Source: Hexactinellida sp. DTS-2022 (Eukaryota > Porifera > Hexactinellida). Taken from it: a stretch of DNA of 64,000 bases. A program made the position numbers and the translations under genes. Each line of letters opens with the position of its first letter. Position 1 is the stretch's first letter. The notes under the pieces are model-generated. The model was not told the DNA's origin. It made no database searches and was given only the letters and a program-made list of their open reading frames with translations. Positions 1 to 64,000 of the stretch are shown one piece after another. Where the stretch lies: assembly GCA_028753945.1 (NCBI GenBank), contig JAPNXP010000002.1, positions 10,602,001 through 10,666,000 of the forward strand, read 5' to 3'.

Positions 1-3000
1 AACAATAACAGCTAGTACAAGTGCTAAAAAGAGTGACTTAATGAAATAATGTTTGTAGCTTATATAAAAGGTAGCAAAACTATCTCAAAGTAGCAAATGA
101 ACTCAAGGAGAACTGCGGAATAAATCTCGCTTGTAGACAAACTAGTAGAGTTACTAGAAATGGCCAGGTAACAACAATAACATCTAGTACAAGTGCTAAA
201 AAGAGTGTCTAAATGAAATAACGTTGGTAGCTTATATAAAAGGTAGCTAACTTATCTCAGAGTAACAAATGAACTCAAGGAGAACTGCGGAATATATCTC
301 GCTAGTAGACAAACTAGTAAAGTTCCCAAAATGGCCAGGTAACAACAATAACAGCTAATACAAGTGCTAAAAAGAGTGTCTAAATGAAATAACGTTGGTA
401 GCTTATATAGAAGGTAGCAAACCTTGCTGAAAGTAGCAAATGAACTAAAGGAGAACTCCGGAATATAGCTCGCTTGTAGACAAATTAGTGAAGCTACTAT
501 AAATGGCCAGATAACATTAATAACACATAGTACAAGTGCAAAAAAGATTGACTTACTGAAATAATGTTTGTAGCTTATATTAAAGGTAGCAAAACTATCT
601 CAAAGTAGCAAATGAACACAGGGAGAACTGCGGAATATAGCTCGCTTGTAGACAAACTAGTGAAGTTACTAGAAATGGCCAGGTAACAACAATAACACAT
701 AGTACAAGTGCTAAAAAGAGTGACTTACTGAAATAATGTTTGTAGCTTTTATTAAAGGTAGCAAAACTATCTCAAAGTAGCAAATGAACACAGGGAGAAC
801 TGCGGAATATAGCACTCTTGTAGACGAACTAGTGAAGACACTAGAAATGGCCAGGTAACAACAATAATAGCTAGTACAAGTGCTAAAAAGAGTGAGTTTC
901 TGAAATAATGTTTGTAGTTTATATAAAAGGTAGCAAAACTATCTCAAAGTAGCAAATGAACTCAAGGAGAACTGCGGAATATATCTCGCTTGTAGACAAA
1001 CTAGTAAAGTTTCTAGAAATGGCCAGGTAACAACAATAACAGCTAGTACAAGTGCTAAAAAGAGTGTCTAAATGAAATAACGTTGGTAGCTTATATAAAA
1101 GGTAGCTAAATTATCTCAGAGTAACAAACGAACTCAAGGAGAACTGCGGTATATATCTCGCTAGTAGACAAACTAGTAAAGTTCCAAAAAATGGCCAGCT
1201 AACAACAATAACAGCTAATACAAGTGCCAAAAAGAGTGTCTAAATGAAATAACGTTGGTAGCTTATATAGAAGGTAGCAAAACTTTCTCAAAGTAGCAAA
1301 TGAACTCAGGGAGAACTGCGGATTATAGCTCGCTTGTAGACAAACTAGTGAAGTTACTAGAAATGGCCAGGTAACAACAATAACAGCTAGTACAAGTGCT
1401 AAAAAGAGTGACTTAATGAAATAATGTTTGTAGCTTATATAAAAGGTAGCAAAACTATCTCAAAGTAGCAAATGAACTCAAGGAGAACTGCGGAATAAAT
1501 CTCGCTTGTAGACAAACTAGTAGAGTTACTAGAAATGGCCAGGTAACAACAATAACATCTAGTACAAGTGCTAAAAAGAGTGTCTAAATGAAATAACGTT
1601 GGTAGCTTATATAAAAGGTAGCTAACTTATCTCAGAGTAACAAATGAACTCAAGGAGAACTGCGGAATATATCTCGCTAGTAGACAAACTAGTAAAGTTC
1701 CCAAAGATGGCCAGCTAACAACAATAACAGCTAATACAAGTGCTAAAAAGAGTGTCTAAATGAAATAACGTTGGTAGCTTATATAGAAGGTAGCAAAACT
1801 ATCTCAAAGTAGCAAATGAACTCAGGGAGAACTGCGGAATATAGCTCGCTTGTAGACAAACTAGTGAAGCTACTATAAATGGCCAGATAACAACAATAAC
1901 ACATAGTACAAGTGCTAAAAATAGGGACTTACTGAAATAATGTTTGTAGCTTATATAAAAGGTAGCAAAACTATCTCAAAGTTGCAAATGAACTCAAGGA
2001 GAACAGCGGAATATATCTCGCTTGTAGACCAACTAGTGAAGCTACTATAAATGGCCAGATAACAACAATAACACATAGTACAAGTGCAAAAAAGATTGAC
2101 TTACTGAAATAATGTTTGTAGCTTATATTAAAGGTAGCAAAACTATCTCAAAGTAGCAAATGAACACAGGGAGAACTGCGGAATATAGCTCGCTTGTAGA
2201 CAAACTAGTGAAGTTACTAGAAATGGCCAGGTAACAACAATAACACATAGTACAAGTGCTAAAAAGAGTGACTTACTGAAATAATGTTTGTAGCTTTTAT
2301 TAAAGGTAGCAAAACTATCTCAAAGTAGCAAATGAACTCAAGGAGAACTGCGGAATATATCTCGCTTGTAGACAAACTAGTAAAGTTACTAGAAATGGCC
2401 AGGTAACAACAATAACAGCTAGTACAAGTGCTAAAAAGAGTGTCTAAATGAAATAACGTTGGTAGCTTATATAGAAGGTAGCAAAACTTTCTCAAAGTAT
2501 CAAATGAACTCAAGGAGAACTGCGGATTATAGCTCGCTTGTAGACAAACTAGTGAAGTTACTAGAAATGGCCAGGTAACAACAATAACAGCTAGTACAAG
2601 TGCTAAAAAGAGTGACTTAATGAAATAATGTTTGTAGCTAATTTAAAAGGTAGCAAAACTATCTAAAAGTAGCAAATGAACTCAAGGAGAACTGCGGAAT
2701 AAATCTCGCTTGTATACAAACTAGTAAAGTTCCCAAAATGGCCAGGTAACAACAATAACAGCTAATACAAGTGCTAAAAAGAGTGTCTAAATGAAATAAC
2801 GTTGGTAGCTTATATAGAAGGTAGCAAACCTTGCTGAAAGTAGCAAATGAACTAAAGGAGAACTCCGGAATATAGCTCGCTTGTAGACAAATTAGTGAAG
2901 CTACTATAAATGGCCAGATAACAACAATAACACATAGTACAAGTGCTAAAAAGAGGGACTTACTGAAATAATGTTTGTAGCTTATATAAAAGGTAGCAAA

Positions 3001-4130
3001 ACTATCTCAAAGTAGCAAATGAACTCAAGGAGAACAGCGGAATATATCTCGCTTGTAGACCAACTAGTGAAGCTACTATAAATGGCCAGATAACAACAAT
3101 AACACATAGTACAAGTGCAAAAAAGATTGACTTACTGAAATAATGTTTGTAGCTTATATTAAAGGTAGCAAAACTATCTCAAAGTAGCAAATGAACACAG
3201 GGAGAACTGCGGAATATAGCTCGCTTGTAGACAAACTAGTGAAGTTACTAGAAATGGCCAGGTAACAACAATAACACATAGTACAAGTGCAAAAAAGATT
3301 GACTTACTGAAATAATGTTTGTAGCTTATATTAAAGGTAGCAAAACTATCTCAAAGTAGCAAATGAACACAGGGAGAACTGCGGAATATAGCTCGCTTGT
3401 AGACAAACTAGTGAAGTTACTAGAAATGGCCAGGTAACAACAATAACACATAGTACAAGTGCTAAAAAGAGTGACTTACTGAAATAATGTTTGTAGCTTT
3501 GAATAAAGGTAGCAAAACTATCTCAAAGTAGCAAATGAACACAGGGAGAACTGCGGAATATAGCACTCTTGTAGACAAACTAGTGAAGACACTGGAAATG
3601 GCCAGGTAACAACAATAATAGCTAGTACAAGTGCTAAAAAGAGTGAGTTTCTGAAATAATGTTTGTAGTTTATATAAAAGGTAGCAAAACTATCTCAAAG
3701 AAGCAAATGAACTCAAGGAGAACTGCGGAATATATCTCGCTTGTAGACAAACTAGTAAAGTTACTAGAAATGGCCAGGTAACAACAATAACAGCTAGTAC
3801 AAGTGCTAAAAAGAGTGTCTAAATGAAATAACGTTGGTAGCTTATATAAAAGGTAGCTAAATTATCTCAGAGTAACAAATGAACTCAAGGAGAACTGCGG
3901 TATATATCTCGCTAGTAGACAAACTAGTAAAGTTCCAAAAAATGGCCAGCTAACAACAATAACAGCTAATACAAGTGCCAAAAAGAGTGTCTAAATGAAA
4001 TAACGTTGGTAGCTTATATAGAAGGTAGCAAAACTTTCTCAAAGTAGCAAATGAACTCAGGGAGAACTGCGGATTATAGCTCGCTTGTAGACAAACTAGT
4101 GAAGTTACTAGAAATGGCCAGGTAACAACA
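1..4130. repeat. Higher-order repeats with 8- and 16-monomer periods
   Basis: The variant order starting at base 1 restarts at 1376, a step of 1,375 bp or eight monomers of 171.9 bp, and again near 4131, 2,755 bp further on. Rare diagnostic variants show the longer period: the AGCACTCTTG variant at 811 recurs at 3562, a step of 2,751 bp or sixteen monomers. Unequal exchange or block amplification of multi-monomer units explains this. The exact unit borders are uncertain because sub-blocks of 2-4 monomers are also duplicated inside. Confidence 0.8.
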
Positions 4131-7100
4131 ATAACAGCTAGTACAAGTGCTAAAAAGAGTGACTTAATGAAATAATGTTTGTAGCTTATATAAAAGGTAG
4201 CAAAACTATCTCAAAAAGCAAATGAACTCAAGGAGAACTGCGGAATAAATCTCGCTTGTAGACAAACTAGTAGAGTTACTAGAAATGGCCAGGTAACAAC
4301 AATAACATCTAGTACAAGTGCTAAAAAGAGGATCTAAATGAAATAACGTTGGTAGCTTATATAAAAGGTAGCTAACTTATCTCAGAGTAACAAATGAACT
4401 CAAGGAGAACTGCGGAATATATCTCGCTAGTAGACAAACTAGTAAAGTTCCCAAAGATGGCCAGCTAACAACAATAACAGCTAATACAAGTGCTAAAAAG
4501 AGTGTCTAAATGAAATAACGTTGGTAGCTTATATAGAAGGTAGCAAAACTATCTCAAAGTAGCAAATGAACTCAGGGAGAACTGCGGAATATAGCTCGCT
4601 TGTAGACAAACTAGTGAAGCTACTATAAATGGCCAGATAACAACAATAACACATAGTATAAGAGCTAAAAAGAGTGACTTAATGAAATAATGTTTGTAGC
4701 TTATATAAAAGGTAGCAAAACTATCTCAAAGTAGCAAATGAACTCAAGGAGAACTGCGGAATAAATCTCGCTTGTAGACAAACTAGTAGAGTTACTAGAA
4801 ATGGCCAGGTAACAACAATAACATCTAGTACAAGTGCTAAAAAGAGTGTCTAAATGAAATAACGTTGGTTGCTTATATAAAAGGTAGCTAACTTATCTCA
4901 GAGTAACAAATGAACTCAAGGAGAACTGCGGAATATATCTCGCTAGTAGACAAACTAGTAAAGTTACTAGAAATGGCCAGGTAACAACAATAATAGCTAG
5001 TACTAGTGCTAAAAAGAGTGACTTACTGAAATAATGTTTGTAGCTTATATAAAAGGTAGCAAAACTATCTCAAAGTAGCAAATGAACACAGGGAGAACTG
5101 CGGAATATAGCTCTCTTGTAGACAAACTAGTGAAGTTACTAGAAATGGCCAGGTAACAACAATAACACATAGTATAAGAGCTAAAAAGAGTGACTTAATG
5201 AAATAATGTTTGTAGCTTATATAAAAGGTAGCAAAACTATCTCAAAGTAGCAAATGAACACAGGGAGAACTGCGGAATATAGCTCTCTTGTAGACAAACT
5301 AGTGAAGTTACTAGAAATGGCCAGGTAACAACAATAATAGCTAGTACAAGTGCTAAAAAGAGTGACTTACTGAAATAATGTTTGTAGTTTATATAAAAGG
5401 TTGCAAAACTATCTCAAAGTAGCAAATAAACTCAAGGAGAACTGCGGAATATATCTCGCTTGTAGACAAACTAGTAAAGTTACTAGAAATGGCCAGGTAA
5501 CAACAATAACAGCTAGTACAAGTGCTAAAAAGAGTGTCTAAATGAAATATCGTTGGTAGCTTATATAAAAGGTAGCTAAATTATCTCAGAGTAACAAATG
5601 AACTCAAGGAGAACTGCGGTATATATCTCGCTAGTAGACAAACAAGTAAAGTTCCCAAAAATGGCCAGCTAACAACAATAACAGCTAATACAAGTGCTAA
5701 AAAGAGTGTCTAAATGAAATAACGTTGGTAGCTTATATAGAATGTAGCAAAACTTTCTCAAAGTAGCAAATGAACTCAGGGAGAACTGCGGACTATAGCT
5801 CGCTTGTAGACAAACTAGTGAAGTTACTAGAAATGGCCAGGTAACAACAATAACAGCTAGTACAAGTGCTAAAAAGAGTGTCTTACTGAAATAATGATTG
5901 TAGCTTACATAAAAGGTAGCAAAACTATCTCAAAGTAGCAAATGAACTCAAGCAGAACTGCGGAATATATCTCGCTTGTAGACAAACTAGTAAAGTTACT
6001 AGAAATGGCCAGGTAACAACAATAACAGCTAGTACAAGTGCTAAAAAGAGAGTCTAAATGAAATAACGTTGGTAGCTTATATAAAAGGTAGCTAACTTAT
6101 CTCAGAGTAACAAATGAACTCAAGGAGAACTGCAGAATATATCTCGCTAGTAGACAAACTAGTAAAGTTCCCAAAGATGGCCAGCTAACAACAATAACAG
6201 CTAATACAAGTGCTAAAAAGAGTGTCTAAATGAAATAACGTTGGTAGCTTATATAGAAGGTAGCAAAACTATCTCAAAGTATCAAATGAACTCAGGGAGA
6301 ACTGCGGAATATAGCACGCTTGTAGACAAACTAGTGAAGCTACTATAAATGGCCAGATAACAACAATAACACATAGTATAAGTGCTAAAAGAGTGACTTA
6401 ATGAAATAATGTTAGTAGCTTATATAAAAGGTAGTAAAACTATCTCAAAGTAGCAAATGAACTCAAGGAGAACTGCGGAATATATTTCGCTTGTAGACAA
6501 ACTAGTGAAGTTACTAGAAATGGCCAGGTAACAACAATAACACATAGTACAAGTGCTAAAAAGAGTGACTTACTGAAATAATGTTTGTAGCTTCTATTAA
6601 AGGTAGCAAAACTATCTCAAAGTAGCAAATGAACACAGTGAGAACTGCGGAATATAGCTCTCTTGTAGACAAACTAGTGAAGTTACTAGAAATGGCCAGG
6701 TAACAACAATAATAGCTAGTACAAGTGCTAAAAAGAGTGACTTACTGAAATAATGTTTTTAGTTTATATAAAAGGTAGCAAAACTATCTCAAAGTAGCAA
6801 ATGAACTCAAGGAGAACTGCGGAATATATCTCGCTTGTAGACAAACTAGTAAAGTTACTAGAAATGGCCAGGTAACAACAATAACAGCTAGTACAAGTGC
6901 TAAAAAGAGTGTCTAAATGAAATAACGTTGGTAGCTTATATAAAAGGTAGCTAAATTATCTCAGAGTAACAAATGAACTCAAGGAGAACTGCGGTATATA
7001 TCTCGCTAGTAGACAAACAAGTAAAGTTCCCAAAAATGGCCAGCTAACAACAATAACAGCTAATACAAGTGCTAAAAAGAGTGTCTAAATGAAATAACGT

Positions 7101-8040
7101 TGGTAGCTTATATAGAAGGTAGCAAAACTTTCTCAAAGTAGCAAATGAACTCAGGGAGAACTGCGGATTATAGCTCGCCTGTAGACAAACTAGTGAAGTT
7201 ACTAGAAATGGCCAGGTAACAACAATAACACCTAGTACAAGTGCTAAAAAGAGTGTCTTACTGAAATAATGATTGTAGCTTATATAAAAGGTAGCAAAAC
7301 TATCTCAAAGTAGCAAATGAACTCAAGGAGAACTGCGGAATATATCTCGCTTGTAGACAAACTAGTAGAGTTACTAGAAATGGCCAGGTAACAACAATAA
7401 CATCTAGTACAAGTGCTAAAAAGAGTGTCTAAATGAAATAACGTTGGTAGCTTATATAAAAGGTAGCTAACTTATCTCAGAGTAACAAATGAACTCAAGG
7501 AGAACTGCGGAATATATCTCGCTAGTAGACAAACTAGTAAAGTTCCCAAAGATGGCCAGCTAACAACAATAACAGCTAATACAAGTGCTAAAAAGAGTGT
7601 CTAAATGAAATAACGTTGGTGCCTTATATAGAAGGTAGCAAAACTATCTCAAAGTAGCAAATGAACTCAGGGAGAACTGCGGAATATAGCTCGCTTGTAG
7701 ACAAACTAGTGAAGCAACTATAAATGGCCAGATAACAACAATAACACATAGTACAAGTGCTAAAAAGAGTGACTTAATGAAATAATGTTTGTAGCTTATA
7801 TAAAAGGTAGCAAAACTATTTCAAAGTAGCAAATGAACACAAGGAGAACTGCGGAATATATCTCGCTTGTAGACCAACTAGTGAAGCTACTATAAATGGC
7901 CAGATAACAACAATAACACATAGTACAAGTGCTAAAAAGAGTAACTTACTGAAATAATGTTTGTAGCTTATATAAAAGGTAGCAAAACTATCTCAAAGTA
8001 GCAAATGAACTCAAAGAGAACTGCGGAATATATCTCGCTT

Positions 8041-11000
8041 GTAGGCAAACTAGTAAATTTACAAGAAATGGCCAGGTAACAACAATAACAGACAGTACTA
8101 ATGCTAAAAAGTGTGACTTACTGAAATAATGTTTGTAGCTTATATAAAAGGTAGGCAAACCTATCTCAAAGTAACAAATGAACTCAGGGATAAACTGCGG
8201 AATATATCTCGCTTGTAGACCAACTAGTGAAGTTACTATAAATGGCCAGATAACAACAATAACACATAGAACAAGTGCTAAAAAGATGGACTTACTGAAA
8301 TAATGTTTGTAGCTTATATAAAAGGTAGCAAAACTATCTCAAAGTAGCAAATGAACTCAATGAGAACTGAGGAATATATCTCGCTTGTAGACCAACTAGT
8401 GAAGCTACTATAAATGGCCAGATAACAACAATAACACATAGTACAAGTGCTAAAAAGAGTGACTTACTGAAATAATGTTTGTAGCTTATATAAAAGGTAG
8501 CAAAACTATCTCAAAGTAGCAAATGAACTCAAAGAGAACTGCGGAATATATCTCGCTTGTAGGCAAACTAGTAAATTTACAAGAAATGGCCAGGTAACAA
8601 CAATAACAGACAGTACTAATGCTAAAAAGTGTGACTTACTGAAATAATGTTTGTAGCTTATATAAAAGGTAGGCAAACCTATCTCAAAGTAACAAATGAA
8701 CTCAGGGATAAACTGCGGAATATATCTCGTTAGTAGACCAACTAGTGAAGTTACTATAAATGGCCAGATAACAACAATAACACATAGAACAAGTGCTAAA
8801 AAGATGGACTTACTGAAATAATGTTTGTAGCTTATATAAAAGGTAGCAAAACTATCTCAAAGTCGCAAATGAACTCAATGAGAACTGAGGAATATATCTC
8901 GCTTGTAGACCAACTAGTGAAGATACTATAAATGGCCAGATAACAACAATAACACATAGTACAAGTGCTAAAAAAGAGTGACTTACTGAAATAATGTTTG
9001 TAGCTTATATAAAAGGTAGCAAAACTATCTCAAAGTAGCAAATGAACTCAAGGAGAACTGCGGAATATATCTAGCTTGTAGACAAACTAGTAAAGTTACA
9101 AGAAATGGCCAGGTAACAACAATAACAGACAGTACTAATGCTAAAAAGAGTGACTTACTGAAATAATGTTTGTAGCTTATATAAAAAGTAGGCAAACCTA
9201 TCTCAAAGTAACAAATGAACTCATGGATAAACTGCGGAATATATCTCGCTTGTAGACCAACTAGTGAAGTTACTATAAATGGCCAGATAACAACAATAAC
9301 ACATAGAACAAGTGCTAAAAAGATGGACTTACTGAAATAATGTTTGTAGCTTATATAAAAGGTAGCAAAACTATCTCAAAGTAGCAAATGAACTCAAGGA
9401 GAACTTCGGAATATAGCTCGCTTGTAGACAAACTAGTGAAGCTACTATAAATGGCCAGATAACAACAATAACACATAGTACAAGTGCTAAAAAGAGTGAC
9501 TTACTGAAATAATGTTTGTAGGTTATATAAAAGGTAGCAAAACTATCTCAAAGTAGCGGATGAACTCAATGAGAACTGAGGAATATATCTCGCTTGTAGA
9601 CCAACTAGTGAAGCTACTATAAATGGCCAGATAACAACAATAACACATAGTACAAGTGCTAAAAAAGAGTGACTTACTGAAATAATGTTTGTAGCTTATA
9701 TAAAAGGTAGCAAAACTATCTCAAAGTAGCAAATGAACTCAAGGAGAACTGCGGAATATATCTAGCTTGTAGACAAACTAGTAAAGTTACAAGAAATGGC
9801 CAGGTAACAACAATAACAGACAGTACTAATGCTAAAAAGAGTGACTTACTGAAATAATGTTTGTAGCTTATATAAAAAGTAGGCAAACCAATCTCAAAGT
9901 AACAAATGAACTCATGGATAAACTGCGGAATATATCTCGCTTGTAGACCAACTAGTGAAGTTACTATAAATGGCCAGATAACAACAATAACACATAGAAC
10001 AAGTGCTAAAAAGATGGACTTACTGAAATAATGTTTGTAGCTTATATAAAAGGTAGCAAAACTATCTCAAAGTAGCAAATGAACTCAAGGAGAACTTCGG
10101 AATATAGCTCGCTTGTAGACAAACTAGTGAAGCTACTATAAATGGCCAGATAACAACAATAACACATAGTACAAGTGCTAAAAAGAGTGACTTACTGAAA
10201 TAATGTTTGTAGGTTATATAAAAGGTAGCAAAACTATCTCAAAGTAGCAGATGAACTCAAGGAGAACTGCGGAATATATCTCGCTTGTAGACCAACTAGT
10301 GAAGCTACTATAAATGGCCAGATAACAACAATAACACATAGTACAAGTGCTAAAAAGAGTGACTTACTGAAATAATGTTTGTAGCTTATATAAAAGGTAG
10401 CAAAACTATCTCAAAGTAGCAAATGAACTCAAGGAGAACTGCGGAATATATCTCGCTTGTAGACAAACTAGTAAAGTTACAAGAAATGGCCAGGTAACAA
10501 CAATATCAGACAGTACTAATGCTAAAAAGAGTGACTCACTGAAATAATGTTTGTAGCTTATATAAAAAGTAGGCAAACCTATCTCAAAGTAACAAATGAA
10601 CTCAGGGATAAACTTCGGAATATATCTCGCTTGTAGACCAACTAGTTAAGTTACTATAAATGGCCAGATAACAACAATAACACATAGTACAAGTGCTAAA
10701 AAGAGGGACTCACTGAAATAATGTTTGTAGCTTATATAAAAGGTAGCAAAACTATCTCAAAGTAGCAAATGATCTCAAGGAGAACTGCGGAATATATCTC
10801 GCTTGTAGACCAACTAGTGAAGTAACTAGAAATGGCCAGGTAGCAACAATAACAGCTAGTGCAAGTGCTAAAAAGAGTGACTTACTGAAATAACGTTTGT
10901 AGCTTATATAAAAGATCTCTAACTTATCTCAGAGTAACAAATGAACTCAGGGAGAACTGCGGAATATATCTCGCTAGTAGACAAACTAGTGAAGTTCCAA

Positions 11001-13320
11001 AAATGGCCAGGTACAACAATAACAGCTAATACAAGTGCTAAAAAGAGTGACTAAATGAAATAACGTTGGTTGCTTATATAGAAGGTAGCAAACCTTGTGA
11101 AAGTAGCAAATGAACTAAAGGAGAACTGCGGAATATAGCTCGCTTGTAGACAAACTAGTGAAGCTACTATAAATGGCCAGATAACAACAATAACACATAG
11201 TACAAGTGCTAAAAAGAGGGACTTACTGAAATAATGTTTGTAGCTTATATAAAAGGTAGCAAAACTATCTCAAAGTAGCAAATGAACTCAAGGAGAACTG
11301 CGGAATATATCTCGCTTGTAGACCAACTAGTGAAGCTACTATAAATGGCCAGATAACAACAATAACACATAGTACAAGTGCTAAAAAGAGTAACTTACTG
11401 AAATAATGTTTGTAGCATATATAAAAGGTAGCAAAACTATCTCAAAGTAGCAAATGAACTCAAGGAGAACTGCGGAATATATCTCGCTTGTAGGCAAACT
11501 AGTAAATTTACAAGAAATGGCCAGGTAACAACAATAACAGACAGTACTAATGCTAAAAAGTGTGACTTACTGAAATAATGTTTGTAGCTTATATAAAAGG
11601 TAGGCAAACCTATCTCAAAGTAACAAATGAACTCAGGGATAAACTGCGGAATATATCTCGTTTGTAGACCAACTAGTGAAGTTACTATAAATGGCCAGAT
11701 AACAACAATAACACATAGAACAAGTGCTAAAAAGATGGACTTACTGAAATAATGTTTGTAGCTTATATAAAAGGTAGCAAAACTATCTCAAAGTCGCAAA
11801 TGAACTCAATGAGAACTGAGGAATATATCTCGCTTGTAGACCAACTAGTGAAGCTACTATAAATGGCCAGATAACAACAATAACACATAGTACAAGTGCT
11901 AAAAAGAGTGACTTACTGAAATAATGTTTGTAGCTTATATAAAAGGTAGCAAAACTATCTCAAAGTAGCAAATGAACTCAAGGAGAACTGCGGAATATAT
12001 CTAGCTTGTAGACAAACTAGTAAAGTTACAAGAAATGGCCAGGTAACAACAATAACAGACAGTACTAATGCTAAAAAGAGTGACTTACTGAAATAATGTT
12101 TGTAGCTTATATAAAAAGTAGGCAAACCTATCTCAAAGTAACAAATGAACTCATGGATAAACTGCGGAATATATCTCGCTTGTAGACCAACTAGTGAAGT
12201 TACTATAAATGGCCAGATAACAACAATAACACATAGAACAAGTGCTAAAAAGATGGACTTACTGAAATAATGTTTGTAGCTTATATAAAAGGTAGCAAAA
12301 CTATCTCAAAGTAGCAAATGAACTCAAGGAGAACTGCGGAATATAGCTCGCTTGTAGACAAACTAGTGAAGCTACTATAAATGGCCAGATAACAACAATA
12401 ACACATAGTACAAGTGCTAAAAAGAGTGACTTACTGAAATAATGTTTGTATGTTATATAAAAGGTAGCAAAACTATCTCAAAGTAGCAGATGAACTCAAG
12501 GAGAACTGCGGAATATATCTCGCTTGTAGACCAACTAGTGAAGCTACTATAAATGGCCAGATAACAACAATAACACATAGTACAAGTGCTAAAAAGAGTG
12601 ACTTACTGAAATAATGTTTGTAGCTTATATAAAAGGTAGCAAAACTATCTCAAAGTAGCAAATGAACTCAAGGAGAACTGCGGAATATATCTCGCTTGTT
12701 GACAAACTAGTAAAGTTACAAGAAATGGCCAGGTAACAACAATATCAGACAGTACTAATGCTAAAAAGGATGACTCACTGAAATAATGTTTGTAGCTTAT
12801 ATAAAAAGTAGGCAAACCTATCTCAAAGTAACAAATGAACTCAGGGATAAACTTCGGAATATATCTCGCTTGTAGACCAACTAGTTAAGTTACTATAAAT
12901 GGCCAGATAACAACAATAACACATAGTACAAGTGCTAAAAAGAGGGACTTACTGAAATAATGTTTGTAGCTTATATAAAAGGTAGCAAAACTATCTCAAA
13001 GTAGCAAATGATCTCAAGGAGAACTGCGGAATATATCTCGCTTGTAGACCAACTAGTGAAGTAACTAGAAATGGCCAGGTAGCAACAATAACAGCTAGTG
13101 CAAGTGCTAAAAAGAGTGACTTACTGAAATAACGTTTGTAGCTTATATAAAAGATAGCTAACTTATCTCAGAGTAACAAATGAACTCAGGGAGAACTGCG
13201 GAATATATCTCGCTAGTAGACAAACTAGTGAAGTTCCAAAAATGGCCAGGTACAACAATAACAGCTAATACAAGTGCTAAAAAGAGTGACTAAATGAAAT
13301 AACGTTGGTTGCTTATATAG
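8041..13320. repeat. Higher-order repeats with 4- and 13-monomer periods
   Basis: Marker variants recur at fixed steps. The ATATCTAGCTTG variant lies near 9071, 9762 and 12001, steps of 691 bp (four monomers) and 2,239 bp (thirteen monomers). The AAGTAGCAGATG variant at 10242 recurs at 12481, again 2,239 bp. The TTGTAGGCAAAC variant occurs at 8041, 8559 and 11490. A subgroup with GGTAGGCAAACC and GGATAAACTGCGG is confined mainly to this block. The two 13-monomer units are nearly identical by eye. Confidence 0.8.
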
Positions 13321-16300
13321 AAGGTAGCAAACCTTGTGAAAGTAGCAAATGAACTAAAGGAGAACTGCGGAATATAGCTCGCTTGTAGACAAACTAGTGA
13401 AGCTACTATAAATGGCCAGATAACAACAATAACACATAGTACAAGTGCTAAAAAGAGGGACTTACTGAAATCATGTTTGTAGCTTATATAAAAGGTAGCA
13501 AAACTATCTCAAAGTAGCAAATGAACTCAAGGAGAACAGCGGAATATATCTCGCTTGTAGACCAACTAGTGAAGCTACTATAAATGGCCAGATAACAACA
13601 ATAACACATAGTACAAGTGCAAAAAAGATTGACTTACTGAAATAATGTTTGTAGCTTATATAAAAGGTAGCAAAACTATCTCAAAGTAGCAAATGAACTC
13701 AAGGAGAACTGCGGGATATATCTCGCTTGTAGAACACTAGTAAAGTTACAAGAAATGGACAGATAACAACAATAACACATAGTACAAGTGCTAAAAAGAG
13801 TGACTTACTGAAATAATGTTTGTAGCTTATATTAAAGGTAGCAAAACTATCTCAAAGTAGCAAATGAACACAGGGAGAACTGCGGAATATAGCTCGCTTG
13901 TAGACAAACTAGTGAAGTTACTAGAAATGGCCAGGTAACAACAATAACAGCTAGTACAAGTGCTAAAAAGAGTGACTTACTGAAATAATGTTTGTAGTTT
14001 ATATAAAAGGTAGCAAAACTATCTCAAAGTAGCAAATGAACTAAAGGAGTTCTGCGGAATATATCTCGCTTGTAGACAAACTAGTAAATTTACTAGAAAT
14101 GGCCAGGTAACAACAATAACAGCTAGTACAAGTGCTAAAAAGAGTGTCTAAATGAAATAACGTTGGTAGCTTATATAAAAGGTAGCTAAATTATCTCAAA
14201 GTAGCAAATGAACTCAAGGAGAACAGCGGAATATATCTCGCTTGTAGACCAACTAGTGAAGTTACTAGAAATGGCCAGGTAACAACAATAACAGCTAGTA
14301 CAAGTGAAAAAAGAGTGACTTACTGAAATAATGTTTGTAGTTTATATAAAAGGTAGCAAAACTATCTCAAAGTAGCAAATGAACTCAAGGAGAACTGCGG
14401 AATATATCTCGCTTGTAGACAAACTAGTAAAGTTACTAGAAATGGCCAGGTAACAACAATAACAGCTAGTACAAGTGCTAAAAAGAGTGACTTACTGAAA
14501 TAATGTTTGTAGTTTATATAAAAGGTAGCAAAACTAACTCAAAGTAGCAAATGAACTCAAGGAGAACTGCGGTATATATCTCGCTAGTAGACAAACTAGT
14601 AAAGTTCCCAAAAATGGCCAGCTAACAACAATAACAGCTAATACAAGTACTAAAAAGAGTGTCTAAATGAAATAACGTTGGTAGCTTATATAGAAGGTAG
14701 CGAAACTATCTCAATTTAGCAAATGAACTCAGGGAGAACTGCGGAATATAGCTCGCTTGTAGACAAACTAGTGAAGTGACTAGAAAGGGCCAGGTAACAA
14801 CAATAACAGCTAGTGCAAGTGCTAAAAAGAGTGACTTACTGAAATAACGTTTGTAGCTTATATAAAAGATAGCAAACTTATCTCAGAGTAACAAATGAAC
14901 TCAGGGAGAACTGCGGAATATATCTCGCTAGTAGACAAACTAGTGAAGCTACTATAAATGGCCAGATAACAACAATAACACATAGTACAAGTGCAAAAAA
15001 GATTGACTTACTGAAATAATGTTTGTAGCTTATATAAAAGGTAGCAAAACTATCTCAAAGTAGCAAATGAACTCAAGGAGAACTGCGGAATATATCTCGC
15101 TTGTAGAACACAAGTAAAGTTACAAGAAATGGCCAGATAACAACAATAACACATAGTACAAGTGCTAAAAAGAGTGACTTACTGAAATAATGTTTGTAGC
15201 TTATATTAAAGGTAGCAAAACTATCTCAAAGTAGCAAATGAACTCAGGGAGAACTGCGGAATATAGCTCGCTTGTAGACAAACTAGTAAAGTTCCCAAAA
15301 TGGCCAGCTAACAACAATAACAGCTTATACAAGTGCTAAAAAGAGTGTCTAAATGAAATAACGTTGGTAGCTTATATAGAAGGTAGCAAAACTATCTCAA
15401 AGTAGCAAATGAACTCAGGGAGAACTGCGGAATATAGCTCGCTTGTAGACAAACTAGTGAAGTGACTAGAAAGGGCCAGGTAACAACAATAACAGCTAGT
15501 GCAAGTGCTAAAAAGAGTGACTTACTGAAATAACGTTTGTAGCTTATATAAAAGATAGCAAACTTATCTCAGAGTAACAAATGAACTCAGGGAGAACTGC
15601 GGAATATATCTCGTTAGTAGACAAACTAGTGAAGTTCCCAAAATGGCCAGGTAACAACAATAACAGCTAATACAAGTGCTAAAAAGAGTGTCTAAATGAA
15701 ATAACGTTGGTAGCTTATATAGAAGGTAGCAAACCTTGCTGAAGGTAGCAAATGAACTAAAGGAGAACTGCGGAATATAGCTCGCTTGTAGACAAACTAG
15801 TGAAGCTACTATAAATGGCCAGATAACAACAATAACACATAGTACAAGTGCTAAAAAGAGGGACTTACTGAAATAATGTTTGTAGCTTATATAAAAGGAA
15901 GCAAAACTATCTCAAAGTAGCAAATGAACTCAAGGAGAACAGCGGAATATATCTCGCTTGTAGACCAACTAGTGAAGCTACTATAAATGGCCAGATAACA
16001 ACAATAACACATAGTACAAGTGCAAAAAAGATTGACTTACTGAAATAATGTTTGTATTTTATTTAAAAGGTAGCAAAACTATCTCAAAGTAGCAAATGAA
16101 CTCAAGGAGAACTGCGGAATATATCTCGCTTGTAGAACACTAGTAAAGTTACAAGAAATGGCCAGATAACAACAATAATACATAGTACAAGTGCTAAAAA
16201 GAGTGACTTACTGAAATAATGTTTGTAGCTTATATTAAAGGTAGCAAAACTATCTCAAAGTAGCAAATGAACACAGGGAGAACTGCGGAATATAGCTCGC

Positions 16301-17741
16301 TTGTAGACAAACTAGTGAAGTTACTAGAAATGGCCAGGTAACAACAATAACACATAGTACAAGTGCTAAAAAGAGTGACTTACTGAAATAATGTTTGTAG
16401 TTTATATAAAAGGTAGCAAAACTATCTCAAAGTAGCAAATGAACTCAAGGAGAACTGCGGAATATATCTCGCTTGTAGACAAACTAGTAAAGTTACTAGA
16501 AATGGCCAGGTAACAACAATAACAGCTAGTACAAGTGCTAAAAAGAGTGTCTAAATGAAATAACGTTGGTAGCTTAAATAAAAGGTAGCTAAATTATCTC
16601 AGAGTAACAAATGAACTCAAGGAGAACGGCGGTATATATCTCGCTAGTAGACAAACTAGTAAAGTTCCCAAAAATGGCCAGCTAACAAAAGTAAATGCTA
16701 ATACAAGTGCTAAAAAGAGTGTCTAAATGAAATAACGTTGGTAGCTTATATAGAAGGTAGCAAAACTATCTCAAAGTAGCAAATGAACTCAGGGAGAACT
16801 GCGGAATATAGCTCGCTTGTAGACAAACTAGTGAAGTTACTAGAAATGGCCAGGTAACAACAATAACAGCTAGTTCAAGTGCTAAAAAGAGTGTCTTACT
16901 GAAATAATGTTTGTAGCTTATATAAAAGGTAGCAAAACTATCTCAAAGTAGCAAATGAACTCAAGGAGAACTGCGGAATATATCTCGCTTGTAGACAAAC
17001 TAGTAGAGTTACTAGAAATGGCCAGGTAACAACAATAACATCTAGTACAAGTGCTAAAAAGATTGTCCAAATGAAATAACGTTGGTAGCTTATATAAAGG
17101 TAGCAAAACTATCTCAAAGTAGCAAATGAACTCAAGGAGAACAGCGGAATATATCTCGCTTTTCGAACAACTAGTGAAGCTACTATAAATGGCCAGATAA
17201 CAACAATAACACATAGTACAAGTGCCAAAAAGAGTGACTTACTGAAATAATGTTTGTAGCTTATATTAAAGGTAGCAAAACTATCTCAAAGTAGCAAATG
17301 AACTCAGGAAGAACTGCGGAATATAGCTCGCTTGTAGACAAACTAGTGAAGTTACTAGAAATGGCCAGGTAACAACAATAACACCTAGTACAAGTGCTAA
17401 AAAGAGTGACTTACTGAAATAATGTTTGTAGTTTATATAAAAGGTAGCAAAACTATCTCAAAGTAGCAAATGAACTTAAGGAGAACTGCGGAATATATCT
17501 CGCTTGTAGACAAACTGGTAAAGTTACTAGAAATGGCCAGGTAACAACAATAACAGCTAGTACAAGTGCTAAAAAGAGTGTCTAAATGAAATAACGTTGG
17601 TACCTTATATAAAAGGTAGCTAACTTATCTCAGAGTAACAAATGAACTCAAGGAGAACTGCGGAATATATCTCGCTAGTAGACAAACTAGTAAAGTTCCC
17701 AAAGATGGCCAGCTAACAACAATAACAGCTAGTACAAGTGC

Positions 17742-18664
17742 TAAAAAATCCAAAATTGCAGCCTGTGCCGACGCATGTTCCTTTGGTGGCACTATATTTT
17801 GTTGGTGGTTTATTGATAGTGCCTCCAAGGGAACATGCTCTCGGCGCAGGCTGCAATTTTGGATTTTTTTTGCCCAGTCATCAGCGCCTCAACGCGTCAA
17901 GAACCATTTGTTAATTGGTCGGACCACAAGGAAAGGTAGATAAATTTGAAGTTCGTTTCTATCATAAACCATCTTGTGTTTAATGCCATTCATTCATTAT
18001 GTATTGATAATAAATTCTATTATTAGTTATTTATTTTAGCAATGTTATCCACGGTTGATTGAGTTGAGTCAACAAATTCATTATATTATATTATTATATT
18101 TAATCCATTGTATAGTAATACTACAATTAAATAGAAGCCAGCTGGAATTTATAAGTTAAATCAATATAATTATCGCAAGTTGAAACAATAGAATAAGATT
18201 TAACAAGTCAAATCAATATAATTATTACAAGTTGAAACAATGGAATTAGATTTCACAGTTTTATTGAAATAGAAGTGTTGAGTAAACAAAGGAATTTCAA
18301 CCCCCATTTATGGCAGAAATTAAACCAATTTTAACAGATTTTCTTCTCCCATCAGACGCAGAATTTTATGGTGAATCCAAATGTGAAATAAAATTTGGGG
18401 GTTTAGTAAAACATTTTTCTAGCTATGGACCAGACAAATTTTGAAAGGTGTTAAAGATGTGTCAAAAATTTGTTAATAAAAAATCGTAACCCCAGGTGCA
18501 AATTAGACAGTCCATACGCACCTACATGCCAAGTTTCAGCCCATCAACTATAAAGCTCAGGCCAGGGCACCTTCTACGGAGAAAAAATAAAAATAATAAT
18601 AAAAATAAAGGCAGTGATTCCAATACTGGGACACTATACTATAGTATAGTCGGCACAGTAAAAA
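17742..18664 (+). mobile_element. Fold-back type element inserted in the satellite (copy 1)
   Basis: A non-satellite insert of about 911 bp splits one monomer. Its left end is a long imperfect hairpin: arms at about 17743-17794 and 17816-17870, loop of about 22 bases, reading AAAATCCAAAATTGCAG outward and its complement on return. The right end carries CTATACTATAGTATAG followed by GTCGGCACAG, and the motif CTGTGCCGAC also occurs inverted in the hairpin. The flanks share TAAAAA (17742-17747 and 18659-18664), so the target duplication is either TA or TAAAAA. No transposase is encoded, so it is non-autonomous. A second, rearranged copy lies at 58.1-59.8 kb. The superfamily is not recognised; the asymmetric structure (large hairpin at one end only) is unlike ordinary TIR elements. 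Confidence 0.8.
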
Positions 18665-20619
18665 GAGTGTCTAAATGAAATAACGTTGGTAGTTTATATA
18701 AAGGTAGCTAACTTATCTCAAAGTAGCAAATGAACACAGGGAGAACTGCGGAATATAGCTCGCTTGTAGACAAACTAGTGAAGTTCCCAAAAATGGCCAG
18801 CTAACAACAATAACAGCTAATACAAGTGCTAAAAAGAGTGTCTAAATGAAATAACGTTGGTAGCTTATATAGAAAGTAGCAAAACTATCTCAAAGTAGCA
18901 AATGAACTCAGGGAGAACTGCGGAATATATCTCGCTTGTAGACAAGCTAGTAAAGTTACTAGAAATGGCCAGGTAACAACAATAACACCTAGTACAAGTG
19001 CTAAAAAGAGTGTCCAAATGAAATAACGTTGGTAGCTTATATAAAGGTAGCAAAACTATCTCAAAGTAGCAAATGAACTCAAGGAGAACAGCGGAATATA
19101 TCTCGCTTGTAGACCAACTAGTGAAGCTTCTATAAATGGCCAGATAACAACAATAACACATAGTACAAGTGCCAAAAAGAGTGACTTACTGAAATAATGT
19201 TTGTAGCTTATATTAAAGGTAGCAAAACTATCTCAAAGTAGCAAATGAACTCAGGAAGAACTGCGGAATATAGCTCGCTTGTAGACAAACTAGTGAAGTT
19301 ACTAGAAATGGCCAGGTAACAACAATAACAGCTAGTACAAGTGCTAAAAAGAGTGTCTAAATGAAATAACGTTGGTACTTATATAAAAGGTAGCTAACTT
19401 ATCTCAGAGTAACAAATGAACTCAAGGAGAACTGCGGAATATATCTCGCTAGTAGACAAACTAGTAAAGTTCCCAAAGATGGCCAGCTAACAACAATGAC
19501 AGCTAGTACAAGTGCTAAAAAGAGTGTCTAAATGAAATAACGTTGGTAGTTTATATAAAGGTAGCTAACTTATCTCAAAGTAGCAAATGAACTCAGGGAG
19601 AACTGCGTAATATAGCTCGCTTGTAGACAAACTAGTGAAGTTCCCAAAAATGGCCAGCTAACAACAATAACAGCTAATACAAGTGCTAAAAAGAGTGTCT
19701 AAATGAAATTACGTTGGTAGCTTATATAGAAGGTAGCAAAACTATCTCAAAGTAGCAAATGAACTCAGGGAGAACTGCGGAATATATCTCGCTTGTAGAC
19801 AAGCTAGTAAAGTTACTAGAAATGGCCAGGTAACAACAATAACAGCTAGTACAAGTGCTAAAAAGAGTGACTTACTGAAATAATGTTTGTAGCTTAAATA
19901 TAAGGTAGCAAACCTTGCTGAAAGTAGCAAATGAACTCAAGGAGAACTGCGAAATATATCTCGCTTGTAGACAAACTGGTAAAGTTACAAGAAATGCCCA
20001 GGTAACAACAATAACATCTAGTACAAGTGCTAAAAAGTGTGTCTAAATGAAATAACGTTGGTAGCTTATATAAAGGTAGCAAAACTATCTCAAAGTAGCA
20101 AATGAACTCAAGGAGAACAGCGGAATATATCTCGCTTGTAGACCAACTAGTGAAGCTACTATAAATGGCCAGATAACAACACTAACACATAGTACAAGTT
20201 CCAAAAAGAGTGACTTACTGAAATAATGTTTGTAGCTTATATTAAAGGTAGCAAAACTATCTCAAAGTAGCAAATGAACTCAGGGAGAACTGCGGAATAT
20301 AGCTCGCTTGTAGACAAACTAGTGAAGTTACTAGAAATGGCCAGGTAACAACAATAACAGCTAGTACAAGTGCTAAAAAGAGTGACTTACTGAAATAATG
20401 TTTGTAGTTTATATAAAAGGTAGCAAAACTATCTCAGAGTAACAAATGAACTCAAGGAGAACTGCGGAATATATCTCGCTAGTAGACAAACTAGTAAAGT
20501 TCCCAAAGATGGCCAGCTAACAACAATAACATCTAGTACAAGTGCTAAAAAGAGTGTCTAAATGAAATAACGTTGGTAGCTTATATAAAGGTAGCTAACT
20601 TATCTCAAAGTAGCAAATG
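18665..20619. repeat. Satellite array, segment 2
   Basis: About eleven monomers of the same 171-172 bp satellite lie between two transposon insertions. The variant with GTAGTTTATATAAAGG followed by TAGCTAACTTATCTC near 18690 recurs near 19550, about 860 bp or five monomers later, so a five-monomer duplication is present. No gene is seen. Confidence 0.95.
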
Positions 20620-21621
20620 AACTCAGGCAGGGATGGATCCAGCACAAAATATATGGGGGGGTGCAATGCCCTGGGTTTGGCCTTACAATTGTGGACGCCG
20701 CCTGAAGCGCCCGCGGATCAAATGTGACAGTATTTGGACGTTATTTTTTTAAGAACTGCATTTGAGAAAGCAACTTTTAAGAAAGTTGAAATATATTTAA
20801 TATACGTCTAAGAAATCTATTCTAAATTCATACATAACTATAAATTAAAAATTAATTAATTAACTATCAATTAATCAACAATCACAATGAATCAACAAAG
20901 AGATAACGATTACTTAACGATTTTCTTGATATTTGAAATAGAACGTTCCTAAAGTACTCACAGAAAAGATAGGGTTAGAGAACTATCATATATTTCTCTC
21001 AACCGATTTCGGAAATTGTGCCAGTTCCTAACTATAATTTTTGTATTATATTACCATATTCTTGGGAGGGGCAGTGGCGTATCCAGGATTATCATGAGGG
21101 GGTTGCAAGGCATTATCCAGGAGCGCAAGAAGCTTCTATAGGAGTATGATTTTTTGCAAAATTATTATTAGGAGCGCGAAAATTTGGAATCTTCTCCCAT
21201 ACCGTTAACATTAATATGTGATTTAGGCGTATGAAAATTGCATCAATCCAATATTAGGAGCGTACTTACAAATTGCTGTATATTACACTGGGGGGGTGCT
21301 CTGGAGCGAGCGAAGCGAGCAACGCTAAAAGGGCAATCCCCCAGAATTTTTTTGAATCTTAGACGCTCAAACATCGATTTACAGCTATTCTTGTCACATA
21401 GTAGGAGGAGTGTAATATTGTGCAGTTGTACCAAAGATGTTTAGATGTTTAGATATTATAATAACAACATTTCCCTTTTGGAAACCAGTTATGAGGGGGG
21501 TGTTTGACACCCACTCCCCCCACTGGATACGCCACTGGGGGGGTTCGCACTCCCCCTGAGCCATTATAGGGGGGGTGCAACCCCCCTGAACTCCCCCGGT
21601 GGATCCATCCCTGAACTCAGG
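20620..21621. mobile_element. hAT-type MITE with 8 bp target duplication, in the satellite
   Basis: The insert 20628-21613 (986 bp) has terminal inverted repeats CAGGGATGGATCCA and TGGATCCATCCCTG, and is flanked by perfect 8 bp duplications AACTCAGG at 20620-20627 and 21614-21621. Removing the insert and one duplication restores a normal monomer. TIRs starting CAG and 8 bp duplications are the signature of the hAT superfamily. It carries no transposase frame, so it is non-autonomous. Another hAT-type MITE sits inside it at 21072-21537. Confidence 0.92.
21072..21537. mobile_element. Nested hAT-type MITE (CAGTGGCGTATCCAG termini)
   Basis: The two ends are perfect 15 bp inverted repeats, CAGTGGCGTATCCAG at 21072-21086 and its complement at 21523-21537, giving a 466 bp element. 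The eight bases on each side (GGGAGGGG and GGGGGGTT) match only loosely, so its target duplication is not proven. The interior carries a spaced motif, AGGAGCGCGAAAA and close variants, that is shared with the decayed hAT relic at 57.1 kb. It lies wholly inside the outer hAT MITE and so inserted after the outer family arose. Confidence 0.85.
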
Positions 21622-24600
21622 GAGAACTGCGGAATATAGCTCGCTTGTAGACAAACTAGTTAAGTTCCCATTAATGGCCAGCTAACAACAATAACAGCTA
21701 ATACAAGTGCTAAAAAGAGTGTCTAAATGAAATAACGTTGGTAGCTTATATAGAAGGTAGCAAAACTATCTCAAAGTAGCAAATGAACTCAGGGAGAACT
21801 GCGGAACATATCTCGCTTGTAGACAAGCTAGTAAAGTTACTAGAAATGGTCTGGTAACAACAATAACATCTAGTACAAGTGCTAAAAAGAGTGTCTAAAT
21901 GAAATAACGTTGGTAGCTTATATAGAAGGTAGCAAACCTTACTGAAAGTAGCAAATGAACTCAAGGAGAACTGCGGAATATATCTCGCTAGTAGACAAAC
22001 TAGTGAAGTTACTAGAAATGGCCAGAAAACAACAATAACACATAGTACAAGTGCTAAAAAGAGTGACTTAATAAATAACGTTTGTAGATTATAGAAGGTA
22101 GCAAAACTATCTCAAAGTAGCAAATGAACTCAAAGAGAACTGTGGAATAAATCTCGCTTGTAGACCAACTGATAAAGTCACAAGAAATGGCCAGGTAACA
22201 ACAATAACACATAGTACAAGTGCTAAAAAGAGTGACTTACTGAACTAATGTTTGTAGCTTATATAAAAGGTAGCAAAACTATCTCAAAGTAGAAAATGAA
22301 CTCAAGGAGAACTGCGGAATATATCTCGCTTGTAGACCAACTAGTGAAGTTACTATAAATGGCCAGATAACAACAATAACACATAGTACAAGTGCTAAAA
22401 AGAGTGACTTACTAAATAATGTTTGTAGATTATATAAAAGGTAGCAAAACTATCTCAAAGTAACAAAAGAACTCAAGGAGAACTGCGGAATATATCCCGC
22501 TTGTAGACCAACTAGTAAAGTTACAAGAAAGGGCCAGGTAACAACAATAACAGATAGTATTAATGCTAAAAAGAGTGACTTACTGAAATAATGTTTGTAG
22601 CTTATATAGAAGGTAGCAAAACTATCTCAAAGTAGCAAATGAACTCAGGGAGAACTGCGGAATAATTCTCGCTTGTAGACCAACTAGTAAAGTTACAAGA
22701 AATGGCCAGGAAACAACAATAACACATAGTACAAGTGCTAAAAAGAGTGACTTACTGAACTAATGTTGTCTAGCTTATATAAAAGGTAGCAAAACAATCT
22801 CAAAGTAGCAAATGAACTCAAGTAGAACTGCGGAATATAGCTCGCTTGTAGACAAACCAGTGAAGTTACTAGAAATGGCCAGGTAACAACAATAACAGAT
22901 AGTACAAGTGCTAAAAAGAGTGACTTAATAAATAAAGTTTGTAGCTTATAGAAGGTAGCAAAACTATCTCAAAGTAGCAAAAGAACTCAAGGAGAACTGC
23001 GGAATATATCCCGCTTGTAGACCAACTAGTGAAGTTCCCAGAAATGGCCAGGTAACAACAATAACAGCTAATACAAGTGCTAAAAAGCGTGACTTAATAA
23101 ATAACGTTTGTAGCTTATAGAAGGTAGCAAAACTATGTCAAAATAGCAAATGAACTCAAGGAGAACTGCGGAATATATCTCGCTTGTAGACCAACTAGTG
23201 AAGTTACTATAAATGGCCAGATAACAACAATAACACCTAGTACAAGTGCTAAAAAGGTGACTTACTGAAATAATGTTTGTAGCTTATATAAAAGGTAGCA
23301 AAACTATCTCAAAGTAGCAAATGAACTCAAGAAGAACTGCGGGATATAGTTCGCTTGTAGACAAACTAGTGAAGTTACTAGAAATGGCCAGGTAACAAAA
23401 ATAACGGCTTAGTACAGTACATAATGGACATAGTGATAATGGATATATGTACAAGTGCAAAAAAGAGTGCTTCACTGAAATAACGTTTGTAGCATTATAT
23501 AAAAGGTAGCAAACCTTGCTGAAAGTAGCAAATGAACTCAAGGAGAACTGCGAAATATATCTCGCTTGTAGACAAACTAGTAAGTTACAAGAAATGGCCT
23601 GGTAACAACAATAACAGCTAATACAAGTGCTAAAAAGAGTGTCTTAATGAAACAACGTTGGTAGCTTATAGAAGGTAGCAAAAATATCTCAAAGTAGCAA
23701 ATGAACTCAAGGAGAACTGCGGAAGATATCTCGCTTGTAGACCAAATAGTATAGTTACTAGAAATGGCCAGGTAACAACAATAACAGCTAATACAAGTGC
23801 TAAAAAGAGTGTCTAAATGAAATAACGTTGGTAGCTTATATAGTAGGTAGCAAACCTTGCTGAAAGTAGCAAATGAACTCAAGGAGAACTTCGGAATATA
23901 GCTAGCTTGTAGACAAGCTAGTGAATTTCCCAGAAATGGCCAGGTAACAACAATAACAGCTAATACAAGTGCTAAAAAGAGTGTCTTAATGAAACAATGT
24001 TGGTAGCTTATAGAAGGTAGCAAAGATATCTCAAAGTAGAAATGAACTCAAGGAGAACTGCGGAATAAATCTCGCTTGTAGACCAACTAGTGAAGTTACT
24101 ATTAATGGCCAGATAACAACAATAACACATAGTACAAGTGCTAAAAAGGTGACTTACTAAAATAATGTTTGTAGCTTATATAAAAGGTAGCAAAACTATC
24201 TCAAAGTAGCAAATGAACTCAAGGAGAACTGCGGGATATATCTCGCTTGTAGACAAACTAGTGAAGTTACTAGAAATGGCCAGGTAACAAAAATAACAGC
24301 TTAGTACAGACCATAATGGACATAGTGATAATGGATATACTATGTACAAGTGCAAAAAAGAGTGCTTCACTGAAATAACGTCTGTAGCTTATATAAAAGG
24401 TAGCAAACCTTGCTGAAAGTAGCAAATGAACTCAGGAAGAACTGCGGAATATATCTCGCTTGTAGACAAACTTGTGAAGTTACAAGAAATGGCCAGATAA
24501 CAACAATAACAGCTAGTACAAGTGCTAAAAAGAGTGACTTACTGAAATAACGTTTGTAGCATAATATAAAAGGTAGCAAACCTTGCTGAAAGTAGCAAAT

Positions 24601-25139
24601 GAACTCAAGGAGAACTGCGAAATATATCTCGCTTGTAGACAAACTAGTAAAGTTACAAGAAATGGCCTGGTAACAACAATAACAGAAAGTACTAATGCTA
24701 AAAAGAGTGACTTACTGAAATAATGTTTGTAGCTTATATAAAAGGTAGCAAACTTAACTCAAAGTAACAAATGAACTCAGGGAGAACTGCGGAATATATC
24801 TCGCTTGTAGACAAGCTTGTGAATTTCCCAGAAATGGCCAGGTAACAACAATAACAGCTAATACAAGTGCTAAAAAGAGTGTCTTAATGAAACAACGTTG
24901 GTAGTTATAGAAGGTAGCAAAGATATCTCAAAGTAGCAAATGAACTCAAGGAGAACAGCGGAATAAATCTCGCTTGTAGACCAACTAGTAAAGTTACAAG
25001 AAATGGCCAGGTAACAACAATAACACATAGTACAAGTGCTAAAAAGAGTGACTTAAAAATTTCGTTTGTAGATTATAGAAGGTAGCAAAACTATCTCAAA
25101 GTAGCAAAAGAACTCAAGGAGAACAGCGGAATAAATCTC

Positions 25140-28100
25140 GCTTGTAGACAAACTTGTGAAGTTACAAGAAATGGCCAGATAACAACAATAACAGCTAGTA
25201 CAAGTGCTAAAAAGAGTGACTTACTGAAATAACGTTTGTAGCATAATATAAAAGGTAGCAAACCTTGCTGAAAGTAGCAAATGAACTCAAGGAGAACTGC
25301 GAAATATATCTCGCTTGTAGACAAACTAGTAAAGTTACAAGAAATGGCCTGGTAACAACAATAACAGAAAGTACTAATGCTAAAAAGAGTGACTTACTGA
25401 AATAATGTTTGTAGCTTATATAAAAGGTAGCAAACTTAACTCAAAGTAACAAATGAACTCAGGGAGAACTGCGGAATATATCTCGCTTGTAGACAAGCTA
25501 GTGAATTTCCCAGAAATGGCCAGGTAACAACAATAACAGCTAATACAAGTGCTAAAAAGAGTGTCTTAATGAAACAACGTTGGTAGCTTATAGAAGGTAG
25601 CAAAGATATCTCAAAGTAGCAAATGAACTCAAGGAGAACAGCGGAATAAATCTCGCTTGTAGACCAACTAGTAAAGTTACAAGAAATGGCCAGGTAACAA
25701 CAATAACACATAGTACAAGTGCTAAAAAGAGTGACTTAAAAATTTCGTTTGTAGATTATAGAAGGTAGCAAAACTATCTCAAAGTAGCAAAAGAACTCAA
25801 GGAAAACTGCGGAATATATCTCGCATGTAGACAAACTAGTGAAGTAACAAGAAATGGCCAGGTAACAACAATAACAGCTAATACAAGTGCGAAAAAGAGT
25901 GACATAATAAATAACGTTTGTAGCTTATAGAAGGTAGCAAAACTATCTCAAAGTAGCAAATGAACTCAAAGAGAACTGCGGAATAAATCTCGCTTGTAGA
26001 CCAACTGATAAAGTTACAAGAAATGGCCAGGTAACAACAATAACACATAGTACAAGTGCTAAAAAGAGTGACTTACTGAACTACTGTTTGTAGCTTATAT
26101 AAAAGGTAGCAAAACTATCTCAAAGTAGAAAATGAACTCAAGGAGAACTGCGGAATATATCCCGCTTGTAGACCAACTAGTAAAGTTACAAGAAAGGGCC
26201 AGGTAACAACAATAACAGATAGTATTAATGCTAAAAAGAGTGACTTACTGAAATAATGTTTGTAGCTTATATAGAAGGTAGCAAAACTATCTCAAAGTAG
26301 CAAATGAACTGAGGGAGAACTGCGGAATAAATCTCGCTTGTAGACCAACTAGTAAAGTTACAAGAAATGGCCAGGTAACAACAATAACACATAGTACAAG
26401 TTCTAAAAAGAGTGACTTACTGAACTAATGTTTGTAGCTTATATAAAATGTAGCAAAACTATCTCAAAGTAGCAAATGAACTCAAGGAGAACTGCGGAAT
26501 ATAGCTCGCTTGTAGACAAACTAGTGAAGTTACTAGAAATGCACAGGTAACAACAATAACAGCTAGTACAAGTGCTAAAAAGAGTGACTTAATAAATAAC
26601 GTTTGTAGCTTATAGAAGGTCGAAAAACTATCTCAAAGTAGAAAAAGAACTCAAGGAGAACTGCGGAATATATCCCGCATGTAGCCCAACTAGTGAAGTT
26701 ACTAGAAATGGCCAGGTAACAACAATAACAGATAGTACAAGTGCTAAAAAGTGTGACTTACGGAAATAATGTTTGTAGCTTATATAAAAGGTAGCAAAAC
26801 TATCTCAAAGTAGCAAATGAACTCAGGGAGAACTGCGGAATATATCTCGCTTGTAGACAAACTAGTGAAGTTCCCAGAAATGGCCAGGTAACAACAAAAA
26901 CAGCTAATACAAGTGCTAAAAAGAGTGACTTAATAAATAACGTTTGTAGCTTATAGAAGGTAGCAAAACTATCTCAAAGTAGCAAAGAACTCAAGGAGAA
27001 CTGCGGAATATATCCCGCTTGTAAACCAACTAGTAAAGTTACTCGAAATAGCCAGGTAACAACAATAACAGATAGTACTAATGCTAAAAAGAGTGACTTA
27101 CTATAATAATGTTTGTAGCTTATATAAAAGGTAACAAAACTATCTCAAAGTAGCAAATGAACTCAAGGAGAACTGCGAAATATATCTCGCTTGTAGACAA
27201 ACTAGTGAAGTTACAAGAAATGGCCAGATAACAACAATAACAGCTAGTACAAGTGCTAAAAAGAGTGACTTACTGAAATATCGTTTGTAGCATTATATAA
27301 AAGGTAGCAAACCTTGCTGAAAGTAGCAAATGAACTCAAGGAGAACTGCGAAATATATCTCGCTTGTAGACAAACTAGTAAAGTTACAAGAAATGGCCTG
27401 GTAACAACAATAACAGAAAGTACTAATGCTAAAAAGTGTGACTTACTGAAATAATGTTTGTAGCTTATATAAAAGGTAGCAAACTTAACTCAAAGTAACA
27501 AATGAACTCAGGGAGAACTGCGGAATATATCTCGCTTGTAGACAAGCTAGTGAATTTCCCAGAAATGGCCAGGTAACAACAATAACAGCTAATACAAGTG
27601 CTAAAAAGAGTGTCTTAATGAAACAACGTTGGTAGCTTATAGAAGGTAGCAAAGATATCTCAAAGTAGCAAATGAACTCAAGGAGAACAGCGGAATAAAT
27701 CTCGCTTGTAGACCAACTAGTAAAGTTACAAGAAATGGCCAGGTAACAACAATAACACATAGTACAAGTGCTAAAAAGAGTGACTTAAAAATTTCGTTTG
27801 TAGATTATAGAAGGTAGCAAAACTATCTCAAAGTAGCAAAAGAACTCAAGGAAAACTGCGGAATATATCTCGCATGTAGACAAACTAGTGAAGTAACAAG
27901 AAATGGCCAGGTAACAACAATAACAGCTAATACAAGTGCGAAAAAGAGTGACATAATAAATAACGTTTGTAGCTTATAGAAGGTAGCAAAACTATCTCAA
28001 AGTAGCAAATGAACTCAAAGAGAACTGCGGAATAAATCTCGCTTGTAGACCAACTGATAAAGTTACAAGAAATGGCCAGGTAACAACAATAACACATAGT

Positions 28101-31100
28101 ACAAGTGCTAAAAAGAGTGACTTACTGAACTACTGTTTGTAGCTTATATAAAAGGTAGCAAAACTATCTCAAAGTAGAAAATGAACTCAAGGAGAACTGC
28201 GGAATATATCCCGCTTGTAGACCAACTAGTAAAGTTACAAGAAAGGGCCAGGTAACAACAATAACAGATAGTATTAATGCTAAAAAGAGTGACTTACTGA
28301 AATAATGTTTGTAGCTTATATAGAAGGTAGCAAAACTATCTCAAAGTAGCAAATGAACTGAGGGAGAACTGCGGAATAAATCTCGCTTGTAGACCAACTA
28401 GTAAAGTTACAAGAAATGGCCAGGTAACAACAATAACACATAGTACAAGTTCTAAAAAGAGTGACTTACTGAACTAATGTTTGTAGCTTATATAAAATGT
28501 AGCAAAACTATCTCAAAGTAGCAAATGAACTCAAGGAGAACTGCGGAATATAGCTCGCTTGTAGACAAACTAGTGAAGTTACTAGAAATGCACAGGTAAC
28601 AACAATAATAGCTAGTACAAGTGCTAAAAAGAGTGACTTAATAAATAACGTTTGTAGCTTATAGAAGGTCGAAAAACTATCTCAAAGTAGAAAAAGAACT
28701 CAAGGAGAACTGCGGAATATATCCCGCATGTAGCCCAACTAGTGAAGTTACTAGAAATGGCCAGGTAACAACAATAACAGATAGTACAAGTGCTAAAAAG
28801 TGTGACTTACGGAAATAATGTTTGTAGCTTATATAAAAGGTAGCAAAACTATCTCAAAGTAGCAAATGAACTCAGGGAGAACTGCGGAATATATCTCGCT
28901 TGTAGACAAACTAGTGAAGTTCCCAGAAATGGCCAGGTAACAACAAAAACAGCTAATACAAGTGCTAAAAAGAGTGACTTAATAAATAACGTTTGTAGCT
29001 TATAGAAGGTAGCAAAACTATCTCAAAGTAGCAAAGAACTCAAGGAGAACTGCGGAATATATCCCGCTTGTAAACCAACTAGTAAAGTTACTCGAAATAG
29101 CCAGGTAACAACAATAACAGATAGTACTAATGCTAAAAAGAGTGACTTACTATAATAATGTTTGTAGCTTATATAAAAGGTAACAAAACTATCTCAAAGT
29201 AGCAAATGAACTCAAGGAGAACTGCGAAATATATCTCGCTTGTAGACAAACTAGTGAAGTTACAAGAAATGGCCAGATAACAACAATAACAGCTAGTACA
29301 AGTGCTAAAAAGAGTGACTTACTGAAATATCGTTTGTAGCATTATATAAAAGGTAGCAAACCTTGCTGAAAGTAGCAAATGAACTCAAGGAGAACTGCGA
29401 AATATATCTCGCTTGTAGACAAACTAGTAAAGTTACAAGAAATGGCCTGGTAACAACAATAACAGAAAGTACTAATGCTAAAAAGTGTGACTTACTGAAA
29501 TAATGTTTGTAGCTTATATAAAAGGTAGCAAACTTAACTCAAAGTAACAAATGAACTCAGGGAGAACTGCGGAATATATCTCGCTTGTAGACAAGCTAGT
29601 GAATTTCCCAGAAATGGCCAGGTAACAACAATAACAGCTAATACAAGTGCTAAAAAGAGTGTCTTAATGAAACAACGTTGGTAGCTTATAGAAGGTAGCA
29701 AAGATATCTCAAAGTAGCAAATGAACTCAAGGAGAACAGCGGAATAAATCTCGCTTGTAGACCAACTAGTAAAGTTACAAGAAATGGCCAGGTAACAACA
29801 ATAACACATAGTACAAGTGCTAAAAAGAGTGACTTAAAAATTTCGTTTGTAGATTATAGAAGGTAGCAAAACTATCTCAAAGTAGCAAAAGAACTCAAGG
29901 AGAACTGCGGAATATATCTCGCATGTAGACAAACTAGTGAAGTAACAAGAAATGGCCAGGTAACAACAATAACAGCTAATACAAGTGCGAAAAAGAGTGA
30001 CATAATAAATAACGTTTGTAGCTTATAGAAGGTAGCAAAACTATCTCAAAGTAGCAAATGAACTCAAAGAGAACTGCGGAATAAATCTCGCTTGTAGACC
30101 AACTGATAAAGTTACAAGAAATGGCCAGGTAACAACAATAACACATAGTACAAGTGCTAAAAAGAGTGACTTACTGAACTACTGTTTGTAGCTTATATAA
30201 AATGTAGCAAAACTATCTCAAAGTAGAAAATGAACTCAAGGAGAACTGCGGAATATATCCCGCTTGTAGACCAACTAGTAAAGTTACAAGAAAGGGCCAG
30301 GTAACAACAATAACAGATAGTATTAATGCTAAAAAGAGTGACTTACTGAAATAATGTTTGTAGCTTATATAGAAGGTCGAAAAACTATCTCAAAGTAGAA
30401 AAAGAACTCAAGGAGAACTGCGGAATATATCCCGCATGTAGCCCAACTAGTGAAGTTACTAGAAATGGCCAGGTAACAACAATAACAGATAGTACAAGTG
30501 CTAAAAAGTGTGACTTACGGAAATAATGTTTGTAGCTTATATAAAAGGTAGCAAAACTATCTCAAAGTAGCAAATGAACTCAGGGAGAACTGCGGAATAT
30601 ATCTCGCTTGTAGACAAACTAGTGAAGTTCCCAGAAATGGCCAGGTAACAACAAAAACAGCTAATACAAGTGCTAAAAAGAGTGACTTAATAAATAACGT
30701 TTGTAGCTTATAGAAGGTAGCAAAACTATCTCAAAGTAGCAAAGAACTCAAGGAGAACTGCGGAATATATCCCGCTTGTAGACCAACTAGTAAAGTTACT
30801 CGAAATAGCCAGGTAACAACAATAACAGATAGTACTAATGCTAAAAAGAGTGACTTACTATAATAATGTTTGTAGCTTATATAAAAGGTAACAAAACTAT
30901 CTCAAAGTAGCAAATGAACTCAAGGAGAACTGCGAAATATATCTCGCTTGTAGACAAACTAGTGAAGTTACAAGAAATGGCCAGATAACAACAATAACAG
31001 CTAGTACAAGTGCTAAAAAGAGTGACTTACTGAAATATCGTTTGTAGCATTATATAAAAGGTAGCAAACCTTGCTGAAAGTAGCAAATGAACTCAAGGAG

Positions 31101-31190
31101 AACTGCGAAATATATCTCGCTTGTAGACAAACTAGTAAAGTTACAAGAAATGGCCTGGTAACAACAATAACAGATAGTACTAATGCTAAA
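25140..31190. repeat. 12-monomer higher-order unit, 2,049 bp, about three copies
   Basis: Long identical blocks recur at exactly 2,049 bp: for instance the block at 25436-25711 returns at 27485-27760 and 29534-29809. The next return is at 31242, only 1,708 bp on, because the third copy lacks 341 bp (two monomers): at about 30,378 the sequence jumps from a GAAGGTAGC monomer to the GAAGGTCGAAAAAC monomer that normally lies two monomers later. By eye the copies differ at only a few positions per unit, so amplification is recent. Confidence 0.9.
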
Positions 31191-34100
31191 AAGAGTGTCT
31201 TACTGAAATAATGTTTGTAGCTTATATAAAAGGTAGCAAACTTAACTCAAAGTAACAAATGAACTCAGGGAGAACTGCGGAATATATCTCGCTTGTAGAC
31301 AAGCTAGTGAATTTCCCAGAAATGGCCAGGTAACAACAATAACAGCTAATACAAGTGCTAAAAAGAGTGTCTTAATGAAACAACGTTGGTAGCTTATAGA
31401 AGGTAGCAAAAATATCTCAAAGTAGCAAATGAACTCAAGGAGAACTGCGGAAGATATCTCGCTTGTAGACCAACTAGTAAAGTTACTAGAGATGGCCAGG
31501 TAACAACAATAACAGCTAATACAAGTGCTAAAAAGAGTGTCTAAATGAAATAACGTTGGTAGCTTATATAGAAGGTAGCAAACCTTGCTGAAAGTTGCAA
31601 ATGAACTCAAGGAGAACTGCGGGATATAGCTCACTTGTAGACAAACTAGTGAAGTTACTAGAAATGGCCAGGTAACAAAAATAACCGCTTAGTACAGTAC
31701 ATAATGGACATAGTGATAATGGATATATGTACAAGTGCAAAAAAGAGTGCTTCACTGAAATAACGTCTGTAGCTATTATAAAAGGTAGCAAACCTTGCTG
31801 AAAGTAGCAAATGAACTCAGGGAGAACTGCGGAATATATCACGCTTGTAGAAAAACTAGTGAAGTTAGAAGAAATGGCCAGATAACAACAATAACAGCTA
31901 GTACAAGTGGTAAAAAGAGTGACTTACTCAAATAATGTTTGTAGCTTATATATAAGGTAGCAAACCTTGCTGAAAGTAGCAAATGAACTCAAGGAGAACT
32001 GCGAAATATATCTCGCTTGTAGACAAACTAGTAAAGTTACAAGAAATGGCCAGGTAACAACAATAACAGATAGTCCAAGTGCTAAAAAGAGTGACTTACT
32101 ATAATAATGTTTGTAGCTTATATAAAAGGTAGCAAAACTATCTCAAAGTAGCAAATGAACTCAAGGAGAACTGCGGGATATAGCTCGCTTGTAGACAAAC
32201 TAGTGAAGTTCCTAGAAATGGCCAGGTAACAAAAATAACAGCTTAGTACAGACCATAATGGACATAGTGATAATGGATATATGTACAAGTGCAAAAAAGA
32301 GTGCTTCACTGAAAAAACGTCTGTAGCTTATATAAAAGGTAGCAAACCTTGCTGAAAGTAGCAAATGAACTCAGGGAGAACTGCGGAATATATCTCGCTT
32401 GTAGACAAACTAGTGAAGTTACAAGAAATGGCCAGATAACAACAATAACAGCTAGTACAAGTGCTAAAAAGAGTGACTTACTGAAATATCGTTTGTAGCA
32501 TTATATAAAAGGTAGCAAACCTTGCTGAAAGTAGCAAATGAACTCAAGGAGAACTGCGAAATATATCTCGCTTGTAGACAAACTAGTAAAGTTACAAGAA
32601 ATGGCCTGGTAACAACAATAACAGATAGTACTAATGCTAAAAAGAGTGACTTACTGAAATAATGTTTGTAGCTTATATAAAAGGTAGCAAACTTAACTCA
32701 AAGTAACAAATGAACTCAGGGAGAACTGCGGAATATATCTCGCTTGTAGACAAGCTAGTGAATTTCCCAGAAATGGCCAGGTAACAACAATAACAGCTAA
32801 TACAAGTGCTAAAAAGAGTGTCTTAATGAAACAACGATGGTAGCTTATAGAAGGTAGCAAAACTATCTCAAAGTAGCAAAGAACTCAAGGACTACTGCGG
32901 AATATATCCCGCTTGTAGACCAACTAGTAAAGTTACTCGAAATGGCCAGGTAACAACAATAACAGATAGTACTAATGCTAAAAAGAGTGACTTACTTTAA
33001 TAATGTTTGTAGCTTATATAAAAGGTAACAAAAATATCTCAAAGTAGCAAATGAACTCAAGGAGAACTGCGAAATATATCTCGCTTGTAGACAAACTAGT
33101 GAAGTTACTATAAATGGCCAGATAACAACAATAACACATAGTACAAGTGCTAAAAAGGTGACTTACTAAAATAATGTTTGTAGCTTATATAAAAGGTAGC
33201 AAAACTATCTCAAAGTAGCAAATGAACTCAAGGAGAACTGCGGAAGATATCTTGCTTGTAGACCAACTAGTAAAGTTACTAGAAATGGCCAGGTAACAAC
33301 AATAACAGCTAATACAAGTGCTAAAAAGAGTGTCTAAATGAAATAACGTTGGTAGCTTATATAGAAGGTAGCAAACCTTGCTGAAAGTAGCAAATGAACT
33401 CAAGGAGAACTGCGGAATATATCTCGCTTGTAGACAAACTAGTGAAGTTCCCAGAAATGGCCAGGTAACAACAAAAACAGCTAATACAAGTGCTAAAAAG
33501 AGTGACTTAATAAATAACGTTTGTAGCTTATAGAAGGTAGCAAAACTATCTCAAAGTAGCAAAGAACTCAAGGAGAACTGCGGAATATATCCCGCTTGTA
33601 GACCAACTAGTAAAGTTACTCGAAATAGCCAGGTAACAACAATAACAGATAGTACTAATGCTAAAAAGAGTGACTTACTATAATAATGTTTGTAGCTTAT
33701 ATAAAAGGTAACAAAACTATCTCAAAGTAGCAAATGAACTCAAGGAGAACTGCGAAATATATCTCGCTTGTAGACAAACTAGTGAAGTTACAAGAAATGG
33801 CCAGATAACAACAATAACAGCTAGTACAAGTGCTAAAAAGAGTGACTTACTGAAATATCGTTTGTAGCATTATATAAAAGGTAGCAAACCTTGCTGAAAG
33901 TAGCAAATGAACTCAAGGAGAACTGCGAAATATATCTCGCTTGTAGACAAACTAGTAAAGTTACAAGAAATGGCCTGGTAACAACAATAACAGATAGTAC
34001 TAATGCTAAAAAGAGTGTCTTACTGAAATAATGTTTGTAGCTTATATAAAAGGTAGCAAACTTAACTCAAAGTAACAAATGAACTCAGGGAGAACTGCGG

Positions 34101-36235
34101 AATATATCTCGCTTGTAGACAAGCTAGTGAATTTCCCAGAAATGGCCAGGTAACAACAATAACAGCTAATACAAGTGCTAAAAAGAGTGTCTTAATGAAA
34201 CAACGTTGGTAGCTTATAGAAGGTAGCAAAAATATCTCAAAGTAGCAAATGAACTCAAGGAGAACTGCGGAAGATATCTCGCTTGTAGACCAACTAGTAA
34301 AGTTACTAGAGATGGCCAGGTAACAACAATAACAGCTAATACAAGTGCTAAAAAGAGTGTCTAAATGAAATAACGTTGGTAGCTTATATAGAAGGTAGCA
34401 AACCTTGCTGAAAGTTGCAAATGAACTCAAGGAGAACTGCGGGATATAGCTCACTTGTAGACAAACTAGTGAAGTTACTAGAAATGGCCAGGTAACAAAA
34501 ATAACCGCTTAGTACAGTACATAATGGACATAGTGATAATGGATATATGTACAAGTGCAAAAAAGAGTGCTTCACTGAAATAACGTCTGTAGCTATTATA
34601 AAAGGTAGCAAACCTTGCTGAAAGTAGCAAATGAACTCAGGGAGAACTGCGGAATATATCACGCTTGTAGAAAAACTAGTGAAGTTAGAAGAAATGGCCA
34701 GATAACAACAATAACAGCTAGTACAAGTGGTAAAAAGAGTGACTTACTCAAATAATGTTTGTAGCTTATATATAAGGTAGCAAACCTTGCTGAAAGTAGC
34801 AAATGAACTCAAGGAGAACTGCGAAATATATCTCGCTTGTAGACAAACTAGTAAAGTTACAAGAAATGGCCAGGTAACAACAATAACAGATAGTACAAGT
34901 GCTAAAAAGAGTGACTTACTATAATAATGTTTGTAGCTTATATAAAAGGTAGCAAAACTATCTCAAAGTAGCAAATGAACTCAAGGAGAACTGCGGGATA
35001 TAGCTCGCTTGTAGACAAACTAGTGAAGTTCCTAGAAATGGCCAGGTAACAAAAATAACAGCTTAGTACAGACCATAATGGACATAGTGATAATGGATAT
35101 ATGTACAAGTGCAAAAAAGAGTGCTTCACTGAAAAAACGTCTGTAGCTTATATAAAAGGTAGCAAACCTTGCTGAAAGTAGCAAATGAACTCAGGGAGAA
35201 CTGCGGAATATATCTCGCTTGTAGACAAACTAGTGAAGTTACAAGAAATGGCCAGATAACAACAATAACAGCTAGTACAAGTGCTAAAAAGAGTGACTTA
35301 CTGAAATATCGTTTGTAGCATTATATAAAAGGTAGCAAACCTTGCTGAAAGTAGCAAATGAACTCAAGGAGAACTGCGAAATATATCTCGCTTGTAGACA
35401 AACTAGTAAAGTTACAAGAAATGGCCTGGTAACAACAATAACAGATAGTACTAATGCTAAAAAGAGTGACTTACTGAAATAATGTTTGTAGCTTATATCT
35501 AAGGTAGCAAACTTAACTCAAAGTAACAAATGAACTCAGGGAGAACTGCGGAATATATCTCGCTTGTAGACAAGCTAGTGAATTTCCCAGAAATGGCCAG
35601 GTAACAACAATAACAGCTAATACAAGTGCTAAAAAGAGTGTCTTAATGAAACAACGATGGTAGCTTATAGAAGGTAGCAAAACTATCTCAAAGTAGCAAA
35701 GAACTCAAGGACTACTGCGGAATATATCCCGCTTGTAGACCAACTAGTAAAGTTACTCGAAATGGCCAGGTAACAACAATAACAGATAGTACTAATGCTA
35801 AAAAGAGTGACTTACTTTAATAATGTTTGTAGCTTATATAAAAGGTAACAAAAATATCTCAAAGTAGCAAATGAACTCAAGGAGAACTGCGAAATATATC
35901 TCGCTTGTAGACAAACTAGTGAAGTTACTATAAATGGCCAGATAACAACAATAACACATAGTACAAGTGCTAAAAAGGTGACTTACTAAAATAATGTTTG
36001 TAGCTTATATAAAAGGTAGCAAAACTATCTCAAAGTAGCAAATGAACTCAAGGAGAACTGCGGAAGATATCTTGCTTGTAGACCAACTAGTAAAGTTACT
36101 AGAAATGGCCAGGTAACAACAATAACAGCTAATACAAGTGCTAAAAAGAGTGTCTAAATGAAATAACGTTGGTAGCTTATATAGAAGGTAGCAAACCTTG
36201 CTGAAAGTAGCAAATGAACTCAAGGAGAACTGCGG
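30591..36235. repeat. Near-identical 2,820 bp tandem duplication of satellite
   Basis: The block of about 30,591-33,410 is repeated immediately at about 33,411-36,235 with a constant offset of 2,820 bp. Comparing the copies line by line, I saw only about three differences (near 32,075 and near 32,680). Each copy contains two monomers of the 37 bp insertion subfamily. This is the youngest visible amplification event in the array, or alternatively an assembly duplication. Confidence 0.9.
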
Positions 36236-38810
36236 GATATAGCTCGCTTGTAGACAAACTAGTGAAGTTACTAGAAATGGCCAGGTAACAAAAATAACAG
36301 CTTAGTACAGTACATAATGGACATAGTGATAATGGATATATGTACAAGTGCAAAAAAGAGTGCTTCACTGAAAAAACGTCTGTAGCTTTTATAAAAGGTA
36401 TCAAACCTTGCTGAAAGTAGCAAATGAACTCTGGGAGAACTGCGGAATATATCACGCTTGTAGAAAAACTAGTGAAGTTACAAGAAATGGCCAGATAACA
36501 ACAATAACAGCTAGTACAAGTGGTAAAAAGAGTGACTTACTGAAATAATGTTTGTAGCTTATATATAAAGTAGCAAACCTTGCTGAAAGTAGCAAATGAA
36601 CTCAAGGAGAACTGCGAAATATATCTCGCTTGTAGACAAACTAGTAAAGTTACAAGAAATGGCCAGGTAACAACAATAACAGATAGTACTAATGCTAAAA
36701 AGAGTGACTCACTGAAATAATGTTTGTAGCTTATATAAAAGGTAGCAAAACTATCTCAAAGTAGCAAATGAACTCATGGAGAACTGCGGAATATATCTCG
36801 CTTGTAGACAAACTAGTGAAGTTCACAGAAATGGCCAGGTAACAACAATAACAGCTAATACAAGTGATAAAATGAGTGACTTAATAAATAACGTTTGTAG
36901 CTTATTGAAGGTAGCAAAACTATCTCAAAGTAGCAAATGAACGCAAGGAGAACTGCGGAATATATCTCGCTTGTAGACCAACTAGTGAAGTTACTATAAA
37001 TGCCCAGATAACAACAATAACACATAGTACAAGTGCTAAAAAGGTGGCTTACTAAAATAATGTTTGTAGCTTATATAAAAGGTAGCAAAACTATCTCAAA
37101 GTAGCAAATGAACTCAAGGAGAACTGCGGGATATAGCTCGCTTGTAGACAAACTAGTGAAGTTACTAGAAATGGCCAGGTAACAAAAATAACAGCTTAGT
37201 ACAGACCATAATGGACATTGTGATAATGGATATATGTACAAGTGCAAAAAAGAGTGCTTCACTGAAAAAACGTCTGTAGCTTATATAAAAGGTAGCAAAC
37301 CTTGCTGAAAGTAGCAAATGAACTCAGGGAGAACTGCGGAATATATCTCGCTTGTAGACAAACTAGTGAAGTTACAAGAAATGGCCAGATAACAACAATA
37401 ACAGCTAGTACAAGTGCTAAAAAGAGTGAACTTACTGAAATAACGTTTGTAGCATTATATAAAAGGTAGCAAACCTTGCTGAAAGTAGCAAATGAACTCA
37501 AGGAGAACTGCGAAATATATCTCGCTTGTAGACAAACTAGTAAAGTTACAAGAAATGGCCTGGTAACAACAATAACAGATAGTACTAATGCTAAAAAGAG
37601 TGACTTACTGAAATAATGTTTGTAGCTTATATAAAAGGTAGCAAACTTAACTCAAAGTAACAAATGAACTCAGGGAGAACTGCGGAATATATCTCGCTTG
37701 TAGACAAGCTAGTGAATTTCCCAGAAATGGCCAGGTAACAACAATAACAGCTAATACAAGTGCTAAAAAGAGTGTCTTAATGAAACAACGTTGGTAGCTT
37801 ATAGAAGGTAGCAAAAATATCTCAAAGCAGCAAATGAACTCAAGGAGAACTGCGGAAGATATCTCGCTTGTAGACCAAATAGTAAAGTTACTAGAAATGG
37901 CCAGGTAACAACAATAACAGCTAATACAAGTGCTAAAAAGAGTGTCTAAATGAAATAACGTTGGTAGCTTATATAGAAGGTAGCAAACCTTGCTGAAAGT
38001 AGCAAATGAACTCAAGGAGAACTGTGGAATATAGCTAGCTTGTAGACAAACTAGTGAAGTTACTAGAAATGGCCAGATATCAACAATAACACATAGTACA
38101 AGTGCTAAAAAGAGTGACTTAAAAAATAACGTTTGTAGATTATAGAAGGTAGCAAAACTATCTCAAAGTAGCAAAAGACCTCAAGGAGAACTGCGGAATA
38201 TATCTCGCATGTAGAGAAACTAGTGAAGTTACAAGAAATGGCCAGGTAACAACAATAACAGCTAATACAAGTGCGAAAAAGAGTGACTTAATAAATAACG
38301 TTTGTAGCTTATAGAAGGTAGCAAAACTATCTCAAAGTAGCAAATGAACGCAAGGAGAACTGCGGAATAAATCTCGGTTGTAGACCAACTGATAAAGTTA
38401 CAAGAAATGGCCAGGTAACAACAATAACACATAGTACAAGTGCTAAAAAGAGTGACTTACTGAACTAATGCTTGTAGCTTATATAAAAGGTAGCAAAACT
38501 ATCTCAAAGTAGAAAATGAACTCAAGGAGAACTGCGGAATATATCCCGCTTGTAGACCAACTAGTAAAGTTACAAGAAAGGGCCAGGTAACAACAATAAC
38601 AGATAGTATTAATGCTAAAAAGAGTGACTTACTGAAATAATGTTTGTAGCTTATTGAAGGTAGCAAAACTATCTCAAAGTAGCAAATGAACTCAAGGAGA
38701 ACTGCGGAATATATCTCGCTTGTAGACCAACTAGTGAAGTTACTATTAATGGCCAGGTAACAATAATAACAGCTTAGTACAGACCATAATGGACATAGTG
38801 ATAATGGATA

Positions 38811-39376
38811 TACACTAACCAGCCAAAAGTATTTGAACAATTGGAATTAAATTTCAGACACATTAGTAGTCTTGTAACTTATTAACGGCTGTTCAAACAA
38901 CTCTGAAATGACTATAAATATCTTGCTATAGTTGTATATTACTCAATATTTTAAATTCACATCATTTAGTCAATATCCATCAAGTGGCATAAGTGCATCT
39001 GCCACGTGCCACTTGTGGCACAAGTGGCACAAATGGGAATGTGGCTGTATTTCTGTAGAAAATGAACATAATTATTTGAAATTATGCACCCTGAGTAATT
39101 CGACCATTTCGCATTCAAATCTGCAATCAGAACTTGTATATTCTCATTACATCTTGATGGTCAGAATTATATATTTAATTAGCTAATTATATAGTTAATG
39201 AGTTTAACACCTCCATATAAATGTAAATTCAAAAATTTTGCAGTTTTATTATAATTTAAATATCGTATCATGTAAATAGCAGTGTTGATGAATCCATCAA
39301 TGCTATTATGCTGCTAGAAGCTGGAATGTATATATACAAATTATTGCTGTTCAAATACTTTTGGCCGGTGAGTGTA
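38811..39376. mobile_element. Mariner-type MITE in the satellite, TA target site
   Basis: A 562 bp insert (38813-39374) begins CACTAACCAGCCAAAAGTAT and ends in the near-complement of that, ACTTTTGGCCGGTGAGTG. It is bounded by TA on both sides (38811-38812 and 39375-39376), and excising it with one TA restores the satellite string GATATATGTACAAG. TA duplication and this style of terminus are typical of the Tc1/mariner superfamily. The centre carries a strong palindrome built on GCCACTTGTGGCACAAGTGG. No transposase is encoded. A 564 bp sister copy in opposite orientation lies at 47620-48183. Confidence 0.92.
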
Positions 39377-42300
39377 TGTACAAGTGCAAAAAAGATTGCT
39401 TCACTGAAATAACGTCTGTAGCTTATATAAAAGGTAGCAAACCTTGCTGAAAGTAGCAAATGAACTCAGGGAGAACTGCGGAATATATCTCGCTTGTAGA
39501 CAAACTAGTGAAGTTACAAGAAATGGCCAGATAACAACAATAACAGCTAGTACAAGTGCTAAAAAGAGTGACTTACTGAAATAACGTTTGTAGCATAATA
39601 TAAAAGGTAGCAAACCTTGCTGAAAGTAGCAAATGAACTCAAGGAGAACTGCGAAATATATCTCGCTTGTAGACAAACTAGTAAAGTTACAAGAAATGGC
39701 CTGGTAACAACAATAACAGATAGTACTAATGCTAAAAAGAGTGACTTACTGAAATAATGTTTGTAGCTTATTGAAGGTAGCAAAACTATCTCAAAGTAGC
39801 AAATGAACTCAAGGAGAACTGCGGAATATATCTCGCTTGTAGACCAACTAGTGAAGTTACTATTAATGGCCAGATAACAACAATAACACATAGTACAAGT
39901 GCTAAAAAGGTGACTTACTAAAATAATGTTTGTAGCTTATATAAAAGGTAGCAAAACTATCTCAAAGTAGCAAATGAACTCAAGGAGAACTGCGGGATAT
40001 ATCTCGCTTGTAGACAAACTAGTGAAGTTACATGAAATGGCCAGGTAACAAAAATAACAGCTTAGTACAGACCATAATGGACATAGTGATAATGGATATA
40101 GTATGTACAAGTGCAAAAAAGAGTGCTTCACTGAAATAACGTCTGTAGCTTATATAAAAGGTAGCAAACCTTGTTGAAAGTAGCAAATGAACTCAGGGAG
40201 AACTGCGGAATATATCTCGCTTGTAGATAAACTAGTGAAGTTACAAGAAATGGCCAGATAACAATAATAACAGCTAGTACAAGTGCTAAAAAGAGTGACT
40301 TACTGAAATAACGTTTGTAGCATAATATAAAAGGTAGCAAACCTTGCTGAAAGTAGCAAATGAACTCAAGGAGAACTGCGAAATATATCTCGCTTGTAGA
40401 CAAACTAGTAAAGTTACAAGAAATGGCCTGGTAACAACAATAACAGATAGTACTAATGCTAAAAAGAGTGACTTACCGAAATAATGTTTGTAGCTTACAT
40501 AAAAGGTAGCAAACTTAACTCAAAGTAACAAATGAACTCAAGGAGAACTGCGGAATATATCTCGCTTGTAGACAAGCTAGTGAATTTCCCAGAAATGGCC
40601 AGGTAACAACAATAACAGCTAATACAAGTGCTAAAAAGAGTGTCTTAATGAAACAACGTTGGTAGCTTATAGAAGGTAGCAAAGATATCTCAAAGTAGCA
40701 AATGAACTCAAGGAGAACTGCGGAATAAATCTCGCTTGTAGACAAACTAGTGAAGTTACAAGAAATGGCCAGGTAACAACAATAACAGCTAATACAAGTG
40801 CGAAAAAGAGAGACTTAATAAATAACGTTTGTAGCTTATAGAAGGTAGCAAAACTATCTCAAAGTAGCAAATGAACTCAAGGAGAACTGCGGAATAAATC
40901 TCGCTTGTAGACCAACTGATATAGTTACAAGAAATGGCCAGGTAACAACAATAACACATAGTACAAGTGCTAAAAAGATTGACTTACTGAACTAATGTTT
41001 GTAGCTTATATAAAAGGTAGCAAAACTATCTCAAAGTAGAAAATGAACTCAAGGAGAACTGCGGAATATATCCCGCTTGTAGACCAACTAGTAAAGTTAC
41101 AAGAAAGGGCCAGGTAACAACAATAACAGATAGTATTAATGCTAAAAAGAGTGACTTACTGAAATAATGTTTGTAGCTTATATAGAAGGTAGCAAAACTA
41201 TCTCAAAGTAGCAAATGAACTCAGGGAGAACTGCGGAATAAATCTCGCTTGTAGACCAACTAGCAAAGTTACAAGAAATGGTCAGGTAACAACAATAACA
41301 CATAGTACAAGTGCTAAAAAGAGTGACTTAATAAATAACGTTTGTAGCTTATAGAAGGTCGAAAAACTATCTCAAAGTAGAAAAAGAACTCAAGGAGAAC
41401 TGCGGAATATATCCCGCATGTAGCCCAACTAGTGAAGTTACTAGAAATGGCCAGGTAACAACAATAACAGATAGTACAAGTGCTAAAAAGAGTGACTTAC
41501 GGAAATAATGTTTGTAGCTTATATAAAAGGTAGCAAAACTATCTCAAAGTAGCAAAGAACTCAAGGAGAACTGCGGAATATATCCCGCTTGTAGACCAAC
41601 TAGTAAAGTTCTCGAAATGGCCAGGTAACAACAATAACAGATAGTACTAATGCTAAAAAGAGTGACTTACTATATTTATGTTTGTAGCTTATATAAAAGG
41701 TAACAAAACTATCCCAAAGTAGCAAATGAACTCAAGGAGAACTGCGAAATATATCTCGCTTGTAGACAAACTAGTGAAGTTACTATAAATGGCCAGATAA
41801 CAACAATAACACATAGTACAAGTGCTAAAAAGGTGACTTACTAAAATAATGTTTGTAGCTTATATAAAAGGTAGCAAAACTATCTCAAAGTAGCAAATGA
41901 ACTCAAGGAGAACTGCGGGAAATAGCTCGCTTGTAGACAAACTAGTGAAGTTACTAGAAATGGCCAGGTAACAAAAATAACAGCTTAGTACAGACCATAA
42001 TGGACATAGTGATAATGGATATATGTACAAGTGCAAAAAAGAGTGCTTCACTGAAATAACGTCTGTAGCTTATATAAAAGGTAGCAAACCTTGCTGAAAG
42101 TAGCAAATGAACTCAGGGAGAACTGCGGAATATATCTCGCTTGTAGACAAACTAGTGAAGTTACAAGAAATGGCCAGATAACAACAATAACAGCTAGTAC
42201 AAGTGCTAAAAAGAGTGACTTACTGAAATAACGTTTGTAGCATTATATAAAAGGTAGCAACCTTGCTGAAAGTAGCAAATGAACTCAAGGAGAACTGCGA

Positions 42301-45300
42301 AATATATCTCGCTTGTAGACAAACTAGTAAAGTTACAAGAAATGGCCTGGTAACAACAATAACAGATAGTACTAATGCTAAAAAGAGTGACTTACTGAAA
42401 TAATGTTTGTAGCTTATATAAAAGGTAGCAAACTTAACTCAAAGTAACAAATGAACTCAGGGAGAACTGCGGAATATATCTCGCTTGTAGACAAGCTAGT
42501 GAATTTCCCAAAAATGGCCAGGTAACAACAATAACAGCTAATACAAGTGCTAAAAAGAGTGTCTTAATGAAACAACGTTGGTAGCTTATAGAAGGTAGCA
42601 AAAATATCTCAAAGTAGCAAATGAACTCAAGGAGAACTGCGGAAGATATCTCGCTTGTAGACCAACTAGTAAAGTTACTAGAAATGGCCAGGTAACAACA
42701 ATAACAGCTAATACAATTGCTAAAAAGAGTGTCTAAATGAAATAACGTTGGTAGCTTATATAGAAGGTAGCAAACCTTGCTGAAAGTAGCAAATGAACTC
42801 AAGGAGAACAGCGGAATATAGCTAGCTTGTAGACAAACTAGTGAAGTCACTAGAAATGGCCAGATAACAACAATAACACATAGTACAAGTGCTAAAAAGA
42901 GTGACTTAAAAAATAACGTTTGTAGATTATAGAAGGTCGCAAAACTATCTCAAAGTAGCAAAAGAACTCAAGGAGAACTGCGGAATATATCTCGCATGTA
43001 GACAAACTAGTGAAATTACAAGAAATGGCCAGGTAACAACAATAACAGCTAATACAAGTGCGAAAAAGAGTGACTAAATAAATAACGTTTGTAGCTTATA
43101 GAAGGTAGCAAAACTATCTCAAAGTTGTAAATGAACTCAAGGAGAACTGCGGAATAAATCTCGCTTGTAGACCAACTGATAAAGTTACAAGAAATGGCCA
43201 GGTAACAACAATAACACATAGTACAAGTGCTAAAAAGAGTGACTTACTGAACTAATGTTTGTAGCTTATATAAAAGGTAGCAAAACTATCTCAAAGTAGA
43301 AAATGAACTCAAGGAGAACTGCGGAATATATCCCGCTTGTAGACCAACTAGAAAAGTTACAAGAAAGGGCCAGGTAACAACAATAACAGATAGTATTAAT
43401 GCTAAAAAGAGTGACTTACTGAAATAATGTTTGTAGCTTATATAGAAGGTAGCAAAACTATCTCAAAGTAGCAAATGAATTCAGGGAGAACTGCGGAATA
43501 AATCTCGCTTGTAGACCAACTAGTAAAGTTACAAGAAATGGCCAGGTAACAACAATAACACATAGTACAAGTGCTAAAAAGAGTGACTTACTGAACTAAT
43601 GTTTGTAGCTTATATAAAAGGTAGCAAAACTATCTCAAAGTAGCAAATGAACTCAGGGAGAACTGCGGAATATATCCCGCTTGTAGACCAACTAGTGAAG
43701 TTACTATAAATGGCCAGATAACAACAATAACACATAGTACAAGTGCTAAAAAGGTGACTTACTGAAATAATGTTTGTAGCTTATATAAAAGGTTGCAAAA
43801 CTATCTCAAAGTAGCAAATGAACTCAAGGAGAACTGCGGGAAATAGCTCGCTTGTAGACAAACTAGTGAAGTTACTAGAAATGGCCAGGTAACAAAAATA
43901 ACAGCTTAGTACAGTACATAATGGACATAGTGATAATGGATATATGTACAAGTGCAAAAAAGAGTGCTTCACTGAAATAACGTCTGTAGCTTATATAAAA
44001 GGTAGCAAACCTTGCTGAAAGTAGCAAATGAACTCAGGGAGAACTGCGGAATATATCTCGCTTGTAGACAAACTAGTGAAGTTACAAGAAATGGCCAGAT
44101 AACAACAATAAAAGCTAGTACAAGTGCTAAAAAGAGTGACTTACTTAAATAACGTTTGTAGCATTATATAAAAGGTATCAAACCTTGCTGAAAGTAGCAA
44201 ATGAACTCAAGGAGAACTGCGAAATATATCTCTCTTGTAGACAAACTAGTAAAGTTACAAGAAATGGCCTGGTAACAACAATAACAGGTAGTACTAATGC
44301 TAAAAAGAGTGACTTACTTAAATAATGTTTGTAGCTTATATAAAAGTTAGCAAACTTAACTCAAAGTAACAAATGAACTCAGGGAGAACTGCGGAATATA
44401 TCTCGCTAGTAGACAACCTAGTGAATTTCCCAGAATTGGCCTTGTAACAACAATAACAGCTAATACAAGTGCTAAAAAGAGTGTCTTAATGAAACAACGT
44501 TGGTAGCTTATAGAAGGTAGCAAAACTATCTCAAAGTAGCAAATGAACTCAAGGAGAACTGCGGAAGATATCTCGCTTGTAGACCAACTAGTAAAGCTAC
44601 TAGAAATGGCCAGGTAACAACAATAACAGCTAGTACAAGTGCTAAAAAGAGTTACTTACTGAAATAATGTTTGTAGCTTATATACAAGGTAGCAAAACTA
44701 TCTCAAAGTAGCAAATGAACTCAAGGAGAACTGCGGAATATAGCTCGCTTGTAGACAAACTAGTGAAGTTACTAGAAATGGCCAGGTATCAACAATAACA
44801 TCTAGTACAAGTGCTAAAAAGAGTGATTTACTGAAATAACGTTTGTAGCTTATATAAAAGATTGCTAACTTATCTCAGAGTAACAAATGAACTCAGGGAG
44901 AACTGCGGAATATATCTCGCTAGTATACAAACTAGTGAAGTTCCCAAAATGGCCAGGTAACAACAATAACAGCTAATACTAGTGCTAAAAAGAGTGTCTA
45001 AATGAAATAACGTTGGTAGCTTATATAGAAGGTAGCAAACCTTGCTGAAATTAGCAAATGAACTAAAGGAGAACTGCGGAATATAGCTCGCTTGTAGACA
45101 AACTAGTGAAGCTACTATAAATGGCCAGATAACAACAATAACACCTAGTACAAGTGCTAAAAAGAGGGACTTACTGAAATAATGTTTGTAGCTTATATAA
45201 AAGGTAGCAAAACTATCTCAAAGTAGCAAATGAACTCAAAGAGAACAGCGGAATATATCTCGCTTGTAGACCAACTAGTGAAGCTACTATAAATGGCCAG

Positions 45301-47555
45301 ATAACAACAATAACACATAGTACAAGTGCTAAAAAGAGTGCTTTTCTGAAATTTCGTCTGTAGCTTATATAAAAGGTAGCAAACCTTGCTGAAAGTAGCA
45401 AATGAACTCAGGGAGATCTGCGGAATATATCTCGCTTGTAGACCAACTAGTAAAGTTACAAGAAATCCCCAGGTAACTACAATAAAGTTAGTACAAATGC
45501 TAAAAAGAGTGACTTATTAAAATAATGTTTGTAGCTTATATAAAAGGTAGCAAACCTATCTCAAAGTAACAAATGAACTCAGGGAGAACTGCAGAATGTA
45601 TCTCGCTTGTAGACAAACTAGTAAAGTTTCAAGAAATGGCCAGGTAACAACAATAAAGATAGTACAAATGCTAAAAAGAGTGACTTATTGAAATAATGTT
45701 TGTAGCTTATATAAAAGGTAGCAAACCTATCTCAAAGTAGCAAATGAACTCAGGGAGAACTGCGGAATATATCCCGCTTGTAGACCAACTAGAAAAGTTA
45801 CAAGAAAGGGCCTGGTAACAACAATAACAGATAGTACTAATGCTAAAAAGAGTGACTTACTTAAATAATGTTTGTAGCTTATATAAAAGTTAGCAAACTT
45901 AACTCAAAGTAACAAATGAACTCAGGGAGAACTGCGGAATATATCTCGCTAGTAGACAACCTAGTGAATTTCCCAGAATTGGCCTTGTAACAACAATAAC
46001 AGCTAATACAAGTGCTAAAAAGAGTGTCTTAATGAAACAACGTTGGTAGCATATAGAAGGTAGCAAAACTATCTCAAAGTAGCAAATGAACTCAAGGAGA
46101 ACTGCGGAAGATATCTCGCTTGTAGACCAACTAGTAAAGCTACTAGAAATGGCCAGGTAACAACAATAACAGCTAGTACAAGTGCTAAAAAGAGTTACTT
46201 ACTGAAATAATGTTTGTAGCTTATATACAAGGTAGCAAAACTATCTCAAAGTAGCAAATGAACTCAAGGAGAACTGCGGAATATAGCTCGCTTGTAGACA
46301 AACTAGTGAAGTTACTAGAAATGGCCAGGTATCAACAATAACATCTAATACAAGTGCTAAAAAGAGTGATTTACTGAAATAACGTTTGTAGCTTATATAA
46401 AAGATTGCTAACTTATCTCAGAGTAACAAATGAACTCAGGGAGAACTGCGGAATATATCTCGCTAGTATACAAACTAGTGAAGTTCCCAAAATGGCCAGG
46501 TAACAACAATAACAGCTAATACTAGTGCTAAAAAGAGTGTCTAAATGAAATAACGTTGGTAGCTTATATAGAAGGTAGCAAACCTTGCTGAAATTAGCAA
46601 ATGAACTAAAGGAGAACTGCGGAATATAGCTCGCTTGTAGACAAACTAGTGAAGCTACTATAAATGGCCAGATAACAACAATAACACCTAGTACAAGTGC
46701 TAAAAAGAGGGACTTACTGAAATAATGTTTGTAGCTTATATAAAAGGTAGCAAAACTATCTCAAAGTAGCAAATGAACTCAAAGAGAACAGCGGAATATA
46801 TCTCGCTTGTAGACCAACTAGTGAAGCTACTATAAATGGCCAGATAACAACAATAACACATAGTACAAGTGCTAAAAAGAGTGCTTCACTGAAATTTCGT
46901 CTGTAGCTTATATAAAAGGTAGCAAACCTTGCTGAAAGTAGCAAATGAACTCAGGGAGATCTGCGGAATATATCTCGCTTGTAGACCAACTAGTAAAGTT
47001 ACAAGAAATCCCCAGGTAACTACAATAAAGTTAGTACAAATGCTAAAAAGAGTGACTTATTAAAATAATGTTTGTAGCTTATACAAAAGGTAGCAAACCT
47101 ATCTCAAAGTAACAAATGAACTCAGGGAGAACTGCAGAATGTATCTCGCTTGTAGACAAACTAGTAAAGTTTCAAGAAATGGCCAGGTAACAACAATAAA
47201 GATAGTACAAATGCTAAAAAGAGTGACTTATTGAAATAATGTTTGTAGCTTATATAAAAGTTAGCAAACCTATCTCAAAGTAGCAAATGAACTCAGGGAG
47301 AACTGCGGAATATATCCCGCTTGTAGACCAACCAGTAAAGTTACAAGAAATGGCCAGATAACAACAATAACAGCTAGTATAAGTGTATAAAGAGTTATTC
47401 ACTGGAACAACTTCTGTAGTTTAGATAGAATGTAGCAAATGAATCACAAAGTAACAAATGAACTCAAGGAGAACTGCGGAATATATCTCGCTTGTTGACC
47501 AACTAGTGAAGTTACAAGAAATGGCCAGGTAACAATAATAACAGGCAATACAAGT
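39377..47555. repeat. Satellite array, segment 4 and right border
   Basis: About 47 further monomers run to the right edge of the array. The final two monomers (about 47,350-47,555) are clearly diverged: they read GTGTATAAAGAGTTATTCAC, CAACTTCTGTAGTTTAGATA and TTGTTGACC where the consensus has AGTGCTAAAAAGAGTGACT, AATGTTTGTAGCTTATAT and TTGTAGACC. The array then stops inside a monomer, after GGCAATACAAG. Diverged edge monomers are what satellite homogenisation models predict. Confidence 0.95.
44265..47350. repeat. 1,543 bp tandem duplication (nine monomers) at the array edge
   Basis: The block at about 44,265-45,807 returns at about 45,808-47,350 with an offset of 1,543 bp; for example the stretch at 45213-45401 recurs at 46756-46944. 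I noticed roughly half a dozen single-base differences, so it is older than the 2,820 bp duplication but still recent. It lies directly against the degenerate terminal monomers. Confidence 0.85.
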
Positions 47556-47617
47556 TTTTTTGACTCACCGGGTTTTTTAGAAGTCAAATTCTTGTGTTAT
47601 TATAATATTAACTCTCG

Positions 47618-48185
47618 TACACTAGCCGGCCCAAAGGAATTGAACAGCTATAATTTGTATTTATACATTCAACCTTCTACCAGCAGAATAGCATTGGTAG
47701 ATGCGTCAACACTGCTATTTACATAAAACGATATGTGAAGTATAATAAAGTAGCAAATTTTTTGAATTTACATTTATATCGAGGTGTTAAACTCATTAAC
47801 TAAATAATTAGCTAATTAAATATACAATTTCTGAACATCATGATGGAATGAGAATATAGAAGTACTGATTGCAGATTTGAATCCACATGGTCGAATTACT
47901 CAAGGAGTAGAATTTCAAATGATTACGTTTATTTTCTACTGGAATACAGCTACATTCCCATTTGTGCCACTTGTGCCACAAGTGGCACGTGGCAGATACA
48001 CTTATGCCACTTCATGGATATTCACTAAAATCACGTGAATTCAAAATATTATTTAATTTATAACTATATCAAGATATTTATAGTCATTTCAGAGTAGTTT
48101 AAACAGCCTCTAATAAGTTACCAGACGATTATTGCAGTTTGCATTAAAACTCCAATTGTTCAAATACTTTTGGCTGGTTAGTGTA
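47618..48185. mobile_element. Mariner-type MITE at the array border (sister of 38.8 kb copy)
   Basis: The element 47620-48183 (564 bp) begins CACTAGCCGGCCCAAAGG and ends CAAATACTTTTGGCTGGTTAGTG, flanked by TA on both sides. Read on the minus strand it aligns along its whole length with the MITE at 38813-39374, including the central palindrome of GTGCCACTTG units, but with many substitutions. It has no coding capacity. It sits about 60 bp beyond the last satellite monomer. Confidence 0.9.
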
Positions 48186-48266
48186 TATCATATTTGAATA
48201 GTTAATGTCCGCCGCTTAATTGTCAAATAGAGGGATTTTGTGTTCTTTTTTTGTTCCACTATTAAA

Positions 48267-49110
<844 letters not shown>

Positions 49111-49209
49111 CAGTAGAACCTCGCTAACACGAACACCAACGGACGTTAAAATCTGTTCGCTTTATTCGTAGTTCGTATTAACCGTGTTCGTATTAACGAA
49201 ATTCTACTG
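49111..49209. mobile_element. Short MITE with CAGTAGAA termini
   Basis: A 99 bp palindromic element starts CAGTAGAACCTCGCTAACAC and ends in ATTAACGAAATTCTACTG, with CGAAC and GTTCG motifs repeated inward. The right side is followed by TA; the left flank is TG, so the TA target duplication is not intact. The terminus style (CAGT, then ACCTCG, then a GAAC motif) resembles pogo/Tigger-type MITEs, such as the one at 60.5 kb. Confidence 0.7.
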
Positions 49210-49211
49210 TA

Positions 49212-50409
49212 TATAGTATAGTGTGTGGTAGTTAGTAGCCTAGCCAAGTTATTAGTTTTAACCAGTAAAGTGAATTTAATGGATTAATAAACAATAGGAA
49301 AGCCCGATGTGGGGAGAATTAATTAACAATATTATTATACAATATTACAGTTCAATTCCTGGGACACCCCTGAGTAATATTGTTATTCACAACAAAAAGT
49401 AAATTCTGTCATGACCTATCTTTCTTCCAAAATTGCTGTCCGCCTAAATTATTCTTTTAGGGCAAATCCTCAATGATAATTTCCCTAAAGCCCACCATAC
49501 ACGATTGCAACTTCGTTGTGTGCAACAAGGTAACATACACGGTGCATAAAAATCGAACACTGCTATATTTCCATGGTAGGCTTAATGCAACAATGTGCAG
49601 GCTTTTGTGTTGTCGCATTTATTATGAAAAAGGAGTTAATCTAGTACTAGTCGTGAACACGTGATGCTGTTAGTCGAAAACATGGCAGCAGGTCCTAAGG
49701 AAAAACATTAGACAAGAAAACAATAATTATCTTATTTACTCGAATTGTATCAAATCCATGATAAATAATTTTATAACTAATAAAGTTGGGTAAGGAATGA
49801 TCATACAACGCCAAGTTAGCATGTGAGGGAGTTGGTTTACGGATTAATGTATCTTCTCATACTCCTAGAGTAACTCACATGAAATAGTCGCTAGGGATAC
49901 TATTCAAGTAAAACGGTAAATTAACAGTTTGAAGACTCTCACCTTTTAGTATCATGGCTGCCAAACCACTCATTGTTGCCTGCTTTAGTTTTCAGAATAC
50001 ATCACAAACAATACAATTTTATTAGAAAAATAAGTAAGCATATATAGAATAGAAATACTATAGTAAATATATTACTACCTGGTATAATATAATATAATAT
50101 AAATAATATAAATAATAATATGTTTATAAGTTTGTCTTTGTAAATTTCATAGGAGTATTGTTTTTTTTGTATATTTTTATAGGAGTTTTTTTTTTGTATA
50201 TTTTTATAGGAGTTTTGTTTTTTATATTATTAAAGTAAGTTGTAAGGGTGTAAGGGTAAGGAGTAACTATGGAGTAGTAACAGATGTTAACATTACGAAA
50301 TGAATAAATAGAAAGTGAAGTATGTGTAACTATATCTAATAAGAATTGAAAGAATGGTATATTTCCAGAGGATAAATGCAAAGGATAGACCACAAAAACA
50401 ACTCACGAA
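49212..50409. other. AT-rich intergenic DNA downstream of the Mutator-like gene
   Basis: No gene is supported. Near 50,150-50,230 a 27 bp unit containing TATATTTTTATAGGAGTTTT is repeated about three times with slipped poly-T tracts, and near 50,085-50,120 there is a TAATATAATA-type simple repeat. Because the neighbouring transposase gene is on the minus strand, this interval would hold its 3' end and the element's terminus, but no inverted repeat matching the far side was found. Confidence 0.5.
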
Positions 50410-50892
50410 TCAGGAACACGTGTCACAAGTGAAAGGTCCAGCAGAGACAATCTCATATACTACATCAGCACAGTAGCAGTGTATCCAGTCTGAGCATTCA
50501 TCACAGCATACCCATTGCGACTCTATCTTCTTTCCAACTCGTCTGAGTGCTACTGGATCCGGCTCTCTCTTATCGCAAATGGCACAAAGGGTTGTCGACT
50601 CGTCTGAACCACTTGAAGCATCACCAGAAGACTGACTAGAGACAGAAGGCGTACTACGCTCCTTGAGTTTTCTCTTAACGCCTGCAGAAACTCCTCTCGC
50701 CTGTCTACCCCGTCCTCGGGTGCGCCCGCGTTTCTTGCTTTGTGTGTTTTCAGCTCCAAACTGTCCTCCTCTATAGCTACCGCCGCCTTCTGATTTTAGA
50801 AGTGCCTTCTCTCTGTACTGCTTGACAAGTTTCATTCTTCTTCGTCGTCGCTGAAAGTTAGACTTAATCGCGTAAGTTCGGGAACTTTGCAA
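50410..50892 (-). CDS. Basic tail and PHD zinc finger of the Mutator-like gene
   Basis: A 160-codon open frame overlaps the end of the upstream frame in another phase and has no ATG at its start (it opens with TTG), so it is best read as the displaced C-terminus of the same gene. Residues 15-30 are a basic helix-like run (RRRRRMKLVKQYREKA). Residues 54-70 are Arg/Gly-rich (KKRGRTRGRGRQARG), like an AT-hook or nucleic-acid binding tail. Residues 78-99 are Ser-rich. Residues 103-159 form a PHD finger: C103-x2-C106, C130-x2-C133, W136 and H138, C141, C156-x2-C159, with the typical WIHCYC motif. PHD fingers read histone tails; in a transposase this could steer insertion by chromatin state, which is inference. 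Confidence 0.75.
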   Translation of the reverse strand: MQSSRTYAIKSNFQRRRRRMKLVKQYREKALLKSEGGGSYRGGQFGAENTQSKKRGRTRGRGRQARGVSAGVKRKLKERSTPSVSSQSSGDASSGSDESTTLCAICDKREPDPVALRRVGKKIESQWVCCDECSDWIHCYCADVVYEIVSAGPFTCDTCS

Positions 50893-51317
50893 CTGATGAA
50901 TTCGGTTACTATTGACTGGTAGGCCTGCCGAGATGGAGATAGCCCTAGGTCATGCATCATCCCGAAGAGTGACAATTCTCCCTCGTTGAAACTCAGAACA
51001 GCGATGGCAGTGCTAATCCTGATAGATTGAGGAGAAACGTGCTTGTTCTTGGGGCAGAGACACCATATCATGTTGTGTAAGGATTCATTTGCATTCTGAG
51101 TTAGACTCAATGTCAGATGGCTACAGAACTCAGTCGTGGCATATTTGTTGAAAACTTCGCGCACCTTCTGGATTTCAATAGGTGTAAAGGTAGTCAAGGT
51201 AGCTGGTGTTGCGGAACTAGACGGTTTATTCCAACGACACCATGTGTTCTCTCCGGTAGGACAGCCAGAATGATTTCCTGCCGCATGATCGATGAGAATG
51301 TGTAGAGCTCGTGACAG
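50832..51317 (-). CDS. Mutator-like transposase, part after the in-frame TAG
   Basis: This stretch continues the same reading frame as the 517-residue part directly after its TAG codon, giving 161 residues to a TAA/TAG-type stop at 50832. It starts with LSRALHILIDHAAGNHSGCP and has HAAGNHSGCPTGENTWCRW (residues 11-29), the usual Cys/His/Trp-rich link of this family. TQNANESLHNMIWCLCP follows near residues 73-89, whose Glu is the expected third catalytic residue of the DDE triad, then the helical FNEG-containing segment. There is no ATG at its beginning, so it would be made only by read-through of the TAG or be lost. It ends in an acidic tail, TFSDDEEE, where the frame diverges from the PHD-containing one. 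Confidence 0.8.
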   Translation of the reverse strand: MSRALHILIDHAAGNHSGCPTGENTWCRWNKPSSSATPATLTTFTPIEIQKVREVFNKYATTEFCSHLTLSLTQNANESLHNMIWCLCPKNKHVSPQSIRISTAIAVLSFNEGELSLFGMMHDLGLSPSRQAYQSIVTEFISCKVPELTRLSLTFSDDEEE

Positions 51318-52871
51318 CTAATCAGGTGTTGTCCCACGATTCTGTAAGATAACAGTAGAATAGTTCGCGGCGATATAGTCAGCTTTCCATTCGGAGAGTT
51401 TGTGTTGTATATAAGTTTTTGTCTTTGTATTTCGCTTCATTTTCTTTAGGTTCTTCTTCAGACGCTTGGCAACATGTGTCAGACATTCTTCTTTCTGCAC
51501 TTTCACAAGAGGGTAAGGATCAAGTGTTGTTACATGCTGAAAGGCCTTAGAGTCTCCGTCACCAACAAACACGGAATACACCAAACGGTTCTTCTCCAAG
51601 CTGCGACCCCAGATCCTCTCGGCAGCTTCGGGCTCCATTGCTTGGGAAGAACCCGTGTAATTTCTGTTGCAGTTCGGCTTATGACGCTCTAGCCACTTCT
51701 CGTACTCAGATGGTTTGTCTTTCTGTTTCTCTTCCGTCCAGATAGAGGACTTCTCGCATAGTCGACTCAACACTTCGTAATCCAGTACTTTCTTGGTGGA
51801 GGTAGAGATGGCAGCACCGAAACCCATATTGGAGTAGAAACCCCTGGTCTTCCAGGAGCTGTCGAAACTGATTGGAACGTTGACAGCTTTAGGCTCGGGA
51901 GATGGTTCTGAATCTACCTTCCTGTGCAGATGATCAGCAGCTTCTGACATCGATACATTCACTGCATTCTTAGAAACATTTTCAAGACGGATGGCATATC
52001 GAGGTGGCATAACTTGAACTGGGGGTGGCATATCAAATACTGTAGCAATCTTGTGTAAATCACGCCATGACATCCCGGTTGAATGTGTGGCTAATACAGA
52101 TCTCATCGTAACTTCATTCATATCCCTGGGGGTAAAAGGTACATTGACACAAGTATGGTGGCTGGGTATGTCCAGAGAACGTGAGGATGGGAAAGTTGCG
52201 TGTTCTGAATGGCAAATCTGGCACTTGACTGTGAAGAATGTCTGCCATCCGTATTTCCATTTCTCTTCGTATAAGACTAGTGAACCATTGCATTTGTTGC
52301 ATTGAAAGGTAGCGAATACTTCGGCTAAAATTCCTACATCAATAATCCTCATACCAGTTGGTATAGATGCAATCTTGTTATAATCACCCTGAGATGTTCC
52401 AAACTTCACAGATCTAGGATAGGTATATAAAGGAATACGGTATTTAGAAGTATATCCTCGCAGAGGATGGGTTTTTGAGAACTTATTACTCCTGGGTTTG
52501 CTTTTAATTTTGGGAATAGGGTCTGCTTGCTTGACTAAGGTATCTTCTCTGGCGATAGTCTTGCCTAGAGTATGCCTTCTGGCGTAGATTCGCTTGAAAG
52601 GGTGACCCCTACGTCTCCGACTTGTCAGACTGTCTGCATCCTGAGGCGCTATGTCAAGTTCGAAGAAGGACTCCGAGATCCCAGGTGTTGGTGGAGGGAT
52701 AGATGTTTGGGATGATGTCGTTATAGGTGGAGGAGGTCCTTGAGAAGAGATGGTAGCAAGGGGAGACTCGGGATCAGAAGGAATACAGTCAGAATCTGTT
52801 GAATGAGGCTTCGGAACAAAAACATCAAACTCATTGAAAAGTTGAGCGTCGAAGCTTGACTCGCTTGACAT
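51318..52871 (-). CDS. Mutator-like transposase, N-terminal and core part (517 aa)
   Basis: Transposase that would cut and join element ends in the nucleus. The ATG at 52871 is the first in a long open frame. Residues 25-70 are rich in Ser/Pro and probably disordered; residues 84-100 are strongly basic (SRRRRGHPFKR), a likely nuclear localisation or DNA-contact segment. A Cys pair CNKC (191-194) and a second pair CQIC (217-220) suggest a zinc-binding fold before the catalytic core. The core contains FDSSWKTRGF (336-345), with D337 as the likely first catalytic Asp; KVLDYEVLSRLCEK (361-374); NYTGSSQAMEPEAA (404-417); GDGDSKAF (437-444), with D438 or D440 as the second Asp; and CLTHVAKRL (463-471). 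These follow the Mutator-like family order. The last acidic residue of a DDE triad lies beyond the TAG that ends this frame. Family assignment is from remembered motif patterns and is fairly secure. Confidence 0.85.
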   Translation of the reverse strand: MSSESSFDAQLFNEFDVFVPKPHSTDSDCIPSDPESPLATISSQGPPPPITTSSQTSIPPPTPGISESFFELDIAPQDADSLTSRRRRGHPFKRIYARRHTLGKTIAREDTLVKQADPIPKIKSKPRSNKFSKTHPLRGYTSKYRIPLYTYPRSVKFGTSQGDYNKIASIPTGMRIIDVGILAEVFATFQCNKCNGSLVLYEEKWKYGWQTFFTVKCQICHSEHATFPSSRSLDIPSHHTCVNVPFTPRDMNEVTMRSVLATHSTGMSWRDLHKIATVFDMPPPVQVMPPRYAIRLENVSKNAVNVSMSEAADHLHRKVDSEPSPEPKAVNVPISFDSSWKTRGFYSNMGFGAAISTSTKKVLDYEVLSRLCEKSSIWTEEKQKDKPSEYEKWLERHKPNCNRNYTGSSQAMEPEAAERIWGRSLEKNRLVYSVFVGDGDSKAFQHVTTLDPYPLVKVQKEECLTHVAKRLKKNLKKMKRNTKTKTYIQHKLSEWKADYIAANYSTVILQNRGTTPD

Positions 52872-53308
52872 TATTTTGTATCTACTAGTTGAAAATAATT
52901 TGAAAAGTTAATGCATTATACATAATTTATCTTATAACTCTTTAAATAAACACCCAGACCCATTACCCATTGAATGATATGTTTGAATATACTCGTAATT
53001 ACGTACTGATGGATTGTAAGCGCGTTTTAGAGCCCCCAGGCCTATATCGCTCGCGTCTTGGGGACACGGGTCTAAATGCAAGCGATATAGGGACGGGGGC
53101 TCAAAAACGCTGTTCCCCAAACGCGTTCATATGATGAATCTACTACGTTAACTACAGTTAGAATCAAATTAGAATAATTAAAGGGTAATACAATGCAAAC
53201 AGCAATACAAAGGTAAAAACAAACACAATACAAAATAGTAATACTAAACAATAAAAAGAAGCAGAAAGTTACAACAAAAGTTGTACAGAAATGGTAAATA
53301 ATGTACGA
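52872..53308. other. Upstream flank of the Mutator-like gene with a palindromic repeat
   Basis: No gene is supported. From about 53,016 to 53,127 lies an imperfect palindrome: AAGCGCGTTTTAGAGCCCCC on the left matches the complement of GGGGGCTCAAAAACGCTGTT on the right, and CTATATCGCT and AGCGATATAG face each other inside. A partial relative (TGTAAGCGCGTTTTAGAGCC) occurs near 53,753. This is probably a small MITE family. Any promoter for the transposase would lie here, but no clear box was identified. Confidence 0.55.
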
Positions 53309-53464
53309 CAGTGAACTCGCGTTAAAACGAAGTCGAAGATAACGCAATACCCGCTTATAACGAAATGGAGATTTCCCCCAGAGAAATAAATTAAAAATAT
53401 TATACATATCCGCTTATAGCGAAGGAATTCTCAGGTCCCGAGGATTTCGTTATAACGAGAACTG
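53309..53464. mobile_element. MITE with CAGTGAACTC termini, copy 1
   Basis: About 156 bp, starting CAGTGAACTCGCGTTAAAAC and ending TTCGTTATAACGAGAACTG. Inside are CGCTTATAACGAAATGGAG and TATCCGCTTATAGCGAAGGA, both shared with the MITE at 55722-55895. Non-coding. Confidence 0.75.
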
Positions 53465-54100
53465 ATTGTACGTAGTAAGTCCAACAAAAAGATTTAGGGA
53501 AAACTACACACGCCAAATTAAATAAGAATAAGATACACTGTATATAATCACAAACTCACTTGTTATCCGTTTCTAGTCTGCATTTTCCAAAGCAGTCGAC
53601 TTCAAAAGAAAGCATGAATATCGAAGAGAATTATAAAGTTTTCTCAATATAAAAATTATAGAGTTGCCACAAAAGAGATTGAGAAAGTTGCCTCTAAAAG
53701 AAAATAAATAGTAAAACTCAGGTGCGGGCAGTTGCATATGACGAGTGCCGATGTAAGCGCGTTTTAGAGCCTAAAACGCTAGCGATAGAAGGGGGTCTAA
53801 AGAACTGTTGAATATTACATATTAAAACTCGATTGTCGTGCGTGTGTGTTTGTTTGTTTGTATTAAAAGATGGGGTAAAATAAACTGTATCTACGAATAT
53901 ATGAGACAAAGACTAACTTCCAAATCGTATAATTTCGAGTATATAAATTCTTATCTAAATATTTATTCCTGTTGTTTACAAAAAGAGGTGAAAAATCTAT
54001 TGAAATTTAAGATAACTTAGGGACTAACTTCCAAATGTTGGATAAGGTATACCAGTTTGCTGACACGAACACAATTTTTTTTTTCAAATTTTTGATGTGA
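53465..54100. other. Intergenic DNA, no gene seen
   Basis: AT-rich sequence with one partial copy of the AAGCGCGTTTTAGAGCC repeat near 53,755-53,800. Several short open frames are present but none shows a recognisable domain or a good coding start. Confidence 0.5.
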
Positions 54101-54176
54101 ATGTTGCAGTGTAGAATCAAGATTGGTGTACCTGCAAGCACACCAGTACACCAATCTTGATTCTACACTGCAACAT
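54101..54176. repeat. Perfect 31 bp inverted repeat with 14-base loop
   Basis: Left arm 54101-54131 begins ATGTTGCAGTGTAGAATCAA; the right arm 54146-54176 is its exact reverse complement. The loop is 54132-54145. No tail of T residues or flanking gene explains it as a terminator. It could be a recent fold-back element remnant or a small hairpin RNA locus. Confidence 0.9.
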
Positions 54177-54687
54177 AAATATTTCATGTTTATTGAGAAA
54201 AGCGAGACCGCGTAGCGGTGGAATTATCCGTCGCGAAGTGACCGAGACCGAAGGGCGCGTTACTTATATACTAGTACCAGGGAATTTCATTTGAATTATA
54301 ATATATTTCTAAGATCAGGACAATTCCAGAATTCAGAATTATCCAGTGCTTTTCACCCATTCCCAGGATATTTTAAAATTTAATACAATTTGATAATATT
54401 CAGAAATGATTTTAGTTTCAAATCATTTCAAGAGATAATTTACACCTAATTCTGGATTTACCCGGACTTTATAATTCAAATCGAACTCGAATTAATAAAT
54501 ACTGCTATGTTTGTAGTAATAGATAATCTACTGTACCCTTTTATGACTTGAAATATTTGATATGATTTGAGAATTATTTATTTACAGCCCTGGGCCACCA
54601 CTGCTACACCAAGGTACGCCCATAATCTGCAATATTTGTACCATATAATAATATATGCTACAACCGTATATACTGTAATAATATTTT
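54177..54687. other. Intergenic DNA, no gene seen
   Basis: AT-rich sequence with nothing recognisable except a short GC-richer patch at about 54,205-54,260 (GACCGCGTAGCGGTGG), which contains a small self-complementary CCGCGTAGCGG. Confidence 0.5.
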
Positions 54688-54917
54688 CTATTCGAATAAT
54701 CGCCTACCTACAATAATTTCCCCTCCAAATTTGCAAATACAAATTTACTACCGGTACCCTAAGTAAATTTATTTATCTAATATTAGTCGCAATACGATTA
54801 TCAACCGACTATACTAAATAAATTTGTATCAACATGTGATATCTCGAAAAGTCACAAAGATTATTGGACAGAAAATGGCCTAAAAACAATAATCGCCTAG
54901 GCTACTATTCGAATAAA
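54688..54917. mobile_element. MITE with CTATTCGAATA termini
   Basis: The left end CTATTCGAATAATCGCCTAC and the right end TCGCCTAGGCTACTATTCGAA are inverted relative to each other over about 25 bases with some mismatches. An inner hairpin (AAATTTATTTA with TAAATAAATTT, about 54,768-54,825) lies in the middle. Non-coding; the target duplication is unclear. Confidence 0.55.
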
Positions 54918-55721
54918 TACGGTATCTGAACGTCCCACGTGTACACACCATGGTATACAATTGTGGTATAAATTGTGCCAATAAACTACAACATATTACA
55001 GTTTATATGTGATAATATCTAAAGATCAGCTCAGTTGAAATGGGAATTTTGGGTATAATGTACTATGTATAATATTAAAAAAAATTAAGAGGTTGCTAGT
55101 TTAGCCACCAAGGATATGTGGAAAAGAGCGTGAAATGACTAGGTAAACGAATTATCAGGAAAATTGCTTATATATACATTGGCTATGTTGAATATGAATG
55201 AATATAATGGGTCGATAGTAAATATCAAAATTAGAAAATAACAAAATTATAAAATGGGTGTATAATAAATAATTGATAATGTAATTTTTAAAAAGTAAAA
55301 ATACAATTGGATTCATATAAAGAGGATTTAATGGTATAAGACTATAAGTAGTAAGCGAAGCGTTAGCTGATAATAATTTGATAGTACGTATAACGAATAG
55401 TAATGTACCATAACCGAAAAGTAGTTCAATAAAATAGTTGGACAAATATATGTGGTTCACAACCGAATACAAAATTGCCGAAATGTTCTGATTATCAAAT
55501 ACAGGGAGTATATAATAAAAGCAGTTCAATAGTGATCAGCTCATGACATGACTGGCTTGACAAACAAACTGTAACGCCTATAAAAAATAACAGCATGCGA
55601 ACTCGACTTTTCATGTTATGGAGCACTCATTTCTGATGGTGAACCGGCCGAATTTTTAACATTGGATTGCAACCCTCATTAAAATGCAGTTATAAGCATT
55701 GATAATGTAGTATATACTACA
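54918..55721. other. AT-rich intergenic DNA, no gene seen
   Basis: A 124-codon minus-strand open frame at 55155-55529 is very rich in Ile, Leu, Tyr and Phe, as expected from AT-rich DNA read in that phase, and matches no family I know. I treat it as non-coding. Confidence 0.5.
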
Positions 55722-55895
55722 CAGTGAACTCTCTTATAACGAAGTGTTTAGTACCTGTAAATTCCTTCGTTATATTCGGATATTCGTTATAAGCGGATAA
55801 TAACTAATGCATTTAGTGTTCTGGGGGGAAATCTCCATTTCGTTATAAGCGGTTATTTCGTTAGATATCCAACTGGTTATAACGAGAGTTCACTT
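55722..55895. mobile_element. MITE with CAGTGAACTC termini, copy 2
   Basis: About 174 bp, from CAGTGAACTCTCTTATAACG to TTATAACGAGAGTTCACT. It shares GGGGGAAATCTCCATTTCGTT (inverted) and GCGGATA motifs with the copy at 53309-53464. Non-coding. Confidence 0.8.
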
Positions 55896-56027
55896 TATAT
55901 TTGCCGGCGAGTTTGAATATTGTCTGAGATAGACGAAAATGTGTTTTGTAAATTTACAACAACACCAATAAGGTAACCGATAATAACAAAAATATGATTG
56001 AGATATGTGGAATGATAATATTACTGC

Positions 56028-56197
56028 TAGGCACAAACTTTTGACCTGTAGCCAAAAGTGCCAGTGGTGCACCTCAATACAAAGTACCAAAAGTGCCAGT
56101 GGTGCACCTCAATACAAAGTACATGTGGACCTAGCACCACCGGCACTTCTATCGCTGAGTGCAGGTGGTGCACTTGCACCACCGTACTTTGCGCCTA
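56028..56197. mobile_element. MITE with TAGGCRCAAA termini and internal 35 bp duplication
   Basis: The left end TAGGCACAAACTT faces the right end TACTTTGCGCCTA. Inside, a 35 bp unit starting CCAAAAGTGCCAGTGGTGCA is repeated exactly twice (56052-56086 and 56087-56121), followed by inverted relatives with GGTGGTGCACTTGCACCACC. Non-coding, about 170 bp. Confidence 0.65.
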
Positions 56198-57128
56198 TGA
56201 ATATTAGGACTTATATGGCATAAATAGCTATATAGCATAATAAACTTAGCCTCATAGCCGCAGTCTGGCTACAACGTCAGAATATACTTTGTGTCTTACC
56301 AATGATGATAAACTGTGATGAATCTCTCTCTCACACTTGGGTATTGTTAAGAATTAAGAACTGGTAATTGAATGTTTCGTCCGGCTATCAGTCGTTAGAA
56401 AGTACATCAATGGACATCACTGAATACATGGACGATTGCGCTCCCCATCTGTACGCCATGGTGTTGTTCAAAAATGCATCTAAGGTTCTCGTTGAACATG
56501 AGACATTTATTGTATACCGTAGTGTCCTGAAATATTGTTTACCGCTTTTTACTGACAAATTTAATTGTCCCCCCCTACCCCCCTTCTTGAAAGTTGAAAG
56601 TAATGGTGGCTTATAAGATAATGCTTAGAGCGTTCACTAGACAAGTGGTTATAGTAGTTACTAATTAGTAATTACTAATGATGACTTTGTAGTACGTATT
56701 AGCTATTTTGCAAAACAAAGGAAACAGTTTTTGGACATAGTATTAGTACATAATTCCGGAACGGAAAACTATGGAACAGTACCATTCCAGAATATAGTAC
56801 TGTACCTAAATTAAGGAATTGCGTGGGACTATTCACAAAAATATGAACACCTAATTTCCGGAAACAAATATATTGAACGTACTGTCAAGGAAATTTTGGT
56901 CCCCCATGGTAAATTTATTTAGTTAGCGTATTTACTAGAATTGTAGCTAGGCGATTTTTCGTCATATGGGGACCAAATAATTTTATGAATAAGCCTGTCA
57001 CTGGAAAATTGGGCCCCTGAAAATTGATCCGGGGACCAAAATTCCATGGAATATTGGTCCCATGGTGGAACCAAAAATTCAGGCTAGGTGACTAGGTCCA
57101 TTTTTCTATGGAATATTGGTCCCCCGAA
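56198..57128. other. Intergenic DNA with scattered TGGTCCC motifs
   Basis: No gene is supported. Between 56,895 and 57,125 the motifs GGGGACCAAA, CCATGGAATATTGGTCCC and AATATTGGTCCCCC recur in both orientations at irregular spacing, so this may be the remnant of an old inverted-repeat element bordering the hAT relic. Confidence 0.45.
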
Positions 57129-58095
57129 CAGGGTTTTATCCAGGAGCGCGTCATACGCCTAGAGGCGTATAAATTGGGATATGTTTGCGTTTAGGAGCGC
57201 GAAAACTGCCTATAGTCCCCATAGAGTAATACAAAACTAACCTTTTAGGCGTACAAAATTCAGACTCTAGTGACCTTAGGAGTGTTCAATTCTAGTCCTG
57301 TATAATACCCTGCTCTCGAACCAATATTTTCGGGGAACAATTTTCCAGGAACAGTACTACTGACAGCATAAACATTGTACTGGTAAAGAGGTAAACTGTT
57401 TTCGGCTTGAACATCCAACTTCGTTCCTCAATAATACGACTGAACATTCTCCCGCTTGCAGCACTCGTAGCTGGAATGCAGGCAGCAAGTGCCTGCATCG
57501 GTCAAGTATGGCATTATCCGTCTAATTTTGTCCAGAAATCCAACAGACCCTTTACATTAGCCTCAACAAGGATGCCTGCTTCAGACATTGTTGTTCTTCA
57601 GTTGCTGCGATAGCTAGCGAATTCTCCACATGCTCCTTGAACCAGTCAAATAAGTCGGAGCCACCTTTTTTGGTAGGTGGACGAGCTTTGGATTCTTCAT
57701 TGGAACGGGAAATGTTCAGCCACAATTGTAAAAACAACGTTCTGAAGTATTGGCACCTTAACTCTAAATCAGTCATATCCTTGAAAATCTTTAGAAACGA
57801 TGTAATCTGCTCCAACAGAAAATATTAACAATTGAAGCTAGTGGGCGGTAGTTCCAGCTACGTAATGCATAGCTCGTCGCAGACACGGAAGATGCATAAA
57901 CTATTACATCGCCCAGTTGTGAAATTCCTTAGCCGAAGCTTCACTTTCCATCCTCAGATCCCATGCACCGTTGAGAACTGTATTCAATATATTATAGATG
58001 TGCAACACCGACCCTTGAAATTCAAGATCATTGAGTGCTGTTGGAAACTGTCGGTAAGTATTAAATAAGAATTCATTAATTAATTTTGTTATCAA
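57129..58095 (-). pseudogene. Decayed hAT transposase, C-terminal half
   Basis: Minus-strand frames in correct order retain parts of a hAT transposase. The most telling is near 57,410-57,540: DFWTKLDG, two stop codons, then MQALAACIPATSAASGRMFS and KPKTV, which matches the hAT C-terminal dimerisation domain (consensus IPATSAASER-FS, then RS-L-P-TV). A frame further upstream (57,815-57,552) carries FDWFKEH and a Lys/Pro-rich linker and changes phase before the dimerisation motif. A third at 58,095-57,904 may be more of the same protein but is not recognised. The Glu expected after SAAS is Gly. CAGGGTTTTATCCAGG at 57129 is a plausible terminal repeat of the element. The other end is missing, cut at about 58,095 by the fold-back structure. 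Confidence 0.75.
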
Positions 58096-59215
58096 ATTTC
58101 AATTCCGCACACTCGATAATCCCTAATACACAAATTGGAAGCATCTATATAAGTCATATACTGACTGAATTAATTATAATTAATTACGTCAGTCTATTAA
58201 CAGTGCAAGAATATTCTCGCAGAAATAAATATAATCACTTAATCTGTCGTTGTTGAGGAATGTAAAATCTTAGGTTTCAATTAGAAATAGAAGCCTACTC
58301 GATCTCACAAGTTGAATAAATATAAAAATCACAAGTTGAAACAATAGAATTCGATTTAACACTTTCAATTGAACTGAAGTGTTAGTAAACAAAGGAAACT
58401 TGCAACTCAATTGTGGCACAAACGAAACACAATTTAAAAATTCGTGCACTGTGAAAAGGTGTAGAATTTAATTCTCTATCGAATGCATATAAATTAAATA
58501 TTTGTGCACTATTTATTGTTCCTTTTCTAACATTAAACAGGTTTAAAAATGTGTCCAAAAAATTGTAATAAAAAATCGTGAACCCAGGTGCACATCTGTA
58601 ACCCATGAGACACATATCCTGAAAATTTGTGCTCTTAGTTAATAAAACTCTGTTCTGTGGACGATCTACGGACTAATAATAATATTAATAATAATCGGTA
58701 ACCAAAGCACTAAGACCAATACTGGGCCACTATACTATAGTATAGTCGGCACAGTAATAATAGTACCAGAATATTCAATTTATATGCATTCGATAGAGAA
58801 TTAAATTCTACACCCTTTCACAGTGCACGAATTTTAAATTGGGTTTCGTTTGTGCCACAATTGAGTTGCAAATTCCCTTTGTTTACTAACACTTGAGTTC
58901 AAATGAAAGTGTTAATTATAATTCTTTTGTTTCAACTTACGATATTTATATTGATTCCACTTGTGAGATCGAGTAGGCTTCCTTTTTCTAATTGAAAACT
59001 AAGATTTTACATTCCATATCAAACGACAGATTATGTGATTATATTTGCATCTGCGAGAATATTCTTGCGCAATGGATATACTGACATATTTAATTCTAAT
59101 TAATTCGCTCTGTCTTTAACTTATAGAGACGGTTCCAATTAGATTATTGGTGTTATCGAGTGCGCTGAATTCAAATATGATAGTGAAATTCAATTTAGAA
59201 TAATAATTGTTGTAA
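58085..59215. repeat. Large imperfect inverted repeat, arms about 450 bp
   Basis: Sequence of about 58,090-58,510 is repeated in inverted orientation at about 58,780-59,215. Shared blocks, in mirrored order, include CGCACACTCGATAA with CGCACTCGATAA, GAATATTCTCGC, TAAGATTTTACATTCC, CGAGTAGGCTTC, TTTGTTTACTAACACT, TTGTGCCACAATTGAG and GATAGAGAATTAAATTCTAC. The centre (about 58,540-58,758) belongs only to the left copy. The structure arises from two fold-back copies lying head to head. Confidence 0.85.
58090..58760 (+). mobile_element. Fold-back family, partial forward copy
   Basis: In the same orientation as the copy at 17.7 kb this piece carries CAAGTTGAAACAATAGAATT, GTAATAAAAAATCGTGAACC, CCAATACTGGGCCACTATAC and the terminal TATAGTCGGCACAG followed by TA. 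The hairpin end expected on the left is absent; the piece instead abuts the hAT relic. Non-coding. Confidence 0.75.
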
Positions 59216-59808
59216 ATAATTGAACTTAATTTATTTTGCTGTCCATAACATAATATTGGTGTTAAATTATTAATTTCGATTAATTAAATATTTATACTAA
59301 TTTGCTAAATTTCATTAATCTCAGAGATGATATAAGATAGAAACAAACTTTCAATTTATCAATTGGTCCTTATGGCACGTGCCACCTATACAAGTAGGTC
59401 TTGACGCCTTGAGGTGATGATGACATCGTTACACAATTTTTTTTTTTTAACATTTTTGTGAATTATATAATTCGAATGGGTTGGTTGGTGTTGGGTAATC
59501 ACTGATCACCCAACACACACATAAAAAATGCCTAGTCATCACCTATTATATTCTACTCAAACTTGAATATCTCTAAAATGAAGTGAGCTAAATGGAAACT
59601 CCCGCCACTCTAAGGGTCGATGCCTTCGGAAACACCTTTCTGAAATAATTTAACACCTTCATAGTGATGATGCGTGGCGAAGAAAAAATCCAAAATTGCA
59701 GCTGTGCCGACAGCATGTTCCATTGGAGGCACTATCAATAAACCACCACCAAAATATAGTGCCACAAAAGGAGCAAGTGTCGGCACAGCTGCAATTTTGG
59801 ATTTTTTA
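58770..59808 (-). mobile_element. Fold-back family, reverse copy with terminal hairpin
   Basis: In the reverse orientation this piece ends on the right with the family's large hairpin (59,683-59,806, arms of about 50 bases starting AAAATCCAAAATTGCAG) followed by TA at 59807-59808. The adjoining CATCACCTCAAGGCGTCAAG region (minus strand) matches the sequence next to the hairpin of the 17.7 kb copy. The opposite end, with the GTCGGCACAG terminus, is missing. Non-coding. Confidence 0.75.
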
Positions 59809-60482
59809 TCAGTGTGATAAATATATTTTTGCTTTATATCCCATTGAGTAATTCATTTTTCACTGATACCCATCAACATATTCTACTATATTGGTATAAA
59901 GGTAGATATTATGTGTTAATACAAACAATGAAAATAGTTTTGTCCAGTTTTGTCCGGTTTAAACCGGGTTTTGTCCAGTTTTGGACTGGACAAAACCCAA
60001 CCCTTAGATAAACCCACTTTCGACTAATTTAAAACGACACTTTTTGATGGAAGAGTATCTGATCAACCTAAATTGCCCATATTTTCTTTTTCTATTCTCC
60101 TATGAATCGTTTGTAAGATCCCATGAGTTTATAGGAGTACTTAAACTTAAATATGTATTCACATCTCACAACATTCCACATCACACCAATTTGTTTCGTT
60201 TATGAATGAAATGTAATCTTATGTGTTAACCAAAAATGATCATTGTTAATTTCTTATTCATACCTCCATTTTTAGAAATCCTTGGAAGTTAATTGAATGT
60301 AACAGTTATGTTTAAACACCTTGATCATTAGATAATAGGATTGGATACCTAAATATTTGATTTGGCATCATATGTTTATGTACATATTTATCCTGTAGCT
60401 ATTTTCCATGTACCCATCTGTCTTTGTACCCATTTGTCCTTTACGCATTCGTCCATATTCATGACGTCATAAATTGAGGATA
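59809..60482. other. Intergenic DNA with a perfect short hairpin
   Basis: At 59966-59998 a perfect hairpin has arms GGGTTTTGTCCAGT and its complement around a 5-base loop, overlapped by the palindrome CCGGTTTAAACCGG (59955-59968). TTTTGTCC is repeated three times there. The rest of the interval is AT-rich and holds no gene that I can support. Confidence 0.7.
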
Positions 60483-60985
60483 CAGTACACCCTCGCTAAT
60501 CCGAACAGGGGTGTTCCGGTTCAAAAAATTTCTGTTCCGATTAGTCGATTCGTTCGGATTAGTGAAGTAATACATTTTCTATAGGCCTTTATATAATTAG
60601 ACCCCGATAATCCGAACCAAACTTGTCCAAACATTTTGAATCCAAACTAACATATAGTATAATACCTAAATACTTGTCTGAGACTTATTTATTTATAATT
60701 CTATTGTAATACAGTAGATGTCGGATATAAGCACACCGGTTATAAGAACATATCGGATATAAGCACACTATGTTGGAAAACGGTTGCCATATACCCTGTA
60801 TAATTTATGTCGGTTATAAGAACATGCCGGTTATAAGCTCATCAAGTGCAGTTCCCGACGATGTGCTTATAACCGGCATCCACTGTATACAATTATCTAA
60901 TGTTTTTCCCAAATTTATACGAAAAATATTTTTGGGATCTTGTGTTCGGATTAGAGAGGGTTTGGATTAGCGAGGGTGCGCTGTA
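60481..60985. mobile_element. Pogo/Tigger-type MITE, TA target site
   Basis: The element 60483-60983 is bounded by TA on both sides. Its ends CAGTACACCCTCGCTAATCC and GGATTAGCGAGGGTGCGCTG match as inverted repeats at 21 of 24 positions when extended to the GAAC motif. Such CAGT...CCCTCGCTAATCCGAAC termini are characteristic of pogo/Tigger-group MITEs. Another MITE has inserted at 60712. No transposase is encoded. Confidence 0.9.
60710..60887. mobile_element. Second TA-flanked MITE nested in the pogo-type MITE
   Basis: The 174 bp element 60712-60885 starts CAGTAGATGTCGGATATAAG and ends TTATAACCGGCATCCACTG, with TA on both sides. GGTTATAAGAAC and GGATATAAGC motifs repeat inside in both directions. 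Its position wholly inside the outer MITE gives the insertion order. Confidence 0.88.
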
Positions 60986-61231
60986 ATTGCTTTTTAACCG
61001 AAACCTGTCTTTGGTAAATTTTATCAACTCTACCGCTAAATTAGGATATATTAGTTCTTTTTGGATAACTCTATTCTTGTTGAAGTGAACTCTTGTGTTC
61101 TTACATAATAAGTTAATTGGATTAACCTAAGACACGATTCAATAAAATATCTTGAATTTATGACGACGCAATTCTAAATGTTACTCGAAAACATTTTCTG
61201 CTGGTGATTAGTTATTTCGCATATCAATTCT

Positions 61232-61276
61232 ACACACCTTACTTCTTATTTTACTCTAATAAGAAGTAAGGTGTGT
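61232..61276. repeat. Perfect 19 bp inverted repeat
   Basis: Left arm ACACACCTTACTTCTTATT (61232-61250) and its exact complement (61258-61276) enclose a 7-base loop. The right arm overlaps the beginning of the tyrosine-recombinase frame. Confidence 0.9.
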
Positions 61277-62591
61277 TTAAATCGTTAAAAGAGGCTTTAG
61301 GGAAAGATCGACATATAAGAAGTATCAAAACCATGGCTGATAGTAGAGGGCGGATCCATCGTACTTTTGATGTGGTGAAAGAATGGCGCTCAATTCGGAT
61401 GAATGTTCAAGTAAAACAGTTATTTCGTTTAATCTCTGAAAATACTTCTCTTTTAAATGAGAAAATATTTTTGCAGCTTCGCAACTTTCTTATTGTTGAG
61501 ATAATTTTGCCGAATGCCCAACGTTCTGGTGTCATAACTGGATTGTTGGTTAAAGAAGTTTCGGATGCGAAGTTGAGTGTAAATTCAGAAAACAACCACC
61601 ACCTATATATTCAAAATCATAAAACTGGCTATAAGCAACCTGCTATCATCTACCTAGATCATGAAATATACAACTATTTGTTGTTTCTTGTAACTGTAAT
61701 GATTCCAATATTACCACATCTTGGGCTCCCACGAGATTGTCCAGATTGTCATGCATTCCAAACATTCGCTCTGACTCACTACTTTCTACTAATATAAGTT
61801 CTTATTTTCGGGCTGGTTTGAAGCTTTTCGGGATTGATGACCCTGATGCTCGACCAACTCACTTTCGTAAGGCTGCTTCCACACTGATTAGCATACACTG
61901 TCCAAATCTCCAAGAACCCCCTAGTCAATTTATGTGCCATGATCGTTCTAAAGCTGAACGACATTATAGACATCATATGGCTCATCAATATCTTTCTCTT
62001 GTGTTCACTGAACTAGCCCGCTGCCAGTCACACCCTTATGAAAATGAATCTATGAATGAAACTTCTAATCTAGCTAAAGTTTCTCAGAAATCTAATCCTC
62101 CAATTAGACTACAAATTCCTAACAAGAGCATAATCCCGGACGAGATTAATCTCTCCGATTATGAAACAACGCTCGAGAAAACGAATAATGATTTAATGAA
62201 TACGAACTCTACCTCCAGTCCCAGACAAGATATGCATTTTCTTGGATCTTCTCTTGATGGTGATGCTTCCACATTGTGCATGGGATACGAGGAGATCATT
62301 GAACCAACACAAATGAGCAAGTATTCAACAATCCGTGATGGAAAAGTGTCTTTAATGACCAATTGGAGGAGGATTGTTTTTTTTATAACATTTGAGTCTG
62401 TAATCGAAAGTGCACTACAACATCAGTTAGTGACCTCTGAAGATGTTTTAAAGCTCGCATCTAAATCAGATTCTTTTTATCCTATCTGGGAGCGTCTTCA
62501 TAAAAAATTTGGCTCAACTCTAGCTTTGAAAAAAATTGTAGACAAGGTCCGTACGTTTGCCAGGAATAATCAACATAAATTTTCTTGCTGA
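61273..62591 (+). pseudogene. Tyrosine-recombinase-type integrase remnant (YR element)
   Basis: Plus-strand frames in this interval resemble the catalytic domain of eukaryotic tyrosine recombinases, which cut and join DNA through a Tyr nucleophile. Visible motifs are LRNFLIVEIILPNAQRSGVI (first catalytic Arg in NAQRSG), NHKTGYKQPAIIYLD, THFRKAAST (second Arg region) and CHDRSKAERHYRHH (His and probable Tyr nucleophile). A Ser/Asn-rich linker and a C-terminal helical segment follow. No ATG opens the first frame and the N-terminal DNA-binding part is not visible. The locus looks broken at least once. No reverse transcriptase or capsid-like gene lies in the window, so a Crypton-type DNA transposon or a domesticated derivative is favoured over a DIRS/Ngaro relic, but the choice is open. 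Confidence 0.65.
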
Positions 62592-63024
62592 TTTCTCTAA
62601 AATGATGTGAACAGATAATTACTCAATTACTATGTTATATAATTACTCAATTACTATTAGTTAATTACTCAATTTCTATTAATAATTACTCAATTGCAAT
62701 TAAATGAATACATTAATGAAATTTTCATACATGCTTCAATTTCGTTGCTGATGGTATGGTTAGATTGAAATGACATTACGACTTGTTTATCAATTAAGGT
62801 CTAAATGTTGAGTTAGAATTCTATGAATCCCGTTTCCATTTTAATAATTTGAAACATGTAGAAATATCATGCCACGATTGTTTTGGAAATATTTATCCAC
62901 TTCTACCCATTCAAAATTCTGTAATTGTCCCTCTTCCCAGTCCTTTGATATTGTATACCTATTTTAAAATAAACTACATTTTTAAATATATCTTCATTTG
63001 AAAGTTAGCTCTTGATCTTCATTT
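62592..63024. other. Intergenic DNA, no gene seen
   Basis: AT-rich; TAATTACTCAATTACTAT-like units are repeated about four times near 62,615-62,700, directly after the recombinase frame. Nothing else is recognised. Confidence 0.55.
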
Positions 63025-63212
63025 AATGGCTTCTCAGTTGAATTCTTTTTATCCAATGAATCCAAAGATCCACGGACATTGTGTCATATTTTGTTTTTGG
63101 CATTTCGAGAATTGCCACAATCTTCCCGGACATCATCACTCTCTTAGTTTGCTAGAGCGTACCTTCACCAACATAGGTTATATTGTAGACGCACGAGAAA
63201 ATCTTACGCACA
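63025..63212 (+). CDS. Possible caspase p20 exon (partial)
   Basis: The open stretch reads FYPMNPKIHGHCVIFCFWHF (first residues) and then LLERTFTNIGYIVDARENLTH. This follows the start of the caspase p20 fold: Y-x-M-N-x-K-x-x-G-x-C-V-I, then F, then L-x-x-x-F-x-x-L-G-Y-x-V and NLT. A polypyrimidine-AG acceptor (GGCTTCTCAG) lies just before and a strong donor (A/GTAAGT at about 63,212) just after, with the exon ending in phase 1. The conserved R-x-G-(S/T) Arg that contacts the substrate Asp is not present where expected (LPGHHHS instead), so it may be a non-enzymatic homologue or a decayed copy. Catalytic His and Cys would lie in later exons, which are not found before the window ends; an acceptor near 63,970 would meet a stop within six codons. 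Confidence 0.4.
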
Positions 63213-63323
63213 GTAAGTATTTTTACTTTTATTGTTTATTATTTTTTAATTATTATGTTGATGATGATGATGATGATGATTATTATCATTATTATTATTT
63301 ACGTATTATTATTAGAGAATGTT

Positions 63324-63488
63324 TATATAGAGCTTGAGCTCTAGTAGAGTTCAGATTTTTTCCCATACTAAAATCCCAGGCTTACTTTCTAAAGGTTAAT
63401 TTCAAACCCTGGGGAAAAAACTGACCTTTCTCAGTGCCTGAATACACATCCTAAAATTCTGAACTCTACTATTGCTGAGCTCTATATA
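63324..63488. mobile_element. Small MITE with TATATAGAGC termini
   Basis: TATATAGAGCTTGAGCTCTA on the left and GAGCTCTATATA on the right are inverted copies, as are AGTAGAGTTCAGA and TCTGAACTCTACT just inside. About 165 bp, non-coding. Confidence 0.65.
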
Positions 63489-63494
63489 AGTTAA

Positions 63495-63541
<47 letters not shown>

Positions 63542-63554
63542 AATTAACTTATAT
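63484..63554. repeat. (TTA)n run enclosed by a 13 bp perfect inverted repeat
   Basis: ATATAAGTTAATT at 63484-63496 and AATTAACTTATAT at 63542-63554 bracket an ATT/TTA microsatellite. The palindrome overlaps the right end of the neighbouring MITE. Confidence 0.8.
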
Positions 63555-63765
63555 GGAGGAATAATAAATAATAGGTTTGACAATTAACTCATACAGAATA
63601 GCGAGTTTCGAGCTTATATAAGCTCTCTTCAGATTATTCTATCATCTACGGTAGCTAATAATAGGTGTATAGTAATTTCTTTGGCTTGCTATGGGAAGTG
63701 CAATATTTGTGATTGCCTTATTTGGAGGAGGTTGTGATAGAATGTCAGAAATTTTCTGTCTTACC

Positions 63766-63820
<55 letters not shown>

Positions 63821-64000
63821 TGTTTGAATTGTTTCTGATTATGTCTAGGCTTTGATTATGGTAAATTCCATTGTCTTGATTTGGGTTGAAATGTTGGTTT
63901 TATGTTGTACTATTAGTATCTCTCCCAACAGAAATACAGTGTTTACTTTTCGACTGCACATTAATTTCAGTTGATGAATTAATTTTTTGATATCTTTGCA
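63555..64000. other. Intergenic or intronic DNA with a second (ATT)n run
   Basis: A pure ATT microsatellite lies at about 63,767-63,820. The rest is AT-rich. If the caspase-like exon is real this would be its downstream intron. A CAG acceptor-like site with an upstream pyrimidine stretch is present near 63,970. No further exon is supported. Confidence 0.5.

What the first reader, a model, noticed from the sequence alone, without database searches (positions are those of the whole stretch)
1..47555. Multi-tier higher-order satellite with an alpha-satellite-like 171-172 bp monomer
Roughly 260 monomers show at least five distinct higher-order periods (4, 8/16, 12, 13 and 9 monomers, plus a 2,820 bp unit) in one array. 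HOR satellites of this complexity are best known from primate centromeres; here the monomer length coincides but the sequence is unrelated. The array may be a centromere or a large heterochromatic block of this invertebrate.
Basis: partly seen in the sequence, partly recalled or inferred. Interest (0 to 1): 0.7.

Follow-up and report, generated by a model that had tools for sequence, protein, structure and literature searches.

The report
Two-locus 172-bp satellite, locally block-duplicated
A 72-kilobase run of a 172-base repeat with short, recent block duplications was found at two places in this genome assembly, inside a stretch copied between two chromosomes, so it looks like an ordinary fast-changing satellite rather than the genome's general centromere.

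Summary
The window begins inside a single-orientation array of 401 monomers (C11:10,577,977-10,649,544; window 1-47,544, 261 monomers), modal spacing 172 bp, mean pairwise identity 88%. Tandem block repeats of 3, 4, 8, 9, 12, 13, 14 and 16 monomers are real, including the 2,820-bp unit, but each has only about 1.5-3 tandem copies; some short blocks recur at five or six irregular places. No period runs through the array: a patchwork of recent local duplications, not a homogenised primate-style array.

Whole-genome pattern counts fit two loci: this array and an inverted 78-kb array on C2 (one hit unplaced; reverse hits accounted for by density). Both lie in a paralogous block of about 117 kb. 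Flank samples differ by 0.78% substitutions. The arrays differ more: 12 of 12 C2 samples reach at most 94.03% to the C11 array, and the 107 sampled C2 monomers share no run of three. Array turnover after the duplication is inferred.

No CENP-B box was found. A different 212-bp satellite sits at 25 of 36 contig ends. A general centromere role is not supported; a role on C11 and C2 alone cannot be excluded.

The parts
1..47544 (+). 172-bp satellite array, window part: 261 of 401 monomers. The array starts outside the window at C11:10,577,977 and ends at C11:10,649,544.
   Evidence: TRF; nhmmer monomer cut; count in window
530..4656 (+). 16-monomer block duplication, period 2,751 bp, about 1.5 copies, 99.1% over 8 monomers
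5172..7751 (+). 8-monomer block duplication, period 1,375 bp, 97.7% over 7 monomers
7923..9303 (+). 3-monomer block repeat, period 518 bp, 98.3% over 5 monomers
8959..10684 (+). 4-monomer block repeat, period 691 bp, 98.9% over 6 monomers
9650..13610 (+). 13-monomer block duplication, period 2,240 bp, 99.3% over 10 monomers
13098..16528 (+). 14-monomer block duplication, period 2,401 bp, 97.7% over 6 monomers
25198..30319 (+). 12-monomer block repeat, period 2,049 bp, 99.8% over 18 monomers (2.5 copies)
30665..36304 (+). 16-monomer block duplication, period 2,820 bp (contains 40-bp-insert monomers), 99.7% over 16 monomers (2 copies)
   Evidence: insert variants
44291..47205 (+). 9-monomer block duplication, period 1,543 bp, 99.6% over 8 monomers
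23240..43945 (+). Region holding 11 monomers of 209-212 bp that carry a 39-42-bp insert; the same insert sequence precedes the insertion at 38,775, a twelfth site
   Evidence: list of 11 inserts; sequence at 38,770
17748..18658 (.). 0.9-kb insertion in the array, related in pieces (89% over 137 bp, 69% over 483 bp) to the dispersed element at 58,064-59,809
20628..21613 (.). 1-kb non-autonomous hAT-like insertion: inverted ends CAGGGATGGATCCA / TGGATCCATCCCTG, 8-bp target duplication AACTCAGG
   Evidence: direct sequence; the hAT label rests on recalled rules for this superfamily
38775..39377 (.). 0.6-kb insertion with Tc1-like inverted ends, 87% identical over 573 bp to 48,189-47,618 just outside the array
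   Evidence: the Tc1 label is recalled
47556..58064 (.). Right flank of the paralogous block, shared with C2 from 2,767,931 to the C2 array edge, inverted; 97.7-99.7% identical where sampled
50410..52907 (-). Mutator-like transposase (PF20700, E 1e-52) with a PHD-finger match below its cut-off, in separate minus-strand frames (broken or intron-split), in the right flank

Best explanation
This is an interstitial, low-copy, AT-rich satellite array with no shown role. It grows and shrinks by duplication and loss of blocks of a few to about 16 monomers (unequal exchange or replication slippage), which leaves a patchwork of low-copy 'higher-order' units of different sizes. A region of about 117 kb containing the array was copied in inverted orientation between C11 and C2. 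Since then each array has turned over separately, so the flanks still match at about 99% while no higher-order unit was found in common between the C11 array and the sampled part of the C2 array. SHOWN: the array, the local blocks, the two-locus distribution in the assembly, the paralogous flanks and the array divergence in the samples. INFERRED: the exchange mechanism, the order of events, and the absence of function.
For: Local block runs far exceed shuffles, and no period is array-wide. Near-identical partners are mostly local: of 358 monomers with a partner above 0.96, the best lies within 30 monomers for 306 and beyond 100 for 19. Pattern counts: the 363 forward hits equal the count in the C11 stretch. 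The 435 and 423 reverse hits compare with about 437 and 416 expected from the density in 18.3 kb sampled of the 78.3-kb C2 array (my arithmetic). Flanks: 74 substitutions in 9,598 aligned columns over 11 samples. Block ends. Arrays: 107 sampled C2 monomers (of about 457) have a best C11 partner of 94.8% on average, 6 of 107 reach 0.97, and no run of 3 at >=0.96 exists. 12 of 12 further C2 samples reach at most 94.03%, against 32 of 40 C11 self-controls at >=97%. At the left edge only the outermost monomer matches its counterpart at 98.2%. No significantly conserved window was found: lowest-entropy windows of 12, 17 and 25 bases have P = 0.066, 0.40 and 0.64.
Against: Replacement of 72-78 kb within 0.78% of flank divergence is very fast for block duplications of this size; gene conversion between the flanks, or another history, might be needed. 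Monomer by monomer, the two loci are not much further apart than distant parts of one array: against 107 monomers, C11 monomers score 0.937 on average in the C2 sample and 0.950 in C11 monomers more than 100 places away, so the case rests on the missing shared runs. Some blocks recur at five or six places in the array, more than simple pairwise duplication gives. The nucleosome-sized monomer and AT-richness (GC about 0.35) also fit centromeric satellites. Arrays on other contigs could be missing from the assembly.
Confidence: 0.75

Rival explanations
1. The arrays are chromosome-specific centromeres (or centromere cores) of C11 and C2, other chromosomes using other sequences.
For: Monomer of nucleosomal size, AT-rich, one large array on each of the two contigs, interior in both (C11 10.6 of 15.56 Mb; C2 2.8 of 6.34 Mb). 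The arrays differ more than their flanks.
Against: Hits were accounted for on only 2 of 18 contigs. The array was carried between chromosomes inside a duplicated block of about 117 kb. No CENP-B box, though such a box is not required (PMC8122249, passage). The array is small, at 72 kb.
Confidence: 0.12
2. The C2 copy is an assembly artefact: an alternative haplotype of the C11 locus placed on C2, so there is one locus with two alleles.
For: Flank divergence of 0.78% is in the range of ordinary heterozygosity (recalled). The two blocks are of similar length (116.4 and 117.8 kb).
Against: Both C2 junctions were read and lie in continuous sequence without N. A 1.5-kb query at C11 11.006 Mb had no C2 match among 40 of 383 candidates scored, and one at 9.006 Mb matched C2 only in part, at a place that does not fit collinearity (40 of 381 scored), so C2 does not look like a haplotig of C11. 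Alleles would be expected to share array structure; the samples do not.
Confidence: 0.12
3. A higher-order satellite maintained by selection, for example as heterochromatin or a protein-binding array, with homogenised units as in primate centromeres.
For: Higher-order blocks are real, and some 4-7-monomer blocks recur at five or six irregular places.
Against: No tandem unit exceeds about 3 copies and there is no dominant period; no significantly conserved window and no CENP-B box.
Confidence: 0.05

Closest known systems
Low-copy-number satellite DNAs, e.g. of Tribolium castaneum (PMC10218199)
   Same: AT-rich monomers in the preferred 140-180-bp range, most on one or a few chromosomes, transposable elements nearby, some dimeric HORs reported (passages read)
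   Different: Many of those arrays were not much longer than five repeats in that assembly. Here the array is 72 kb, with blocks of 3-16 monomers, and a pair of paralogous arrays can be compared.
Primate alpha satellite HOR arrays
   Same: Monomer of about 171 bp, divergent monomers grouped into multi-monomer units
   Different: Units are local and of low copy number, with no long homogenised HOR; no CENP-B box; found on 2 of 18 contigs. Alpha-satellite properties are from the review PMC8122249 (passages read) and general knowledge.
Monomeric satellite evolving by unequal exchange (recalled model)
   Same: Mean monomer identity of 88%, irregular local duplications, transposon insertions in the array
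   Different: Many recent blocks: 155 of 401 monomers have an exact twin.

Membership tests
Alpha-satellite-like centromeric HOR satellite | Monomer of about 171 bp in tandem | tested here: met
   Modal spacing 172 bp, 243 of 401
Alpha-satellite-like centromeric HOR satellite | A homogenised higher-order unit repeated many times | tested here: not met
   Tandem units in about 1.5-3 copies, no dominant lag
Alpha-satellite-like centromeric HOR satellite | CENP-B box | tested here: not met
   0 matches to the nine-base core with up to 1 mismatch on either strand (shuffles: 5); 11 with 2 mismatches against a mean of 66 in 3 mononucleotide shuffles (motif recalled)
Alpha-satellite-like centromeric HOR satellite | Present at the centromere of most chromosomes | tested here: not met
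   Pattern counts accounted for by loci on C11 and C2, the reverse hits by density; one forward hit of the second pattern not placed
Alpha-satellite-like centromeric HOR satellite | CENP-A binding | not testable with these tools
   Needs chromatin data
Alpha-satellite-like centromeric HOR satellite | Sequence homology to alpha satellite | not tested
   No alpha-satellite sequence was aligned
Low-copy satellite DNA | Tandem monomers on one or a few chromosomes, small genome fraction | tested here: met
   Two arrays, together about 150 kb = 0.13% of 112.4 Mb. This is slightly above the 0.1% per satellite used for the label in PMC10218199.
Segmental duplication | Two collinear copies of high identity with defined ends | tested here: met
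   C11:10,543,704-10,660,064 and C2:2,767,931-2,885,775, inverted, 97.7-100% in 11 flank samples. One interior C2 sample, L044, has no collinear C11 match and marks an indel.

The most novel reading that the evidence does not exclude
The two arrays are a natural clock for satellite turnover. After one inter-chromosomal duplication dated by 0.78% flank divergence, both 72-78-kb arrays were replaced almost monomer for monomer, keeping little more than an edge monomer, possibly because they became rival chromosome-specific centromeres under drive.
Probability: 0.1. Interest if true: 0.65.

Novelty: new member of a known kind. Interest (0 to 1): 0.32.

Why it matters
As a satellite it is ordinary. 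Its use is as a dated pair: paralogous flanks give an internal clock against which array turnover and the birth of higher-order blocks can be measured directly. It also cautions against reading primate-style HORs and centromeres from local blocks of low copy number.

Tried and rejected
General centromere satellite: rejected on distribution. The array as coding sequence: I take the long minus-strand open frames as a by-product of the repeat; no family search was made on them. RNA gene: Rfam gave 0 matches at gathering scores and ARAGORN 0 tRNAs in the window. C2 as a haplotig of C11: disfavoured. A viral carrier of the monomer: 0 exact matches to a 40-base pattern in viral contigs. A conserved binding window: none significant. 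A degenerate monomer at 48,438-48,584 (HMM score 20.1) was left out of the 401; the 161 bases around it also occur identically in L017, and I treat it as a weak or chance match. Species identification: on a recalled hunch I looked at sponge genome papers and chromosome sizes (one moth paper), listings and abstract starts only; no sponge genome listed with a size was 112.4 Mb, and the organism stays unidentified.

Rows dropped and limits: the flank count leaves out L044 and L049, which have no collinear counterpart. L050, L053-L056 and L058-L070 gave only dispersed-repeat-like matches or none, but were compared only with the C11 pieces I had fetched (L011-L030 and the window). In the genome search DNA mode only the best candidates are scored (3 of 9; 40 of 381, 40 of 383, 29 of 29, 19 of 8,983 and 40 of 5,643), so the two-locus claim rests on the pattern counts. 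Pattern listings show only the first places, about 100; the reverse hits were not placed one by one. One search's self-control found no full-length match for 1 of 40 pieces.
Full report
WHAT IS THERE. The window is C11:10,602,001-10,666,000 of a 112.4-Mb genome in 18 contigs. It starts inside a tandem array. TRF reports 172-bp periods over 1-47,555 with breaks. I joined three 10-kb pieces to the left with the window, and an HMM cut gives 401 monomers in one orientation, C11:10,577,977-10,649,544; 261 start in the window. Mean pairwise identity is 0.881. Modal spacing is 172 bp, with 11 monomers of 209-212 bp carrying a 39-42-bp insert.

HIGHER-ORDER STRUCTURE. At lags 1-40 no period dominates: the best, lag 12, has mean identity 0.895 and 10.4% of pairs above 0.97. 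Runs of at least 3 consecutive monomers at >=0.96 (lags 1-119) number 125, against a mean of 0.55 (maximum 2) in 20 random orders. As tandem units they have about 1.5-3 copies. Beyond that, some short blocks recur without a fixed spacing: the four monomers at 24,132 match at lags 46, 62, 74, 87 and 98, so at six places, and a block of about seven just left of the window at up to five. 358 of 401 monomers have a partner above 0.96, for 306 of them within 30 monomers, and 155 have an exact twin. This is a patchwork of recent, mostly local block duplications.

WHERE ELSE IT OCCURS. A 33-base pattern from the monomer (up to 3 mismatches) gives 363 forward and 435 reverse hits in the whole genome. 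The C11 stretch holds 363 forward hits (362 when counted in separate pieces). The listed reverse hits all lie on C2, but the list is cut. C2 samples show the array running from 2,778,457 to 2,856,712. Hit density in 18.3 kb of it predicts about 437, against 435 observed. A second pattern gives 378 forward and 423 reverse hits; 377 forward hits are in the C11 stretch and about 416 reverse are expected, so one forward hit is not placed. So in this assembly the satellite sits at two loci, about 0.13% of the genome.

A DUPLICATED BLOCK. C2 and C11 are collinear, in inverted orientation, on both sides of the arrays. Homology ends at window 58,064 (C11:10,660,064 / C2:2,767,931), within a few bases of where a dispersed element begins on C11, and on the other side at C11:10,543,704 / C2:2,885,775 (no C2 match for C11:10,534,001-10,542,000 other than repeats among 40 of 5,643 candidates scored). 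Over 11 flank samples (9,598 aligned columns, 97.7-100% identity) there are 74 substitutions, 0.78%, and 61 gap bases. One interior sample (L044) has no collinear counterpart and marks an indel. C2 does not look like the other haplotype of C11: a query at C11 11.006 Mb had no C2 match, and one at 9.006 Mb only a partial match at a place that does not fit collinearity (candidates scored in each), and both C2 junctions are continuous sequence. A local misassembly cannot be fully excluded.

ARRAYS DIFFER MORE THAN FLANKS. Of 107 sampled C2 monomers, the best C11 partner averages 94.8%; 6 reach 0.97, and no run of 3 at >=0.96 is shared, while 86 of 107 have a >=0.97 partner within the C2 sample. 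Twelve 600-bp C2 samples at 5-kb steps reach at most 94.03% to any part of the C11 array; of 40 random C11 pieces, 32 find a >=97% match elsewhere in C11 and 1 finds none of full length. A tempering control: with 107 comparison monomers, C11 monomers score 0.937 on average against the C2 sample and 0.950 against C11 monomers more than 100 places away, so single monomers separate the loci only weakly, and the argument rests on the missing shared runs. At the left edge the outermost monomers match at 98.2% like the flank, and the next ones do not. At the right edge the last C2 monomer is closest to C11's next-to-last (95.3%), and the others match far away. Given 0.78% in the flanks, blocks that are 99-100% identical are mostly younger than the duplication (inference). 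Gene conversion of the flanks would be another reading.

CENTROMERE TESTS. No CENP-B core was found with up to one mismatch, and no window of the monomer is significantly conserved. The array is interior in both contigs. Insertions break it at three places: one with an 8-bp target duplication and hAT-like ends, one with Tc1-like ends, and one related to the element at 58,064 (labels recalled). The surroundings hold transposon-like genes (Mutator-like; integrase) and an NHL-repeat frame. A different, 212-bp satellite, 100% homogeneous in the first 10 kb of C11, is found at 25 of 36 contig ends and gives 809 + 784 hits. If any satellite is general in this genome, that is the better candidate of the two.

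COMPARISON. In Tribolium castaneum, low-copy satellites with 140-180-bp AT-rich monomers, most on one or a few chromosomes, some with dimeric HORs, are described (PMC10218199, passages). Alpha-satellite and CENP-B statements follow PMC8122249 (passages). By those standards this is a low-copy satellite with irregular local HORs. Searches for sponge satellites and HORs in invertebrates returned no listing that is plainly this satellite; only listings were seen, and the organism is unidentified.

VERDICT. Observation confirmed, with the HORs reinterpreted as local blocks of low copy number. Centromere not supported as a general role, open for C11 and C2 alone. Ordinary kind, with one useful extra: a flank-dated pair of arrays.

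Noticed in passing
L028 (C11:1-10000), C2 both ends, contig ends L071-L109: A 212-bp satellite, without significant similarity to the 172-bp monomer and 100% homogeneous in the first 10 kb of C11, matches 25 of 36 contig ends tested (60-330 bases each); C2's start reads N, with the repeat from 3.2 kb in. A search for four TTAGGG units with up to 1 mismatch found one place, interior on C11. Chromosome ends may carry this satellite instead of a simple telomere repeat, or the assembly stops short of it.
   Followed up: partly
window 58064-59809: Dispersed element with a large imperfect inverted repeat and a perfect 30-nt hairpin near one end. First look gave 8,983 candidates (19 scored); listed matches lie on at least 11 contigs, several as clusters with about 1.0-1.2-kb spacing. 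It marks the right end of the duplicated block.
   Followed up: partly
L030 (C11:5,004,001-5,010,027) and C11:10,780,246-10,786,286, C11:8,869,672-8,876,351, C5:2,680,506-2,692,606: A 1.5-kb stretch occurs as inverted pairs at four places, 96-100% identical to the query, like a large element with long inverted ends.
   Followed up: no
window 50410-52907: Mutator-like transposase gene in separate minus-strand frames, with a PHD-finger-like stretch.
   Followed up: no
window 23240-43945: Eleven monomers carry the same 39-42-bp insert at the same point; a Tc1-like element lies next to a twelfth copy at 38,775.
   Followed up: partly
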